This document shows, one piece after another, positions 1-64,000 of a DNA stretch of 64,000 nucleotides. The notes beneath the pieces were generated by a model. It was given only the letters and a program-made list of their open reading frames with translations, ran no database searches and was not told the origin of the DNA. Origin of the DNA: Aggregatilineales bacterium (GTDB lineage Bacteria; Chloroflexota; Anaerolineae; Aggregatilineales; Ch27). Location of the stretch: contig JARKOQ010000122.1 of the NCBI GenBank assembly GCA_029976005.1, forward strand, positions 1 through 64,000, in the 5' to 3' direction. How positions within the stretch are numbered: position 1 is the stretch's first letter; each line of letters begins with the position of its first letter. The translations under genes and the position numbers were made by a program.

Positions 1-1
1 G

Positions 2-478
2 TTCCTGTGCAACGCCCTGGGCGGCGCGGGCAAGGTCGTGGAGCTGGAAGGCATCGCGGGCACGTCGGCGGCGCGGGATCGCGGCGCGGGCTTCAACGCC
101 TACCTGAGCGAGAGCTGCCCCGGCCTGGAAGTCGTCTCGCGCCAGACGGCCAACTTCAACCGGGCCGAAGGGCTGGACGTCTTCACCAACATCCTGCAGG
201 CCCAGTCCGAGATTAACGGCGTGTTCGCCCACAACGATGAGATGATCCTGGGCGCGATCGAAGCCGCGACGGCGGCGGGCCGCGAAGGGATCGTGTTCGT
301 GGGCTTCGACGCGGTCGATGACGCGGTGGCGGCGGTCGAGGCCGGCACGCTGGCGGCGACCGTGGCCCAGCAGCCGGACCTGATGGGCAGCCTGGGCGTC
401 AAGACGGCGGTGAGCTACCTGGGCGGCCAGGAAGTCGCGGCGAGCATCCCCGTCGACCTGGCGCTGGTGACCAAGTAA
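2..478 (+). CDS. sugar ABC transporter substrate-binding protein, RbsB-like (5' truncated by window edge)
   Basis: Frame 2 open from window start; NGVFAHNDEMILGAIEAATAAGR..GFDAVDDAVAAVEAGTLAATVAQQPDLMG is typical periplasmic-binding-protein type I (ribose family) C-terminus; followed by RbsA- and RbsC-like genes. Confidence 0.93.
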   Translation, partial: FLCNALGGAGKVVELEGIAGTSAARDRGAGFNAYLSESCPGLEVVSRQTANFNRAEGLDVFTNILQAQSEINGVFAHNDEMILGAIEAATAAGREGIVFVGFDAVDDAVAAVEAGTLAATVAQQPDLMGSLGVKTAVSYLGGQEVAASIPVDLALVTK

Positions 479-490
479 CCGTTGCAACGC

Positions 491-524
491 GGGGCATGTG
501 GGGGTGCGGTTCCCCACATGCCCC
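491..524 (+). promoter_or_regulatory. intercistronic hairpin after SBP gene
   Basis: ggggcatgtgggg-(8 nt)-ccccacatgcccc, perfect 13-bp stem, 13 nt after SBP stop, no poly-T. Confidence 0.75.
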
Positions 525-561
525 TTCGCCGTGTCCCCCTGGATGATCCGAGGCTAGCGCG

Positions 562-2106
562 ATGGCGGAACCTCAACCCCTGCTGCACATGCGGCATATC
601 ACCAAGACGTTTCCGGGCGTGCGCGCCCTGAATGACGTCGAACTGGTGGTCTATCCCGGCGAGATTCTGGCCCTGCTGGGCGAAAACGGCGCGGGCAAGA
701 GCACCCTGATGAAGGCCCTCAACGGGGTCTTTCCGCCCGATTCGGGCGAGATCGTGTGGAACGGGCAGCCGGTGGCGATCCATTCACCGCACGACGCCCA
801 GGCCCTGGGCATCAGCATGATCCACCAGGAACTGGCCCTGATCCCCTACCTGGACGCCGGCAAGAACATCTACCTGGGGCGCGAGCCGCGCGGCCCGCTG
901 CCGGGGCTGATCGACTGGGGCCGCCTGTATGTCCAGGCTCGCGAGCAGCTCCAGCGGGTGCGGCTGGAGGTCGATCCGCGCGTGCCGGTGCGCCAGCTTC
1001 CGCTGGCCCAGCAGCAGATGGTCGAGGTCGCCAAGGCGCTTTCCCTGGACGCGCGCCTGATCGTGATGGACGAGCCAACCTCGTCTCTGACCGAGCGCGA
1101 AGTCGAAACGCTGTTCGAGCAGATGCGCCTGCTGCGCGCCCAGGGCGTGGCGATCATCTTCATCACCCACCGCCTGGACGAGATTTTCCAGGTGGCCGAC
1201 CGCGTGACCGTCCTGCGCGATGGCGAGCTGGTCGGGTCGGAGCCGATCGCCGGGCTGACCGAGGAACGCATCATCCGCCTGATGGTCGGGCGCGAGGTCA
1301 GCGCCATGTTCGAGCGCCCGGAGCGCGCCCAGACCGGCGCGGTCGTGCTGGAAGTCGAGGGCGTGTCCTCCCCCGGCGCGATCCAGGACATCAGCTTCAA
1401 GCTGCACCGGGGCGAGGTGCTGGGCCTGGCCGGTCTGGTCGGCGCGGGCCGCACCGAGCTGGCCGAGACGATCTTCGGGGTGCGCCCGGCCTCCGGCGGC
1501 ACGATCCGCCTCGACGGGCAGCCGGTCGCGATCCGGCGGCCGGCCCAGGCGATCCAGCACGGGATCGGGTTCGTGCCGGAAGATCGCAAGGCCCAGGGCC
1601 TCTTTCTGCGCATGAACGTGGGGGCCAACATCGTCATGGCCCTGCTGCGCCAGCTTTGCCGCTGGGGGGTGATCCAGCATGCCCGCGCGGAGAAGATGGG
1701 CAGCGAGTTCGTGGAACGGTTGGACATCCGCACGCCCTCGCTCCAGCAGCGCGTGCGCAACCTGAGCGGCGGCAACCAGCAGAAGGTCGTGATCGCCAAG
1801 TGGCTGACCCGCGAGCCGAAGGTGCTGATCCTGGACGAGCCGACGCGCGGGATCGACGTGGGGGCCAAAGCCGAGATTCACCGCCTGATGCACCAACTGG
1901 CCGGGCGCGGGGTGGGCATCCTGATGATCTCCTCCGAACTGCCGGAAGTGCTGGGAGTCAGCGACCGGGTGCTGGTCATGCATGAGGGGCGGCTGGCGGG
2001 CGAGTTCGACCCGCGCCGCGCCACCCAGGACGACATCATGAGCGCGGCGACCGGGAGCAACCCGGCCGGGAACGGCTCCACGAGCAGGGAGGCGACCCTC
2101 CAATGA
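562..2106 (+). CDS. sugar ABC transporter ATP-binding protein (RbsA/MglA-like, two ABC domains)
   Basis: Walker A GENGAGKSTLMKAL, signature LSGGNQQKVVIAKWL, Walker B LILDEPTRGIDVGAK; 514 aa. Confidence 0.97.
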   Translation: MAEPQPLLHMRHITKTFPGVRALNDVELVVYPGEILALLGENGAGKSTLMKALNGVFPPDSGEIVWNGQPVAIHSPHDAQALGISMIHQELALIPYLDAGKNIYLGREPRGPLPGLIDWGRLYVQAREQLQRVRLEVDPRVPVRQLPLAQQQMVEVAKALSLDARLIVMDEPTSSLTEREVETLFEQMRLLRAQGVAIIFITHRLDEIFQVADRVTVLRDGELVGSEPIAGLTEERIIRLMVGREVSAMFERPERAQTGAVVLEVEGVSSPGAIQDISFKLHRGEVLGLAGLVGAGRTELAETIFGVRPASGGTIRLDGQPVAIRRPAQAIQHGIGFVPEDRKAQGLFLRMNVGANIVMALLRQLCRWGVIQHARAEKMGSEFVERLDIRTPSLQQRVRNLSGGNQQKVVIAKWLTREPKVLILDEPTRGIDVGAKAEIHRLMHQLAGRGVGILMISSELPEVLGVSDRVLVMHEGRLAGEFDPRRATQDDIMSAATGSNPAGNGSTSREATLQ

Positions 2107-3065
2107 CGGCGATCATTCAGCGGCGCGCGCTGGCGGGCTGGCTGCGGCGCGGCATGGTTTTTCTGATTCTGCTGGTCCTGGCGATCTTTTTCGCGCTGAC
2201 TTCCGACCGCTTCTTCCAGGGCGGCAACCTGGTCAACATCGCCGTGCAGAACGCCCACGTGATCGTGGTCGCGACCGGCATGACCCTGACCATGCTCCTG
2301 GGCGGGATCGATCTGTCGGTCGGCTCGGTGGCGGCCCTGGTGGGCGCGATCTCCGCCGGGCTGATCGCGCGCAACGGTCTGCCGACCGAGGTCGCGCTGG
2401 GGCTGGGCCTGGGGCTGGGCTTCCTGCTGGGGCTGGCCAACGGCGCGCTGGTGGTGTATGGCAAGCTGCCGCCCTTCGTGGCGACGCTGGCCATGATGGG
2501 CGTGGCGCGCGGCCTGACCCTGGTCTACACCGAAGGCCGGCCGATCTCCGGCCTGGGCGACACCTACACCTTCTGGGGTACCGGCAAATTCGGGACGGTC
2601 CCCGCCCCGATCGTGCTGGCGATCGTGGTGGTGGTGCTGGCCTGGCTGCTGCTGACGCGCACCCGCTTTGGGTTGCACATCTACGCCATCGGCGGCGGGG
2701 AGGAAACCTCCCGGCTGGCCGGGGTGGCGGTCAACCGGGTCAAGCTGCTGACCTACGCGATCAGCGGCCTGCTGGCCGGGCTGGGCGGGATGCTGCTGGC
2801 GGCCCGGCTGTGGTCGGCCCAGCCGCAGATCGGCGTCGGCCTGGAACTGGACGCGATCGCGGCGGCGGTGCTGGGTGGGGTGAGCCTGTTCGGCGGGGTG
2901 GGCGGCGTGCTGGGCGCGGTCGTCGGCGCGTTGATCGTCGGCGTGCTGGCCAACGGCATGAACCTGCTGCGGGTGGCCTCCTATCCCCAGCAGGTCATCC
3001 AGGGAATCGTGCTCGTGCTGGCCGTGACGGTTGATATGTACACCAAGCGCCTGGAAAACCGCTGA
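2103..3065 (+). CDS. sugar ABC transporter permease (RbsC-like)
   Basis: Hydrophobic 320 aa; GMTLTMLLGGIDLSVGSVAALVGAISAG motif; ATGA overlap with upstream ATPase. Confidence 0.96.
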   Translation: MTAIIQRRALAGWLRRGMVFLILLVLAIFFALTSDRFFQGGNLVNIAVQNAHVIVVATGMTLTMLLGGIDLSVGSVAALVGAISAGLIARNGLPTEVALGLGLGLGFLLGLANGALVVYGKLPPFVATLAMMGVARGLTLVYTEGRPISGLGDTYTFWGTGKFGTVPAPIVLAIVVVVLAWLLLTRTRFGLHIYAIGGGEETSRLAGVAVNRVKLLTYAISGLLAGLGGMLLAARLWSAQPQIGVGLELDAIAAAVLGGVSLFGGVGGVLGAVVGALIVGVLANGMNLLRVASYPQQVIQGIVLVLAVTVDMYTKRLENR

Positions 3066-3094
3066 TGCGTCCCATTTGGCGCTACAGGTTATCA

Positions 3095-3119
3095 GGGGAG
3101 CCGCCGGCTCCCCTTTTTT
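3095..3119 (+). terminator. Rho-independent terminator
   Basis: ggggagcc-gcc-ggctcccc followed by tttttt. Confidence 0.9.
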
Positions 3120-3332
3120 GTTCGCGGCCAGAGAGCATGTGCATTGGATACGGGCCGGGCTGAAGCGCCGCTCTGGGCCTGTTTGGCGGCAAGATCGATT
3201 ACAATAGAGCGGAGCCGTTCCGCCGCCGGGCTTTCCGGCAGGACGCGGGCGGCGATTTCGTCGAAGGGGACCGCCGCGCCTGGGCGCGGAGCCTGGTCCC
3301 TGCGCTCACGAGCGCATGATCAAGGGGGAGGG

Positions 3333-4049
3333 ATGGGGCCGGTGAGTTACCGTGAATCGACTCCGCAAGCTGTACTCGAAAATCTGGGGGGCGCCATGTG
3401 GATCGCGGGCATGCTGCTGACCAGCTCGCTGACCCGGCGCTGGTACAACCGCTGGGGCGCGACCCCGGCGGAGCAGGCGGGACACTATCCCGGCGATGAC
3501 CTGGTGCCGCAGCCGCGCCTCACGTACACACGCGCGATTACGATCCAGGCTCCGGCGGACGAGGTTTGGCCGTGGCTGATTCAGATCGGCCAGGGCCGGG
3601 GGGCGCTGTACAGCTACGAGCTGCTGGAGAATATCGCCCGCTGCGACATGCACAACGCCGGGGCGATCGTGCCCGAATGGCAGACGCCCCAGGTGGGCGA
3701 CAAGGTGCGGCTGGGGCCGGAAGGCTACCCCTTCTACTGGATCGGCGGCTACGAGCCGGGCCGCTGGCTGCTGCTGGTGACCGGCGATCTGACGCGCACG
3801 GAAACCGGCTTCGCCCGGCCCGATCCGCTGCCGGAGAAGTACGTGCTGGACACGTGGTGCTTCGTGGTGGAGCCGCTGGCGGGGCAGGCCTCGCGCCTGA
3901 TCCTGCGCGGACGGCAGACCTATGCGCCCGACACGTTCGCCAACCGGATGATCTGGCGGGTGATCACCGAGCCGATGGGCTTCGTCATGATGCGCCAGAT
4001 GCTGATCGGGATCAAACGGCGGGCGGAGGCCGCGCGGCGGCGCGGTTAG
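3333..4049 (+). CDS. SRPBCC-family protein
   Basis: ITIQAPADEVWPWLIQIGQGRGALYSYE...WCFVVEPL typical START/SRPBCC pattern; ATG 3333 preceded by purine-rich RBS (ORF track extends upstream to 3144). Confidence 0.75.
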   Translation: MGPVSYRESTPQAVLENLGGAMWIAGMLLTSSLTRRWYNRWGATPAEQAGHYPGDDLVPQPRLTYTRAITIQAPADEVWPWLIQIGQGRGALYSYELLENIARCDMHNAGAIVPEWQTPQVGDKVRLGPEGYPFYWIGGYEPGRWLLLVTGDLTRTETGFARPDPLPEKYVLDTWCFVVEPLAGQASRLILRGRQTYAPDTFANRMIWRVITEPMGFVMMRQMLIGIKRRAEAARRRG

Positions 4050-4075
4050 GTAGTTAGGCGATTTGAAAGACCACC

Positions 4076-4114
4076 CAGGGGGCGCTCCTGATAGATGGGC
4101 GCCCCCTGTTTTTG
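4076..4114 (+). terminator. Rho-independent terminator
   Basis: cagggggcgc ... gcgccccctg followed by tttttg. Confidence 0.88.
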
Positions 4115-4313
4115 TTCGTGCTGGCGGGTGTGGCATTGATCCGCCCCCTCCGCGCCGGCTTTGTGCCCAATTGCACAATTGATTACCGCTTCTCCACATC
4201 TTCTCCATAATCTCGATCTACCCTTTGAACAGCAGGCGGATTTCCTCCGTCTGGCGACGCGGCACAGGCCGCCGGGCGGCTTGATGGGATACACGGGATT
4301 AAAGGAGAAAACC

Positions 4314-5765
4314 ATGTTTGGCCTCGGAAAGACGCGCAAAAAGGCAGCCTTCCGGCTGCTCACCCTCGTCCTGATATGCGTACTGCTGCCGCTGTCGCTG
4401 ACGGTAGGGCAGGTCGATGCCCAGGGCGGCCCTGGCAATCCCCCGCCCGGCGGCAACCCACCCTCCGGCAATCCGCCGTCGGGCGCTCCTCCGGGTGACG
4501 GGTCTGGCGGCGGCCCCGGCGGAAGCGATTCGAGCACCAATCCGGTGCTGTCCTCGGACTGCGGGGCGTATACCCTCGACGGCGAGACGAGCGAGTCGAC
4601 CGGCCAGGCGTATGACTCGGCCAGCGACGACGAGTCGGCGATCTGCGTGGTCAACGGCGGCAGCCTGACCCTGGTCAACCCGACGATCACCAAGACCGGC
4701 GAGACGTCTTCCTCGGATAGCAGCAGCTTCTACGGCCTCAACGCGGCCGTGCTGGCCGGTTCCGGCAGCACGGTGACGATCAGCGGTGGCACGGTCACGA
4801 CCGATGGCTCCGGCACCAACGGCGTCTTCGCCACCGGAGAAGGCTCCTCCGTGACCCTGTCCGACCTCACGATCACGGCGATCGGCGACGGCGCGCACGC
4901 GGTCATGGCGACCCTGGGCGGCACGCTGAGCCTGACCAACGTCGACATGCTCACCACGGACTCCCATTCCGGCGCGGTCGCGACCGATCGCGGCAGCGGG
5001 ACGATCACCGTCACCGGCGGCACGGTGACCACGACCGGGCCGGACTCGCCCGCCGTTTATTCGACCGGTCTCATCACGGTCACGGATGCGACCCTGGAAG
5101 CGACCGGGGCCGAGTCGGTGGTGATCGAAGGGGCCAACTCCGTCACCCTGATCGACTCGGATGTGACTTCGAGCATCGAGGACAAGTGGGGCGTGATGAT
5201 CTATCAGAGCATGTCCGGCGACGCGGAAGGCACCGAGGGCGTTTTCACCATGACCGGCGGCTCGCTGGCGCACACGGCGGCCAGCGGCCCCCTGTTCTTC
5301 AACACCAACTCGACCGCGATCATCACCCTGACGGACGTAGACGTGACGGTGGAATCGGGCATCCTGGTGCAGGCGGGGGCGACCGAGCGCTGGGGGAATG
5401 CCGGCTCGAACGGCGGCACGGTGATCTTCACCGCCGATACCCAGGCGCTCACCGGCGACCTGATCGCGGACGAGATCAGCGCGATCGCGCTCACACTCCA
5501 CAACGGCTCGTCCCTGACCGGCGCGATTAACCCGGATGGCACGGCCAGGGAAGCCAACCTGACCCTGGACGCGACCAGCACCTGGACGGTCACGGCGGAC
5601 TCCGTCCTGACCTGCCTGACCAATCCCGATGGAATCGCGGACGGCACGATCACCAACATCACCGGCGACGGCTTCACCGTCACCTACGACGCGGACGCCT
5701 GCCCGGCCCTGGGCGGCGCGACCTACAGCCTGACCGGCGGCGGGGTGCTGCAACCGGCGGCCTGA
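4314..5765 (+). CDS. secreted right-handed beta-helix (pectate-lyase/adhesin-like) protein
   Basis: ATG 4314 after aaaggagaa; signal peptide (KKAAFRLLTLVLICVLLPLSLTVGQVDAQ); Pro/Gly-rich linker GNPPPGGNPPSGNPPSGAPP; repeated GGTVTT/TITVTGG/LTNVD strand units. Confidence 0.72.
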   Translation: MFGLGKTRKKAAFRLLTLVLICVLLPLSLTVGQVDAQGGPGNPPPGGNPPSGNPPSGAPPGDGSGGGPGGSDSSTNPVLSSDCGAYTLDGETSESTGQAYDSASDDESAICVVNGGSLTLVNPTITKTGETSSSDSSSFYGLNAAVLAGSGSTVTISGGTVTTDGSGTNGVFATGEGSSVTLSDLTITAIGDGAHAVMATLGGTLSLTNVDMLTTDSHSGAVATDRGSGTITVTGGTVTTTGPDSPAVYSTGLITVTDATLEATGAESVVIEGANSVTLIDSDVTSSIEDKWGVMIYQSMSGDAEGTEGVFTMTGGSLAHTAASGPLFFNTNSTAIITLTDVDVTVESGILVQAGATERWGNAGSNGGTVIFTADTQALTGDLIADEISAIALTLHNGSSLTGAINPDGTAREANLTLDATSTWTVTADSVLTCLTNPDGIADGTITNITGDGFTVTYDADACPALGGATYSLTGGGVLQPAA

Positions 5766-5788
5766 CCTCCCGACGCTTCAAACAAGCA

Positions 5789-5812
5789 GGGGACGTTCGC
5801 TCGAACGTCCCC
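5789..5812. terminator. hairpin/terminator between convergent genes
   Basis: ggggacgttcg-ct-cgaacgtcccc, 24 nt after CDS stop. Confidence 0.7.
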
Positions 5813-5842
5813 CGGTTTCGTTCTGGCGGTAAAGCGTTGGGT

Positions 5843-6838
5843 TTACAACTCCGAGTTGGCCTTGATGAAGTCCAGCAGCAGGTCGACCTGGGTGAAGGCC
5901 AGCGCCGTGACCGTATCCGCCCCGCCGTAGTAGATCGCGATCCGGCCGGTGGGCGCGTCGGCCAGGGCCGCGCAGGGGAAGGCCACGTTGGGCACATCCC
6001 CGACGCACTCGTAGAGTGTCTGGGGGGAGAGCAGGTACGGCGCGGTGCGGTAGATGACTTTCCACGGCTGGTCGAGGTCAAGCAGGGCCGCGCCCATGCT
6101 GTACACGAAGCCGTTGCACGAGGTCAGCACGCCGTGATAGATCAGCAGCCAGCCTTCGGTGGTCTCGATCGGGGTCGGGCCGGCCCCGATCTTGGTGCTC
6201 TGCCACGTCCAGCCCTTGGGCTTCATGACGAAGCGATGGTTGCCCCAGTGAATCATGTCCGGGCTTTCGCTGTAGAAGATGTCGCCGAAGGGGGTATGGC
6301 CGGTGTCGCTGGGCCGGCTGAACATGGCGTACTTGCCCCTGATCTTGCGCGGGAAGAGCACGCCGTTGCGGTTGTGGGGCAGGAAGGCGTTTTCGATAAA
6401 CGTGAACTTCTCGAAGTCGTGGGTGTAGCCGATGCCGATCGTCGGGCCGTGGTAGCCGTTGCACCACGTGACGTAATAGCGGTCTTCCAGCCAGCACACG
6501 CGCGGATCGTAGCGGTGCTCGAACTTCGCCAGCTCCGGATCGGCGCACTCCCACGCGATCGGCTCCGGGCTGAGCGTCCAGTGAATGCCGTCCTCGCTGC
6601 GCCCGCTGTGCAGGTTCATGATCCGGCGCGTGTCGTCCACGCGGAAGACCCCGGCGAACTTGCCCTGGAAGGGCACGGCGGCGCTGTTGAAGATGCTGTT
6701 GGAGCGCGGCAGCAGGTCGCGGGGGATGATCGGATTCTCGGAGTAGCGCCACAGGACGGCTTCGGAGTTGGCCGGGCGCGGCTGCCAGGGGATGTTGGGC
6801 AGGGCAGGCCCGATGATGGTCGTATGGGTGTTGCTCAT
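5843..6838 (-). CDS. GH130-family beta-mannoside/mannooligosaccharide phosphorylase-like protein
   Basis: [12 protein letters not shown]...[11 protein letters not shown]...[16 protein letters not shown]...[20 protein letters not shown] is the GH130 signature set; start assigned to MSNTHTT. Confidence 0.9.
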
Positions 6839-7018
6839 GCGGATTCCTCTCAAGCCAAAGGAAGGACTGGGTCGGTGGCGCGGCCAGGCTCCGGGGCCGA
6901 GGTGGAGTCGGGCGGCGCGCATCGAAGATGATTGTACAGATTTTTGGGCGCGGGAATAGTAACGCGATTCACGATTTGAATGGAGAATCTTCACGCCGGG
7001 AGGGGGATTGCAGAGGTT

Positions 7019-7057
7019 CCCCTACCTTCCTGGCTTGTCAGGTCGGGAAGGTAGGGG
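7019..7057. terminator. hairpin between GH172 and GH130 genes
   Basis: cccctaccttcc ... ggaaggtagggg, 12-bp stem. Confidence 0.6.
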
Positions 7058-7067
7058 AGAGCCTGGA

Positions 7068-8150
7068 TCAGATCACTTCCAGGGCGTTGCGGCCGGGCAG
7101 GGCCGGGAAGGGGGCGTGCGGCTCCGCCTGGTACCAGAACGCGGTCGAGGCGATGTCGTCCTGCATCGGCAGGTAGCGGCCTTCGCTGCGCCAGCCCAAC
7201 GCCTGGATCGTCACGCGCAGGTCCTGCTGGAAGCGGATGGGGTCCATGATGTGCCAGCGGTACAGGCCGAAGCGCTGCTGGCTGCGGTACAGCCCATCCG
7301 GCTTGAGTACCTGGGGCAGCCCGGAATAGGGCGAGGAGAAGACGCCGTACTCGCCCGGCGGGTATTCGAAGTTCCAGGCCCCGCCGAAGTAGTCCTCGGT
7401 GCCGGTGCCGCAGATCGTCGGGAAGTCGCGGTCGCCGTCCAGGTAGAACTTGATCTCACCCTCGCCCCACCACCCGCTGTTGTTGACGCCCCAGGCCATG
7501 TAGGTGCCCACGTACTGCCCCTGGCCCTGCACGCCTTCCAGCAGGGTGTGGACAGTCTGGTAGGGCAGCGGATTGCTGCGCCGCCACTGGGCGTGCAAAT
7601 AGGCCGCGTCGTCGGGCACGTCGGTCAGGGTGTAGGTGATCTGGTAGAAGAAGCCGCCGCATTCCTTGCCGAGCAGGTTCTCGACCGTGATCCGGGCGCT
7701 GCGCCGGAAGGGCATCTCCCAGTAGCTGTTGAAGCCGCCCTTGGGGTTGACCGCTACCGGCAGCGAGACCACGTTGCAGGGCGTGCACCAGCCGTTGGCG
7801 AAGAAATCCCCCAGCGGCACCTCGATCGAAGGCGTGGCTTCGTCTTCCCAGTACATGCGCAGGACGAGACTGCGCCACCAGGTGAAGTCGACCGTGATCC
7901 AGATGTGCTGGATCGCGCCGGGGCCTTCGATCGCGGCCAGGGTGGTCGTCTGCGCGGCGGGCAGGCTGATGCACGGCGCGCACTTCCAGCCCTGGCCCAG
8001 CTCGCGGGCGGCATGGCCGCTGGGCGGCAGGGCCATCCCGCCCAGGCCCGGCGCGCCGGTCGGATTCTCAGCGCTGATCGAGCGCGTCTGGGCCTTCGAG
8101 AGGCGGCTCAGGTTGCCCAGGCTCAGGTTCAGACCATTGTAGGGGGGCAT
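7068..8150 (-). CDS. DUF2961 / GH172-family protein
   Basis: GPGAIQHIWITVDFTWWRSLVLRMYWEDEATPSIEVPLGDFF...EIKFYLDGDRDFPTICGTGTEDYFGGAW...YRWHIMDPIRFQQDLRVTIQALG is characteristic of DUF2961. Confidence 0.92.
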   Translation of the reverse strand: MPPYNGLNLSLGNLSRLSKAQTRSISAENPTGAPGLGGMALPPSGHAARELGQGWKCAPCISLPAAQTTTLAAIEGPGAIQHIWITVDFTWWRSLVLRMYWEDEATPSIEVPLGDFFANGWCTPCNVVSLPVAVNPKGGFNSYWEMPFRRSARITVENLLGKECGGFFYQITYTLTDVPDDAAYLHAQWRRSNPLPYQTVHTLLEGVQGQGQYVGTYMAWGVNNSGWWGEGEIKFYLDGDRDFPTICGTGTEDYFGGAWNFEYPPGEYGVFSSPYSGLPQVLKPDGLYRSQQRFGLYRWHIMDPIRFQQDLRVTIQALGWRSEGRYLPMQDDIASTAFWYQAEPHAPFPALPGRNALEVI

Positions 8151-8178
8151 CGTGATTCTCCTGGTGAGGCGCGGCCCT

Positions 8179-8919
8179 TCAACCGCGCTCGTAGGTCGCG
8201 CGCAGGTAAATGTCCAGCAGGTAGCGGGGATAGCCGATGTGCAGCAGGTTGGCCTCACACTGTTGGAGGGTCGCGCCGTGGTCGCGCCAGTAGGGCACGC
8301 GCTTGATCAGGGTCTCCACGCGCTCGCGCGGGGTGATGATCCAGGTGTCCTTGGGGACGTGGCCGTAGAAGATCACGGCCATCTCGTCGGCCACGGCCGT
8401 CGATTTGAGATAGGGCGCGATCAGCACGACCTTCGACGCGCCGCGCTCGGTGGTCAGGTACTGGGCCACGAACTTGGCCGTGCCGCCCAGGTCAACCAGG
8501 TCCTCGACCACGCCGACCACCCGGCCTTCGACCTCGATCGACAGCGGCCGGACGATCTCCGGCTGGTCGAGCGGCTGGCCCGGCCCGGCGTAGAATTTGA
8601 CGCCCAGGGTGCCGAAGTCGATCGGCGGGATGTTCTTGTTGAGCGACCACGCCAGGTGATCGTGGAGCAGCACGCCCGGCAGCAGGCCGCCCATCGTGAT
8701 CATCACAGCGTGAGTGATCTGTTCCCGGGTGCAGATGTTGTCGATCTGGTAGCGGTAGACTTTGCGCGCCACCTGGGCCGCGATGTAGGTCGAGACGTGA
8801 TCCGGGATGAACAGGAATTTGAGGCTGTCGAAGTCGACCTCGACGCCATGCGGCTCGGCCCAGAATTCGGGGTCGATGCGGTCGTCGGGAGACTGGATCT
8901 GGTCAGCGTATGATGCCAT
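8179..8919 (-). CDS. phosphoribosyltransferase-domain protein
   Basis: PRPP-binding loop VVGVVEDLVDLGGTAKFVAQYL; PRTase fold pattern. Confidence 0.75.
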   Translation of the reverse strand: MASYADQIQSPDDRIDPEFWAEPHGVEVDFDSLKFLFIPDHVSTYIAAQVARKVYRYQIDNICTREQITHAVMITMGGLLPGVLLHDHLAWSLNKNIPPIDFGTLGVKFYAGPGQPLDQPEIVRPLSIEVEGRVVGVVEDLVDLGGTAKFVAQYLTTERGASKVVLIAPYLKSTAVADEMAVIFYGHVPKDTWIITPRERVETLIKRVPYWRDHGATLQQCEANLLHIGYPRYLLDIYLRATYERG

Positions 8920-9151
8920 CGGTGCCCTTCTGATCAGAGGATAAGCCGGGATCGTTCCGGCCGCGAACGGTACAGTCTGATTATCCGCCGAAACCCGGCC
9001 CGGCTCAAGCGGCCGGGAAAGCGGAGGCGAGAGACAAGAGGCAAAAAAACAGCGTCGAAGCGGCAAGCGTCAAAGCGCAGGCGCGCTCTTCATGGCAGTG
9101 GTCGCCGCGCCGCCGCCGTCCAGACGAACGCCCGGCGGGAGGTGCATTGTA

Positions 9152-9173
9152 GGGACGACCGGCCGGTCGTCCC
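9152..9173. repeat. intergenic palindromic (REP-like) element
   Basis: gggacgaccggccggtcgtccc preceded by ttgta; core shared with the composite element at 29156-29205. Confidence 0.6.
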
Positions 9174-9203
9174 GGATGTTTGACTCAGGCCGCCCCAAAA
9201 CAC

Positions 9204-9229
9204 AACGGGAGGGCAGGCGCCCTCCCGTT
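9204..9229 (-). terminator. terminator downstream of SBP gene
   Basis: aacgggagggc-aggc-gccctcccgtt; on the minus strand followed by gtgtttt. Confidence 0.75.
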
Positions 9230-9248
9230 ATTGGAAACCTGCGGAAAG

Positions 9249-10856
9249 TTACTGCTCGAAGTAGACGCGGCCGGAGTACTTGAGGCCGGTCAGGAAGGTG
9301 CCGTTCAGTTCCGCCGCGTCGATGTTGAGGTCGGCGCGATAGGCCCAGGCGCCCACGGCCTGGTAGATCGGGATCATGGGCAGTTCCTGCCACAGCAGGC
9401 CGTCAATCTGCTTGTAGATTTCGTAGCGGGCGTCGGGGTTGGTCTCGCTGCGGCCCTGCTCGAACAGCGCGGTGATCTCCGGGTTGTCGTAGGCGAAGAA
9501 GGCCGTCGCGTTGGCGTAGTAGTTGCGGTAGTGATCCGGCTCCGGCCCGAACAGCCCCCAGCCGCCCAGCATGGCGTCGTAGGGCTTTTCGGTGCTGACG
9601 TTGTCGTAGATTTCCTCGTAGACGGCCGAGTCGTCCAGCGCGGCCAGCTCGACATCCACGCCCAGGGCGCGCCAGTTGTCGTAGACGATCGGGGCGACCG
9701 CCTGCATCAGCGACCAGGTGCCGGAGTAGGCGATCCGGACGTGCATCGGGACGCCGTCCTTGTCCAGGATGCCGTCGCCGTCGCTGTCGGTCCAGCCGGC
9801 GTCGGTCAGCATCTGCTGGGCCGCGGCCGGATCGTAGACGTACTGCGGGTTGCGGCCGGCTTCGTAGACGAACACGGCCTTGTTGAAGAGCGAGTCGGCC
9901 AGCGTGCCGTAGCCACCGCCCGCGACCTGGATGATCGCTTCGCGGTCCAGGCCGACGGCCAGGGCGCGGCGCACGGCCGGGTCGCCCACGGTGGCGCTGC
10001 GGGTGTTGAAGCCGACGTAACGCATCAGGTCACGCGAGGCTTCCTGCAGCACGAAATCGGGGTTGTCCTGGAAGGGGGACACGTCCGCGCCGTCGACGCG
10101 GGCGTAGTCGATCTCACCGGCCAGGATGGCATTGGCGGTGTTGGCCGCGCCTTCGATGAAGCGCACCACAATCCGGTCCAGGCAGGGCGCGCCGCGCCAG
10201 TAGTCGGGATTAGCTTCCAGGGTGATGCTCTCGCCGGTGTTCCATTCCACGAACTTGAAGGGGCCGGTGGCGATCGGGTTGGTGTTGAACGGCGCGTCGA
10301 CCATGTTCAGGCTGGTGAAGGCATGGGCCGGGACAATCGGGATGCTCAGTGCGGTCAGGACGGTCGCGTTCGGCTGGCTGAGGATCACCTTGAAGGTGTA
10401 GTCGTCCACGACTTCGAACTCCATCGGCACGTCGCCCTGCATCAGGTTGGAGCGCCAGTCGATGGCGTTCTCCTCCAGCAGCACGGCCTGGAACGTGAAC
10501 AGCACGTCCGCGGCGGTGAACTCGGTGCCGTCGTGCCATTTGACGCCCTGGCGCAGGTGGAAGACGTATTCCAGGCCGTCCTCGGAAATGTCCCAGCTCT
10601 CGGCCAGGGCGGGTTCGATGGCATCGCCCCAGTTCTCGCCGCCCAGCACGAGCGGCTCGGCCATGAAGGTCACGACGAACAGGCTGTTGCCGTCATTGGC
10701 ATACAGGCCGCTCAGCGTGCGCGGATCGCCGCCGTAGGAGACGACCATCGTGCCGCCCTGGGTGGGGCACACGAACTCGTCGCCCTGGGCCGCGGCGGGC
10801 ATGACTCCGCCCACCAGCGTGACCAGCAGGATCAGGGTCAACAACAGTTTACGCAT
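9249..10856 (-). CDS. ABC transporter substrate-binding protein, family 5 (peptide/oligosaccharide)
   Basis: Signal peptide MRKLLLTLILLVTLVGGVMPAAAQ; LAESWDISEDGLEYVFHLRQGVKWHDGTEFTAADVLFTF is the SBP_bac_5 signature. Confidence 0.95.
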   Translation of the reverse strand: MRKLLLTLILLVTLVGGVMPAAAQGDEFVCPTQGGTMVVSYGGDPRTLSGLYANDGNSLFVVTFMAEPLVLGGENWGDAIEPALAESWDISEDGLEYVFHLRQGVKWHDGTEFTAADVLFTFQAVLLEENAIDWRSNLMQGDVPMEFEVVDDYTFKVILSQPNATVLTALSIPIVPAHAFTSLNMVDAPFNTNPIATGPFKFVEWNTGESITLEANPDYWRGAPCLDRIVVRFIEGAANTANAILAGEIDYARVDGADVSPFQDNPDFVLQEASRDLMRYVGFNTRSATVGDPAVRRALAVGLDREAIIQVAGGGYGTLADSLFNKAVFVYEAGRNPQYVYDPAAAQQMLTDAGWTDSDGDGILDKDGVPMHVRIAYSGTWSLMQAVAPIVYDNWRALGVDVELAALDDSAVYEEIYDNVSTEKPYDAMLGGWGLFGPEPDHYRNYYANATAFFAYDNPEITALFEQGRSETNPDARYEIYKQIDGLLWQELPMIPIYQAVGAWAYRADLNIDAAELNGTFLTGLKYSGRVYFEQ

Positions 10857-10984
10857 GGTTCTCTCCTCATGAACAATCGAACTATCGGCCAGCTTGATTC
10901 GGCGTAAAACCGCCGCCTCCTCACAACAAGGTTGCTGTCCTTTCCCTGCCCATGTGGGGCGGATCGGGACGGGGCCTGGCGCGT

Positions 10985-11878
10985 CTAGCGCCGGAGCTGC
11001 GGGTCGAAGGCGTCGCGCAGGCCGTCTCCGATGAAGTTGAAGGCCAGCACGATGGTCGAGATGATCACCCCTGGCACGACCCACATCCACCAGGCCGAGC
11101 GCAGCCACTGCTGGGCCTCCTCCAACATCTTGCCCAGGCTGGCATGCGGCGGGGGGACGCCCAGCCCCAGAAAGCTCAGGGCCGATTCGGTCAGGATGGC
11201 ATACGGAACCGACAGGGTGGCGGCCACGATGATCGGGGCCAGGGCATTGGGCAGCAGGTGGCGGGTGATCAGCCGCCAGCCCGGCACGCCGATGCAGTGG
11301 GCCGCCAGGACGAACTCGCGCCCCTTGAGCGACAGGAACTCCGCCCGGATCAGGCGCGCGACTGTCATCCAGTTGAGCGCGCCGATCAGGATGATCAGCG
11401 CCAGCAGCGTGCCTTCGAACACGCCGGAGATGATCAACAGCAGGAAGAAGCCGGGGATGGACAGAAAGACGTCCGTGAAGCGCATCAGGACGTTATCCAC
11501 CCAGCCGCCGAAATACCCGGCCGCGGCACCGATGCTGACCCCGATCAGAATTTCGAAGACGACGGCAGAGACTCCCACGAACAGGGAGACTCGCGCCCCG
11601 ACCATGGCCCGCGAGAGGTAGTCGCGCCCATAGTTATCCGTGCCCAGGGCGTATTCCAGGGACGGCGGCTGCGGCTTGCCCCCGGCGTAGGCGGTGTTGG
11701 TCGCGTTCGGATCGTAGGGCGTGAGCACGTCGGTGAACACGGCCAGGACGAGCATCACGGCCAGCAGGATCGCGCTGATCACGGCCAGGCGGTGGCGGCG
11801 GAACTGGCGCAGGATCAGCTTCCACTGCGGGGTGGGTTCCTGGCGTTCCAGGCTGAGGGGCGCGGCATACTCAGTCAT
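10985..11878 (-). CDS. ABC transporter permease (DppC/OppC-like)
   Basis: LGTDNYGRDYLSRAMVGARVSLFVG..., SALSFLGLGVPPPHASLG, EAA loop. Confidence 0.95.
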   Translation of the reverse strand: MTEYAAPLSLERQEPTPQWKLILRQFRRHRLAVISAILLAVMLVLAVFTDVLTPYDPNATNTAYAGGKPQPPSLEYALGTDNYGRDYLSRAMVGARVSLFVGVSAVVFEILIGVSIGAAAGYFGGWVDNVLMRFTDVFLSIPGFFLLLIISGVFEGTLLALIILIGALNWMTVARLIRAEFLSLKGREFVLAAHCIGVPGWRLITRHLLPNALAPIIVAATLSVPYAILTESALSFLGLGVPPPHASLGKMLEEAQQWLRSAWWMWVVPGVIISTIVLAFNFIGDGLRDAFDPQLRR

Positions 11879-12839
11879 AGCGAATCCTCGGATCGGCCCA
11901 GGCGTAGGCGATGTCGGCCAGCAGGTTGCCGGTCACGATCAGCAGGGCCGAGAGCATGGTCACTGCCATGATGATCGGGTAATCCCGCCCGTTGATCGCT
12001 TCGACCCCCAGGCGGCCCATCCCCGGCCAGCCGAAGATGGTTTCGGTGATGAACGCGCCGGTGACGATTGAGGGCACCGACAGACCGATCAGGGTGATCA
12101 TCGGGATCAGGGCGTTGCGCAGGGCGTGGAAGCCGATCACCCGCCGCTCGCGCGCGCCCTTGGCGCGGGCCGTGCGGATGTAGTCCTGCCCCAGCACTTC
12201 CAGCAGAGCCGAGCGCTGGTAGCGCGACCAGCTCGCCGTCTGGGCCAGGCTGAGCACGGTCGCGGGCAGGATCATGTGGCGCAGCACGTCCAGGGTCGCG
12301 GCCCAGCCTTCGTACGTATTGCGCACGTCGTGCATCCCCACGGCGGGCAGCCAGTTGAGCTGGATGGCGAAGACTTGCAGCAGCAGCAGCGCCACCCAGA
12401 AGGCGGGCAGCGAAATGCCCACCAGCGCCAGCGTGCTGAGGATGTAATCGACCAGAGTGTAGCGCCTGAGCGCGGAGACGATGCCAATCGGGATGGCGAT
12501 CGCCAGCGACAGCATGAGGGAGACTCCGCCCAGCAGCAGGGTGTTGGGCAGGCGGTCGCCGATCTCAAGCGTCACCGGGCGGCGTGTCCGGAAGGAGAAG
12601 CCCAGGTCGCCTTCCAGGGTCTTGGTCAGCCAGGAGACGTACCGGACGGTGACGGGCTGGTCCAGCCCCAGGCTGGTCCGCACCCGTTCCAGGTATTCCG
12701 GATCGGTCCCTTTTTCCGGGTCGATGTACATCTGGGAGGCGTCGCCGGGGGCCAGCTCGACCAGGGCGAAGACGATGATCGAGATGGCGACCAGGAGGGG
12801 GATGGCCTGCAACAGGCGGCGGATCACGTAACGGGTCAT
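11871..12839 (-). CDS. ABC transporter permease (DppB/OppB-like)
   Basis: MTRYVIRRLLQAIPLLVAISIIVFALVELAPGD...; YIRTARAKGARERRVIGFHALRNALIPMIT; 8-bp overlap with next gene. Confidence 0.95.
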   Translation of the reverse strand: MTRYVIRRLLQAIPLLVAISIIVFALVELAPGDASQMYIDPEKGTDPEYLERVRTSLGLDQPVTVRYVSWLTKTLEGDLGFSFRTRRPVTLEIGDRLPNTLLLGGVSLMLSLAIAIPIGIVSALRRYTLVDYILSTLALVGISLPAFWVALLLLQVFAIQLNWLPAVGMHDVRNTYEGWAATLDVLRHMILPATVLSLAQTASWSRYQRSALLEVLGQDYIRTARAKGARERRVIGFHALRNALIPMITLIGLSVPSIVTGAFITETIFGWPGMGRLGVEAINGRDYPIIMAVTMLSALLIVTGNLLADIAYAWADPRIRYD

Positions 12840-12894
12840 CGATGGTCCTTACGATTCGCGCCAGACCGGGAGCCGGCCGCGCGGTCAACAGGGC

Positions 12895-13290
12895 CTATTC
12901 GGCCGCCACGGCGGTGGACGTGAAGACCTCGAACTCAGGTGGATTGATCAGGTGCTTCTTGACCCCGCACGAATTGGCCGCCCGGATGACCGCCTCGTGA
13001 TACTTTTCCGGGAAGCCGGGTGGGAGCTGGATGTCCATCTCGATCTTCTCGATCATGCGCGTTTCGGGATTGTAGTGCATGCGCTGCCTGATCTTGAGGT
13101 GATCGGTGGGTAGCTCGCGCTCCTGGCAGAAGCGCAGCACCTTGATCCCGGAGCAGGTGCCGATCCCGGCCAGGAACAGGTCAAACGGCGAGGGTTCGTC
13201 TTCTCCGCCGGTGGGGATGTGGACGCCGTCCAGCCAGGCGTCCACGCGCGTTTCGCCTGGGAAGACGATGTCCATGTCAAAGGTTTCCAT
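12895..13290 (-). CDS. OsmC family protein
   Basis: SPFDLFLAGIGTCSGIKVLRFCQERELP, conserved OsmC cysteine region and second Cys (AANSCGVKKHL). Confidence 0.85.
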   Translation of the reverse strand: METFDMDIVFPGETRVDAWLDGVHIPTGGEDEPSPFDLFLAGIGTCSGIKVLRFCQERELPTDHLKIRQRMHYNPETRMIEKIEMDIQLPPGFPEKYHEAVIRAANSCGVKKHLINPPEFEVFTSTAVAAE

Positions 13291-13513
13291 GTGTGGCTCC
13301 GATGCAGGCCAGGATCGCTGATTGGATGGGCAAGCGGATTGTGGAACATTGAGGGTTCCGGCCCTTGAACTGATATGCCGGAGTGCTCATAGGTTCATTC
13401 TAGCCGCGAACTTTGGTGCAAGCAATAGATTCGCGGCCCCAAAAGCAAACGATTGATTCGCAGTTTGTGGGGAAGCGCGGAGGGCGGCGGTATGCTGGTG
13501 GGTTGGGGCGGCG

Positions 13514-14605
13514 ATGCGGATCGCCGCCATCTCGATGAAGGGGAATCCCGTGAGCGACGTGTTAAGCCGTTGGTTGAGCGCGCCTGTCTGCGCCGCGTCC
13601 CAGGAGCGCGCCATGCGCTTTTGGGCCGGGGAAGGGCGCTACCTGATCTCGGTGCAGACCCTGGCCTACGACTACCGCAAGAATTTCGACGAGCCGGCCG
13701 CCCGGCGCCTGATCCCGCGCCATCTGGAAGTACAGGCTGCCCTGCCCGGCCTGAATCTGCCCGGCGTGCTGGCCGACTGGGGCACGGTCAGCACGGCCCG
13801 CTACTGGGGCGGTGAGGTCACGGTCGAGGGCGATTTCGTCCACATCGCTCCGGCGGCCAGGACGCTGGACGAGGCGCTGGCCCTGACTCCGCGCCCGGTC
13901 GACGATCCCACGATGGATGCCCGGCGCGGGCTGGATCGCTGGCGGGCGATCGCGGCCGAACTGAATACCGATCAGCTCTGGCTGCGCACGCCCGACCTCC
14001 AGGGCCCGCTCAACACCGCCGGGCTGGTCATGGATCAGGAGGCGCTGCTGGTCGCCATGGCCCTGGAGCCGGAACGGGTGCACGAATTTCTGGGGCGGGT
14101 GTGCGACTTCCTGATCGACTACGTCCGCTACCTGCGCCGCGAGACGGCCGGGCGCATCTGCGGCAACATCTGGCCGCCGACCTTCTTCCCGGCGGAACTG
14201 GGAGTCTCGCTGACCGAGGACCTGATGCCGCTGCTGTCCGCGCCCATGTACCGGGAATTTGGCATCCCCCTCCTGCGCCGGATGGCCGACGCGCTGGGCG
14301 GGCTGCACATCCACTGCTGCGGTCGCTGGGGGCACCAGGTGAACAACCTCAAGGAGTCCGGGCTGCCGATCCGGGCGATGGAATTCCACTATCCGTTCAC
14401 GAAGATCGAGGAGCTGGAGCCGCTGGCCGGCAGTGTGGTTTTTGTGCCGTACATCATGCTGCACATGCAGCAGGAATACGCCAGCGTGACCGAGTACTAT
14501 CGCGCCCTGATCGAGCAGACCGACTCGCGCTTTCGCTTCTGGTTCGCCTGCGCGGACGATCTGCCGGAGACGCTCGAATTCGCCCAGGCCTACGCGCCGG
14601 GTTAG
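13514..14605 (+). CDS. uroporphyrinogen decarboxylase (URO-D)-like / corrinoid methyltransferase-like protein
   Basis: LGGLHIHCCGRWGHQVNNLKESGLPIRAMEFHYPFTKIEELEPLAG resembles URO-D/MtaA-type domain; start codon uncertain. Confidence 0.6.
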   Translation: MRIAAISMKGNPVSDVLSRWLSAPVCAASQERAMRFWAGEGRYLISVQTLAYDYRKNFDEPAARRLIPRHLEVQAALPGLNLPGVLADWGTVSTARYWGGEVTVEGDFVHIAPAARTLDEALALTPRPVDDPTMDARRGLDRWRAIAAELNTDQLWLRTPDLQGPLNTAGLVMDQEALLVAMALEPERVHEFLGRVCDFLIDYVRYLRRETAGRICGNIWPPTFFPAELGVSLTEDLMPLLSAPMYREFGIPLLRRMADALGGLHIHCCGRWGHQVNNLKESGLPIRAMEFHYPFTKIEELEPLAGSVVFVPYIMLHMQQEYASVTEYYRALIEQTDSRFRFWFACADDLPETLEFAQAYAPG

Positions 14606-17600
14606 GTTGCCGGACGGTTAGGGAGCCGGACGGTGAAGGTCGTGCCTTTGCCTTCCTCGCTCTCGAAGCCGATCGTCCCCCCGTGCAGGTCGACGGCGTG
14701 GCGGGTGATCGCCAAGCCCAGGCCGGTGCCCTGGATACCGCCCGTGTTGTCGGCCCGGTGGAACGGCTCGAAGATGTGCTTCTGGTCGGCGAGCGGGATG
14801 CCGATCCCGGTATCGATGACGCGCAGGATGGTATTCCCGGCGCTGGGCGTGACCTCGAACCGGACGTGATTGCCTGGCCGGGAGTACTTGATCGCGTTGG
14901 AGAGCAGGTTGGTGATGATCTGGCGGATCAGCTTCTCGTCCATGACGACCGGCAGGCTGGATTCCGGTTTGACCAGGTCGATCACGATCGCCTGCTGGTG
15001 AAGCTGGATATCGGCGGTGACTTCCGCGCACAGGGCGGCCAGGTCGAACGGGGCCGGGTTGTACTCCATCTTGTTGGCCTCGGCCTTGCCGATGAGCAGG
15101 ACTTCCTCCAGCAGTTGGGTCATGTGGCCGACCGAGGTCTTGATCTTTTCAAAGTGCCGCGCCTTTTGCTCGTCGGTCATCCGGTCGGCCCGGTTTTCCA
15201 GCAGGAAGGTGGAGGACAGGATCGTGGTCAGCGGCGTCCGGAACTCGTGCGAGGCGGTCGACACGAAGCGCGAGCGCAGTTCGGACAGCTCGCGGGCCTG
15301 TTCCAGGGCGGATTGGAGCTGGGCCTGGGCCTGTTTGTGGGTCGTGGTGTCGACCAGACTGCACACCACGCCCAGCAGGCCGTTCTCGACGAGCACCGGT
15401 GCGAGGGTCACGTCCGAATCGAAGGTCGAGCCATTCTTGCGGCGGGCGGTGATCTCCAGGCGCAGGGTCTGGCATTCCTGTTTGATCTGATCCAGGGCCG
15501 CCTGCAAGCGCTGCCGGGTGTCCTCCGAGGTCACGTCGAGTACGGAGTCACCGAATTTTTCGTCGATCTGGTAGCCGAACTGCGCGTTGAACGCCGGGTT
15601 GGTCTGCCGGATGAAACCGTCGGGATCGAGGAACAGGATTGCCTCGCCGGTATTGTTCAGGATGGTCTCTACGCGCTGGCGGGCGCGGTCAAGCTCCTGC
15701 GTGCGGACCAGAATCGCCTGTTCCAGCCCCTCGTTGTACAGCTCCAGGTCCTGGTACAGGCGGGCATTCTGGATGGCGACCGCGGCCTGGTCGGCGAACG
15801 CGGCCAGCCGTTCGGCGTGCCAGTTGGTGAAGAATCCGGGCGTCAGACTTTCCAGGTTGAGGAAGCCGATAACTTCCGAGCGGGCGCGGATGGGCACGCC
15901 CAGGTACGAACGGGCCAGGCTGGTTTCCATGCGTTGAACCCAGCCGGGATAGAGGCTGATATCCGGGATGACGACCGGCAGGCCGGTGGTGAGCATGTCC
16001 TGAATGTTGGGCGTGGTGAGTGGAAATGAGCCAGTTCTGAAGAAAGCCTCGAATTCGTCGGGGTAACCCCGCCAGTAGGCGAAGTGGACCTCATTGCCGG
16101 AGATCAAGGTGATGCTGCCTGCGTCGTGGGGCACGACCCGACCCACGTTTTCCAGCATGCGCTGGAGGAGGATATCCATCTCCAGGGTGCTGCTGAAGAT
16201 CGCAGCCGTGTCGCGCAGGGCCTCGGCCATTTCGCGCTGGTCGCGCTCGGAGGCATACAGCCGCGCGTTCTGGATAGCGATGGCGAGCTGGTTGGACAGG
16301 GTCTCCAGCACCAGCATGTCTTTGGCGTTGAACGCGTTGATCTGCCCGCTCTGAACGTCCAGGACGCCCAGCAGCTCCTCGCCAAGCTGGATCGGGAGGC
16401 TGACCTCGGCCCGGATGGGGTTGTCCGGGAACGGGTTATAGTAGCGTGGCTCCAGAGTGACGTCATTGGCCAGCAGTGGCTGCCGGTGCTGGCCAACCCA
16501 GCCGACCATGCCCGTGCCGATCCTGAGGCTGTGCTGCGGGGGGAAGCGGTCGGCATGGCGGCCCGCCCTGGCCCGCATCACCAGGCGATCCTGCTCCTCG
16601 TTCAGCAGGAACAGGCCCACGTGTTCCAGTTTGAACGTGGCCTGGATCAGCACGGCGGCATGATCCAGCAGGGCGTCCAGATCGAGCAGGGCGGTCAGTT
16701 CCCAGCTTACCGCGTTGAGCAGTTCCATCTGGCGGAGGTGGGTCCGGACGGCTTCCTCGGCCTGCTTGCGGTCGGTGATATCGCGGACCATGGCCCCGAC
16801 CGCGTTGCCCTGCTCGGTCTTGATGCCAAACACCGCGCTTTGCACGTTGCGCAAGGTGCCGTCCGGCCGCAGGATTTCGGCTTCCTGGTTGAGCATTTTC
16901 TGCGGCCACTCTTCAAAGTACTTTCGAGCCTGCTGGCGAACCCGCTCCGGATCGTAGCGGCGACGCTCTTCGGGCGAGCCGACTTCACGCTGGACTTCCC
17001 AGATGGGGCGGCCTGTGGCCTGAGCGCTAGGCAGACCCGTGATCTGCTCCATGGCCTGATTCCAGGTCACGATCAGGCCATGCTCGTCCGTCATCACGAT
17101 TCCATCCACGGATTGCCCGATCAGATTGCGGAGCTTTTGCTCGCTGGTGCGCAGCGCGGCTTCGGCTTCCTGGCGCTCCACAAGCTCGCGTTGGGCCTGC
17201 TGGTACAGCGCGGCATTGGCCGTCGCCGCCGCGAGCTGAGGGGCGATTGCTTCCAGAAAACGCAGGTCGTCCCCGGTAAAGGCATCCAGGCGATAGCTCT
17301 GCACCTGGATTACCCCGGTGACGCGATTTTCCAGGATCAGTGGGACCAGCAGCGCCGAGCGGGCGATATTGTTGTCCGCCGGCTGCTCGTCCTCGTCCGC
17401 CAGGCTGCCATCCGGCCGGATGCCGTAATGGACCGGGGCGGTTTTGATCTGGGATTGGAGATCGGGCAGGACCAGCGACCGGCCGCTGCGGATGACCAGG
17501 CTCTGGGTTCCCGTGCCCTCGGGGGTCAGGGCCACCACTGGGAACTGGCTCACGTCGATCGGCTGCCCCTCCATCCAGGCGGACCGGCAGGTGATCGTCT

Positions 17601-18267
17601 GGGTGCTGGCATCGTAGGACGAGATGAACAGCACGTCGCAGGCCATCACGCGGGAGAGAGTCGCGTGCAGGGTGTCGTAGATGGCGGAGAGGTCGAGGGT
17701 GCTGCCCATGCGCTGGCCGGCCTCATACAACGACTGGAGCTGCGCGTTGCGCTGTTCCAGGACCGTCTCCAGGGCTTTTTGATCGCTGACATCGGTGATG
17801 AAGCCGGTCAGCCATCTCGCGCTGCCGGTAGGGGAATCCGTCACGCCGGCCCCTTGCTCCCAGACCCATTTGATCGCGCCGCTGGCCGTCCTGATCCGGT
17901 ATTCGAGGCGATACGGGCGGTTCTGGCCGATGGCGGCCTGGATTTTCTCCCAAACGAACGGTCGGTCTTCCGGCACGATCAGCGAATCGTAGCTCAGCCG
18001 CCGGTTGTGAATCAGATCGTCCGGCTCGTAGCCGGTCAGGGCCTTGCAGCCGGCGCTGACGAACTCCATCGTATAATCGGGCGTGTTCTGGCAGCGGTAG
18101 GCCATGCCGGGCAGGCTGCTCATCAGCGAGCCGCCCACTCCGCGCATGGTGTGGAGCAACTCCGCGGCGAGTTTTTCCAGGACGGGTTGGACCTCAGCGC
18201 GTTCTTCGGGGTTTAGCCCCGCGATCTGGGCCTGAAGGGCTTCCAGTTGAGTTTGAAGGGATATCAT
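14602..18267 (-). CDS. large soluble multi-sensor histidine kinase (PAS/GAF repeats, HisKA, HATPase)
   Basis: H-box STASHEFRTPLTTILSSTFLLENR; N-box NLLSNAIKYSRPGNHVRF; G boxes DTGIGIP, GTGLGLAI; multiple PAS and GAF modules; no obvious TM segment. Confidence 0.95.
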   Translation of the reverse strand: MISLQTQLEALQAQIAGLNPEERAEVQPVLEKLAAELLHTMRGVGGSLMSSLPGMAYRCQNTPDYTMEFVSAGCKALTGYEPDDLIHNRRLSYDSLIVPEDRPFVWEKIQAAIGQNRPYRLEYRIRTASGAIKWVWEQGAGVTDSPTGSARWLTGFITDVSDQKALETVLEQRNAQLQSLYEAGQRMGSTLDLSAIYDTLHATLSRVMACDVLFISSYDASTQTITCRSAWMEGQPIDVSQFPVVALTPEGTGTQSLVIRSGRSLVLPDLQSQIKTAPVHYGIRPDGSLADEDEQPADNNIARSALLVPLILENRVTGVIQVQSYRLDAFTGDDLRFLEAIAPQLAAATANAALYQQAQRELVERQEAEAALRTSEQKLRNLIGQSVDGIVMTDEHGLIVTWNQAMEQITGLPSAQATGRPIWEVQREVGSPEERRRYDPERVRQQARKYFEEWPQKMLNQEAEILRPDGTLRNVQSAVFGIKTEQGNAVGAMVRDITDRKQAEEAVRTHLRQMELLNAVSWELTALLDLDALLDHAAVLIQATFKLEHVGLFLLNEEQDRLVMRARAGRHADRFPPQHSLRIGTGMVGWVGQHRQPLLANDVTLEPRYYNPFPDNPIRAEVSLPIQLGEELLGVLDVQSGQINAFNAKDMLVLETLSNQLAIAIQNARLYASERDQREMAEALRDTAAIFSSTLEMDILLQRMLENVGRVVPHDAGSITLISGNEVHFAYWRGYPDEFEAFFRTGSFPLTTPNIQDMLTTGLPVVIPDISLYPGWVQRMETSLARSYLGVPIRARSEVIGFLNLESLTPGFFTNWHAERLAAFADQAAVAIQNARLYQDLELYNEGLEQAILVRTQELDRARQRVETILNNTGEAILFLDPDGFIRQTNPAFNAQFGYQIDEKFGDSVLDVTSEDTRQRLQAALDQIKQECQTLRLEITARRKNGSTFDSDVTLAPVLVENGLLGVVCSLVDTTTHKQAQAQLQSALEQARELSELRSRFVSTASHEFRTPLTTILSSTFLLENRADRMTDEQKARHFEKIKTSVGHMTQLLEEVLLIGKAEANKMEYNPAPFDLAALCAEVTADIQLHQQAIVIDLVKPESSLPVVMDEKLIRQIITNLLSNAIKYSRPGNHVRFEVTPSAGNTILRVIDTGIGIPLADQKHIFEPFHRADNTGGIQGTGLGLAITRHAVDLHGGTIGFESEEGKGTTFTVRLPNRPAT

Positions 18268-18612
18268 GCGGGTTTGCCTGCGAAAAACGCGTTCGCCTGA
18301 TCGTGAATGGGTGTGCGCGGTTGGTTCGGATGACCAGGGTAGGTTTCCTTCGCGGTCGGGTGTCTCGTTGCTGATTCGTTGTCTATAGTCCCAGGCATGA
18401 TTGATTTTTAAGTAATTTATAATAAAGACAGGACTTAGAAACTATTCTACCATAAGTTGCGATTGGGTGTCTAGTTTTGTGGCAGCTTACCGTTGTTGAA
18501 GGATCGCGCTTACTGCGGCGGACAAGGGCGTGGTTTGCATAAAGAGGCGATTCGTCCTCAACGGAATATCCAGACATTCTTTTGTGTTTTCCCGCCAAAG
18601 CAGTGATAGAGT

Positions 18613-18644
18613 CAGGTTGAACGTTCACGTGAACGTTCAACCTG
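18613..18644. promoter_or_regulatory. 32-bp perfect palindrome, candidate LacI-family auto-operator
   Basis: caggttgaacgttcac|gtgaacgttcaacctg abutting the lacI-like gene start. Confidence 0.75.
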
Positions 18645-19715
18645 ATGGCGGGAGGCGTGATGAGCAAACCACCCACCATGCGCGACGTGGCGGAACTGGC
18701 CGGCGTCTCGGTGCAGACCGTGTCGTGCGTCGTCAACGAAACCGGCCATATCTCCCCCAAGACGCGCAAAAAGGTTCTGCGAGCGATCGACGAATTGCAC
18801 TACCGCCCCGACCGCATCGCCCGGATCATGCGCACCGGCCAGACGCGCCTGATTGGCCTCCTGATCCTCGATATCACCAATCCCGTCCACTCCCTGGTCG
18901 CCAGCGCGGTCGAAAGCGCGGCCTACGCGCGCGGCTACAAGGTGGTCCTGTACAACGTCGGCATGAGCGCCGAGCGCGAGCGCGAGTGCCTGCAAGCCTC
19001 CGCCGAAGGGCTGGTGGACGGCCTGATCCTGGTCAACACCGTCGACCGGGAGCAGGCGTTCCGGTTCATCCAGCACGAGCGTCTCCACGCGGTGCTGATC
19101 GACTGCCTGAGCGAAGCCGAGCTGCCCGTCGTGTCGGTCGACAATTTCCAGGCGTCCTACCTGGCGGCGGAGCATGCCATCGCGCTCGGCCACCGGCGGA
19201 TCGCTCACCTGGCCGGGTCGGCCACGCTGTGGATCGCCCGCCAGCGCGTCGAAGGTTACCAGCAGGCCCTGGCCGATCATGGCCTGGATTACCAGCGCGT
19301 GATCGTGGCGCGCAGCGGCCGCTGGGATTTCGAGGCGGGCTACCGGGCCATGTCCGATCTGCTGGCCGACGGCGAGCCGCCCACGGCGATCTGCGCCGCC
19401 AGCGATCTGATGGCGATCGGCGCGTACCGGGCTATTGCCGAGGCCGGCCTGCGCGTGCCCGACGACCTGTCCGTCATCGGCTTTGATGACATCCCCGCGG
19501 CGGCCTATGCCCTGCCGCCCTTGACCACGATCCGCCAGCCGTTCGAGGGCATCGCCCTGACCGCGGTTTCACTCCTGCTCGATCTGTTCGCCGGGAACCG
19601 CCCGGCCCAGTGGTTGTGTGCCCTGGCTCCAGAGTTGATCGTTCGCCAATCGACTGCGGAGGTTTCGCATGACCGTCAGACTTGGGCTGGAAGTCCTGCT
19701 GGAGAGTCTGCCTGA
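18645..19715 (+). CDS. LacI family transcriptional regulator
   Basis: [52 protein letters not shown] plus PBP1 domain; start may be 18660. Confidence 0.95.
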
Positions 19716-20835
19716 TCGGATCGGCGGCGGCCGGGTGGGCCTGGTCGCCAGCCCCAGCAGCGTCGACCGGAACCTGACCGGGGTGGTCGAGCGCCTGTGG
19801 CGCGCGCCGGGCGTGCGCCTGACGGCCCTGTTCGGCCCGGAGCACGGCCTGCGCGGCAGCGCCCAGGCCGGGGATCACGTGGAGACCGTCCCGGACCCGG
19901 TGACGGGCCTGCCGGCCTACAGCCTGTACGGCGAGACCCAAAAGCCAACACCGGATATGCTGCGCGACGTGGACGTGATGGTCGTCGATCTCCAGGATGG
20001 CGGCGTCCGCTTCTACACCTACCTGTACACCCTGGCCTACGTCATGCAGGCCGCCGCCGAACAGGGCAAGCGGGTGATCGTGCTCGACCGGCCGGGGCCG
20101 CTGGGCGGCCTGCGGGTGGAAGGGCCGCTGCTCGACCCGGCCTATGCCTCGTTCGTGGGCCTGTACCCGATCCCGATCCGCTATGGCATGACCATCGGCG
20201 AGATGGCGCGGCTGTTCAACGAAGCGTTCGGCATCGGCTGCGATCTGGACGTGGTCTGGATGGACGGCTGGCGGCGCGGGATGTGGTTCGACCAGACCGG
20301 CCTGCCCTTCATCGCTCCTTCCCCCAACCTGCCCACCCTCGATTCGCTGACCGTCTACCCCGGCCTGTGCCTGGTCGAGGGGACGACTCTGTCCGAGGGG
20401 CGGGGCACGACCCGGCCTTTCGAGTACATTGGCGCGCCCTGGATCGACGCCCAGAAGCTGGCCGGGATCATGAACGATCTCGCGCTGCCGGGCGCGCGCT
20501 TCCGCCCGGTGTATTTCGTCCCGACCTTCAGCAAGCACCAGGGCGTGTCTTGCCAGGGGGTGCATGTCTTTGTGACCGACCGGGAAGCCTTTCGCCCGGT
20601 GGAGGTGGCTCTGCACCTGCTCCAGCAGGTGCGCCGAGCCTATCCGGAGCAGTTCGCGTGGCGGGAACCGTGGCGATCGGGCGGCCATCCTCCGATCGAC
20701 CTGTTGACCGGCGGCAGCCGGGTGCGCGCGCACCTGGATGCCGATCAGCCCATCCCTGCGCTGGTGAATGGATGGGAGGCGGAACTCCGCGATTTTGGCG
20801 CGCTGCGCGCCCGCTTCCTGCATTATCCGGCCTGA
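19669..20835 (+). CDS. namZ: DUF1343 / GH171 NamZ-like exo-beta-N-acetylmuramidase
   Basis: GRVGLVASPSSVDRNLTG..LTALFGPEHGLRG...SLYGETQKPTPDMLRDVDVMVVDLQDGGVRFYTYLYTL...PSPNLPTLDSLTVYPGLCLVEGTTLSEGRGTTRPFE are DUF1343 hallmarks. Confidence 0.9.
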   Translation: MTVRLGLEVLLESLPDRIGGGRVGLVASPSSVDRNLTGVVERLWRAPGVRLTALFGPEHGLRGSAQAGDHVETVPDPVTGLPAYSLYGETQKPTPDMLRDVDVMVVDLQDGGVRFYTYLYTLAYVMQAAAEQGKRVIVLDRPGPLGGLRVEGPLLDPAYASFVGLYPIPIRYGMTIGEMARLFNEAFGIGCDLDVVWMDGWRRGMWFDQTGLPFIAPSPNLPTLDSLTVYPGLCLVEGTTLSEGRGTTRPFEYIGAPWIDAQKLAGIMNDLALPGARFRPVYFVPTFSKHQGVSCQGVHVFVTDREAFRPVEVALHLLQQVRRAYPEQFAWREPWRSGGHPPIDLLTGGSRVRAHLDADQPIPALVNGWEAELRDFGALRARFLHYPA

Positions 20836-20893
20836 GCCGGCCAGGGCCCGTCTTCGTTCCCCTTCTGGAAAGGTCGTTTTGTTGGAGGCCAAT

Positions 20894-22192
20894 ATGCATA
20901 AGCGTAATCTGGTGGTCGTGCTGATCCTGGCGCTGCTTCTGGGCGCGTTCGTGCCGGTGACTTCCGCCCAGGGTGATATCAAGCTGACTGTGCTGACCCA
21001 CTGGGGCGAGGAACGGCTGCTCACCGCCCAGCAGGCCATGTTCGACGCCTATACGGCGGCCCATCCGGGCGTGACCATCGAGCTTCAGACCGTGCCCTTC
21101 GAGGAACTGCTGACCCGGATCGTGACCTCGCGCACGGCGGGGACCAGCCCGGACATCTACCACATCTACAACCTGTGGCTGCCGGAGTTCACCAACAGCG
21201 GTCTGCTGGCTCCGCTGCCGGAGGACATGGAGCCGTTCGTGGCCGAGGGCGCGGCGGGGACTTCCGTGGTGGGCGTGACCTACAACGATCAGATGTGGGG
21301 CGTGCCGACCGAGGTCAACACCTACCTGCTGATCTACAACAAGACCCTGCTGGCCGAGGCGGGCTTCGACGCGCCGCCCGCGACCTGGGACGAAGTGCTG
21401 GAGATGGCCCCCCTGATCACCAAGAAGGATGACACCGGCGCGGTGACCCAGGTCGGCTTTGGCGTGATCACCGGCTGGGACTCCGGCGTGGTGCATCCCT
21501 TCATGGCCCTGCTGTACTCCAACGGCGGCCAGTACTTCAGCGACGATTTCAGCACCGTGGCGTTCGACAGCCCCCAGGGCCTGGAGACGCTCCAGTTCTA
21601 TCAGACCCTGGTGGAAACCGGCGGCATCGACCAGAGTGTGGCCTGGTCGGAGCTGGCCAATGGCAACGTGGGTATGCTGATCATGGCGAACTGGTACCGC
21701 GCCACCCTGATGCTCTCCGAGAACATCGACTACGAGACCGAGATCGGCGTGGCCGAAATCCCGGTCGGCCCCAGCGGCACGGAAAGCGCTACCCTGGCCT
21801 ACAACTGGCTGTGGAGCGTGGACGCCGGCTCTCCCAACCAGGAAGCGGCCTGGGACCTGATCGAGTGGATGAACACCGCCGCGGGCGAGGGTGAGCCTTC
21901 GCCGATGGGCAATTACCTGGTCACCGAGATGGGCGGCATTCCCAGCATGCTGGCCGACCAGGCCGCGTTCAGCGAGGAACTGGGCGACCACTTCCTGGCT
22001 CCGTACGTGGCTTCGACGGCCTATGCCCGCCAGGAGCCGGTGATCGGCGGCAGCCAGGAGATCAAGACCCTGCTCCAGACCGAGATCGAGGCGCTCTTCA
22101 CCGGCATGAACGATGCCCAGGGCGTCCTGGACTTCGTCGTGCCGCAGGCCAACGCCATTCTGGAAGAATTCCGCGCTCAGTCGGGCGGCTAA
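20894..22192 (+). CDS. sugar ABC transporter substrate-binding protein (family 1, UgpB-like)
   Basis: Signal peptide MHKRNLVVVLILALLLGAFVPVTSAQ; LTVLTHWGEERLL, VPTEVNTYLLIYNKTLLAEAGFDAPPATWDE. Confidence 0.94.
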   Translation: MHKRNLVVVLILALLLGAFVPVTSAQGDIKLTVLTHWGEERLLTAQQAMFDAYTAAHPGVTIELQTVPFEELLTRIVTSRTAGTSPDIYHIYNLWLPEFTNSGLLAPLPEDMEPFVAEGAAGTSVVGVTYNDQMWGVPTEVNTYLLIYNKTLLAEAGFDAPPATWDEVLEMAPLITKKDDTGAVTQVGFGVITGWDSGVVHPFMALLYSNGGQYFSDDFSTVAFDSPQGLETLQFYQTLVETGGIDQSVAWSELANGNVGMLIMANWYRATLMLSENIDYETEIGVAEIPVGPSGTESATLAYNWLWSVDAGSPNQEAAWDLIEWMNTAAGEGEPSPMGNYLVTEMGGIPSMLADQAAFSEELGDHFLAPYVASTAYARQEPVIGGSQEIKTLLQTEIEALFTGMNDAQGVLDFVVPQANAILEEFRAQSGG

Positions 22193-22211
22193 CCCTCGCC
22201 CAGGAGTCCGG

Positions 22212-22244
22212 CCTTGCCGGGGAGATTCGGTCTCCCCGGCAAGG
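22212..22244 (+). promoter_or_regulatory. intercistronic hairpin after SBP gene
   Basis: ccttgccggggaga-ttcgg-tctccccggcaagg, 14-bp stem, no poly-T. Confidence 0.75.
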
Positions 22245-22269
22245 ATCACTCGCTTTCGGCTCGTGGGGG

Positions 22270-22293
22270 AACAAGGGGTTTAAACCCCTTGTT
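22270..22293. repeat. perfect palindrome in SBP-permease intergenic region
   Basis: aacaaggggttt|aaaccccttgtt. Confidence 0.6.
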
Positions 22294-22372
22294 GAAGGGC
22301 CAGTCTGCATCAGTTTTACACAAGAGCCTCATTTTTTTCGCAGGCGACATTCAGGACAAGTGAGGGTAGACA

Positions 22373-23320
22373 GTGAGCGCCACCAGGACACGCAGACGCT
22401 CCACGGCGGGCTGGCGGCCCGCCTCCTGGCCGGCCAGTGGACTGGCGCGGCGGCGCATGATCTGGGCCTACGTGTTCATCGCCATCCCCGTGATCTGGCT
22501 GATGATCTTTTCGCTTGGCCCGATTCTGTTCAGCGGGTGGGTCAGCCTGCACCGCTGGGATATGCTCTCGCCGGTGGCTGAGATGCCCTGGGAGGGCCTG
22601 GAGAACTACCGCTTCTTGCTGACGGAGGACGGCGTTTTCCCCAAAGCGTTGGGCAACACGTTCCTGTTCGCCATCGGTGGGGTGACGACCAACGTGGTGC
22701 TGGGCATGGCCTTCGCGCTGCTGCTCAACACCCGCATCCGGGGGCGCACCCTGTGGCGCGTGATCTACTTCCTGCCGGTCATCACCGCGCCGCTGGCCCT
22801 GGGGGTGATCTTCGCGTTTCTGTTCAATCGCAACTACGGGCTGGTCAACAGCCTGCTGATCCTGTTGGGCCTGCCGCGTCAGGGCTTCCTCAACGATCCC
22901 AACCAGGCCATGCTGGTGTTGATCGCCATTGCCGTTTACCAGTACGTCGGGTACTACGTCGTGATCTACCTGGCGGGCTTGCAGGATATCCCCCAGGATT
23001 ACTACGACGCGGCCCGCGTGGACGGGGGCAGTCCCTGGCAGGTCTTCCGCCATATCACCCTGCCGCTGCTGCGCCCGGTGACCCTGTTCGTCGTCGTGAC
23101 CAACACGATCGGGGCCTTGCAGGTCTTCGACCTGGTCTTCGCCACGACGGCCGGCGCGCCGGCCAACAGCACCATGACCGTGGTGCTGTACATGTACAAC
23201 ACCGCCTTCAAGTTCTCCCGGATGGGCCGGGCCTCGGCCATGGCCTTCATCCTGTTCGGGATCATTCTCGCGATCACCATTGTCCAGCTTCGCCTGTTCC
23301 GTGACCGGACAGTGGCCTAA
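22373..23320 (+). CDS. sugar ABC transporter permease (UgpA-like)
   Basis: IWLMIFSLGPILFSGWVSLHRWDML; EAA loop YYDAARVDGGSPWQVFRHITLPLLRPVTLF; GTG start. Confidence 0.94.
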   Translation: MSATRTRRRSTAGWRPASWPASGLARRRMIWAYVFIAIPVIWLMIFSLGPILFSGWVSLHRWDMLSPVAEMPWEGLENYRFLLTEDGVFPKALGNTFLFAIGGVTTNVVLGMAFALLLNTRIRGRTLWRVIYFLPVITAPLALGVIFAFLFNRNYGLVNSLLILLGLPRQGFLNDPNQAMLVLIAIAVYQYVGYYVVIYLAGLQDIPQDYYDAARVDGGSPWQVFRHITLPLLRPVTLFVVVTNTIGALQVFDLVFATTAGAPANSTMTVVLYMYNTAFKFSRMGRASAMAFILFGIILAITIVQLRLFRDRTVA

Positions 23321-23330
23321 GGGGCGCGCG

Positions 23331-24179
23331 ATGACTGCCACAACTCACAAACCCGGTCTGAAGCTCACCACGATCCTCAAGTACGTCATCCTGATCGCGG
23401 GCGCGCTGGTGATGCTCTTTCCCTTCGCCTGGATGGTCGACTCCTCGTTCATGACCACCAGCGAGATTCAGCGCCGCCCGCCGCCCCTGCTGCCGGCGGA
23501 AGCCCAGGTGCAGAACTTCTCCGATCTGATGGGGGTGCTGCCCTTCGGGCGGCTGTACCTGAACAGCGCGATCGTCACGGTTTCGGTCGTGCTTGGTGTG
23601 CTGTTCACCAGCTCGGTCGCGGGGTTCGCCTTTGCCAAGTACCAGTTTCCGGGCCGGGAGCTTCTCTTTTACCTGATCCTGGCGACGATGATGATCCCGT
23701 TCTTCGTGACGCTGATCCCGGTCTTTTTCATCGTGCGCCAGTTGAGCTGGATCGACTCCTACCAGGGGTTGATCCTGCCCAGCATCACGTCGGCCTACGG
23801 CATCTTTCTGATGCGCCAGTTCATCATGTCCATCCCGGACGAGCTGATCGACGCGGCCCGCATCGACGGCGCGCCGGAACCGGTGATCTACTGGAAGGTG
23901 GTCGTGCCGCTGATCCGGCCCGCCCTGGCGACCCTGGGCACGTTCGTCTTCATCGGCTCGTGGAACGCTTTCCTGTGGCCGCTGCTGGTGATCAACAGCC
24001 GCGACCTGTACACCGTGCCGCTGGGCTTGAACACCCTGCGCACCTTCGCCGCGGAAGCGCGCAACCTGAACCTGCTGATGGCCGGGACGGTGCTCTCCGT
24101 GGTGCCGACCCTGATTCTGTTCCTGTTCTTGCAGCGGTACTTCATCCAGGGGATTACGCTCACCGGACTCAAAGGATAA
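23331..24179 (+). CDS. sugar ABC transporter permease (UgpE-like)
   Basis: MLFPFAWMVDSSFMTTSEI; IPDELIDAARIDGAPEPVIYWKVVVPLIRPALATLGTFVFIGSWNAFLWPL. Confidence 0.95.
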   Translation: MTATTHKPGLKLTTILKYVILIAGALVMLFPFAWMVDSSFMTTSEIQRRPPPLLPAEAQVQNFSDLMGVLPFGRLYLNSAIVTVSVVLGVLFTSSVAGFAFAKYQFPGRELLFYLILATMMIPFFVTLIPVFFIVRQLSWIDSYQGLILPSITSAYGIFLMRQFIMSIPDELIDAARIDGAPEPVIYWKVVVPLIRPALATLGTFVFIGSWNAFLWPLLVINSRDLYTVPLGLNTLRTFAAEARNLNLLMAGTVLSVVPTLILFLFLQRYFIQGITLTGLKG

Positions 24180-24183
24180 GCAC

Positions 24184-25125
24184 ATGGAGATCAGACCTTA
24201 CCGGGGCACCGACGAGGCCCAACTGCTGGCGGTCTGGCAGGCCGCGATGACTCACGACACCCTGAGCGCGGACCAGTTCCGCACCCAGGTCTTGCTCGAT
24301 CCGAACTTCCTGCCGGAGCATCTGCCGGTGGCGGTCGAGAACGGCCGGGTGGTGGGCTTTGTGCTGGGCCTGACGCGCCAGGTGCCGCTGTTCCTGCAGG
24401 GCCTGGAACCGGACAAAGCCTGGATCACGGCCTTCGGCGTGCATCCCGACGCCCGTCGGCGCGGCATCGGCCGGGCGCTGTTCGACGACCTGCTGGGGCG
24501 TTTCCGGGCCGAGGGGCGCAAGACGGTGGGCCTCTCCCCCTACGTGCCCAACTACTTTGTGCCCGGCGTGGACGTGAACGCCTACCCCGGATCGATCGCC
24601 TTCCTGGAACAGGCGATGGGCTTCCAGACGCTGTACCGGGCGATCAGCATGGGGGCCGACCTGACCGGCTTCCGGATTCCGGAGGAGATTGTGGCCCTGG
24701 AGCGCAGGCGCGAGGCCGAGGACGGCGTGACCATCCGCCCGGTGACTTCGGCCGACCTGCCCGATCTGATGCCATTCATCGTCAAACACTTCGGGTGGGA
24801 CTGGTACCGCCACGCCCAGCAATACCTGCTGGAAATCTTTGGCGATAGCCCCAGCCAGCTCTGTTTCCTGGTGGCCCGCCAGCACGGCGAGGTGGTTGGC
24901 TACTGCCAGCAGCGCCGCGAGCGCTTTGGGCCGTTCGGTGTGCGCGAGGACAAGCGCAACCTGGGCATCGGGCGGCTGCTGCTCTTCCGCTGCCTGGAGA
25001 CGATGGCCGCCCAGCACGTGTACTTCGCCTACTTCCTGTGGACGGGCGAGGACGCCGCCCGGCTGTATTCGCTGGCCGGGTTCAAGCGGCGGCGCGAGTT
25101 TGCCGTGCTGCGCCGCGACCTGTAA
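24184..25125 (+). CDS. GNAT family N-acetyltransferase (tandem GNAT domains)
   Basis: ITAFGVHPDARRRGIGRALFDDLL and second acetyl-CoA site GVREDKRNLGIGRLLLFRCLETM. Confidence 0.88.
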   Translation: MEIRPYRGTDEAQLLAVWQAAMTHDTLSADQFRTQVLLDPNFLPEHLPVAVENGRVVGFVLGLTRQVPLFLQGLEPDKAWITAFGVHPDARRRGIGRALFDDLLGRFRAEGRKTVGLSPYVPNYFVPGVDVNAYPGSIAFLEQAMGFQTLYRAISMGADLTGFRIPEEIVALERRREAEDGVTIRPVTSADLPDLMPFIVKHFGWDWYRHAQQYLLEIFGDSPSQLCFLVARQHGEVVGYCQQRRERFGPFGVREDKRNLGIGRLLLFRCLETMAAQHVYFAYFLWTGEDAARLYSLAGFKRRREFAVLRRDL

Positions 25126-25274
25126 CCGGCCGTTTTGCTGTGTGGAACGCGGATTGACCCACCGCCATGCGGTTTGGGTCTTAGCCAACAGCTATAAGCC
25201 AAAAGCCAAGAGCCATCGGCTGTTCCTGGGCAGGCCGTGTGGAACAGCCGAAATCGGAACAAAGGAGCTTCTCG

Positions 25275-25976
25275 ATGAGTCACTTGATGGTGGTGGGCGG
25301 GCACATTTCCGATCCGGAGAACATGGCCGGAGCGCTGATGCTCAAGCACAAGCGGGCGGGCTGGCAGATCACGATCGTCGCGGCCACCCCCGGCGAGAAG
25401 GGCCACCCGACCCTGCCGGCGGAGGAGTACCTCAAGATGCGCCTGGCCGACGCCGAGGCCTCGGCCGAGTTCATCGGGGCCAACTTCGAGCTGCTGCCCT
25501 ACCGCGACGGTGAGCTGCCGGTCAACGAGGAAAGCACCTGGGCCATGGCCGATCTGATCCGCAAGCACAGGCCCAGCGTGATCCTCACCCACTGGCACGG
25601 CAGCATGCATCAGGATCACAACAACACCAACGAGATCGTGCACAAGGCGCTTTTCAAAGCCGGGCTGCCCGCTTTCCAGCGCGAATATCCGGCCCACAGT
25701 GTCCAGCGAGTGCTCTATCCCGAAAACTGGGAGGACATGGAGAACTACATCCCGGATATCTACGTGGACGTGAGCGACGTCTTCGAGGATTACCTGAAGC
25801 TGCTCAAGACCCACGCCCTGATGCGCGAGAACTACGCCAGCTTCCGCTACTACGACTACTATGAGGCGCTGGGCCGGACGCGCGGCGCGCTGGCGGGCTA
25901 TGACCGGGCCGTGACCCTGATGCACTCGCACAGCATGTACCACTACGAGCGGCAGCCCGGACTGCTGCTGGAGTGA
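25275..25976 (+). CDS. PIG-L/LmbE family deacetylase
   Basis: Cofactor motif region VVGGHISDPENMAG, HWHGSMHQDHNNTNEIV. Confidence 0.88.
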   Translation: MSHLMVVGGHISDPENMAGALMLKHKRAGWQITIVAATPGEKGHPTLPAEEYLKMRLADAEASAEFIGANFELLPYRDGELPVNEESTWAMADLIRKHRPSVILTHWHGSMHQDHNNTNEIVHKALFKAGLPAFQREYPAHSVQRVLYPENWEDMENYIPDIYVDVSDVFEDYLKLLKTHALMRENYASFRYYDYYEALGRTRGALAGYDRAVTLMHSHSMYHYERQPGLLLE

Positions 25977-25978
25977 GC

Positions 25979-26890
25979 ATGAACCTGCTGGCGGTCGATA
26001 TCGGCGGGACCAAGATCGCCGCCGCGCTGGTGACGCCGCAGGGTGCGATCCTGGCCAAGGCGCGCCAGCCCACCAGCCAGGCCGGGCCGGCGGCCGTGGC
26101 TGCCCAGGTCGCGGCCCTGCGCGCCGAGGTGGCGGGATCGGAGCCGCTGGCGGCGGTGGGGGCGGCCGTGCCCGCCGCGCTCGACGACCCGGCCACCGAC
26201 CGGGTCAGGTGGGCGCCCAACCTGGCCGGCTGGCGGGACGTGCCCTTCCGCGAGCTGCTGGCCGAGCAACTGGGCCTGCCCGCCTTCCTGGAATTCGACG
26301 GGCACGCCGCCGCCCTGGGCGAGTGGTGGGCCGGGGCGGGGCGCGGCTACCGCAGCCTGGCCTCGGTCATCATCGGCACGGGCATCGGCGGCGGGTGCGT
26401 GGTCGAAGGGCGGCTGTGGCCCGGCCGCGACCGGCTGGCCGGGGCGGTGGGCTGGTTCCCGCTGGCCGGCCCGGACGGCCTGGCCCACTGGGAAGACCTG
26501 GCGGCGGGGCCTGCCATCGCCCGCCGGGCGCGGGCCTTGATCCGGGCCGGGGAGCCGAGTACCCTCGACCTGGAGATGCTTTCGGCGCGGGCGGTCTTCG
26601 CCGCCGCGCGCGAAGGGGACGCCCTGGCCCATCGGGTGGTGGACGAAGCCGCCCGCTACACCGGGATGGGCGTCGCCATGATCATCAGCCTGACCAACCC
26701 GGAGATCGTCGTGCTGGGCGGCAGCGTCGGCCAGCAGGGCGACCTGCTGCTGGAGCCTGTCCGGGAGGAGGCGCGGCGCTGGGCACAGCCGATCTCGGCC
26801 GAGGGCGTCCCGATCGTCAGCTCGACCCTGGGCGAGGAAGCCAGCCTGCTCGGCGCGGCCTATACCGCGCTCGTTCGTTTGTCTTCGTGA
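25979..26890 (+). CDS. ROK family sugar kinase
   Basis: LLAVDIGGTKIAAALV; IIGTGIGGGCVVEGRLWPGRDRLAGAVGW; NPEIVVLGGSVGQ. GTG at 25973 is an alternative start. Confidence 0.93.
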   Translation: MNLLAVDIGGTKIAAALVTPQGAILAKARQPTSQAGPAAVAAQVAALRAEVAGSEPLAAVGAAVPAALDDPATDRVRWAPNLAGWRDVPFRELLAEQLGLPAFLEFDGHAAALGEWWAGAGRGYRSLASVIIGTGIGGGCVVEGRLWPGRDRLAGAVGWFPLAGPDGLAHWEDLAAGPAIARRARALIRAGEPSTLDLEMLSARAVFAAAREGDALAHRVVDEAARYTGMGVAMIISLTNPEIVVLGGSVGQQGDLLLEPVREEARRWAQPISAEGVPIVSSTLGEEASLLGAAYTALVRLSS

Positions 26891-26911
26891 GCTTCATTCG
26901 AGGAGTGATCC

Positions 26912-27667
26912 ATGTCTGCCAATGAGTATTTCAACAAAGCCGGTGCCCTGCTGCAAACCATCCAGAATACCCAGCTCGACGCCATCCAGCGCGCGGCCAA
27001 AGCCTGCGCCGCGTCGATCGCCGCCGACCGGGCCGTGCATTTCTTCGGCTCCGGCCACTCGGTGATCCCGGTGCTGGACATGTTCCCGCGCTACGGCTCG
27101 TACGTGGGCCTGCACCCGATCATGGACCCGCGCCTGATGTGGTTCAACATCACCGGGCCGGGCGGCGCACGCGAATTGCTGTGGCTGGAGCGTACCGAAG
27201 GCTACATCGACCAGGTGCTGCTCTCCCACCACCTCGACCCGCGCGACTCGCTGGTGGTCTATTCGCACGGCGGCCTGAACGCGGCCCCGGTGGAGATGGC
27301 CCTGGCCGGCAAGGCGCGCGGCCTGACCGTGATCGGCGTGACCTCCGCCGCCAACCACAAGATCAACAAGCCAACCCATTCCTCCGGCCAGTCGCTGTTC
27401 ACCGCCTCGGACATCGTGATCGACAACTGCTGCCCGCCGGAAGATGCGCTCGTCCCGGTGCCGGGCCGCCCGGAGAAGGTCGGGGCCAGCTCCACGCTGG
27501 CGGTGATCGCGATTACCATGGCCCTGTTGTCGGAGATCACGGCCGAGCTGGTTAAGCTGGGCAAGACGCCCGATCGCATCTTCGTCTCGCCCAACGTGGC
27601 CGAGGTCGACCGGGACAACAACCTCCAGGTCTTCCGCGATTACATGGAATTCGAGAAGGGGTTGTAG
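26912..27667 (+). CDS. SIS domain protein (UPF0309-like)
   Basis: VHFFGSGHSVIPVLDMFPRYGSYVGLHPIMDPRLMW, GLTVIGVTS, SIS domain. Confidence 0.85.
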   Translation: MSANEYFNKAGALLQTIQNTQLDAIQRAAKACAASIAADRAVHFFGSGHSVIPVLDMFPRYGSYVGLHPIMDPRLMWFNITGPGGARELLWLERTEGYIDQVLLSHHLDPRDSLVVYSHGGLNAAPVEMALAGKARGLTVIGVTSAANHKINKPTHSSGQSLFTASDIVIDNCCPPEDALVPVPGRPEKVGASSTLAVIAITMALLSEITAELVKLGKTPDRIFVSPNVAEVDRDNNLQVFRDYMEFEKGL

Positions 27668-27669
27668 GA

Positions 27670-27708
27670 GTCATCAGTTCACAGTGGTCAGTCGTCAGTA
27701 GGCAGTTC
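27670..27708. repeat. degenerate short-unit CAGT-type repeat
   Basis: tcatcagttcacagtggtcagtcgtcagtaggcagttcag. Confidence 0.5.
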
Positions 27709-27832
27709 AGATATCGGGCGGGCGCAGCCGCCAATTCTCTCGCATGGTCAGCCTGATGACGCACTGTGTGGTAGAGGATGAGGCGCTGGCCCGCCTTTTG
27801 TTGTTCGCCAGGGTGTGAGGAGGAGGTGCGCG

Positions 27833-29137
27833 GTGAGCGTGAAACGTTGGGTGAGCGTGATGGTGCTCGTGGGCCTGCTGTCCGGGGGTGGGTCGGCGCT
27901 GGCTCAGGGTGGCGGGCCGGTGACGGGCGCGGCGGCGCTGGCCCTGCCGACCAGCGTCGGGGTGCGGGTCTTCCCCGCGCCGGATGGACATCAGGTGGCG
28001 TTCGAGAGCAACGTGCGGGTCAACAGCCACATCGACCGCTTCGTGTGCGTGCTGGACGCGCTGGCCGGGACGGAGCCGGTCTGCGTCGCGCCGCCGGAGC
28101 CGCAGCCGCGCGACTTCGACCCCGATCCGCGCTCAACAGCCTGGCCGGTGGGCTGGGCCGCCGACGGGACGCGGCTGGCCTTCGTCGGGCTACCGCTGCT
28201 CAACGGGCAGGACGGCGACCTGTGGATTCTCGACGTGGCCGCCGGGACGTGGACCAACCTGACCGACGACGGTTACGCCGGATCGCTGCAACCCGCCGAG
28301 GGCGAGGCGGGCGCGCCGTCCGGCGCGACGATCGAGACTCAGCCGGTCTGGTCGCCGGACGGGGCCTGGATCGCGGTCGAGCAGACGACGGTGGGCGAAG
28401 AACACGCCCTGGGATCGACTACGCTCAGCCTGATCGAGGTGGCGACGGGCGCGGCCCGCGCGCTGGCGCCGCTGCCCGGCAGCGACACGCCCGCTCCCGA
28501 AGCGGGCACGATCACCGGGCTGGCCTGGTCGCCGGACGGGACGCAGATCGCCTTCACCCAGCGCCATGCCGAGCCTGATCCGGCGGTCGACGGCCTGTGG
28601 CTGGCCGCCGTCGACAGCGGCGAACTGACCCGCCTGCTCGACTGGCCCGCGCTGGATGCCCTGTTCCGGGGGGCCTATCCCGACGTGGCGCTGGACCGGA
28701 TCGGGCCGCTGGCATGGTCGCCGGATGGGGCGCGCCTGATGGTGTGGGGCGGCAACCTGAACTCGACCCCGGTGGCGATCTGGCCGCTGCTGATCGACGC
28801 GGCCAGCGGCGAGGGCCAGGCCCTGCCCCTGCCCGCCCACGAGCGCGATAGCGGGGCGCGGCGGGCCGTCTGGCCGCTGCAAGCGGCCTGGTCGCCGGAT
28901 GGGAGCGCGATCCTGACTGCCACCAACGGCTTTTACACCGGTGAGGCAATGGACTCGCTGGACGCGGCCAGCCCGCGCGCCCGGATCGCCGTGCGCCGGG
29001 TGGATGTGGCCAGCGGGGAGATGACCCTGCTGGGTGGGCTGCCCACCGGGATCGCCGTGCCTTTCTTCCTGGCAAGCTGGGGCGCGGGCGGCGATGCCAT
29101 CCTGGACGGCTACCACCTGACCCTCGCGGCGGAGTAG
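27833..29137 (+). CDS. secreted TolB-like / WD40-PD40 beta-propeller protein
   Basis: Four WSPDG blades (WSPDGAWIAVEQ, WSPDGTQIAFTQ, WSPDGARLMVWG, WSPDGSAILTA) plus signal peptide; GTG start after aggagg. Confidence 0.8.
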   Translation: MSVKRWVSVMVLVGLLSGGGSALAQGGGPVTGAAALALPTSVGVRVFPAPDGHQVAFESNVRVNSHIDRFVCVLDALAGTEPVCVAPPEPQPRDFDPDPRSTAWPVGWAADGTRLAFVGLPLLNGQDGDLWILDVAAGTWTNLTDDGYAGSLQPAEGEAGAPSGATIETQPVWSPDGAWIAVEQTTVGEEHALGSTTLSLIEVATGAARALAPLPGSDTPAPEAGTITGLAWSPDGTQIAFTQRHAEPDPAVDGLWLAAVDSGELTRLLDWPALDALFRGAYPDVALDRIGPLAWSPDGARLMVWGGNLNSTPVAIWPLLIDAASGEGQALPLPAHERDSGARRAVWPLQAAWSPDGSAILTATNGFYTGEAMDSLDAASPRARIAVRRVDVASGEMTLLGGLPTGIAVPFFLASWGAGGDAILDGYHLTLAAE

Positions 29138-29155
29138 CCGAATACGGCCGATGAC

Positions 29156-29205
29156 TGTAGGGGCGGTTCGCGAACCGCCCCGGACGACCGCCGGTCGTCC
29201 CTACA
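29156..29205. repeat. composite palindromic element between convergent genes
   Basis: tgtag[ggggcggttcgcgaaccgcccc][ggacgaccgccggtcgtcc]ctaca. Confidence 0.8.
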
Positions 29206-29309
29206 ACCGTCCGCAGCGTTACCGGATCAATTTGTTAACCTGCATCTATCCGCGACACGGGCGGCGAGGCCTTATCTTGACGCAGATTGGTCAGGTCACA
29301 GACTTGCCC

Positions 29310-30983
29310 CTACCCGATGATCACCGTCTTTGCCGGGTGGAAGGTGCTTTCCGCCACGCGGGCGACGATGGCCGCCACGTCCGGCGCGGCCCGGCCCTCG
29401 CCCAGCGCGATCCGCACCCCGCGCACGCCTGCGTCCAGCGTGGGCAGCGCCTCCCCGCCGATCAGGATCGCGGCCGGGTCGAGGCCCAGCTTGAGGTAGG
29501 ACTGGCCCTGGGCCAGTACATGCGCATCCTGGGCGATCAGGAGGTCCAGCCCGCCGAACTGGCGCACGACCGCGTCCAGCGCGGCGCGGACGGCCTCCGG
29601 CCGGGCCGGATTGCCGGACAGAGTCGCCAGGCCGGGTTTGTCCGCGCCGGGGGTGTCCGTGAGGCTCAACACGGCCGCGCCCCGGCTGTGCAGCGCGGCG
29701 GCGATGGCCTGGCCGAGCGATCCATCGGCGCAGGCGACCAGCCCGATCCGGCCCTGGAGGGGCGGTGGCGCGCTGGCGTGTTTGAACTTGGCCTGCTGCA
29801 ACTCCCAGTACTCCATGTCGAAGAAGTGATCCTCGCTGGGCACCTGCCAGCCGCCCAGGTGTTCGGCCTGCTGGATGGCCTGGACGGTGTGGCGCGCGAT
29901 GTCGGCGTAGGTTTCGGTATTCTTGACCGTCGGCCCGAAGGACAGCGTGCCAATCCCGCGCCACACGCCCCAGCGCGGGCCGGGGTCGAGCATGATGTGC
30001 CGTGGTTCGGCGTGGCGGGCGAAGTAGGCCCGGTAGTCGTCGGCGAAGCGGGCGATATCGGCCTCGATCTCGCCGCCAATGAGGGCCGGGGTGTGCTTGA
30101 TGCGGCTGACGTGATCGGGCGTCAGGTTGCCGCGCGAAGTCAGATCGGCCACGTTCGGCAGGCTGGCGAAGCCCTGGCTTTCCGGCGTGACTTCCAACCG
30201 GGCCAGCATCGGCTGCCCGGCCGCCTGGGAGACGGCCCGCCGGATCCGGCACAGCGCCTCCAGGTCGATCGCGGCCGGCTGCGCGGCGCGGGCGATGGCA
30301 TCCAGCGCGCCCTGCTGGCGCAGGTAGTCCTCGGCCTGGCTGACCAGGGCGATCATCCGGTCGTAGCTCTGGCGGGCGTCGTCGGCGAAGGTGAAGATGC
30401 CGTGGTTGAGCAGGATCATGGCGTCGAGCGCCGGCCAGTCGATCCCGCGCGTGGCATGGTAGAACGCCTTGGCCAGCTTGAACCCGGCCATCACGTAGGG
30501 CAGGACGAGCACCCGTTCGCCGTAGAGTTCCCGGATCAGCTCCGGCCCGCGCGGGGTGTTGCTGATCGTCAGGACAGGGTCGGCGTGGGTGTGGTCGACG
30601 AAACGATAGGGCACCAGGGCGTGCAGGATCGCCTCCACCGAGGGGTTGGGCGCGGACGGGTCGAGCATCCCCGCCCGCTGCTCGCGCACAATCTCGCTGT
30701 CGGTGACGTGGTCCATCTCGGCGAGGCGGAGCAGCACGTCGCGCCGTACCGGGGCGAAGCCGCCCACGTCGATCGTGCCCAGGTCGTGCCCGCTGCCCTT
30801 GACGTAAACGACCTCGACTTCGTCGCCCAGGAAGGTGCGCACGGTCAGCTTGACCGAGGTATTGCCGCCGCCGTCCAGCACCAGGGAAGGTTCCTGGCCC
30901 AGCAGCCGGGAGGTATAGACGCGCAGTTGGAGCGGATCGTCCCCGCAGGCGCGGGCCTCGGAGTCGTTCCAGCGGTTGTTCAT
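29310..30983 (-). CDS. class II aldolase/adducin domain protein with C-terminal Rossmann/SDR-like domain
   Basis: LDGGGNTSVKLT..VYVKGSGHDLGTI; PSVEAILHALVPYRFVDHTHADPVLTISN; LLNHGIFTFADDARQSYDRM; C-term RIGLVACADGSLGQAIAAALHSRGAAVLSL. Confidence 0.88.
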   Translation of the reverse strand: MNNRWNDSEARACGDDPLQLRVYTSRLLGQEPSLVLDGGGNTSVKLTVRTFLGDEVEVVYVKGSGHDLGTIDVGGFAPVRRDVLLRLAEMDHVTDSEIVREQRAGMLDPSAPNPSVEAILHALVPYRFVDHTHADPVLTISNTPRGPELIRELYGERVLVLPYVMAGFKLAKAFYHATRGIDWPALDAMILLNHGIFTFADDARQSYDRMIALVSQAEDYLRQQGALDAIARAAQPAAIDLEALCRIRRAVSQAAGQPMLARLEVTPESQGFASLPNVADLTSRGNLTPDHVSRIKHTPALIGGEIEADIARFADDYRAYFARHAEPRHIMLDPGPRWGVWRGIGTLSFGPTVKNTETYADIARHTVQAIQQAEHLGGWQVPSEDHFFDMEYWELQQAKFKHASAPPPLQGRIGLVACADGSLGQAIAAALHSRGAAVLSLTDTPGADKPGLATLSGNPARPEAVRAALDAVVRQFGGLDLLIAQDAHVLAQGQSYLKLGLDPAAILIGGEALPTLDAGVRGVRIALGEGRAAPDVAAIVARVAESTFHPAKTVIIG

Positions 30984-31006
30984 GGGGGCCTTCAGCTTTC
31001 GACAAA

Positions 31007-31041
31007 ACAGTGGCCAGTTATCAGTTCACAGTCGACAGTCA
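31007..31041. repeat. degenerate CAGT-type repeat
   Basis: cagtggccagttatcagttcacagtcgacagtcaag, same style as 27670-27708. Confidence 0.5.
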
Positions 31042-31137
31042 AGAACCATCCGGTTGCGCCCGTCTCTTTACTCTCTGGGATAAAGCAGTCAGTCCGGCCA
31101 AAACGAGGGATCGGATTGGCATGGACAAGGTTGGCAA

Positions 31138-31163
31138 GGGGGCGGCCAGACAGCGCCGCCCCC
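31138..31163 (-). terminator. hairpin downstream of SDR gene
   Basis: gggggcgg ... ccgccccc, 8-bp stem. Confidence 0.5.
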
Positions 31164-31197
31164 AATTCAACACTTAAAACTCAACACTCAACCCTGC

Positions 31198-31992
31198 CTA
31201 GATCACCCGGTCGCTGCCGCCGTCGATGGTGAGCTGCGCGCCGGTCGTCTTGGCGAAGACCGGGCCGCACACCTCGGCGGCCATCTCGCCGAAGTCGCGG
31301 CTGTAGACTTCGGTCTTGAGCAGGTTGTTGGTCTTGTACTCTTCCACGCTGATGCCGTAATTCTTGGCCCGCGCCTGGAGGACTTCTTCCGTCCACAGGC
31401 CGGTGTCGAAGATCGCATGGGCGTGGATGACATTGACCCGGATGCCGTCCTTGGCCCATTCCAGCGCCGCCACGCGGGCGAGCTGGGTCACGGCCGCTTT
31501 GGAGACCGAATAGGCGGCCGCGCCGGGTCCAGGCGCGAGGGCGTTGCGCGAGCCGTTGACCACCACGCGCCCGCCGTTCTTGGCGACCTTGAGCAGCGGG
31601 TAGGCTTCGCGCATCAGGAGCAGGTTGGCGTCCAGGTTGATGTTCAGCACGCGCCGCCACTCGTCCAGTTGAAGCGCGTCGATCCGGCAGCCGGCGGGGA
31701 AAACTCCGGCATTGAGGACGAGCATGTCCAGCCCGCCGAAGCGCTCCGCCACCTGGGCGAAGGCGGCCTTGACGGCGTCTTCCTTGGTGAGGTCGCACTG
31801 GATGCCCAGGTATTCCGGGCGGTCGTACAGGTTGACGATGGCCGGGTTGATGTCCAGGCCGACAACCGACGCGCCGCGCGCCAGGAAGGACTCGGCGCAG
31901 GCTTTGCCGATGCCGGAGGCCGCGCCCGTGATCAGCGCCACTTCGCCGGCGAACATGCCCTGGCGCGGCGCTGCGAGGTCTTGAGGAGTCAT
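31198..31992 (-). CDS. SDR family NAD(P)-dependent oxidoreductase
   Basis: ALITGAASGIGKACAESFL; NAG motif VLNAGVF; YSVSKAAVTQL; 264 aa. Confidence 0.94.
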   Translation of the reverse strand: MTPQDLAAPRQGMFAGEVALITGAASGIGKACAESFLARGASVVGLDINPAIVNLYDRPEYLGIQCDLTKEDAVKAAFAQVAERFGGLDMLVLNAGVFPAGCRIDALQLDEWRRVLNINLDANLLLMREAYPLLKVAKNGGRVVVNGSRNALAPGPGAAAYSVSKAAVTQLARVAALEWAKDGIRVNVIHAHAIFDTGLWTEEVLQARAKNYGISVEEYKTNNLLKTEVYSRDFGEMAAEVCGPVFAKTTGAQLTIDGGSDRVI

Positions 31993-32167
31993 AGGGAAGA
32001 ATCCTTTGCCAATCTCGAATCAGAGACCACCGCGCCGGGTTCTGCCTGGGGGGCGGTGGATGGAGACACGCTGCGATACCCTGACCGGTTGGGGGAAAGA
32101 CGATTCATACCCCTGGAAGAACATCCAGACGACGCATCTTGATTCCCGCAGGGGGAGCGAGGCCCCC

Positions 32168-32195
32168 GTGGGGGCGTTCAATTGAACGCCCCCAC
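32168..32195. repeat. 28-bp perfect palindrome
   Basis: gtgggggcgttcaa|ttgaacgcccccac between SDR and LsrF-like genes. Confidence 0.75.
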
Positions 32196-32245
32196 ACCGA
32201 CATCCTGTGGATTGTCAGGTTGTTTCAAACCTCAACGGCCTGCGG

Positions 32246-33052
32246 CTATTTCTTGGCCTTGGCCGCCGCGTCCATCTTCTCAAAGAGGGCATTCGCTTCG
32301 TCCACGCTGGCCTTCTCGTGGATGACGGCCTTCAGGGCGCGGGCGACGGCGGGCGGATTGGGCGCCTGCCAGACATTGCGGCCCAGGTTGATGCCCTTCG
32401 CGCCGCGCTGCATGCCGTCGTGGACGAATTCCAGCACTTCACGGGTGGTATCGCACTTGGGGCCGCCGGCGATCACGACCGGGACGGGGCAGCCTTCGGT
32501 GACCTTCTCGAAGTTCTCGCACCAGTAGGTCTTGACCACGGCCGCGCCGACTTCGGCGAACATGCGGGCCGCCAGGGCCAGGTAGCGGGCTTCGGGCTTC
32601 TTGTCCTTCAGTTCCTTGCCAAGCGCGGTAACGGCCATCACCGGGATGCCGTACGGTTCGCACAGGTTGACCAGCTTGGCCAGGTTGCTCATGGTCTGCC
32701 GTTCGTGCTCGGAACCAATGAAGATGGAGACGCCCACGGCCGCGGCATTCAGACGGATGACTTCGTCGATCGAGGTCAGGACTTCTTCGTCGGTCAGGTC
32801 GCCCAGGATGCTCGACCCGCCGGAGACGCGCAGGATGATCGGCAGCGGGTAGCTCGGATCGATGGCCGAGCGCAGGACGCCGCGCGTCACGAACAGCGCG
32901 TCGCAGTACTGCGTGATCGGGGCGATCGTCTTGGCGGGCTTTTCCAGCATGCTGGTCGGGCCAAGGAAGTAGCCATGATCGATCGGCAGATAGAAGCAGT
33001 GGCCGTCCTTGCGGAACAGCTTCGACATTCGGTTGGCTTTACCCCAGTCCAT
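32246..33052 (-). CDS. class I aldolase / LsrF-like (DeoC/FbaB family) protein
   Basis: CFYLPIDHGYFLGPT; GAAVVKTYWCENFEKVTEGCPVPVVIAGGPKC; QRGAKGINLGRNVWQ. Confidence 0.88.
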   Translation of the reverse strand: MDWGKANRMSKLFRKDGHCFYLPIDHGYFLGPTSMLEKPAKTIAPITQYCDALFVTRGVLRSAIDPSYPLPIILRVSGGSSILGDLTDEEVLTSIDEVIRLNAAAVGVSIFIGSEHERQTMSNLAKLVNLCEPYGIPVMAVTALGKELKDKKPEARYLALAARMFAEVGAAVVKTYWCENFEKVTEGCPVPVVIAGGPKCDTTREVLEFVHDGMQRGAKGINLGRNVWQAPNPPAVARALKAVIHEKASVDEANALFEKMDAAAKAKK

Positions 33053-33138
33053 CAGATTATCTCCTTGATAGTCGTTGATTTATCCCGGCTTCGGAGGCGG
33101 TCCGCCGCCAGGTCGAACAGCGAATGGGTGCGAACAGG

Positions 33139-33432
33139 CTAGTCGTTGATGTAATCCACCGTGCCGGAGGTTTCCACGAAGCCCCGGACGTAGGTGGCGA
33201 CGGCCACGTGATCCGGGTTGACGCGGAACGCCGCGACATCTTCCATCGTGTCGAAGGTGGAATACACCACCAGATCATACGGCTTGGAAGACGCGCCGAC
33301 GTTGATGCCGACTTCCCACTTGCGGATCAGGTCGATCTTACCCTTGAGCGACAGCAGCCGGGCCTTGAGGTCCTCGACCGTGCCGGGCGGGCAATCCGGC
33401 TTGAGCTTGAACATGACGATGTGGGTGACCAT
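33139..33432 (-). CDS. Dabb (stress-responsive alpha/beta barrel) domain protein
   Basis: MVTHIVMFKLKPDCPPGTVEDLKARLLSLKGKI...YDLVVYSTFDTMEDVAAFRVNPDHVAVATYV. Confidence 0.88.
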   Translation of the reverse strand: MVTHIVMFKLKPDCPPGTVEDLKARLLSLKGKIDLIRKWEVGINVGASSKPYDLVVYSTFDTMEDVAAFRVNPDHVAVATYVRGFVETSGTVDYIND

Positions 33433-33465
33433 GCCTCTATCCTTCCTGGGTACTGCGCTATCCAA

Positions 33466-34527
33466 TCAGGCCTTGCCCTTGATCTCGGCGGCCAGTTTGG
33501 CCAGGTTGACCGCGAACGGCTGGCGGATCACGCCGTACTCGGTCACGATGCCGGAGATCAGGTAGTTCGGGGTCACGTCGAAGGCCGGATTGCCCGCCGG
33601 GGAGCCTTCCGGCGCGATGCGCTGGCCCTGGATGACCGTGACCTCTTCCTGCTCGCGCTCCTCGATCTCGATCAGGTCGCCGTGCAGGATCGACATGTCG
33701 ATGGTCGAGTAGGGCGCGACCACGTAAAACGGCACGTGGTTTTCGTGGGCCAGGACGGCCAGGTTGTAGGTGCCGATCTTGTTGGTGGTGTCGCCGTTGG
33801 CGGCGATCCGGTCGGCCCCGACCAGGCACAGGTCCACCCCCCGGCGGCGCATGTAATGCCCCGACGCGCCGTCGGCGATGACCATGTGCTTGACGCCCAT
33901 GTTCTTCAGCTCCCAGGCGGTCAGGCGCGCGCCTTGCAGGCGGGGCCGGGTTTCGTCGACCAGCACGAACAGGTCCTTGCCCTGCTCGAAGGCCGAGCGC
34001 ACCACGCCCAGGGCCGTGCCCCAGCCGACGGTCGCCAGGCTGCCGGTGTTGCAGTGGTGGATGATGGTGGCCTTCTGGGGGACGAGGGCCGCGCCGTTGG
34101 CCCCCATGCGCTTGTTGATCTCGATGTCCTCGTCGGCGATCTTCTGCGCTTCGGCCAGCATGCCCTGGCGCAGCGCATCGGCGCTGGCCCAGCCGGGCTT
34201 CTCGACCACCCGCATCATGCGCTCCAGCCCCCAGAACAGGTTGACGGCCGTCGGGCGCGCCTTCGCCAGGAAGTCCTTGGCCGTTTTGAGGTCGGCTTGC
34301 AGGCCCTCGACCGTCGTCGCCTGGCTGTTGAAGGCCGCGATCGCCATGCCGAACCCGGCCGCCGCGCCGATGGCCGGCGCGCCGCGCACGACCATGGTCG
34401 TGATCGCGTCGCCGACTTCCTGATAGGTGTCGTAGCGCACAATCTTGAATTCGTGGGGCAGCAGGCGCTGCTCGATCATGCAGACCTGCCCGTTTTCCCA
34501 GAAGACGGTGCGCGTCTCTTCGATCAT
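33466..34527 (-). CDS. mtnA: S-methyl-5-thioribose-1-phosphate isomerase
   Basis: MVVRGAPAIGAAAGFGMA; HHCNTGSLATVGWGTALGVVRSAFEQGKDLFVLVDETRPRLQGARLTAWEL; VGADRIAANGDTTNKIGTY. Confidence 0.96.
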   Translation of the reverse strand: MIEETRTVFWENGQVCMIEQRLLPHEFKIVRYDTYQEVGDAITTMVVRGAPAIGAAAGFGMAIAAFNSQATTVEGLQADLKTAKDFLAKARPTAVNLFWGLERMMRVVEKPGWASADALRQGMLAEAQKIADEDIEINKRMGANGAALVPQKATIIHHCNTGSLATVGWGTALGVVRSAFEQGKDLFVLVDETRPRLQGARLTAWELKNMGVKHMVIADGASGHYMRRRGVDLCLVGADRIAANGDTTNKIGTYNLAVLAHENHVPFYVVAPYSTIDMSILHGDLIEIEEREQEEVTVIQGQRIAPEGSPAGNPAFDVTPNYLISGIVTEYGVIRQPFAVNLAKLAAEIKGKA

Positions 34528-34570
34528 GATTCAGTCCTTTCTGTGTGGCTGGCCGGCCGGCTTGTCGGCG

Positions 34571-35827
34571 TCAGCTCAGGGTGGTCTTGCCCCAGGGATA
34601 AGTCGGCTTGCAGGCCGTGGCAATCTCCACCAGGTCTTCGATGGTGTGGATCTGCTCGCGCTCCAGCAGCAGAGAGCGCCCGATGTGCAGGGCCAGGCTG
34701 CCCGCGATGGCGCGCTCGTGTACGTCCTGGATGCCGCGGATGTCCGCGACTCCGGCCAGCCCGATCACGCGCCGCATCATCTTGCACGCGCCCAGCCCGG
34801 CCGAATCCTGCAATACACGCAGCATGTAATCGTCCTGGTAGCCCTTTGGCATGTTGATCGGATCGGCCTGATCCCAGAACGGCTGGAATTCGCGCACGAA
34901 GACGTGCCACAGGTCGATCACGGTGTCCGTCAGGTACTTGCGGAAGTCGGCGCGTTTGGCCGGGTCAGGCGTGCGGACTTCGTGGGCGGCGTAGTTCAGG
35001 AACAGGTTGCCGATCACCGCGCCGATGTCGAAGCCCATCGGCCCGTAGTAGGCGAATTCCGGGTCGATGACGAAGGTCTCGGTCTGGTTGATCATGATGC
35101 TGCCTGTGTGCAGGTCACCGTGGACCAGCGCCTGGGCCTGCGTCATGAACTTTTCCTTCATCTTGGCGACTTCGACGTGCAGCTTCTCGTCGGCCTGGAG
35201 GGCCAGCACCTGCGGCTCCAGCTCCTTGTGGAAGCCGTTGCGCTCGGTGTAGCGGTAGGGTTCGGTAAAGATCAGGTCTTCCGTGATCTTGCACAGGTCG
35301 GGGTTGATGAAACGCTTGACTTCCAGTTTCTTGGTCTTGAAGTCCAGCGCCAGGTCGGAGGTGCCGCCCAGGGTCCTGGCCAGGAAGAGGCCGATGTGTT
35401 CGGCGAAACGCGGATACTTGATGCCCTCGATCAGCCCCTTGCGCATGATGATGTGGCGGTTCAGGTTCTGCATGGCGAAGAGGTACATGTCCGGGTCGTA
35501 GAAATAGACCCGCGGCGTGTGCTGGGGCACGAGCTTGTATTCGACCTTGAGGGCCTCGGCCTCGATCCGCGCCCGGTCGACGGGCAGCGGCCAGTCGCCG
35601 CCCACCAGGCGCAGGTAGGGCAGGGCCTGCTTGACGATGACGGTGCGCTCCTTGTCGGCTTCGGCCCAGATCCTGAAGACCAGATTCAGATTGCCGTCCC
35701 CGATCTCCTCGGCGACCAGCGGCTCGGTGGGACGGAAGACGTCGCCCATCTCAGGCCGCTGCCGGATGTAATCGACGATCGTCTCTGGGGTGAAGGGCTT
35801 GTAGTTGGGAGAGATATCCTCGTTCAT
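34571..35827 (-). CDS. mtnK: S-methyl-5-thioribose kinase
   Basis: EIGDGNLNLVFRIWA; VIVKQALPYLR; QALVHGDLHTGSIMI; IDPEFAYYGPMGFDIGAVIGNLFLNYA. Confidence 0.95.
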   Translation of the reverse strand: MNEDISPNYKPFTPETIVDYIRQRPEMGDVFRPTEPLVAEEIGDGNLNLVFRIWAEADKERTVIVKQALPYLRLVGGDWPLPVDRARIEAEALKVEYKLVPQHTPRVYFYDPDMYLFAMQNLNRHIIMRKGLIEGIKYPRFAEHIGLFLARTLGGTSDLALDFKTKKLEVKRFINPDLCKITEDLIFTEPYRYTERNGFHKELEPQVLALQADEKLHVEVAKMKEKFMTQAQALVHGDLHTGSIMINQTETFVIDPEFAYYGPMGFDIGAVIGNLFLNYAAHEVRTPDPAKRADFRKYLTDTVIDLWHVFVREFQPFWDQADPINMPKGYQDDYMLRVLQDSAGLGACKMMRRVIGLAGVADIRGIQDVHERAIAGSLALHIGRSLLLEREQIHTIEDLVEIATACKPTYPWGKTTLS

Positions 35828-35856
35828 GCGACTTCCTCTTTGCGAATGGCGGCATA

Positions 35857-35884
35857 CAACCTCTCACGCGGACGTGAGAAGTTG
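35857..35884. promoter_or_regulatory. hairpin in permease-mtnK intercistronic region
   Basis: caacctctcacg-cgga-cgtgagaagttg (11 of 12 paired). Confidence 0.5.
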
Positions 35885-35945
35885 CATGCACCTCGATTCG
35901 GGCGTAAGGAACAAGAACTTGCTGACTGACGGCGAGTGCGCAGGC

Positions 35946-36974
35946 TCAGATGGTCTGATCGCGCTGTTCTCGGCCGGCAAAGACCGTGTTGATCAGGAGC
36001 GCAATAAGCAGCACGACTCCGGTGATGAATTCCTTGAGATAGATGTCGATCGTGGGAATGTTGTCCAATCCGTTGCGCAGGGTGCCGTAAATCAGGAGCC
36101 CGACCACGGTCTGAAGCATGCTGCCGCGCCCACCGGCCAGCGACGTGCCGCCCAGCACGACCGCGCCGATGGTGTCGATCAGGAAGCTCTCGGTGGCATC
36201 CGGCTGGGCGCTGTGCAGGCGGCCCATGCTGATGATGCCCGCGAAGCCGGCCGTGAAACCGCAGATGGTCATGACGATGATCAGGACGCGGTTGGTGTTG
36301 ACGCCGGCCAGGCGGGCCGCCGCCTTATTGGCGCCCGTCATGTAGACGTAGCGCCCAAAGCGGGTATAGCGCAGGATCACGTGGCCCAGGAGCAGCATGA
36401 CGATCGCCACGATCACGATGACCGGCAGGCCATCGTTGCCGCCGATTTTCCCGCTGCCCAGGAAGGCCGCGACGTCCGACACTTCCGTGATGACGCGCCC
36501 CTTGCTGATGTAGGTCACCAACCCACCGGCGATGAGCTGCATGGCCAGGGTGGTCATGAAGGTCGGAATTCTGAAGCGCGCGCTGGCCACGCCGCTGATC
36601 AGGCCCAGCAGGGTCGCCACGCCGATCCCGGACAGGATCGGCCACGGCTCCGGGATGCCCATCTTGGTGAACATATGCGCGCCGAGCATGGCCGACAGGG
36701 CGGCCACGGCCGCGATGCCCAGGTCGATCTGGCCCAACAGCAGCACGAAGGTCATGCCGGTGGCGAAGATCGCCAGGGTGGAGACCTGGGTCAGGATGTT
36801 GCGCAGGTTGATCGGGCGCAGGAAACCTTCCGAGGCCAGGCCGAAGAACAGGAACAGCGCCGCCAGGGTCCACAGGGGCGCCAGGGCCGCGAAGCGCCTG
36901 GCCCAGACAGAAGACTTGGGCAATGCCCTGAGCTTTTCCACAAGCGAAGCCACGGTTGTTTTGGTGGAATTCAT
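35946..36974 (-). CDS. sugar ABC transporter permease (RbsC/LsrC-like)
   Basis: GMTFVLLLGQIDLGIAAVAALSAMLGA; hydrophobic. Confidence 0.93.
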   Translation of the reverse strand: MNSTKTTVASLVEKLRALPKSSVWARRFAALAPLWTLAALFLFFGLASEGFLRPINLRNILTQVSTLAIFATGMTFVLLLGQIDLGIAAVAALSAMLGAHMFTKMGIPEPWPILSGIGVATLLGLISGVASARFRIPTFMTTLAMQLIAGGLVTYISKGRVITEVSDVAAFLGSGKIGGNDGLPVIVIVAIVMLLLGHVILRYTRFGRYVYMTGANKAAARLAGVNTNRVLIIVMTICGFTAGFAGIISMGRLHSAQPDATESFLIDTIGAVVLGGTSLAGGRGSMLQTVVGLLIYGTLRNGLDNIPTIDIYLKEFITGVVLLIALLINTVFAGREQRDQTI

Positions 36975-38458
36975 ATGAGCCTCATCAATGCGTCTTTGTC
37001 CAGGTTCTTGTTTTCCAGGCGAGAGACGATCCTGCCGCGTGACATCACGACGATCCGGTCGCAGACGGCCAGGATGGTTTCTGGTTCGGAGGATGCCACG
37101 ATGACTCCGTAGCCCTCGTCGCGGAATTTGCGCAGCAGCCCCAGGACTTCGCTCTTGGCTCCCACGTCCATGCCGCGAGTCGGCTCGCTCATGATGAAGA
37201 CCTTGGGCGGAAAGGTGAGCCAGCGCGCAATGGCGACCTTCTGCTGGTTGCCGCCGCTGAGCTTGCCGACCGGGTTGAGCGGATCGGGCGGGTTGACGTT
37301 CACCTGCTGGATGGCGGGCACGGCCGCCGCCAGCTCCTTGGCACGCTGGGGGGCCAGCGTGCCGATCTTGCTCAAATGGGGCATGGTGATGTTGCGGTAG
37401 ATCGCGTCGTCCAGCAGCAGGCTCTTGCGGCGCGACTCGGTGGCGTAGGCCAGCCCGTTTTCGATGGCGTAGCGGGCGGAATGGCCGTGCGGGAATGTCT
37501 TGCCGTCCAGGATGATCGAGCCGCTGTCGAACTTGTACAGGCCGAACAGGGCGCGGGCCAGGTCGAAGTGTCCGGCGCCGATCGGGCCATACAGCCCCAG
37601 GATTTCGCCGCGCTTGACGTTCAGGTTGATGTCGCTGAAGACGTCGGCGTTCAGGTCCTTGATCTCCAGCAGGGTTTCCTGGTACTCGGAGCCGATTTCC
37701 TCCGGATGGGTGGAGCGCGTGATCTCGCGGCCCAGCATCAGGCCGATCAGCCGGTCGACCGTGGCTTCCTGGCTGTCGAGCGTGCCCACGCTGACGCCGT
37801 TGCGCAGCACGGTGGTCCGGTCGGCGACCTGGACAACTTCTTCCAGGAAATGGGAGATGTAGATGATGCTCCGGCCCTGGCTTTTCAGGGTCTTGACCAG
37901 CTCGATCAACTGTTTGACTTCGGCCGGGGAAAGGGCCGAGGTCGGCTCGTCCATCACCAGCACACGCGCACCGGAGAGAATCGCGCGGAAGACCTCGATG
38001 ACCTGCTGGGTGCCCAGGGAGAAGCGCTCCAGGGGCATCGTCACGTCGATGTCGAATCCCAGGCTGTGGAGTTCTTTTTGGGCGACCTGTTCCATGCTGC
38101 GCCAGTCAATTATCCCCCAGCGGGTGACGGGCTGGCGGCCCAGGAACAGGTTTTCGGCCACGGAAAGCTCCGGGATCACGCTCAGTTCCTGATGGATCAT
38201 CCCAATGCCGTGCTCCAGCGCGTCGTGGGGCGAATGGAACTGGATTTCCTTGCCGTCCAGATAATAGCTGCCTTCGTATTCGGTGTAGATACCCGCCAGG
38301 ATGCGCATCAGGGTGCTTTTCCCGGCGCCATTTTCCCCGACCAGGGCATGCACTTCGCCCTCGACCAGGTCGAAATCGACGTGCTGCAAGGCCTGGATGG
38401 AGCGGAAGTTCTTCGAGATGTTTTTGAGTTCCAGGATCGGCTGCTTGTTCACATCCAT
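36971..38458 (-). CDS. sugar ABC transporter ATP-binding protein (RbsA-like)
   Basis: GENGAGKSTLMRIL; LSGGNQQKVAIARWL; SEPTRGMDVGAK. Confidence 0.96.
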   Translation of the reverse strand: MDVNKQPILELKNISKNFRSIQALQHVDFDLVEGEVHALVGENGAGKSTLMRILAGIYTEYEGSYYLDGKEIQFHSPHDALEHGIGMIHQELSVIPELSVAENLFLGRQPVTRWGIIDWRSMEQVAQKELHSLGFDIDVTMPLERFSLGTQQVIEVFRAILSGARVLVMDEPTSALSPAEVKQLIELVKTLKSQGRSIIYISHFLEEVVQVADRTTVLRNGVSVGTLDSQEATVDRLIGLMLGREITRSTHPEEIGSEYQETLLEIKDLNADVFSDINLNVKRGEILGLYGPIGAGHFDLARALFGLYKFDSGSIILDGKTFPHGHSARYAIENGLAYATESRRKSLLLDDAIYRNITMPHLSKIGTLAPQRAKELAAAVPAIQQVNVNPPDPLNPVGKLSGGNQQKVAIARWLTFPPKVFIMSEPTRGMDVGAKSEVLGLLRKFRDEGYGVIVASSEPETILAVCDRIVVMSRGRIVSRLENKNLDKDALMRLI

Positions 38459-38581
38459 GTGTTCTTTCCCTGCATCTCTCGTTCGGCAGGGGGGGAAGAC
38501 CCTGCGCCTTGCCTGTGTTCCGGTTGCGGTTCCGGCGACCTGATCCAGAATCGATCCGCGAGGCTGGAAAAAGGTGGTCGT

Positions 38582-38610
38582 GGGGCGGCGGCCAGGCCGG
38601 CCGCCGCCCC
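38582..38610 (-). promoter_or_regulatory. intercistronic hairpin after SBP gene
   Basis: ggggcggcggcc-aggcc-ggccgccgcccc, 12-bp stem. Confidence 0.75.
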
Positions 38611-38632
38611 TCTTGCTCGGATGGTATGCAGC

Positions 38633-39709
38633 CTAGAACTGGTACAGTTTCTCCATGTACAGCAGACCGTCGGCCGGGCTGAAGCCGTAGTTGCGCAGCT
38701 TCCATGGCTCTTCGGCCAGGTCGGGGTTGCTGTCGATGTCGGAGAACACGGCCGGGCCGTCCGCCAGGATGTAGAACGGCACTTCCCCGCGCGCGGCTTC
38801 CAGGCCGACGCTGGCGGCATACGCGCCGACCAGCACGCCCCAGCCGTGGATGCGGGTGGCCGAATTGCGCGCGGTGCCCTGCAGGCGGCCGTCGCGCACG
38901 GCTTCGATGGCGGGAGGCATGGCGTCCACGCCGCCGATCAACACCTGGTCGCTCAGGCCGGCGTTCTCGACGATCTGAGCCGCGGCCAGGGCCATGTCGT
39001 CGTTGTCGGCGAAGATGGCCTTCAGGTCAGGATGGCGGTTGAGGACGCTCTCGGTCAGGTCCGCGGCGCGGGTGACGTCCCAGTCGCCGGGCTGATCGTC
39101 CACGACCTCGATGTCGGGGTACTTGCTGACCAGGTTCCAGAAGCCCTGGCCGCGCGCCTGCGCGCCGGTGTGACCGGGCTGCCCGCCGATGTGCGAGATC
39201 TTGCCCGCGCCGCCCATCTTGTCGATCAGCTTCTGCACGACCGACTCGGCCATGAACACGTTGTCGGGGGCGATGAAGGTCAGGACGCCCAGGTCGGGCA
39301 GGTCCTGGAGCGGGGCGATGAGCGTGTCCATGTCGATGACGGGGGTGCCGGCGGCGACGAGGGCCTGGATCGGCTCAATCAGCGTGCCAATGGCGCCCGG
39401 TTGGACGGCCACGAAGTCCCATTGCTGGGTGGCGAGCTGGTCGAACTTGGCGCGCTGGGCGGCCGCGTCGAACTCGCCGTCGAACCAGGTGATTTCCACG
39501 CCCAGCAGGTTGGCCCAATAGCGGGCAGCCTCTTCACCCTGGGCATTCCACGTGCCTGCCAGGCCGGCGCTGGACATGGCCGCCTTGAGGGGCTGATCCT
39601 GAGCGTGCGCGCGGCGGTATTCGATGAACGGCAGGAAGCTGGTGAGTGCCAGACCAGAACTGAAAGCGAGACCACTCTTCAGAAAATCGCGGCGATTCAG
39701 CTTTGACAT
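38633..39709 (-). CDS. sugar ABC transporter substrate-binding protein (RbsB-like, Tat-like signal)
   Basis: MSKLNRRDFLKSGLAFSSGLALTSFLPF; AIFADNDDMALAAAQIVENAGLSDQVLIGGVDAMPPAIEAVRDG. Confidence 0.93.
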   Translation of the reverse strand: MSKLNRRDFLKSGLAFSSGLALTSFLPFIEYRRAHAQDQPLKAAMSSAGLAGTWNAQGEEAARYWANLLGVEITWFDGEFDAAAQRAKFDQLATQQWDFVAVQPGAIGTLIEPIQALVAAGTPVIDMDTLIAPLQDLPDLGVLTFIAPDNVFMAESVVQKLIDKMGGAGKISHIGGQPGHTGAQARGQGFWNLVSKYPDIEVVDDQPGDWDVTRAADLTESVLNRHPDLKAIFADNDDMALAAAQIVENAGLSDQVLIGGVDAMPPAIEAVRDGRLQGTARNSATRIHGWGVLVGAYAASVGLEAARGEVPFYILADGPAVFSDIDSNPDLAEEPWKLRNYGFSPADGLLYMEKLYQF

Positions 39710-39830
39710 CTGTTCTCCTCCGTGGTGGAAAAATCTAGAAGCTTATTGAGCCGGAATACTGCCGAACCATTTGTGCAGTATGTGAACTGACACCCCCTTT
39801 CTGTGAACGGTCTCAGAGTTTCCGTCTTGA

Positions 39831-39859
39831 AGGATAGGGCCAATTCCGGGCCATGTCAA
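39831..39859 (-). promoter_or_regulatory. sigma70-like promoter upstream of SBP gene
   Basis: Minus strand TTGACA-17 nt-TATCCT. Confidence 0.5.
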
Positions 39860-39935
39860 ATTAGTACTTGGTTACAGTGCCTAAATAATACTTGTATAAT
39901 CTACCCGATCTGTCCAGGCGGTCCGCGCCGCCGGA

Positions 39936-40793
39936 TCAGGCATCCACCACCTTGTCCAGCACCAGCTCCCAGATGCGGCGCTCGTTCAGGTTGGTGCGGT
40001 CGAGATGGCGCATGGCCAGGGCCATGTACAGCACGTCGTTGATCGCCAGCAGGGCCAGGCGGGCGATGACCGCCTCCAGGCGGGTTTCCCGCGCGCCGTA
40101 CAGCAGCACGATGTCGGCATGGTTGGTCAGCGGGGAGTAGGCCGAGCCGGTGATGGCGATGGTGCGCGCGCCTTTTTCCTTGGCGCGGCGCAGGGCGTTC
40201 ACCGGGTCGACCGAGGCCCCGGTGTGCGACATCGCCACGACCACGTCCCGTTCGTCGACCAGGGCGATCCGCATGAGCTGGAGGTAGGGGTCGGTGACCG
40301 GCGTGCAGTTCAACTCCAGACGCAGCAGCTTGTTGTACAGGTCGTTGACGAAGGGGGTGGACGTTCCCACCCCGACCAGCAGCGTCTGGCGGGCCTGGTC
40401 GATGGTATTCACGGCCTGGGTCAGCGCGTCTTCGTCCAGGATATCCAGGGTGTGTTGCAAGGCCGAGATGCCGGACAGGATGGTCTTGCGGGCGATGCCC
40501 CCGATCGTGTCGTTCTGCTGGATTTCGTCGTGGACGACGCGCGTCGGATCGTTCAGGTAGTAGGTCAGGCCGAATTTGAATTCCAGATAGCCCCGGTAGC
40601 CCAGCGTCCGGCAGAAGCGCACGACGGTCGCTTCGCTGACCTCGGCCTGATCGGCCGTCTCGGAGATGGGGGCGGGGGCGACTTCGGCCGCGTGCTCCAG
40701 GACGTAATCCGCCACGCGGCGCTCCGCAGTCGACAGGGCGCTGTACTTCTCGCGGATGATATCGATTGGGTTGGTGGGCGTGGACAGGATCAT
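39936..40793 (-). CDS. MurR/RpiR family transcriptional regulator (HTH + SIS)
   Basis: AERRVADYVLEHAAEVAPAPISETADQAEVSEATVVRFCRTLGYRGYLEFKFGL; SIS domain LLVGVGTSTPFVNDLYNKLLRL. Confidence 0.95.
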   Translation of the reverse strand: MILSTPTNPIDIIREKYSALSTAERRVADYVLEHAAEVAPAPISETADQAEVSEATVVRFCRTLGYRGYLEFKFGLTYYLNDPTRVVHDEIQQNDTIGGIARKTILSGISALQHTLDILDEDALTQAVNTIDQARQTLLVGVGTSTPFVNDLYNKLLRLELNCTPVTDPYLQLMRIALVDERDVVVAMSHTGASVDPVNALRRAKEKGARTIAITGSAYSPLTNHADIVLLYGARETRLEAVIARLALLAINDVLYMALAMRHLDRTNLNERRIWELVLDKVVDA

Positions 40794-40809
40794 TGAAAGA
40801 TAATTTCAC
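40794..40809. promoter_or_regulatory. candidate RpiR operator site 1
   Basis: Minus strand GTGAAATTATCTTTCA (TGAAA-N5-TTTCA). Confidence 0.55.
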
Positions 40810-40865
40810 AATCTGGCGCAAAATGTGTTAGAATGAGACCTGATGCACCTTGAATGGGTGATGTA

Positions 40866-40881
40866 GTGAAATTTCATTTCA
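40866..40881. promoter_or_regulatory. candidate RpiR operator site 2
   Basis: GTGAAATTTCATTTCA (TGAAA-N5-TTTCA), 13 of 16 identical to site 1. Confidence 0.55.
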
Positions 40882-41041
40882 TAGAAATCATACAGGATTT
40901 TTTTGTTTTGTGCAATAGATTCAGATCGGGACTGGCATTCTACCGAAGTGTGTCCGGCATGATTCCCGGTCAGCGTTCCGGGGCCCGCGCCAGTTTCCGC
41001 CCGCCGTCGCGCCGGCCACACGCAAGCGAGAGGAGAAGACA

Positions 41042-41965
41042 ATGACCCCACAAGCGCAGCTCGATTGGGTGGCGGAAGTCCGGCGCGTGGCGCGCCAGAT
41101 CCGCCTGCGGGTGCTGGATCACGTGATCCGGCACAACGGGGGCTACCTCAGCCAGGCCTGCTCGTCGGCCGAGCTGTTCGCGACCCTGTACCTCAAGGTC
41201 ATGCAGCTCGGCCCCAGCCAGGCCCCACTGATCCCCCTGCCTTTTCCCGGCGTGCCCGGCCCGGACAACCCCCATTTTTTCACCGGGGCGGACTACAACG
41301 GCCCCAAGGCCCCGGACCTGGATCGCTTCATCTTTTCCCCGGCCCATTACGCCCTGGTGCTCTACTCGACCCTGATCGAGGTCGGGCGGATGGCCCCGGA
41401 AGGGCTGGCCCAGTTCAACCAGGACGGCAGCTCGGTCGAGATGATCGGCGCGGAGCATTCCCCCGGCGTGGAGACGACCACCGGCTCGCTGGCCCAGGCG
41501 ATCAGCCAGGCGGGCGGGATCGCCCTGGCGCGCCGGCTGCACGGCGACACCGGGCGGGTCTGGGTGCTGATGAGCGACGGGGAGTTCCAGGAGGGCCAGG
41601 TCTGGGAGGCGTTCGAGGCCCTGAGTTACTACCACCTGGACAACCTGGGGGTGTACGTCGACGCCAACGGCCAGCAGTGCGATGGCAAGATGGAAGACGT
41701 GATGGGCGTGGAACCGCTGGCGGCCCGGTTGGAGAGTTTCGGCGCGCGGGTCTTCGAGGTCGACGGCCACGATCCGGTCGCGCTGGCCGCCCCGGCGGCG
41801 CTGCCCCCGGATGGGCGGCCGCTGGTCGTCATCGCCCGCACCAATCCGATCTGCGAGATGGACATCCTGGAGGAGCGCGCGCCCAAGCTGCATTACGTGC
41901 GCTTCAAGTCCGAGGCCGAACGCGAGACTTACCGCCAGTTGTACGCTCAGCTCAGCCAGCGTTAG
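41042..41965 (+). CDS. transketolase N-terminal subunit (split transketolase)
   Basis: GSLAQAISQAGGIALARRL; TPP motif SDGEFQEGQVWEAFEAL...VDANGQQCDG; 307 aa. Confidence 0.93.
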   Translation: MTPQAQLDWVAEVRRVARQIRLRVLDHVIRHNGGYLSQACSSAELFATLYLKVMQLGPSQAPLIPLPFPGVPGPDNPHFFTGADYNGPKAPDLDRFIFSPAHYALVLYSTLIEVGRMAPEGLAQFNQDGSSVEMIGAEHSPGVETTTGSLAQAISQAGGIALARRLHGDTGRVWVLMSDGEFQEGQVWEAFEALSYYHLDNLGVYVDANGQQCDGKMEDVMGVEPLAARLESFGARVFEVDGHDPVALAAPAALPPDGRPLVVIARTNPICEMDILEERAPKLHYVRFKSEAERETYRQLYAQLSQR

Positions 41966-41975
41966 GAGACACGCC

Positions 41976-42983
41976 ATGGAAATCGTGATGCGGCCGCACG
42001 TCCGCAATTTCATCGAATGGGCCAAGGACAAGCCGGAAGTGGTCGTCCTCTCCGCCGACCTCACCAACTCGTGCGAGATTGGCGAGTGGCGCGACACCTA
42101 CCCGGATCGCTTCTTTTCGATGGGCCTGGCCGAGCAGAACATGCTGGGCTTCGCCGCCGGGCTGGCCCGCGAGGGATTCTTCCCCTTCCTGCATACCTTC
42201 GCGGTCTTCCTCTACCGCCGCCCCTACGATCAGCTCGCCATGTCGATCGCCTATCCCAACCTGCCGGTGCGGCTGATGGGCTTCCTGCCCGGCATCCTGA
42301 CCCCCGGCGGGGTCACGCACCAGGCGATCGACGACGTGGCCATCCTGCGCGCCACGCCCAACATGACCGTGCTCGACTGCGGCGACGCGACCGACGTGGA
42401 GAGCGTCCTGGACGTGGCCCAGGCCGTCAACGGCCCGGTTTACGTGCGGATGCTGCGCGGCGAGGTGCCGCGCCTGTTTGACCGCGCCGACCGGATGCGC
42501 CTCAACCGGGCGCGCGTCCTGAGCCGGGGCACTGACGTGGCGATCCTATCCTCCAGCGTGTGCACGGAGGAAGCCATGCGCGCCACGGCTGTCCTGCGCG
42601 CGCGGGGGGTCGGCATCCAGCACCTGCACGTCTCCACCCTGAAGCCGTTCAGCGACCCGGCCGTGATGGAGGCGATCCAGGCGGCCCGCTACGGCGTGAT
42701 CACGATGGAGAATCACTCGATCGTGGGCGGGCTGGGATCGGCGGTGGCCGAGCTGATGGCCGAGGCCGGGGCCGGCAAGAAGCTGGTGCGAATCGGCCTG
42801 CGCGACGTGTATGCCCACGGCGCGAGCCGCCATTACCTGATGAAGGAATACGGCCTGGATGCGATCTCGCTGGTCGGCGCGGTCGAGGGCCTGGTCGGGC
42901 AGCGCTTCGGGCTGACCGAGGACGATCTGGCCGCGGTGCGCTTGCAGGCGGTCCATAGTGAAGCCAAAGCGGAGGCGTTATGA
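41976..42983 (+). CDS. transketolase C-terminal subunit (split transketolase)
   Basis: FSMGLAEQNMLGFAAGLAREGFFPFLHTFAVFLYRRPYDQL; GGVTHQAIDDVAILRATPNMTVLDCGDATDVE; VITMENHSIVGGLGSAVAELM; start after ggag RBS. Confidence 0.94.
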   Translation: MEIVMRPHVRNFIEWAKDKPEVVVLSADLTNSCEIGEWRDTYPDRFFSMGLAEQNMLGFAAGLAREGFFPFLHTFAVFLYRRPYDQLAMSIAYPNLPVRLMGFLPGILTPGGVTHQAIDDVAILRATPNMTVLDCGDATDVESVLDVAQAVNGPVYVRMLRGEVPRLFDRADRMRLNRARVLSRGTDVAILSSSVCTEEAMRATAVLRARGVGIQHLHVSTLKPFSDPAVMEAIQAARYGVITMENHSIVGGLGSAVAELMAEAGAGKKLVRIGLRDVYAHGASRHYLMKEYGLDAISLVGAVEGLVGQRFGLTEDDLAAVRLQAVHSEAKAEAL

Positions 42984-44143
42984 CTCTACCCGATTTTGTC
43001 AGCGTGCCCGGCCTGTCGGGGATCCGCTTCCAGGTCGACTATCGCCTGACCGGCGACCGCGAGGAAGCCGCGGCCAAGGCCCAGGATATCTGCATCGAGC
43101 AGACCGTGGAATTCCCCGCCGAGCTGGTCCCGGCCGGGGACATTCGCCAGCACATCTTCGGCCGGATCGAGAGCCTGGAGCCGGACGGGCCGGACGCCTT
43201 CCTGGCGCGGATCAGCTACGCGGCGGAAGTCGCCACGACCGAGCTGACCCAGGTGCTCAACGTGCTCTTTGGCAATACCAGCATCAAGCCCGGAGTGCGG
43301 ATCGAGCGCCTCTACCTGCCGGCGGACTTCCTGGCCGCGTTCCGGGGGCCGCGCTTCGGCGTGCCCGGCCTGCGTGACCTGCTGGGCGTCCACGACCGCC
43401 CCCTGCTCGGCACGGCCCTCAAGCCGATGGGTATGTCGGCCGAGGCTCTGGCGGAGCTGGCCTACCGCTTCGCCCTGGGCGGGGTGGACGTGATCAAGGA
43501 CGATCACAGCCTGGCCGATCAGCCCTTCTGCCGGTATGAGGATCGCGTCGCGCGTTGCGCCGAGGCGGTGGCGCGGGCCAACCGCGAGACCGGCCAGCGC
43601 TGCCTGTACGTGCCGCACGTCTCGTCCACGGCCGACGGGACGCTCCAGCGGGCGCTCTTCGCCAGACAGGCCGGGGCGGGCGGGGTGATGGTCTGTCCAG
43701 GGCTGACCGGGTTTGATACAATGCGTCTCCTGGCGGACGACGACCGGCTCGACCTGCCGATCATCGCCCATCCGGCCCTGATCGGGAGCTTCACCACCAG
43801 CCCCACCAGCGGGATCGCGCACGATGCCCTGTACGGGCAGTTGATGCGCCTGGCGGGGGCGGACGCGACCATCTTCCCCAACTACGGGGGCCGCTTCTCC
43901 TTCAGCGTGGAGGAGTGCGCCAGCATCGCGGCGGGCTGCGCGGTGGAGATGGGCCACTTCCGCCCGATCTTCCCCTCGCCGGGGGGCGGGATGAGCGTCG
44001 ACCGGGTCGCGGACATGAGCCGCCTGTACGGCCGGGACGTGATCTACCTGATCGGCGGCGGCCTGCACCGGCACAGCCCCGACCTGGTGGAGAACGCCCG
44101 CCACTTCAGCCGAATGGTTCGCCAGGCGGCGGGCGCGGGGTGA
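42980..44143 (+). CDS. RuBisCO-like protein (RbcL superfamily, form IV)
   Basis: GTALKPMGMS (K175 region); GGVDVIKDDHSLADQPFCRYEDRV (K201 region); IIAHPALIGSFT; IFPNYGGRFSFS; FPSPGGGMSVD; YLIGGGLHRH; ATGA overlap with upstream gene. Confidence 0.93.
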   Translation: MTLPDFVSVPGLSGIRFQVDYRLTGDREEAAAKAQDICIEQTVEFPAELVPAGDIRQHIFGRIESLEPDGPDAFLARISYAAEVATTELTQVLNVLFGNTSIKPGVRIERLYLPADFLAAFRGPRFGVPGLRDLLGVHDRPLLGTALKPMGMSAEALAELAYRFALGGVDVIKDDHSLADQPFCRYEDRVARCAEAVARANRETGQRCLYVPHVSSTADGTLQRALFARQAGAGGVMVCPGLTGFDTMRLLADDDRLDLPIIAHPALIGSFTTSPTSGIAHDALYGQLMRLAGADATIFPNYGGRFSFSVEECASIAAGCAVEMGHFRPIFPSPGGGMSVDRVADMSRLYGRDVIYLIGGGLHRHSPDLVENARHFSRMVRQAAGAG

Positions 44144-44192
44144 TCCCGGCCCTGCATCGAGTCGTGACGAGTCCCGTCAGGGAGAGGTACGT

Positions 44193-44849
44193 ATGCCGAT
44201 CGAGGCCGTGATTTTCGACATGGACGGAATCCTGGTCGATTCCGAGGTGTACTGGAAGGCCGTCCGCGAGGACTTCGCCCGCGACCACGGGCGTGAATGG
44301 ACGATGGACGATCACAAGCGGGCGATGGGCCGCAACACGATCGAGTGGGCGGAGCAGATGGCCGAGCGCCTCCAGGTCGGGATGAGCCAGGAGGAGATCG
44401 CGTCGGACATCATCGGCCGGATGATCGCCGCCTACCGGGCGCACATGCCCTACCGGCCCGGCGCGCTGGAGGCGGTGCGCACCATCGCGGCCCGCTACCG
44501 GGTCGGGCTGGCCTCCGGGTCGCCGAGCCGTCTGATCCGGCACGTGCTGCGCGAGACCGGCCTGGACGAGGTGTTCGAGGTCACGGTTTTCGGGGACGAC
44601 ATCCCCAACGGCAAGCCGGCCCCGGACATCTACCTGGAGGCGCTGCGCCAGATGGGGGTGAGCGCCGATCGGGCCGCCGGGATCGAGGATTCGGCCAACG
44701 GCGTGCGCTCGGTCAAGGCCGCCGGGATGGCGGTCGTGGCCGTGCCCACGGCCGACTTCCCCCTGCCGCCGGAGGTCGCCGCCATCGCCGACCGCATCCT
44801 GGACGGCATGGAGTCGCTCTCGGTCGCGGTCATCGAAGGGCTGGGATAA
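44193..44849 (+). CDS. HAD-IA family phosphatase / beta-phosphoglucomutase-like
   Basis: VIFDMDGILVDSEVYW; GLASGSPSRLIRHVL; GDDIPNGKPAPDIYLEAL; GIEDSANGVRSVKAAGM. Confidence 0.94.
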   Translation: MPIEAVIFDMDGILVDSEVYWKAVREDFARDHGREWTMDDHKRAMGRNTIEWAEQMAERLQVGMSQEEIASDIIGRMIAAYRAHMPYRPGALEAVRTIAARYRVGLASGSPSRLIRHVLRETGLDEVFEVTVFGDDIPNGKPAPDIYLEALRQMGVSADRAAGIEDSANGVRSVKAAGMAVVAVPTADFPLPPEVAAIADRILDGMESLSVAVIEGLG

Positions 44850-45119
44850 GGCCGCCTTTCCTGGGGCTTGAGCAGGAAATACCGCCGGGGCGCGGACAGC
44901 ACGGATCAGCCTTGCTCGTTCGTGTCGATCCGCGCCCAGTGCGGCGCAGGGTTTTTCCACGGTTTGCCTTTCTCCATGTTTTCCCTGGCGTTTGGGCGGT
45001 TCCCCTCGCTTTTCGTGCCTTCACCCGGCGTGGCTCTTTGCCAGTCGATCGGGTAGACTCGAAGTCGGCACAGTCCGGCGGGGGCGGAAGCGTCCGCCCG
45101 GCAAGCAGGAGGCGAGCAC

Positions 45120-46052
45120 ATGGCGGACACACTCGACATCCGGGAGCGGCCTCAGGCGCGGCGGATCGACATGATCGCCGGTTGGCGGCAGTGGGCGGAC
45201 GCCGGCTCGGTCTCCTCCGCGCTGCCCAAATACCTGATCGAGCGTACCGGCGCGCGGCCGATCGGAACGCTGCGCCCGGACGGCTTCTACCTGTTCCAGA
45301 TTCCCGGCACGCACGACCTGGTGCGGCCGGTGGTGCGCTTCGTCGACGGTTACCCGGAGGCGCTGGACGTCCCCCTCAACGAGCTGTACTACACCGGTGA
45401 CGATGACCACGGCGTGGTGATCTTCCTGGGCGACGAGCCGCACATCGACGTGGAGCGCTACGTCGCTGCCCTGCTGGAAGCGGCCCGGACGCTGGGCGTC
45501 CGGCGGATCGTTGGGCTGGGCGGAGTCTACGGGGAGCTGCCCTACGACAAGGAGCGCATGGTCTCGGCCAACTACAGCCTGCCGGAGATGAAAGAGGAGA
45601 TGGCCGGGCTGGCGGTCGACCTGTCGAATTACCAGGGCGGGGCCAGCATCGGGTCGGTGGTGTGCCGCCGGGCGGGCGAGCAGGGCATGGAGTATGTCGG
45701 CCTGTACGCCTTCGTGCCCAACTACAGCTTCCCCAACCTGAGCGAGACGGGCAATATGATCCGGATCGAAACCGATCATATGGCCTGGCTGGCGGTCATG
45801 CGCCGGATCAACCACATGCTCAGGACGCATTTTGACCTGGACGACCTGACCCGGCGCGGCCAGCACCTGCTGCGCTCGATGGAAGCCAAGATCGCCGAGC
45901 TGGACGAGGAATCGCCTCAGCTTGGCGTGCGGGACTACCTGGCCCGCCTGTCCGAGGCGTTCACGGAAGTTCCCTTCAACCCGTTGGGGGACATCTGGGA
46001 AGAAGAGCTGCGCCGCCTGTTCGACGATCCGGAGCCCGACTCGGAATCCTAG
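45120..46052 (+). CDS. PAC2 family protein
   Basis: MIAGWRQWADAGSVSSALPKYLIERTGARPIGTL...GVRRIVGLGGVYGELPY pattern of PAC2 (proteasome-assembly chaperone-like) proteins. Confidence 0.78.
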   Translation: MADTLDIRERPQARRIDMIAGWRQWADAGSVSSALPKYLIERTGARPIGTLRPDGFYLFQIPGTHDLVRPVVRFVDGYPEALDVPLNELYYTGDDDHGVVIFLGDEPHIDVERYVAALLEAARTLGVRRIVGLGGVYGELPYDKERMVSANYSLPEMKEEMAGLAVDLSNYQGGASIGSVVCRRAGEQGMEYVGLYAFVPNYSFPNLSETGNMIRIETDHMAWLAVMRRINHMLRTHFDLDDLTRRGQHLLRSMEAKIAELDEESPQLGVRDYLARLSEAFTEVPFNPLGDIWEEELRRLFDDPEPDSES

Positions 46053-46127
46053 CCGGGAACGTCGCCTGGAGGCGTGAAAACGTGCCAATCGATCATTGTC
46101 ATTGTGGAGCTATGCTGGAGGATGGTC

Positions 46128-46589
46128 ATGGGTGGTGATTCGCAGGATGGCGGCGTGCCGTTGGGTGAGGCGCTGGTCGAAGTGGTCAAGCAGCTCAAGG
46201 ATCAGCCGCTGCTGCTGTTTGGCCTGGGGATAGGAATTATCCTGTTGGGGGCGGGCGCGCTGGCGCTGGAGAATCTGCGTGTCGTGGCGGTGGTACTGCT
46301 GGTGATTCTCGTCGTGAGCATGGTGGGCTGGTTGATCGTCGAAGCGCAAAAAGTCCGCCGCGGCCAGGAGGAGCAGGCCTTCCGGTTGGCCAGCCAGCCG
46401 AAGTTCAAGGGGGGCGACGTGAACGTTCAGCTTGAGCACCTGGCCGATACCGAGGTCAGCGGCGGCAAGGCGCGCGTGGTCGGCTCCGGCAGCGCACAGG
46501 GCGGCAATGTGAATATATCGGCCGCGCGCGGCATCCAGGGCGGTAAGATCAGCGGCGGCGATATCGAAGCCGGCCCGTCGTTGGATTGA
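46128..46589 (+). CDS. small two-TM membrane protein with Gly-rich repeat tail
   Basis: ATG 46128 with ggagg RBS; TM segments LLLFGLGIGIILLGAGALAL and VVAVVLLVILVVSMVGWLIV; tail KGGDVNVQLEHL..QGGNVNISAARG..GGKISGGDI. ORF track start 46074. Confidence 0.65.
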   Translation: MGGDSQDGGVPLGEALVEVVKQLKDQPLLLFGLGIGIILLGAGALALENLRVVAVVLLVILVVSMVGWLIVEAQKVRRGQEEQAFRLASQPKFKGGDVNVQLEHLADTEVSGGKARVVGSGSAQGGNVNISAARGIQGGKISGGDIEAGPSLD

Positions 46590-46629
46590 CGCTGCAAAGG
46601 GGCCGTGAAATCGGAGACCGGGTTACCGG

Positions 46630-46660
46630 AAGCCGGAGGGTATCATCCCCGCCGGCTTTT
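46630..46660 (+). terminator. possible terminator/attenuator upstream of STAND gene
   Basis: aagccgg ... ccggctt followed by tt. Confidence 0.5.
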
Positions 46661-46783
46661 GTTGGTGGCCGGCCGTGGCCGGACAGGCATACCCCAGGCA
46701 AGCAACCGCCGGACCGCCCGCGACAGCGCGCCGGTGTTGTCGTGGCGGACGGATGAAAACCATAAGCTCAGGAGACTCAATCC

Positions 46784-49402
46784 ATGCCATTCACCGATCT
46801 GGAGCCTCAAGCGGTCACTTCCTATTTCGTCGGGCGACAGTCGTTCATCCAGCAGTTTTACGCTCACCTGAACGCAGGCAAGCGCGTCTTTCTGATCGAT
46901 ACCGTGGCGACCTATGGCAGTGGCAAGAGCACGCTGCTGGCCTGGTTGTACTGGGACGTCAAGAAGCAGCGCCAGTGGACGCCGATCTGGCTGCCGTTGA
47001 ATGAGTTCTCGCTGTCGCATACCAACGTTGGCATCGAGGATGCGGAGTCCCTGCCGGCGCTGATCGAGAACCTGTTCAGTTACCGCGACCTGCTGACTCG
47101 CCTGGCGGCCAGCCTGGGCTCGAAGGCGTTCGCCGGAATCGAGGCCGACTTGCAGCGCATCCTGCGCGAGCAGTTCAGCGAGGCGCTGCGGCCCGCCGTC
47201 AGTGACGTGCACGGCGGGGAGGTGCGCATCGAAGCCAGCCGCGAGGCCCTGCTGGACCTGACCCGCAATCAGATCAAAGCCGGAGACGTGATCGTCAATA
47301 TCGCCGTCAGCGAGGCGCTGCTGGCGACCACGATCGAGCTGGCCCAGCAAAGCCTGACCCAGGAATTCCTGCGCCGTTTTCGGCAGCAGGTGGGCCGCCA
47401 GCGCTTCATTGTGTTCGCGGACGATTTTTGCTGGATCATCGGCAGCCAGATCGGCAAATGGTTTCTGCGCGGCCTGGTGCGCGGCCTGGAAAATACGGTG
47501 GTGGTTCTGTTGCGCACCGATACGGGCGACGCATTGACGGCCGGGGCCGCGGACGAGGAACTCGTCAATCTGCCTCTGGAACCCTTCAGTTTCGCGGAAG
47601 TGGCCGAGTACCTGCGCAAGCGCCTGGGCGCCTCGCCCCTGCTGCACGATCTGGCCGAAGTCGTGTATGGATTCAGCCACGGCCATCCGCTGATGACGAG
47701 CATGATGGTCGATCTCATCCGGGTCGATCGTCTGGTGGACAAAGAGGACATCCAGCGGATCAAAGCCCTGCCCATTCTCTCCGAGGGCGACGACGGCACC
47801 GATCAGCTTCGCCATAAGGCCGACCAGCTCATCCAGAGCATCCTGGCGGAAGTGCATCGCAAGGACCCGCCGCTGGAGGAGGTTTTCGTCCTGTGCGGGG
47901 TGATGCGCCGGTTCGACCGGGACATGGTGGCACACGTCCTGGGCGGCTTGCGCGGCCTGGACAGGCCTGCCACCCATGTTGGCCCGCTGATCGCCCGCCT
48001 GAGCAAGTATTCGTTTGTGGAAGCCCAGCCTGCGCGCGATGATTCGGGCCGTGTCGAGTACAGCTTCCACTTTTTCATCCAGGAACGCATGGAAGACTAT
48101 CTGCGCGCGCACGATCCCGATCTGCTGCGGCGTATCCATACCCTGGCGGCCGAGTACTACAAGGGATTGCTTTTCGATTACGGCGGGGAGCAGACCAGCG
48201 GGGCCGATGCCTTCGTCGGACTGTACCGTGTCGAGGATGAATTCTGGCAGGATCAGACGACCGAGTGGTTGTATCATCTGACCCGGCTGAGCCAGTTGGA
48301 GGCGACCGGCCCGCGTTTGGGCAGCCGGTTCAGCCGGGTTTTCCTGTCTTTTACCCGCACGTTTCTGGAAGCCTTCAACTGGTGGGGGTGGTACCTCAAG
48401 TTCCCGTTCTGCGATCAACTGCTGTACGAATGGGGCCGGATGCACCCGGAGCAGGCCGGCGGCCAATCCAGGGGGCGCGCCCTGCTCGACATCCTGGACA
48501 AGTTCTACCGCGCCTATCCGGAGGGTCTGTTCAAGCGCGGGCGCGGCGACTGGAAGCAGGTGCGCGAGGCAATGTACAGCCTGGCGTACTTCCTGGAGAT
48601 CGACGGCGAAGACCCGCTGGAGGAACTGCCCGCCGACGACCACGACGCCCGTTTTGTCCGGGCGCTGATCGAGTGGTTCCTGGCCCAGGCCGCTTTTCTG
48701 GAGCCTCACATGGATACAACCCTGGCCGAGGAATCCTACCAGCTGGCGAGCCAGTTGTTCGAAAGCATCGGGGATGATTGGAACCTCGCCTGGACGTACA
48801 GCTACCTGGCCGATGTCCACGTGGCCGCCGGTCAGTTTGACGCCGCTGCCGCCCGCGTGCACGAATCACTGGAGCTGGCCCAGAAGGGCAAGCGCTCCAG
48901 CCAGCAGGATCACGAGCTGATCAGCCAGAACTATCGCGTGCTGGGGGATGCCTTCTGGGCACAGGGCGATCTCAACCAGGCATTCCGGGAATATGCCCGC
49001 GCGGTGTATCACATGTACCTCTGCCTGGCGATCCCCGAAGCGGCCGACCTGTACACCCTCAATCTGTACCGGGATACCCGTTTCCATGTCTTGGGCCGGA
49101 TTCAGACGCTGGCGCGGCAGGCCCGCCGGGCCGAAGCCCTGGCCGCGGCCACGTATTTGCGCGAGTTCTGGAACGTCTATTGGGACAAGATCGGCGCGGC
49201 GACGCCCGATCTGGCTGCCCGGTTGGCCGGAGACCTTGTGGATGAGGCGGTCGTGCACCTCCTGGACGCCGACCTGTTCCCGGCCGAGCCTGCCGAGGAC
49301 CAGTTGGGGCATTCCAGCGACTACACCGATAACGTGATCGAGCTTGCCAGCCGCATGGCCCGGCAGGTGAAATCGGCTTCACCCGCTCCGATTCTCTCTT
49401 GA
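46784..49402 (+). CDS. STAND-like P-loop ATPase with C-terminal TPR-like helices
   Basis: VGRQSFIQQFYAHLNAGKRVFLIDTVATYGSGKSTLLAWLYWD (Walker A); RFIVFADDFCW (Walker B); FSHGHPLMTSMMVDLI; C-term AWTYSYLADVHVAAGQFDAAAARVHESLELAQ; RBS aggaga. Confidence 0.8.
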   Translation: MPFTDLEPQAVTSYFVGRQSFIQQFYAHLNAGKRVFLIDTVATYGSGKSTLLAWLYWDVKKQRQWTPIWLPLNEFSLSHTNVGIEDAESLPALIENLFSYRDLLTRLAASLGSKAFAGIEADLQRILREQFSEALRPAVSDVHGGEVRIEASREALLDLTRNQIKAGDVIVNIAVSEALLATTIELAQQSLTQEFLRRFRQQVGRQRFIVFADDFCWIIGSQIGKWFLRGLVRGLENTVVVLLRTDTGDALTAGAADEELVNLPLEPFSFAEVAEYLRKRLGASPLLHDLAEVVYGFSHGHPLMTSMMVDLIRVDRLVDKEDIQRIKALPILSEGDDGTDQLRHKADQLIQSILAEVHRKDPPLEEVFVLCGVMRRFDRDMVAHVLGGLRGLDRPATHVGPLIARLSKYSFVEAQPARDDSGRVEYSFHFFIQERMEDYLRAHDPDLLRRIHTLAAEYYKGLLFDYGGEQTSGADAFVGLYRVEDEFWQDQTTEWLYHLTRLSQLEATGPRLGSRFSRVFLSFTRTFLEAFNWWGWYLKFPFCDQLLYEWGRMHPEQAGGQSRGRALLDILDKFYRAYPEGLFKRGRGDWKQVREAMYSLAYFLEIDGEDPLEELPADDHDARFVRALIEWFLAQAAFLEPHMDTTLAEESYQLASQLFESIGDDWNLAWTYSYLADVHVAAGQFDAAAARVHESLELAQKGKRSSQQDHELISQNYRVLGDAFWAQGDLNQAFREYARAVYHMYLCLAIPEAADLYTLNLYRDTRFHVLGRIQTLARQARRAEALAAATYLREFWNVYWDKIGAATPDLAARLAGDLVDEAVVHLLDADLFPAEPAEDQLGHSSDYTDNVIELASRMARQVKSASPAPILS

Positions 49403-49421
49403 TGGAAAGGAAATTCGCCTC

Positions 49422-49862
49422 ATGTCTGTCATCGTGCGACCCATGACGGTCGATGATTTCGTCCAGGTCTACAAGCTCGGCCTGGAATGCTATCACGTGG
49501 AAGACAAGCCGTACAACTACTGGTCGCTCGGTGAAGTGGCCCATCACCTTCAACACGAGAGCGCGCTGTGTTACGTCGCCGACGACGGCGGCAGGGTGGT
49601 CGGATTCGCGCTGGGGGCCGAGTCCTTCGAAATCCTGGAGAACACCGGACATCTGGAATGGGTTGCCATCGCGCCGGACTACCGCCGGTCCGGGTTGGCG
49701 CTGAAGCTGATCGAAACCCTGGTTGGCATCTTCGAGCAGATGGGCAAGGTCCAGGTCGTGACCGATATCTCCAGTGAGAATCCCGCCTCGCGTGGGATGG
49801 CGCGCAAGGCCGGCTTCCGGGAAGGAATCTCGGTCACGTTTTTCGTCCGTGATTTGAAGTAG
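49422..49862 (+). CDS. GNAT family N-acetyltransferase
   Basis: [43 protein letters not shown]. Confidence 0.88.
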
Positions 49863-49897
49863 CCGCGAGGCGTTCTCGCGTTTCAGTGGAGGGATCA

Positions 49898-50872
49898 TTG
49901 AGCAAGCCAAGCGTGTTCGTGACGCGGATCATCCCCGACCGGGGACTGGCGATGCTGCGCGAGCGCTGCGACGTCCGGGTGTGGGAGGACGAGCTGCCGA
50001 CTCCGGCGGACGTGCTGCGGCGCGAGGTGGCGGGCGTGGATGGGCTGGTCTGCCTGCTCTCCGACCGGATCGACGCCGCCCTGATCGAGGCCGCCCCCAA
50101 CCTGAAGGTGATCAGCCAGTACGCGGTCGGCTTCGACAACATCGACGTCAAAGCCGCGACCGCCCGCCGCATCCCGGTGGGCAACACCCCCGGCGTGCTG
50201 ACCGAGACCACGGCCGACCTGGCCTTCGCCCTGCTCATGGCGGCGGCGCGCCGCCTGCCGGAGGGCGAGCGCTACGTCCACGCCGGGAAGTGGAAGACCT
50301 GGGGGCCGATGCTGCTGATGGGCCAGGACATCCACGGCGCGACCCTGGGCATCCTGGGCCTGGGGCGGATCGGGCAGGCGATGGCCCGCCGGGCGCGCGG
50401 CTTCAACATGCGCGTGATCTATGCCCATTCGCGCGACGTGCCGGAAGCGGCCAGCCTGGGGGCGGAGCGAGTCTCGCTCGACGAGCTGTTGGCCCGGTCG
50501 GATTTCATCAGCCTGCACACGCCGCTTACCCCGGCCACCCACCACCTGATCGACGCCGCCGCCTTCGGCAAGATGAAGCCGACCGCGATCCTGATCAACA
50601 CGGCGCGCGGGGGCGTGGTCGACCCGGACGCGCTTTACCAGGCCCTGGCCGGCGGCCGGATCGCCGGGGCGGCCCTCGACGTGACCGAGCCGGAGCCGCT
50701 GCCCGCCGATCACCCCCTGCTGACCCTGGATAACTGCCTGGTTGTGCCCCACGTGGGCAGCTCCAGCACGGCCACGCGCGGCCAGATGGCGGTCATGACC
50801 GCCGAAAACCTGCTGGCCGGGCTGCGCGGGGAACGCCTGCCGCACTGCGTCAACCCGGAAGTCTACGCCTAG
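49898..50872 (+). CDS. D-2-hydroxyacid dehydrogenase (glyoxylate/hydroxypyruvate reductase type)
   Basis: [69 protein letters not shown]; probable TTG start. Confidence 0.94.
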
Positions 50873-50900
50873 CGCCGGGCATTGCGGTGGAGAACGAAAA

Positions 50901-50928
50901 CGGCCGGAGGATGTGATTCCTCCGGCCG
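50901..50928 (-). terminator. terminator between convergent genes
   Basis: cggccggagga ... tcctccggccg, on the minus strand followed by ttttc. Confidence 0.65.
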
Positions 50929-51077
50929 CGCTTCAAGTGACCCATCGCGAAACATTAGGCGTTTCCGTGTTGGCCTCACCTCCCTGACAGCGAGAGGTGA
51001 GGGTGAGCGCACACATTTCCACCGGATGTTTCAGACAGACCACCTGATACTACAATATCACGCTCCGTGCCACAAAA

Positions 51078-52733
51078 CTAGTCGAGCGCGACCTTGCCGC
51101 ACAGGTGGACGCGCACGCCCATCGCGTCGAACATGGCTGCCTTGGCCGCCAGAGCCTTGTCGGCGACGTCGGCCGAGGGGGCGTAGACCACCTGGATGTG
51201 GTTGGCCTTGTGGCGGGCCATGAACTGGTCGCGGCTGACTCCGTATAGCACGGCGCTCATCAGCGGCCAGGCCGGGGTGGTCGCCTGCCAGCGGCGCTGC
51301 GTCTCGGCTTCCGGCAGGGTGACGGCCGCGCCGCGCCCCAGGTCGACGTGCAGCCCGCCGTTCATGACGTACACCCGGCTCCAGACAAGCTCGCCCGGCT
51401 TGCTGACGCCCTTGAGCGTGCCGCCGCCGAAGGGGAAGTACATCGGCGGCTGGCGCTCGCTGGAGGCCTCGGCGTAGCCCCTGGCGAAGTGCGAGGCGGG
51501 CACCGCGCCGGAGATCAGGAAGACCCACACGAAATCATCCAGGCCATCGCCTTTGAAATGTTCGCCCCAGCGCACGTCGTGCAGGGTGGTGGAGGGATCG
51601 AGGCCCATCGCCGTCCAGACCCGGTTGGTCACCAGGGCGTCCAGGGCCGCGCCCTCGTCCACCTCGTTGAAGTGAGGCAGCGCCTTGCCGGCATACAATT
51701 CCTCGCCCGTCTTCGCGTGGTAGACCGGCGGCCGGTCGGGATTGTTGAGCAGACCCTCGACCAGGTCCGAAGCCGGGGCCATGTCCTTGAGGCCCTGCTG
51801 GTACTGGATGCCGATCGCCGCGCAGCCGAAGTCGTGGGCGATCCGCACCGCGGCGATGTACATCTTGCACTGGCCCAGGATTTGCGCGTCGGTCAGGTCC
51901 GTGGCTTCGTTCGGGCCGGTGACGAAGGTCATGCCGCGCGCGTCCAGCCAGGCGCGGACGGCCTGGGCCTCGGCGTCCGTCACCGTGCGCATGGCGGCGA
52001 CCAGGGCCGACTGGCTCAGGCGCTCCTTGTAGACTCCGGCCGGGTTGAGCAGCTCGTCCTCGAGGATGCCGTTGTACATGCCCATGCAGCCCTCGTCGAA
52101 GACGCCCAGGATGGCCTTGTCGTGCTTGAGCTGGGCGGCCAGGGTGCGGCCCAGGACGGCTTCCGGGGCGGGCAGGCGGGCCGGGGTGAGGTCGCGCACG
52201 TGGCTGGTATCGTGGGTGATCGTGCCTTCGCGCAGCCACTGGCGGATGCCGTTTTGGAAGAAGGCGTCGGTGAAGTCCTCGCTCCAGATCGTGCTGTATT
52301 TGACACCCATCTTGGTCAGGCAGCCGTTGAGGTTGAGCATGCCCACCAGACCGGGCCACTGGCCGGCCCAGTTGGCGACGGTCAGGATCGGGCCGCGATG
52401 GGCGCGCAGCCCGGCCAGCACGTGGTGGCTGTACTGCCACACGGCTTCGGCCACGATCAGCCGGGCGTCGGGGTGGATGTTCTTGAAGATGTCCATGCCC
52501 ATCCGCTGGCTGGAGATGAAGCCGTGCTGCTCGACCGGGTCGTAGGGATGGCCGCGCCGGACGGTGATCCCCTCGCGGGCGAAGGCGGCCACGACAGCCT
52601 TTTCCATCGCTTCCTGGGCTGCCCAACATTCCTGGTTGGCGGACAGGCGCAGGTCGCCGCTGGCGACCAGGATGGCCTCGTTGGCGGGGACGGGCGCCGG
52701 CTTGACCACTTCGGGCACTGGATAAACGTTCAT
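51078..52733 (-). CDS. L-fucose/L-arabinose isomerase-like protein
   Basis: VFDEGCMGMYNGILEDELLN; C-terminal RHKANHIQVVYAP conserved in FucI family; 551 aa. Confidence 0.87.
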   Translation of the reverse strand: MNVYPVPEVVKPAPVPANEAILVASGDLRLSANQECWAAQEAMEKAVVAAFAREGITVRRGHPYDPVEQHGFISSQRMGMDIFKNIHPDARLIVAEAVWQYSHHVLAGLRAHRGPILTVANWAGQWPGLVGMLNLNGCLTKMGVKYSTIWSEDFTDAFFQNGIRQWLREGTITHDTSHVRDLTPARLPAPEAVLGRTLAAQLKHDKAILGVFDEGCMGMYNGILEDELLNPAGVYKERLSQSALVAAMRTVTDAEAQAVRAWLDARGMTFVTGPNEATDLTDAQILGQCKMYIAAVRIAHDFGCAAIGIQYQQGLKDMAPASDLVEGLLNNPDRPPVYHAKTGEELYAGKALPHFNEVDEGAALDALVTNRVWTAMGLDPSTTLHDVRWGEHFKGDGLDDFVWVFLISGAVPASHFARGYAEASSERQPPMYFPFGGGTLKGVSKPGELVWSRVYVMNGGLHVDLGRGAAVTLPEAETQRRWQATTPAWPLMSAVLYGVSRDQFMARHKANHIQVVYAPSADVADKALAAKAAMFDAMGVRVHLCGKVALD

Positions 52734-53758
52734 CTGCGATCCTCTCTATCTATGGACAAGGGCCTCTGGCTGGACTGGCGAACGCGCAGGCGAGTCTTCA
52801 GCTCGACCTTCTGGAACGGGCGGGATGCGTCCTGGATGCGTTTCATCAGCAGCTCGGCGGCCGTCTGACCCAATTCATAGACCGGCTGTTCGACCACGGT
52901 CAGCGGCGGGTCGATCAGCGCCGCCCAATCGAGGTTGTCGAAGGCCCCCAGCGCGACATCCTCCGGGATGCGCCATCCCCGTTCGCGGATGGCGTTCAGC
53001 GCGCCGAGGGCCAGCAGGTTGTTGCCGCAAAAGAGGGCGGTGGGCCGTTCGGGCAGGTCCAACAGCTCCCCGGCCAGCCGGTCGCCGACCGCCTTGCGCG
53101 GCTGCCCGGTCCGGATCAGGGCCGGATCGACCGGCAGACCGTGGGCCTTGAGGGCCTGGACATATCCTTCGCGCCGCTGGCTGCCGGTGGTCACGACCCT
53201 GGGAGCCAGGATCGCCCCGATCCGGGTGTGGCCCGCGCCGATCAGGTGGCTGACAGCCTGGAACGCGCCCTCGACGTTATCGACCAGCACCGTATCCACC
53301 TGGAGATCGCGCATCTGGCGGTCGACGGCGACCACCGGCACGCCGGCCTCCAGCAGTAGCCGGGCGGGACTGCCGGTTTCGCGGGTGGGCGTGATCAGCA
53401 CGCCGGAGACCTGCTCGGCCTGCATCAGCTCGATGTACAGGCGTTCCTTGTGGATGTCCTCGTCCGAGTTGCACAGGATGACGGCGTACCCGGCCTGCTG
53501 GGCAACGTCCTCCACCGCGCGGACCAGGGCGGTGAAGAAGGGGTTCTGGATGTCGGAGATGATCAGGCCGATCAGGCGCGTCCGTTTGACGCGCAGGCTG
53601 CGGGCCACCCGGCTGGGGCGGTAGCCCAGGGCCTGGATTGCTTCCTGCACGCGCTGGCGGATTTCAGGCCGGACGTGAGGCTTGTCCGTCAGGACGCGCG
53701 AGACGGTCGCATTGGAGACCCCCGCAAGACGTGCCACATCCTTGATCGTGACCGGCAT
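52730..53758 (-). CDS. LacI family transcriptional regulator
   Basis: MPVTIKDVARLAGVSNATVSRVLTDKPHVRPEIRQRVQEAIQALGYRPSRVARSLR. Confidence 0.97.
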   Translation of the reverse strand: MPVTIKDVARLAGVSNATVSRVLTDKPHVRPEIRQRVQEAIQALGYRPSRVARSLRVKRTRLIGLIISDIQNPFFTALVRAVEDVAQQAGYAVILCNSDEDIHKERLYIELMQAEQVSGVLITPTRETGSPARLLLEAGVPVVAVDRQMRDLQVDTVLVDNVEGAFQAVSHLIGAGHTRIGAILAPRVVTTGSQRREGYVQALKAHGLPVDPALIRTGQPRKAVGDRLAGELLDLPERPTALFCGNNLLALGALNAIRERGWRIPEDVALGAFDNLDWAALIDPPLTVVEQPVYELGQTAAELLMKRIQDASRPFQKVELKTRLRVRQSSQRPLSIDREDRR

Positions 53759-53770
53759 AGCTGCATCTGT

Positions 53771-53788
53771 CCTGCAAACGATTACAGG
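53771..53788. promoter_or_regulatory. candidate LacI-family operator (imperfect)
   Basis: cctgcaaac|gattacagg, 7 of 9 symmetric, just upstream of lacI-like start. Confidence 0.6.
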
Positions 53789-53868
53789 TGCTATAGACCA
53801 GAACCCGCCTCGCGTTCGAAAAATAACGCGCTATTTGCCAGGCCGCGAGCCGGGAAAACGAGCCAGAT

Positions 53869-53886
53869 GTTGTAATCGATTACAAC
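53869..53886. promoter_or_regulatory. candidate LacI-family operator (perfect palindrome)
   Basis: gttgtaatc|gattacaac. Confidence 0.7.
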
Positions 53887-53936
53887 TCCAATAAAGCACC
53901 GAATGGCCGGTCTGTCAATAGGCTCGCCGGCGCGGA

Positions 53937-55814
53937 TCAGCCCTGCCCGCCGATCGTAACCGTGGTGAACAGCCCCACATCGACCGTCAGGCTGATCGTC
54001 TCCCCGTCGCGCACCGGAGTCAGATCGACAGGCTCCCCCAAAAATGCAAGCGCGCTGGCGGTGGGCGGGTCTCCGGGCCAGACAAAGCGCAGGATCACAC
54101 GGCGCGGTTCTGGCTGGAAATCGGCATCCAGCACAGGATTGAACAGCCGCGCCTGCATCTGGTCGCCCTGGCGGAACAGCTCCACGAACAGGCCCTCCCC
54201 GCCTTCCACGCGGATCGGCGTGGTGGCGATCCGGGCGACGGCGTCGGCGATCGATACCGCCGCGACCGGGGGAACCAGGTCGGCCTGATCCCAGGCATCC
54301 CGCGTCAGCGCGTTCCCGATCAGGAGCAACGTGCCGCCGTAGCGGGCGACTTCGCGCCGCACTGCTTCAGTCGCATAGGTGACCTCGGGGAAGATGACGT
54401 AGGGGAAGGCGTGCATGTCCAGGATGTGCTGCTCGGTAAGGATCACGTAGGGCAGGCCCGCCGCGTCGAGTCCGTGCTGGACATCCGCCAGGGCTTGCAG
54501 GCTGGCCCCGCCGCTCTGGTTGCGGGTGCGGCCGGAGTAGATCACGGCGACCTCGGCGGCGGGCTGTGCGCCGTCGTAGGCGGAGGCATGCGCGGCGATC
54601 CAGCGCAGCAGCTCGGCCCGCCAGCCGGCATCGGTCGTCGCGTCGAGCATGGTCGGCGCCTGGGTTTCCCAGAAGGAAAGCTGGTGGGCATAGGTGATGG
54701 CCGCCAGGGCGCGCGAGTCGGGCGCGGCGCTGGCGTAACACAGGCTCCAGTTGACCCGGTTGAAGGCCTGGTAGCGCTTGTAGACATCCCGCGTGAACTG
54801 CCAGTCGTCCAGGGTGAAGGCAATCGCGCCGCCTTCATCCTGACGGTGGCCGAACTCGTGTCCGGCGATGTCGATCGCCACGTCGGCGACGACGGTGTCG
54901 TAACCGGTTTCGAGCGTCCCGGTGTCCGAGTAGCCCGGCCATTCTTCGACGATCAGCCGCAGGTCCGGCTGGACGGCCTGGGCGCGGGCGCGAATCTCGT
55001 CCAGGAAGTCGCGCCAGACGGTCGGCCGCCAGTCCAGCCAGCGCTGGAAGGCCACGCCGTCATCGGCCAGGTGGTAGGGCAGTTCCAGGCCGGTCGCGGC
55101 GCGGAAGGCTGTGGCGCTGAATGCGCTGAAGTCCGCCAGGCGATCGTCGTAGCTGAAGTAGTACGGCACATCGATCCAGAGGCCGTCCGCGCCGAGGCGG
55201 GCGATCCCTTCCGCCCGCGCCAGGATCGCCGCGCGGTAGCCCGGCGCGAGCGGGTTGGCCCAGGCATCGGCGGTATCCTCGTCCAGCCAGAAGGCGTCGA
55301 CCACGCCGGGTTGGAAGGCCATCGGCTGGCCGTGCTGGTCGACCTGGAGCCAGTCGGGATGGACGCGCTCGATCGCGGTTTCGGGACGTTCAGAATAGTT
55401 GAGGGTCTCGATCTCCGCGCCGCTGAAATAGAAGAAGACCTTGATCCCGTAGCGGTGCGCCTCATCGATGATAGCTTCGGCCAGGGGATAGAAGGTCAGG
55501 GCCGGGTCGTTCAGGAAGGCGTCCGTGGTGTTGGTGATGCCCATGTCGGCGTCCAGCCACAGCGCGCCTTCCTCGGCGGCGCGGCGTACGGTGGCGCGGG
55601 CCGCTTGCAGGGCCTCGGCCTCGATCGGCCGGGTGAGGTCGCCCGGATCGAAAGAGTAGCCGACGATGGCCGTCACGGTGGAGGGGACATTGGCGACCGG
55701 CAGGCCGTTCAGCGGGACGAGCGTCCGGCCGGGCGGGTCGGCGGATGCACGTCCCAGACCCGCCAGGAGCAGGATCAGCCCCAGTCCGGCCAGCAAGCCA
55801 CGCTTGAGTGGCAT
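53937..55814 (-). CDS. secreted glycoside-hydrolase-like TIM-barrel protein
   Basis: Signal peptide MPLKRGLLAGLGLILLLAGLGRASA; EAHRYGIKVFFYFSGAEIE; HPDWLQVDQHGQPMAFQ; GADGLWIDVPYYFSYDD; trimerization-like domain VIFPEVTYATEAVRREVARYGGTLLLIG. Confidence 0.65.
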   Translation of the reverse strand: MPLKRGLLAGLGLILLLAGLGRASADPPGRTLVPLNGLPVANVPSTVTAIVGYSFDPGDLTRPIEAEALQAARATVRRAAEEGALWLDADMGITNTTDAFLNDPALTFYPLAEAIIDEAHRYGIKVFFYFSGAEIETLNYSERPETAIERVHPDWLQVDQHGQPMAFQPGVVDAFWLDEDTADAWANPLAPGYRAAILARAEGIARLGADGLWIDVPYYFSYDDRLADFSAFSATAFRAATGLELPYHLADDGVAFQRWLDWRPTVWRDFLDEIRARAQAVQPDLRLIVEEWPGYSDTGTLETGYDTVVADVAIDIAGHEFGHRQDEGGAIAFTLDDWQFTRDVYKRYQAFNRVNWSLCYASAAPDSRALAAITYAHQLSFWETQAPTMLDATTDAGWRAELLRWIAAHASAYDGAQPAAEVAVIYSGRTRNQSGGASLQALADVQHGLDAAGLPYVILTEQHILDMHAFPYVIFPEVTYATEAVRREVARYGGTLLLIGNALTRDAWDQADLVPPVAAVSIADAVARIATTPIRVEGGEGLFVELFRQGDQMQARLFNPVLDADFQPEPRRVILRFVWPGDPPTASALAFLGEPVDLTPVRDGETISLTVDVGLFTTVTIGGQG

Positions 55815-55851
55815 CGCCTTCTCCTTGGGCATTCCGGGCTGGCGAAACGAG

Positions 55852-56100
55852 TCAGCGGTGCTCGTCGGGCGGCTCGTCCGGGGGCTGGCCGCGCCGGGCG
55901 GCCAGCCGTTCCAGCCAGCCGAAGAAGTCCGTGCGGATCAGCAGCACCACGCCCAGGATCAGCGCCCCGCCGATCAGGGCGCTGCACACGCTCACGACGA
56001 ATTCGGCGCTGCCCGGCTTCTGAACGAAGACCATCAGCAGGCCCAGGCCGCCGATGAAAATTCCCAGGCGCAGGAAGCCTTGCAGCGAATCACGACCCAT
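55852..56100 (-). CDS. small two-TM membrane protein
   Basis: 82 aa; FLRLGIFIGGLGLLMVFV and LIGGALILGVVLLIRTDF; overlaps next CDS. Confidence 0.5.
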   Translation of the reverse strand: MGRDSLQGFLRLGIFIGGLGLLMVFVQKPGSAEFVVSVCSALIGGALILGVVLLIRTDFFGWLERLAARRGQPPDEPPDEHR

Positions 56101-57112
56101 GCGCGCGCAGCCCCATGCCCCGCGTCAGCGGCGTGCAGGCCACCGTCTGCCTGCCCTCCGGCGCGGGCTCCAGCACAGGCAGATCGGTGTTGCACACCCC
56201 GTCCACGAAAAACGGGCAGCGCGGATGGAAGGCGCAGCCGGGCGGCACCTCCAGCAGGCTGGGGATGTCCTCGCTGCGGAGCTGCATGCGCTGTTTGCTG
56301 CGCGTGATCTCCGGGTCGGCCTCGGGGATGGCCGAGATCAGGGCGCGGGTGTAGGGATGGGCCGGATGGGCGATGATGTCCGGGGTGGGGCCGACTTCGA
56401 CCACGCGCCCCAGGTACATCACAGCGATCCGCCCGCCCCAGGCGAAGTACTTGGCCAGGGCCAGGTCATGGGTGATGAACACGATCGCGATCCCGTATTC
56501 GTCGCGCAGGCGGTGCAGGGTCTTGAGCAGGCTGACCCGGATGCTGACGTCGACCATGCTGACCGCTTCATCGGCCACGATCAGGCGCGGGTTGACGGTC
56601 AGGGCGCGGGCCACGCTGACTCGCTGGCGCTGGCCGCCGCTGAGCTGGTGCGGGTATTTGTTGACGATATCGCCCGGCGGGGTCAGGTCGACCAGGGTGA
56701 GCAGCTCCCAGATGCGACGGCGCACCGCGCCGCGCCCCTCCACCATCTTGTGGTGGCTCAGGGGGAAGGACAGAATCTGCCCGACCGTGTGGGCGGGGTT
56801 GAGCGAGGCGAACGGGTCCTGGTGGATGATCTGCATCGCCTTGCGGTACTCGGCGCGCTCCTTGCCTTGCAGCCCTTCCACCGGGCGGCCCCGGTAGAGG
56901 ACGTTGCCTTCGGACTGGTTGAGCAGCCCGACCATGATCCGGCCGGTGGTGGTTTTGCCGCAACCGCTTTCACCGACCAGGCACAGGATTTCGCTTTCCT
57001 CCACCGCCAGGTTGATGTTCTGCAGGGCGTTGACGCGCGTCCTGCCCTGCGCGAACGAGCGGTTCACGTGCTGGAGTTCGATGAGCGGAGCCTGAGAGAG
57101 TGTGTCACCCAT
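56090..57112 (-). CDS. oligopeptide-type ABC transporter ATP-binding protein (DppF/OppF)
   Basis: GESGCGKTTTGRIMVGLL; LSGGQRQRVSVARAL; C-terminal GCAFHPRCPFF. Confidence 0.96.
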   Translation of the reverse strand: MGDTLSQAPLIELQHVNRSFAQGRTRVNALQNINLAVEESEILCLVGESGCGKTTTGRIMVGLLNQSEGNVLYRGRPVEGLQGKERAEYRKAMQIIHQDPFASLNPAHTVGQILSFPLSHHKMVEGRGAVRRRIWELLTLVDLTPPGDIVNKYPHQLSGGQRQRVSVARALTVNPRLIVADEAVSMVDVSIRVSLLKTLHRLRDEYGIAIVFITHDLALAKYFAWGGRIAVMYLGRVVEVGPTPDIIAHPAHPYTRALISAIPEADPEITRSKQRMQLRSEDIPSLLEVPPGCAFHPRCPFFVDGVCNTDLPVLEPAPEGRQTVACTPLTRGMGLRAHGS

Positions 57113-57245
57113 GAGTCGTGTCCGATCCAGTGAATCTCAGGAAAAGAACCTGGTTATCAGGCTTACTGCGATCTGGGGGATGCGGCCGTTCGATAGCCCG
57201 TGCCGGCAGTTTTGTCGCCGCCAGGTCACGGGCTAGGGATACAAA

Positions 57246-57342
57246 GTCCGCTGAAGCGGACTCAAAAACCCAAAACGCCAGCCCAAGAGCCTGCTTCAGC
57301 AGGCTTTTTTGACTGTGTAGCCGGGGACTTGAGTCCCCGGCG
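57246..57342. repeat. cluster of three distinct palindromic elements
   Basis: agtccgct-ga-agcggact; agcctgct-tc-agcaggct(tttttt); gccggggact-tg-agtccccggc. Confidence 0.7.
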
Positions 57343-57414
57343 CGGCTGCTGCGCCACCAGATTGGGTTGCGTCCAATGACCGGATTCATATGTTAACCTT
57401 CATGAAAACGGCGA

Positions 57415-58461
57415 TCACAATCCAGCCGGGCTGTGCTGGCTTTCGGCCAGGCGTTGGCTCTGGGCCAGCACCTGGGCCGATTCGAAGCAGGCCACCTTGT
57501 GGCCGGGCGCTTCCTCCACCAGCGGCGGCACTTCCCGCGCGCAGCGCGGCGTGGCCAGCGGGCAGCGCGGGTGGAACTTGCAGCCGGTTGGCGGCTCGAT
57601 CAGGTCCGGCGGGCTGCCGGGGATGCTGATCAGGTCCTGCGCGCCGCTGCTCAGGGTGGGGACCGCTTCCAGCAGGCCGAAGGTATAGGCGTGCCGCGCC
57701 CGGTAGAACACCTCGTTGACCGGGCCGATCTCCACGATTTCCCCGGCGTACATGGTGGCGACCGTGTCGGCCATCTCCGCCGCGATCGACAGGTCGTGGC
57801 TGATAAAGACGATGCTGAAGCCCATCGACTCGCGCAGTTCCTTGAGCACTTCCAGGATCGTGCGCTGGGTCAGGATGTCCACGGCCGTGGTCGGCTCGTC
57901 CAGGATGACCACCTGTGGGTCGAGCAGGACGCCCATTGCCAGCAGCACCCGCTGGCGCATCCCGCCGCTCAACTCGTGCGGGTAGGCGTTGAAGACCCTG
58001 TCGGGGTCGAGCCGCACCCGGCGAAACAGTTCCAGCATCCGTTTGCGGGTGGCTTCCCGATCCGTCCGGCCGTGAGCGCGGGCCGTGTCGTAGACCATGT
58101 CGCGCACGCGGATCACCGGGTTGAGCGAGTTCAGCGCGGCCTGGAAGACCATGGCGCACTCTGCCCAGCGGAAGTCGCGGAGCTGGCGGTTATTCAGATC
58201 GAGCAGATTGATCACTTCGCCGCCGCGGCTGGCGTACAGGATTTTGCCCTGGTCGATCTGGCCGGTCTTGGGCAGCAGGCGGATGATCCCCAGGCTGAGG
58301 GTCGATTTGCCGCAGCCGCTTTCGCCGATCAGGGCCAGGGTCTCGCCCTTGCGCAGGTCGAACGAGACCCGGTTGACCGCCTGGGTGCGCCCCCGGTGGG
58401 CGAGGTAGCTGATCGAGATGTCCTGAACGCTCAGCACGACGTCTTTAGGCAGCGTATCCAT
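57415..58461 (-). CDS. oligopeptide-type ABC transporter ATP-binding protein (DppD/OppD)
   Basis: GESGCGKSTLSLGIIRLL; LSGGMRQRVLLAMGV; ILDEPTTAVDILTQ. Confidence 0.96.
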   Translation of the reverse strand: MDTLPKDVVLSVQDISISYLAHRGRTQAVNRVSFDLRKGETLALIGESGCGKSTLSLGIIRLLPKTGQIDQGKILYASRGGEVINLLDLNNRQLRDFRWAECAMVFQAALNSLNPVIRVRDMVYDTARAHGRTDREATRKRMLELFRRVRLDPDRVFNAYPHELSGGMRQRVLLAMGVLLDPQVVILDEPTTAVDILTQRTILEVLKELRESMGFSIVFISHDLSIAAEMADTVATMYAGEIVEIGPVNEVFYRARHAYTFGLLEAVPTLSSGAQDLISIPGSPPDLIEPPTGCKFHPRCPLATPRCAREVPPLVEEAPGHKVACFESAQVLAQSQRLAESQHSPAGL

Positions 58462-58471
58462 GCGGTGCATC

Positions 58472-59659
58472 CTAGAGGCCGGCGCGCAGGCGGGGATTGA
58501 AGACTTCCTCCAGCGAGCGCGTGAAAAGAACCAGAGAAAGTTGGAAAAGCGCCACGGCCAGCACCGGCGAGAGCAGCATGCTGGCGGCACTCGCCGAGAA
58601 TAGCGCCCCCTGCGAGCGCCCCATGAAGATCATCACGCCCCAGTCCGGCTCGGTGAAGGGCACCATCCCCAGGAAAACCAGGCCGACGATGGCGTACATG
58701 GCCCCCCGGATGGAGAAGATCGTGCTGATCACGATGTAGCTGATCATCTGGGGCAGCACCTCGCGCAGCACGATGTGCGGCAGGCCCAGGTCCAGGGCGT
58801 AAGCCGCCTCCACGTAGTCGCGCTCGCGCAGGCTGAGCACCTGGGCGCGCACCGCGCGCATCAGGGTCGGCCAGTCCAGCACGGCCAGCAGCAGGGCCAG
58901 GAAGAAGCGATCCTTGAAGCTGATCAGGCCGGCCAGCACCACCAGCAGCGGAAACTGGGGGATGGTCAGGATGAAGTTGGCGACGGCATTCATCAGTCGG
59001 TCGGGCAGGCCGCCGACCAAGGCGGCGATTGCCCCCAGGATCACGGCGATGACCGAGGTGAGCACGCCTGCCTCAACGGCGGTGACGATCAGGGCGCGCC
59101 CGCCGTGGACGATGTGCGAGAGGATGTCGCGGCCCTGCCAATCCAGGCCCAGCGGGAACTCCGCCGACGGCCCCTGGAACAGGGTGATCGCGCCCTCCTG
59201 GCGGCGGTCGTAGTAGTGCGGCTCGCCGTCGTAGGGGATCACCATCGGGCCGAAGATGGTCAGCATGAAGAAAAAGGCCAGCCCCAGGAAACCCAGGAAG
59301 CCCGCCTTGTTGCGTACCAGGGCGCGGAGGCCCACCCGGATCGAGCGGCCCAGGGTCGCCAGGCGGCGCGTGATCATCGCACCGAAGGTTTCCTCGAAGT
59401 CGACTTCCTCAATCGTGGCCCGCGACAGGAAGGGATCGTCCCTGTCGGTGTAGGTGTAGGAGATCACCACGGCGACCGCCAGGACGATCATCGGCAGGCC
59501 GCCCAGCACGTTGCAGGCGAAGCCGCTGAACAGGCAGGCCAGGAAGCCGAGGAGGCCCGGCCCGAACGTTCGCCGGCGGATGCCGATGATCAGCGGCACG
59601 AGGCCGCACAGCGCGCCGATGACGAATCCGGTGGGACTGGCGACGCTTTGCAGGTCCAT
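58472..59659 (-). CDS. ABC transporter permease (DppC-like) with N-terminal TM extension
   Basis: LDWQGRDILSHIVHGGRALIVTAVEAG; extra N-terminal hydrophobic segments before the usual DppC TM1. Confidence 0.92.
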   Translation of the reverse strand: MDLQSVASPTGFVIGALCGLVPLIIGIRRRTFGPGLLGFLACLFSGFACNVLGGLPMIVLAVAVVISYTYTDRDDPFLSRATIEEVDFEETFGAMITRRLATLGRSIRVGLRALVRNKAGFLGFLGLAFFFMLTIFGPMVIPYDGEPHYYDRRQEGAITLFQGPSAEFPLGLDWQGRDILSHIVHGGRALIVTAVEAGVLTSVIAVILGAIAALVGGLPDRLMNAVANFILTIPQFPLLVVLAGLISFKDRFFLALLLAVLDWPTLMRAVRAQVLSLRERDYVEAAYALDLGLPHIVLREVLPQMISYIVISTIFSIRGAMYAIVGLVFLGMVPFTEPDWGVMIFMGRSQGALFSASAASMLLSPVLAVALFQLSLVLFTRSLEEVFNPRLRAGL

Positions 59660-59661
59660 GG

Positions 59662-60753
59662 TTAGCGTTCCTTCCCCCCGACGCGGACGCGCGGATCGAG
59701 CGCGCCGTAGAGCACGTCGGCCAGGATGTTGGCGAACACGACCGAGATCGCGATCACCAGAAAGACGCCCTGCATCGACGTGTAATCCCGCGCGACGATG
59801 GCCGTCACCAGGAACTTACCCAGGCCCCGGTAGCGGTAGATATCCTCGATGATCACGCTGCCGCCGACGACGAACCCGATGCTGATCGCCAGGCGGGTCA
59901 CGAGGGGCAGCATGGCGTTACGGCCGACGTAGGCCGTCAGCACGCGCCACTGGCTGAGGCCGCGCGCGTGGGCGGCCGTGACGTATTCCTCCCCCAGGGT
60001 GGCGATCGTGCTGCTCTTCATGGTCAGGATCCAGCCGCCGACCGTGGCCGCGACGTAGGTGAACACCGGCAGCAGGGCGTGCTGGAGGATGCTGAGGATG
60101 TATTCCGGCGTGAAGCCCGGCTCCAGGGTGGGATCGACCCGGCCAAGGGCGTTGGCGATATCGATGAGTCCAAGCTGCACCCCCAGGATCAGGATGATCA
60201 GCAGGGCGATGATGTAGTTGGGGATGCCAAACAGGATCGAGGCGATCGCGGTCACGACGTTGTCGAGGATGCCGCCGCGCCAGTAGGCCATCGCCATGCC
60301 CACGAAGATGCCGATCGTGAAGCTGATCAGCAGCCCCAGCCCGACGCTGAAGACCGTCCAGGGCAGGTATTGCAGGATTTGATCGAGGACAGGCGTCCCG
60401 GCGGACGTGATCGACTGGCCCAGGTCGAGGCGAACCAGCCTGCCCAGGTATTCCACATATTGCTCGATGATGGGCTGGTCTGGATTGAAGTCGAAGAGGG
60501 CCGCCGCCCTGGAATAGGCCTCGTCGTAGGAGAGCTGCTCCTCGCGGACGATCCGTTCTGCCTCGATTTGAACCGGGTTGGAGGGCATCTGGCGGATGAG
60601 GATGAAGGTGAAGGTCATGACGGCCCAGATCGTGATCGCGCCTTGCAGCAGGGTCCGGGCCGTGAATCCGGTCAGGGCGCGGCGCAGGGTCTTCCACAGG
60701 GCTGCGGATTGCGAGTCGACGACCTGGATGTCTGGTCTTGCTTCCATAGGCAT
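59662..60753 (-). CDS. ABC transporter permease (DppB-like)
   Basis: TLLQGAITIWAVMTFTFILIRQMPSNP; TAAHARGLSQWRVLTAYVGRNAMLPLVT. Confidence 0.93.
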   Translation of the reverse strand: MPMEARPDIQVVDSQSAALWKTLRRALTGFTARTLLQGAITIWAVMTFTFILIRQMPSNPVQIEAERIVREEQLSYDEAYSRAAALFDFNPDQPIIEQYVEYLGRLVRLDLGQSITSAGTPVLDQILQYLPWTVFSVGLGLLISFTIGIFVGMAMAYWRGGILDNVVTAIASILFGIPNYIIALLIILILGVQLGLIDIANALGRVDPTLEPGFTPEYILSILQHALLPVFTYVAATVGGWILTMKSSTIATLGEEYVTAAHARGLSQWRVLTAYVGRNAMLPLVTRLAISIGFVVGGSVIIEDIYRYRGLGKFLVTAIVARDYTSMQGVFLVIAISVVFANILADVLYGALDPRVRVGGKER

Positions 60754-60922
60754 GTCCTGGAAGGGGTCGAACTGCCGTTCCGGACGGCCCGGCGCGCAGT
60801 CGATCGGTTCAAATGGACGCGAACGGCGCCACCCGGAGTCCGGCGCGCAGTCGGAGAGGACAGACGGCCGGCGGGCGGTTCCGGGACGAGCGCGATTATA
60901 GCGCCCGGAAGGCATCCAACAA

Positions 60923-60948
60923 ACCGGGTGGGGTCGCCCCCACCCGGT
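60923..60948 (-). promoter_or_regulatory. intercistronic hairpin after SBP gene
   Basis: accgggtgggg-tcgc-ccccacccggt. Confidence 0.75.
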
Positions 60949-60969
60949 CGAGCGTCCTACAGACTCAGC

Positions 60970-62724
60970 CTACATCGCATCCGGGCCGGGGGTGAGGATC
61001 CCCTTCAGGGCCAGGTAGGTGATGTAGTTGTCGGCGGAGCCGCCGCCATTGCGCCAGATCGGATCGTCATCGGCCGGCGCGCCGCTGGCCAGGTTCTCGT
61101 TGAGCGGGTTGTTGGTCAGGGCCTCGCTCAGCGGGATCACGGGCAGCAGGTCGTTAAAGATGGCGACCGCCTTGGCCACGAAAGGCTGCTGAACTTCCCT
61201 GTCCAGGCCGGCGCCGGTCGCGGCGATCAGCGCGGTGAAGTCGATCTGCTCGCCGTTCCACTCGAATTCCATCGGGAAGTTGAGGCCGGTCTGGCCTTCG
61301 GTCAGGCCGGTGTAGTTCCAGGAACGCAGCGGGCCGTTGAGCTGATCGGTCGGGAAGGGCGAGGACGCGCCCCAGCTTCGCACGGACAGCGTGAAGTTGC
61401 CGGCCTTGATATCCTCATCGAGCTGCTGCCACTGTACGGCGCGCCCGGTGATATCGAACCCGAAGGCGTTGAGCTGCTCGACCGCGTTCTGGGCGGCCGC
61501 GCCGTAGTCGGCCCATTCCGCCTGGAAGGTGTACTCGGCGGCCACGGGGTCGCCGTTGTCGTCCAGCCACTTGCCCTCGGCGTTGCGGGTGAAGCCGATG
61601 CCCAGCAGCAGCGCTTCGGCCGCGGCGGGATCATACGCGTAGGTATTGAGCGCGGCGACCTCGTCTTCGCTCAGCCAGAGCTGGATCAGGCCGTCCGACA
61701 TGCCGCCCATATACTGCACGGGCAGGGCGCTGAGGCCCTTGGTCAGGAAAGCGCTCTCCGCGCGGTCAATCACCATCGCCATCGCCTGGCGCACTTCGGG
61801 CCGGCTCCAGGGATAGACGTCGTGATTGATGTAGACGGCCGCGCCGTAGTTGTACGGGCCGCGAATGATGCGCAGGCCGGCGTCCTGCATGGCCTGGTCG
61901 GTGGCGGGCGGGAAGCCGTGGGTGGCGTAGGTCACCTTGCCGTCCAGCACCAGCGGGGTGACGGCCTCGGTCTCGCCGTACCAGATCTGGACCGTGCCGA
62001 ACTGGACGCTCTCGGAGAAGATGCTGTTGGGCTGCCAGTGCAGGCTCATGAAGCTGTCGCCGACGTCGTCCAGGGTGTAGATGAACGGCCCGCTGGCGAT
62101 GACCTGCTCAGGACGGAATTCCTTGATCTCGGTCTGGAGGGCCAGCCACGCTTCGCTGTCAATCGCAGCGCCGCTGGCGTACAGGTCCAGCGCTTTCTGG
62201 GCCAGATCGCCGTAGACGGTCATGTTGCGGATGGTCGTGCGCAGGATGATGTGGCGGGCCAGCAGGGACGGATTGGCGAGCGTGAAGCGGACGGTGAAAT
62301 CGTCTACCTTCTCGACCTCGCCCACGTAGTTGAAGTCGCTCCACTTCAGGATGCGGCCGATGGCATAGGTGCCGATCAGGTCGTCGGCAGTGATGGGGCT
62401 GCCATCGCTCCACAGGGCATCCTGGCGCAGATGCACGACAAACGCCTCTTCGCCTTCGAACTCCCAGCTTTCGGCGAGCCAGGGTTCGTAATCGGCTTCA
62501 GCGGCCAGATAGTAGGCCATCGGCAGCTCGACCCAGCGGTAGTACAGACCCAGGCTGCTGGCCGGGCCGCCGGTGGAGAAGCTGTTCAGGTGGCCGTCGG
62601 GGGGCAGGAAGTACGGCCAGGCGCCATAGAAGGTGCCCGCCGGAGCTTCACCCGTCTGACCCAGAACCGGGGCGACGCTGCCCAGGAGCAGCGCCACGAG
62701 AACCAGAAGTGTTACTTTGCGCAT
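60970..62724 (-). CDS. ABC transporter substrate-binding protein, family 5
   Basis: Signal peptide MRKVTLLVLVALLLGSVAPVLGQ; LAESWEFEGEEAFVVHLRQDALWSDGSPITADDLIGTY. Confidence 0.95.
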   Translation of the reverse strand: MRKVTLLVLVALLLGSVAPVLGQTGEAPAGTFYGAWPYFLPPDGHLNSFSTGGPASSLGLYYRWVELPMAYYLAAEADYEPWLAESWEFEGEEAFVVHLRQDALWSDGSPITADDLIGTYAIGRILKWSDFNYVGEVEKVDDFTVRFTLANPSLLARHIILRTTIRNMTVYGDLAQKALDLYASGAAIDSEAWLALQTEIKEFRPEQVIASGPFIYTLDDVGDSFMSLHWQPNSIFSESVQFGTVQIWYGETEAVTPLVLDGKVTYATHGFPPATDQAMQDAGLRIIRGPYNYGAAVYINHDVYPWSRPEVRQAMAMVIDRAESAFLTKGLSALPVQYMGGMSDGLIQLWLSEDEVAALNTYAYDPAAAEALLLGIGFTRNAEGKWLDDNGDPVAAEYTFQAEWADYGAAAQNAVEQLNAFGFDITGRAVQWQQLDEDIKAGNFTLSVRSWGASSPFPTDQLNGPLRSWNYTGLTEGQTGLNFPMEFEWNGEQIDFTALIAATGAGLDREVQQPFVAKAVAIFNDLLPVIPLSEALTNNPLNENLASGAPADDDPIWRNGGGSADNYITYLALKGILTPGPDAM

Positions 62725-62912
62725 CTTCTCCTCCTGCAAACAGGGAAAACAAAGACCAGGAGTAAACCACGCCTAAACTATGCCCGATATGGGCAGATGA
62801 GTCAAATCGACTAGGGCGAAGTATCCAATGACAGTTTTGTTACGGCCGGCTGCGCTCGAAACGCGGCCGGCCGTGCATGAATGGGGTTAATGCGGCAGAA
62901 GGCGGCGCGCGA

Positions 62913-64000
62913 TCAGCCGACGGTGTGCACCGGGACGGGCAGACTCCCCGAAGGCGTGCAGCGGCCCAGCAGGGCGTCCACCGCCGCCTGGAGCGACGGC
63001 GTGCTGTCGCCGCAGGTGCACAGGATCGTGCCCGCCCCACGCAGGGCTTCCACGTCGTACGGGTTGCGCAGGCACAGCAGGATGCTGTGGGCAGCCGTAT
63101 CCAATAGACTCTGGGCCAGCTCGCGCTGGGCCGCGGTCAGGTGGGCGCTGCGGGTGGCGACGATCAGGATGCCGCCGTTCCCGGCCAGGGCGCGGGCCTG
63201 CTCGACGGCGGCCGGATTGGGCGCGGTCGGGCTGAGGGCCAGGTGCTGGACGTGCGGCGCGGCCGCGTGCAGGATCGTCCCCAGGCCGGTGTGCCCGCCC
63301 TGGTCAACGGCGCCCGATTCCATGAAGGACGCGAACTCCACCAGGGCAATCCGCTTGTCTTCCGGCAGCGGGAAGACTCCCTGTTCCGCGCGGAGCAGCA
63401 CCAGCCCGGCTTCGGCGGCCCGGCGGCAGACGGCCAGGTGATCCGGGTGGCGGATCACGTCCAGCGGGCGGGCGTCCCCGACCGGGAAGCGCGCCTTGAA
63501 AGCATCCTGCCGGGCCAAAGCCTGCTCGATGCGGGCTTCCGGGAGGCGGCCCGATTCGGCGGCGGCGGCCAGGGCGTCGTAGGCTTCCTGCTGCAGCGCG
63601 CGGGTGTGAGAGAAGAAGATCACGTCGTGGCCCGCCAGGGCGGCCAGGACGGCCGACTCGCCCGCCCCATACTGGTTGGTGATGGCCTTCATCTCCATGC
63701 AGTCGGTGGCGGCCAGGCCGGTGAAGCCCACGTCGTCGCGCAGCAGGCGGGTGGCGATGGCCGGGGACAGCGTGGCCGGGTAGTCGGGATCGAGCGCCTC
63801 GAATTTGACGTGGCTGACCATGACGCTGGCGATCCCGGCCTCGACCGCCGCCCGGAAGGGGCGCAGGTCGTGCTGCCACAGGTAATCCGGCGAGCCGCTG
63901 ACCACGGGCAGGCTGACGTGCGAATCGACCGGCGTTTTGCCGTGGCCGGGGAAGTGCTTGGCGCAGGCTCCGACCCCGGCCTGCTGGAAGCCGCGCACTT
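62913..64000 (-). CDS. GH3 family beta-N-acetylglucosaminidase-like (NagZ-like), truncated by window edge
   Basis: GVGACAKHFPGHGKTPVDSHVSLPVV (NagZ KHFPGHG..DSH motif); VMVSHVKFEALDP; GFTGLAATDCMEMKAI. Confidence 0.88.
   Translation of the reverse strand, partial: VRGFQQAGVGACAKHFPGHGKTPVDSHVSLPVVSGSPDYLWQHDLRPFRAAVEAGIASVMVSHVKFEALDPDYPATLSPAIATRLLRDDVGFTGLAATDCMEMKAITNQYGAGESAVLAALAGHDVIFFSHTRALQQEAYDALAAAAESGRLPEARIEQALARQDAFKARFPVGDARPLDVIRHPDHLAVCRRAAEAGLVLLRAEQGVFPLPEDKRIALVEFASFMESGAVDQGGHTGLGTILHAAAPHVQHLALSPTAPNPAAVEQARALAGNGGILIVATRSAHLTAAQRELAQSLLDTAAHSILLCLRNPYDVEALRGAGTILCTCGDSTPSLQAAVDALLGRCTPSGSLPVPVHTVG

Follow-up and report, generated by a model that had tools for sequence, protein, structure and literature searches.

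Organization of an RpiR-centered divergent locus

We analyzed a 64-kb stretch of a Chloroflexota MAG (64,000 nucleotides in all, hereafter the window), in which 14 genes form a divergent locus centered on an rpiR gene and including genes for a RuBisCO-like protein (RLP) and a split transketolase (Table 1). An earlier annotation made from the letters alone, the sequence-only reading, had listed 14 genes spanning 29310-44849; all 14 are confirmed, with order and strands as first read and with the span matching the first and last genes exactly. The tkC gene is present as reported, but its start at 41811 is corrected by alignment to 41976, and the mention of "two aldolases" is loose: the class II aldolase stands, and the LsrF-like protein belongs to a thiolase family. 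In a profile search the Dabb, SDR, class II aldolase, Peripla_BP_4, and RpiR (HTH_6 + SIS) assignments pass their Pfam cut-offs, as do transketolase N, transketolase Pyr/C, RuBisCO_large, and HAD.

Table 1. Genes and candidate regulatory features of the locus (positions in the window)
Feature	Coordinates	Strand	Basis or remark
Class II aldolase (aldolase/SDR fusion family), degenerate C-terminal SDR remnant	29310..30983	-	NF006196, PF00596
Short-chain dehydrogenase (SDR)	31198..31992	-	Matches NF006196 in its C-terminal SDR portion (424 bits)
LsrF-type thiolase (3-hydroxy-5-phosphonooxypentane-2,4-dione thiolase family)	32246..33052	-	NF006081, 325.8 bits (cut-off 297, passed)
Dabb (dimeric alpha-beta barrel) protein	33139..33465	-	PF07876, 85.6 bits
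mtnA, 5-methylthioribose-1-P isomerase family	33466..34527	-	TIGR00512, 422 bits (cut-off 279)
mtnK, 5-methylthioribose kinase family	34571..35827	-	TIGR01767, 509.8 bits (cut-off 275)
Sugar ABC transporter permease (RbsC type)	35946..36974	-	NCBIfam ribose permease, 193.7 bits, under cut-off
Sugar ABC transporter ATPase (RbsA/AraG type)	36971..38458	-	NCBIfam AraG, 453.9 bits, under cut-off
Periplasmic sugar-binding protein (Peripla_BP_4)	38633..39709	-	PF13407, 149.3 bits
RpiR-family regulator (HTH_6 + SIS)	39936..40793	-	PF01418, PF01380
Candidate RpiR operator TGAAAGATAATTTCA	40794..40808	.	Overlaps -35 region of + strand promoter-like site
Promoter-like site	40805..40834	+	
Candidate RpiR operator TGAAATTTCATTTCA	40867..40881	.	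Second and last motif copy in the window
tkN, ThDP (PP) subunit, divergent split transketolase	41042..41965	+	PF00456
tkC, Pyr/C subunit of split transketolase	41976..42983	+	PF02779, PF02780
RLP, nearest DeepYkr clade (MTRu-1-P 1,3-isomerase)	42980..44143	+	Best PDB match 3qfw
HAD phosphatase	44193..44849	+	PF00702/PF13419

A 15-bp motif, TGAAA-N5-TTTCA, which we picked after the sequence was read, occurs exactly twice in the 64 kb (0.00 expected), both times in the rpiR/tkN intergenic region, suggesting that RpiR may bind there. RpiR control of both arms is predicted. When operator conservation was sought in 12 loci, the motif was absent upstream of rpiR in L066 and L101, so its support is confined to the window.

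MtnK and MtnA both pass curated equivalog cut-offs; the top PDB match of MtnK is a methylthioribose kinase (2olc), and the mtnA gene at the locus is the sole MtnA match in its own assembly. MtnA scores above cut-off in all 50 RLP genomes compared with 8 of 14 controls. MTA phosphorylase (MTAP) was found in 46 of 54 genomes, including that of the locus, and acireductone dioxygenase (ARD, PF03079) in none of the 54, the 82%-complete assembly of the locus among them.

An RLP of the DeepYkr type

Among solved RLPs the protein matches 3qfw best (272 bits), followed by 4nas (173) and MtnW (163). We take 3qfw to be R. palustris RLP1, since the species has a pair of RLPs and the deposited name of 2qyg is RLP 2. 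In an RLP tree, a branch labelled 100* unites 3qfw with all of the loci, apart from MtnW and 4nas, with the 3qfw branch itself being long and its exact placement unsure; the KDDH motif and 59 alignment columns are near-invariant. The closest relatives are thus RLPs of the DeepYkr type known from Rhodospirillum and Rhodopseudomonas, and the protein is predicted to act as a MTRu-1-P 1,3-isomerase, as does R. palustris DeepYkr RLP1, whose gene adjoins that of a cupin (PMC5893883).

Two other roles had been put forward from the sequence. A Bacillus-type enolase acting in aerobic salvage (MtnW, the DK-MTP-1-P enolase) is rejected on the low scores with TIGR03332 (173.2 bits; cut-off 513.6) and NF007095 (228.2 bits; cut-off 409) and on the lack of ARD in the 54 genomes. 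The D-apiose/apionate option, in which a branched pentose would be degraded by an RLP resembling OiaX together with a transketolase acting on apulose phosphate, draws on the fact that apiose/apionate catabolism includes both split transketolases and RLPs, so that RLP fold and transketolase share one pathway. However, the RLP scores only 94.5 bits with the OiaX (oxo-isoapionate-4-P decarboxylase) model, whose cut-off is 700, and lies much nearer 3qfw; MtnK passes its own cut-off, and no apiose-specific genes were seen in the related loci inspected. With MtnA also accompanying the RLP in every RLP genome, we reject this pathway as very improbable.

A divergent split transketolase

The tkC stop and RLP start overlap by four bases. 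The nearest PDB entries to tkN and tkC (6yak and 6yaj, respectively) are the split-chain TK of Carboxydothermus hydrogenoformans, with which the proteins share a two-gene architecture, the ThDP site, the catalytic Glu, and His473; the conserved ThDP and catalytic residues include the DG of the GDG motif, N209, E53, and H115. C. hydrogenoformans TK retains H100 and D469; every aligned member of the RLP-linked subfamily has lost both, along with H26 and H461: tkN has Y35 and MIGAEHSPG in place of EcTK H26 and H100, and tkC has PG110-111 and L104 in place of D469 and H461, replacements that are invariant or nearly so among 47 tkN and 49 tkC aligned sequences. In characterized TKs, H100 functions in donor binding; DXPS carries Phe at this position, and pyruvate is accepted by the H100L and H100F variants (PMC7661550, PMC10787763).

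We infer that the RLP-linked enzyme cleaves the product of the RLP, 1-methylthio- or 1-deoxypentulose-5-P, to glyceraldehyde-3-P and a C2 unit, the formation of which is probably accompanied by methanethiol loss. Only tentatively do we go further and suggest a new, phosphoketolase-like ThDP enzyme converting 1-methylthioxylulose-5-phosphate to glyceraldehyde-3-phosphate, an acetyl unit, and methanethiol; such a lyase, if real, would give bacteria, and at least one contig assigned to an Asgard archaeon, a widespread anaerobic route for methionine salvage and MTR catabolism.

Co-conservation of the RLP, transketolase, and mtnK/mtnA

Among 80 RLP loci taken from genomes across the tree, a split transketolase adjoins the RLP gene in 57, representing at least 12 phyla, and mtnK and/or mtnA lie within 12 kb in 13 of these 57. 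Clostridium ljungdahlii (L109) and C. drakei (L112) have a collinear SBP-ATPase-permease-mtnK-mtnA-tkN-tkC-RLP operon, with gaps of <25 bp between mtnK, mtnA, tkN, tkC, and RLP; L031, L117, L118, and the window are additional transketolase-RLP loci with mtnK/mtnA. Searching from the transketolase side in 400 Chloroflexota genomes, we found the subfamily in eight, with an RLP gene directly adjacent in seven (Fisher 4e-11); on this result and the recurrence of the module across phyla, a chance neighborhood is rejected. Synteny of the two arms in relatives had been set beforehand as a refuting test, and the outcome favors a link between them and a scavenging locus whose RLP-transketolase branch is fed by MtnK/MtnA; this part of the sequence-only reading stands, while its apiose/apionate and Bacillus enolase options fall away.

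A standard DHAP shunt would account for the minus-strand run of mtnK, mtnA, aldolase, and SDR, with the class II aldolase, acting after MtnK and MtnA, yielding DHAP and an aldehyde for oxidation by the SDR, and the RLP-transketolase genes forming an unrelated divergent operon; the shunt occurs in many bacteria (PMC10986504). We nonetheless consider this explanation highly improbable, given aldolase-free collinearity of mtnK/mtnA with the transketolase-RLP genes in several phyla (L031, L036, L086, L091, L109, L112, and L118), the occurrence of MtnA in every RLP genome, and the motif pair inside the intergenic region common to both arms.

The HAD phosphatase gene has almost no counterpart among the 80 loci and is therefore excluded from the core module. 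Some clusters (L044, L074, and L098) carry DhaKL, HIBADH-like, or FGGY genes, which our scheme does not explain.

The transketolase as a likely replacement for a cupin

In known systems the RLP product passes to a cupin methylsulfurylase, a demethylthiolase. In 50 RLP genomes, sampled such that every locus lacking an adjacent transketolase was included, tkC is present in 30, the cupin in 14, and both in one (Fisher 2.5e-6). In another set of Chloroflexota genomes, most of them distinct from the first, the cupin is found in 0 of 10 transketolase genomes and in seven of eight RLP genomes without a detected transketolase. Both 3jzv (Rru_A2000) and 3kgz are homologs of these cupins, and a genome search gave no match in the assembly of the locus (G000), G056, or G138; half of the matches away from RLP neighborhoods are weak (about 87-108 bits) and may in part be other cupins. 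In phylogenetically independent pairs, transketolase and cupin are always opposite, with too few of the pairs on well-supported branches to reach significance. In the RLP tree the two partner labels are interleaved, with nine changes, and no alignment column distinguishes transketolase-linked from cupin-linked RLPs, which suggests that the RLP reaction may be the same in both groups. Most likely, the transketolase stands in for the cupin methylsulfurylase.

An aldolase-SDR-LsrF arm

The 557-aa aldolase matches NF006196 over residues 1-493 (519.9 bits, below the whole-fusion cut-off of 831), and its HTH motif at residues 131-133 provides candidate zinc ligands. A frameshift hiding a full SDR was rejected: there is no SDR continuation in three frames downstream of 29310, and the aldolase tail is therefore degenerate, not frameshifted. 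Together with the separate, intact SDR gene upstream, it looks like a split version of the aldolase/SDR fusion; SDRs 62-63% identical adjoin the transketolase-RLP genes in L066 and L074. The top PDB matches of the LsrF-type thiolase are LsrF structures (3gkf/3glc), with the Schiff-base lysine K174 aligned. LsrF genes occur in six of the 57 transketolase-type loci and in none of the 23 other RLP loci, and an SDR or MDR dehydrogenase lies nearby wherever the flank suffices. This arm is conserved less widely than the RLP-transketolase module, and its role as a second branch is less certain.

A predicted oxygen-independent pathway

We think it probable that the locus directs the import of 5-substituted riboses, leftovers of S-adenosylmethionine chemistry, and their degradation without oxygen by way of the RLP and transketolase, whose three genes probably encode an undescribed, oxygen-free degradation of methylthio- and deoxy-pentose waste with sulfur freed. 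The substrates would be 5-methylthioribose (MTR) and probably also 5-deoxyribose, imported by the ABC transporter, phosphorylated at C1 by MtnK, and ring-opened by MtnA to 5-X-ribulose-1-phosphate (X = SCH3 or H); MTAP, encoded elsewhere in the genome, would supply the same MtnA-route intermediate from MTA. The RLP would then shift the carbonyl by 1,3-isomerization, giving a 1-X-xylulose/ribulose-5-phosphate that serves as the transketolase donor, with ThDP attacking at C2 and C2-C3 cleavage releasing glyceraldehyde-3-phosphate. Where X is SCH3, the enamine would expel methanethiol to leave an acetyl unit, much like the loss of water in phosphoketolase and of sulfite in Xsc; where X is H, the C2 remainder would depart as acetaldehyde. 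In this organism's second branch, the aldolase would produce DHAP and X-acetaldehyde, and C4 oxidation of 5-deoxyribulose-1-P by the SDR would generate precisely the substrate of LsrF for conversion to DHAP and acetyl-CoA. The scheme gives the HAD and Dabb genes no step. Its weakest step is methanethiol release, since the majority of transketolase-RLP loci adjoin no sulfur gene; among those that do, L038 is flanked by a corrinoid methyltransferase cluster and a Cys/Met PLP enzyme gene and L058 by MtnP.

Alternatively, the main substrate could be 5-deoxyribose, derived from the 5'-deoxyadenosine of radical SAM enzymes, with no sulfur involved; the RLP would form 1-deoxy-xylulose-5-P, the transketolase would act as a reverse DXS to give GAP and acetaldehyde, and the SDR and LsrF would provide a side arm to DHAP and acetyl-CoA. 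Confinement of LsrF to transketolase-type loci with dehydrogenases nearby fits this idea, as do the structural match of oxidized 5-deoxyribulose-1-P to the LsrF substrate, the LsrR-like regulators and ribulose-P 3-epimerase near related loci, and the loss of H100, which suits a donor without a C1-OH. We judge it unlikely, though worth keeping in view, because the alternative partner of the RLP is a demethylthiolase, MTAP is so frequent in these genomes, and some loci carry the Cys/Met PLP and corrinoid methyltransferase genes. In addition, the characterized DeepYkr RLPs act on methylthioribulose-1-P (PMC5893883).

Relationship to known systems

The openly accessible literature searched yielded no description of an RLP-transketolase salvage pathway, in line with the sequence-only reading, which knew of none with this combination. 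If our preferred pathway, with MTR and its transketolase cleavage, is correct, it would assign a function to a large RLP group and a transketolase subfamily so far named by homology only, and add a methanethiol source in anoxic habitats. It would also reveal a natural transketolase rebuilt for a donor free of the C1 hydroxyl, engineers having mutated the same residues to that end. The route is directly testable with a few purified proteins.

For anaerobes disposing of MTA, MTR, and 5'-deoxyadenosine without oxygen-dependent salvage, the described routes use a cupin or an aldolase; the proposed pathway would be a third, reaching at least 12 phyla, with the industrial acetogen C. ljungdahlii and sulfur bacteria among its carriers. 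The Lsr system for AI-2 degradation shares the LsrF-type thiolase and, at some related loci, an LsrR-like regulator and ribulose-P epimerase, but LsrK and LsrG were not seen at the locus, where the kinase is MtnK. In E. coli ExPEC, R. rubrum, and R. palustris, the DHAP shunt that handles 5-deoxypentoses and MTR likewise has MtnK, MtnA, and a class II aldolase in one gene run, whereas here the aldolase is of the aldolase/SDR fusion family and is joined by an LsrF-type thiolase and the RLP-transketolase branch. The MTA-isoprenoid shunt of Rhodospirillum rubrum and Rhodopseudomonas palustris has in common MtnA, a DeepYkr-type RLP, oxygen independence, and the lack of acireductone dioxygenase; the locus described here differs in that a split transketolase would take the place of the shunt's cupin methylsulfurylase, and in that the sugar would also be imported and activated by MtnK.

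Gene content of the locus

The window is part of a 105,850-base contig in a MAG that is 82% complete and belongs to Chloroflexota, judging by the names of its relatives. HMM scans recovered every gene listed by the sequence-only reading, on both strands and in place, with MtnK, MtnA and the LsrF-type thiolase exceeding curated cut-offs; this MtnA is the sole one detected in the window's own assembly (82% complete). Three details changed: tkC, encoding one subunit of the split transketolase, starts at 41976, and its stop overlaps the start of the RuBisCO-like protein (RLP) gene. The aldolase and SDR genes are both present, with the 3′ end of the aldolase gene being a degenerate SDR remnant and the intact SDR the next gene upstream. 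The LsrF-like protein, previously taken for an aldolase, belongs to a thiolase family.

Coordinates of features in the window and in RLP loci of other genomes (L handles)
Source	Positions	Strand	Feature
Window	14602-18267		Sensor histidine kinase, 1221 aa, multiple PAS and GAF domains
Window	41976		tkC start, corrected
Window	45120-46052		PAC2-family (proteasome assembly chaperone-like) protein, directly 3′ of HAD gene
Window	51078-55832	minus	Protein weakly resembling fucose isomerase (551 aa), with a GHL10-type glycosyl hydrolase-like protein (631 aa); probably another sugar-use cluster
L038	3443-14108		MtaA-like methyltransferase, RACo-type activase, DUF1638, corrinoid protein, then directly tkN-tkC-RLP, then Cys/Met PLP enzyme
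L049	12075-13277		SBP_bac_1 (family-1 solute-binding protein)
L080	11103-13869		Ribulose-phosphate 3-epimerase, LsrF, zinc alcohol dehydrogenase, located after the RLP
L086	4592-10130		mtnK-mtnA-tkN-tkC-RLP

Two copies of TGAAA-N5-TTTCA occur in the 64-kb window, where shuffles expect none; both lie between rpiR and tkN, and one of them coincides with a promoter-like site on the plus strand. Since this motif was chosen by eye and a look at the upstream regions of related rpiR genes did not turn it up, we consider joint control of both arms through the candidate pair no more than plausible.

Conservation of the RLP-transketolase module

The module is real and widely conserved. An RLP alignment searched against ~85,000 species genomes yielded 80 loci, and the split transketolase adjoins the RLP in 57 of these, spanning at least 12 phyla; 13 of the 57 have mtnK, mtnA or both no further than 12 kb away. 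A neighbourhood comparison in relatives, set beforehand as a check on the proposed linkage, found the sugar-import, mtnK and mtnA genes together with the RLP and transketolase: within the same order, genome G056 has a single run, RLP-tkC-tkN-mtnA-mtnK-permease-ATPase, and in Chloroflexi TC_22 (G138) mtnA-mtnK-permease-ATPase-SBP is close to RLP-tkC-tkN. Clostridium ljungdahlii and C. drakei carry SBP-ATPase-permease-mtnK-mtnA-tkN-tkC-RLP with gaps of <25 bp from mtnK onward, and the one-contig genome of L118 has the mtnK-to-RLP set in reversed order. The same set on a contig labelled Candidatus Lokiarchaeota (L086) possibly reflects horizontal transfer or misbinning. Approached from the transketolase side, 400 evenly drawn Chloroflexota genomes include eight with the subfamily and 13 with the RLP, the two being directly adjacent in seven of the eight (Fisher 4e-11).

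A remoter split transketolase (L119, genome G242; 52-54% identity) has no RLP nearby, and may be an outgroup or differ in function. Members of several phyla have an SBP_bac_1 gene near the RLP (L049, with similar genes in L036, L046, L051, L056, L062, L066, L080 and L118). In L044 and L074, dhaK and dhaL (dihydroxyacetone kinase), to which our pathway gives no role, adjoin the module, accompanied by an aldo/keto reductase and a HIBADH-like dehydrogenase, respectively.

Identity of the RLP

The closest solved relative is R. palustris 3qfw (272 bits; the next clades score 173 and 163), which shares a KDDH motif with the RLP; MtnW has KDDE. MtnW and OiaX were rejected as identities, their model scores falling far under cut-off. 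R. palustris has two RLPs, and the 2qyg entry is labelled RLP2, so 3qfw most probably represents RLP1, which is of the DeepYkr type. RLP1 converts MTRu-1-P to 1-methylthioxylulose-5-P and 1-methylthioribulose-5-P (PMC5893883). Genome-wide, MtnA is present in 50/50 RLP genomes versus 8/14 controls, and MTA phosphorylase in 46 of 54 genomes; acireductone dioxygenase was found in none of the 54.

Five Chloroflexota loci (L098, L101, L108, L114, L124) have the same RLP family in a different cluster, with an FGGY kinase directly before the RLP and, where the contig reaches, dhaK, dhaL, a HIBADH-like dehydrogenase and two permeases; mtnK is at the edge of L098 and L108. These clusters, which lack transketolase and cupin, are probably a second RLP pathway.

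Transketolase and cupin as likely alternative partners

The R. palustris neighbouring gene encodes a cupin methylsulfurylase that consumes the RLP product (PMC5893883). Cupins homologous to Rru_A2000 (3jzv) adjoin the RLP at five loci that lack the transketolase (L047, L048, L053, L071, L075). Among 50 whole genomes, 30 have the transketolase, 14 the cupin and one both (Fisher 2.5e-6); some of the cupin matches not located beside the RLP score weakly. A second set of Chloroflexota genomes, for the most part different ones, has the cupin in 0/10 transketolase genomes and in 7/8 RLP genomes without a detected transketolase (one of the eight, G124, examined for it solely around the RLP). The two labels require nine changes on the RLP tree, and no alignment column separates transketolase-partnered from cupin-partnered RLPs. 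Ancestry-corrected pairs agree in direction with exclusion and are too few for significance. The most straightforward interpretation is a single RLP reaction whose product can be consumed by either of two interchangeable partners.

The transketolase (47 tkN and 49 tkC sequences) keeps the ThDP-binding residues, catalytic Glu and His473 equivalent. Relative to E. coli transketolase, His26 is replaced by Tyr, Asp469 by PG and His461 by Leu (each 100%), and the equivalent of His100, falling within MIGAEHSPG, is lost. Characterised enzymes use His100 to bind the donor, DXP synthase has Phe there, and transketolase with Leu or Phe accepts pyruvate, a donor without the hydroxyl (PMC7661550; for H100L together with D469T, PMC10787763). 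The natural subfamily lacks both residues replaced in the engineered enzymes, which is what one would expect if its donor has no hydroxyl at C1, as is the case for 1-methylthio- and 1-deoxypentulose-5-P.

Proposed route

Our proposal builds on the observed gene content, co-conservation, transketolase/cupin exclusion and residue losses. Protein families point to sugar import and to the MtnK, MtnA and RLP isomerisation steps; on chemical grounds, the transketolase would then cleave C2-C3 in a ThDP-dependent reaction, giving GAP and a C2 unit. With a methylthio compound the enamine might expel methanethiol, a step for which the established enzymes phosphoketolase and sulfoacetaldehyde acetyltransferase offer an analogy. 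Methyl-sulfur handling genes (the corrinoid methyltransferase set and Cys/Met PLP enzyme of L038) or precursor-forming MtnP (L058) occur at some transketolase-RLP loci; since such genes are missing from most of these loci, expulsion is the least certain step. The L038 cluster resembles type I mlp clusters, for which a role in methionine salvage has been proposed (PMC10418091).

A putative second branch involves LsrF, which is confined to transketolase-type loci (6/57 versus 0/23 others) and has an SDR or MDR alongside at those with enough flanking sequence; L080 has a fuller thiolase branch. C4 oxidation of 5-deoxyribulose-1-P would give 3-hydroxy-5-phosphonooxypentane-2,4-dione, known as the substrate of LsrF, which would convert it to DHAP and acetyl-CoA, and the class II aldolase would yield DHAP and an aldehyde.

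The openly accessible literature searched yielded no description of such an RLP-transketolase route. The module probably adds a third way of handling MTR/MTA-type sugars without oxygen, and fits best as a variant within the MTA-isoprenoid/DHAP-shunt group of pathways.
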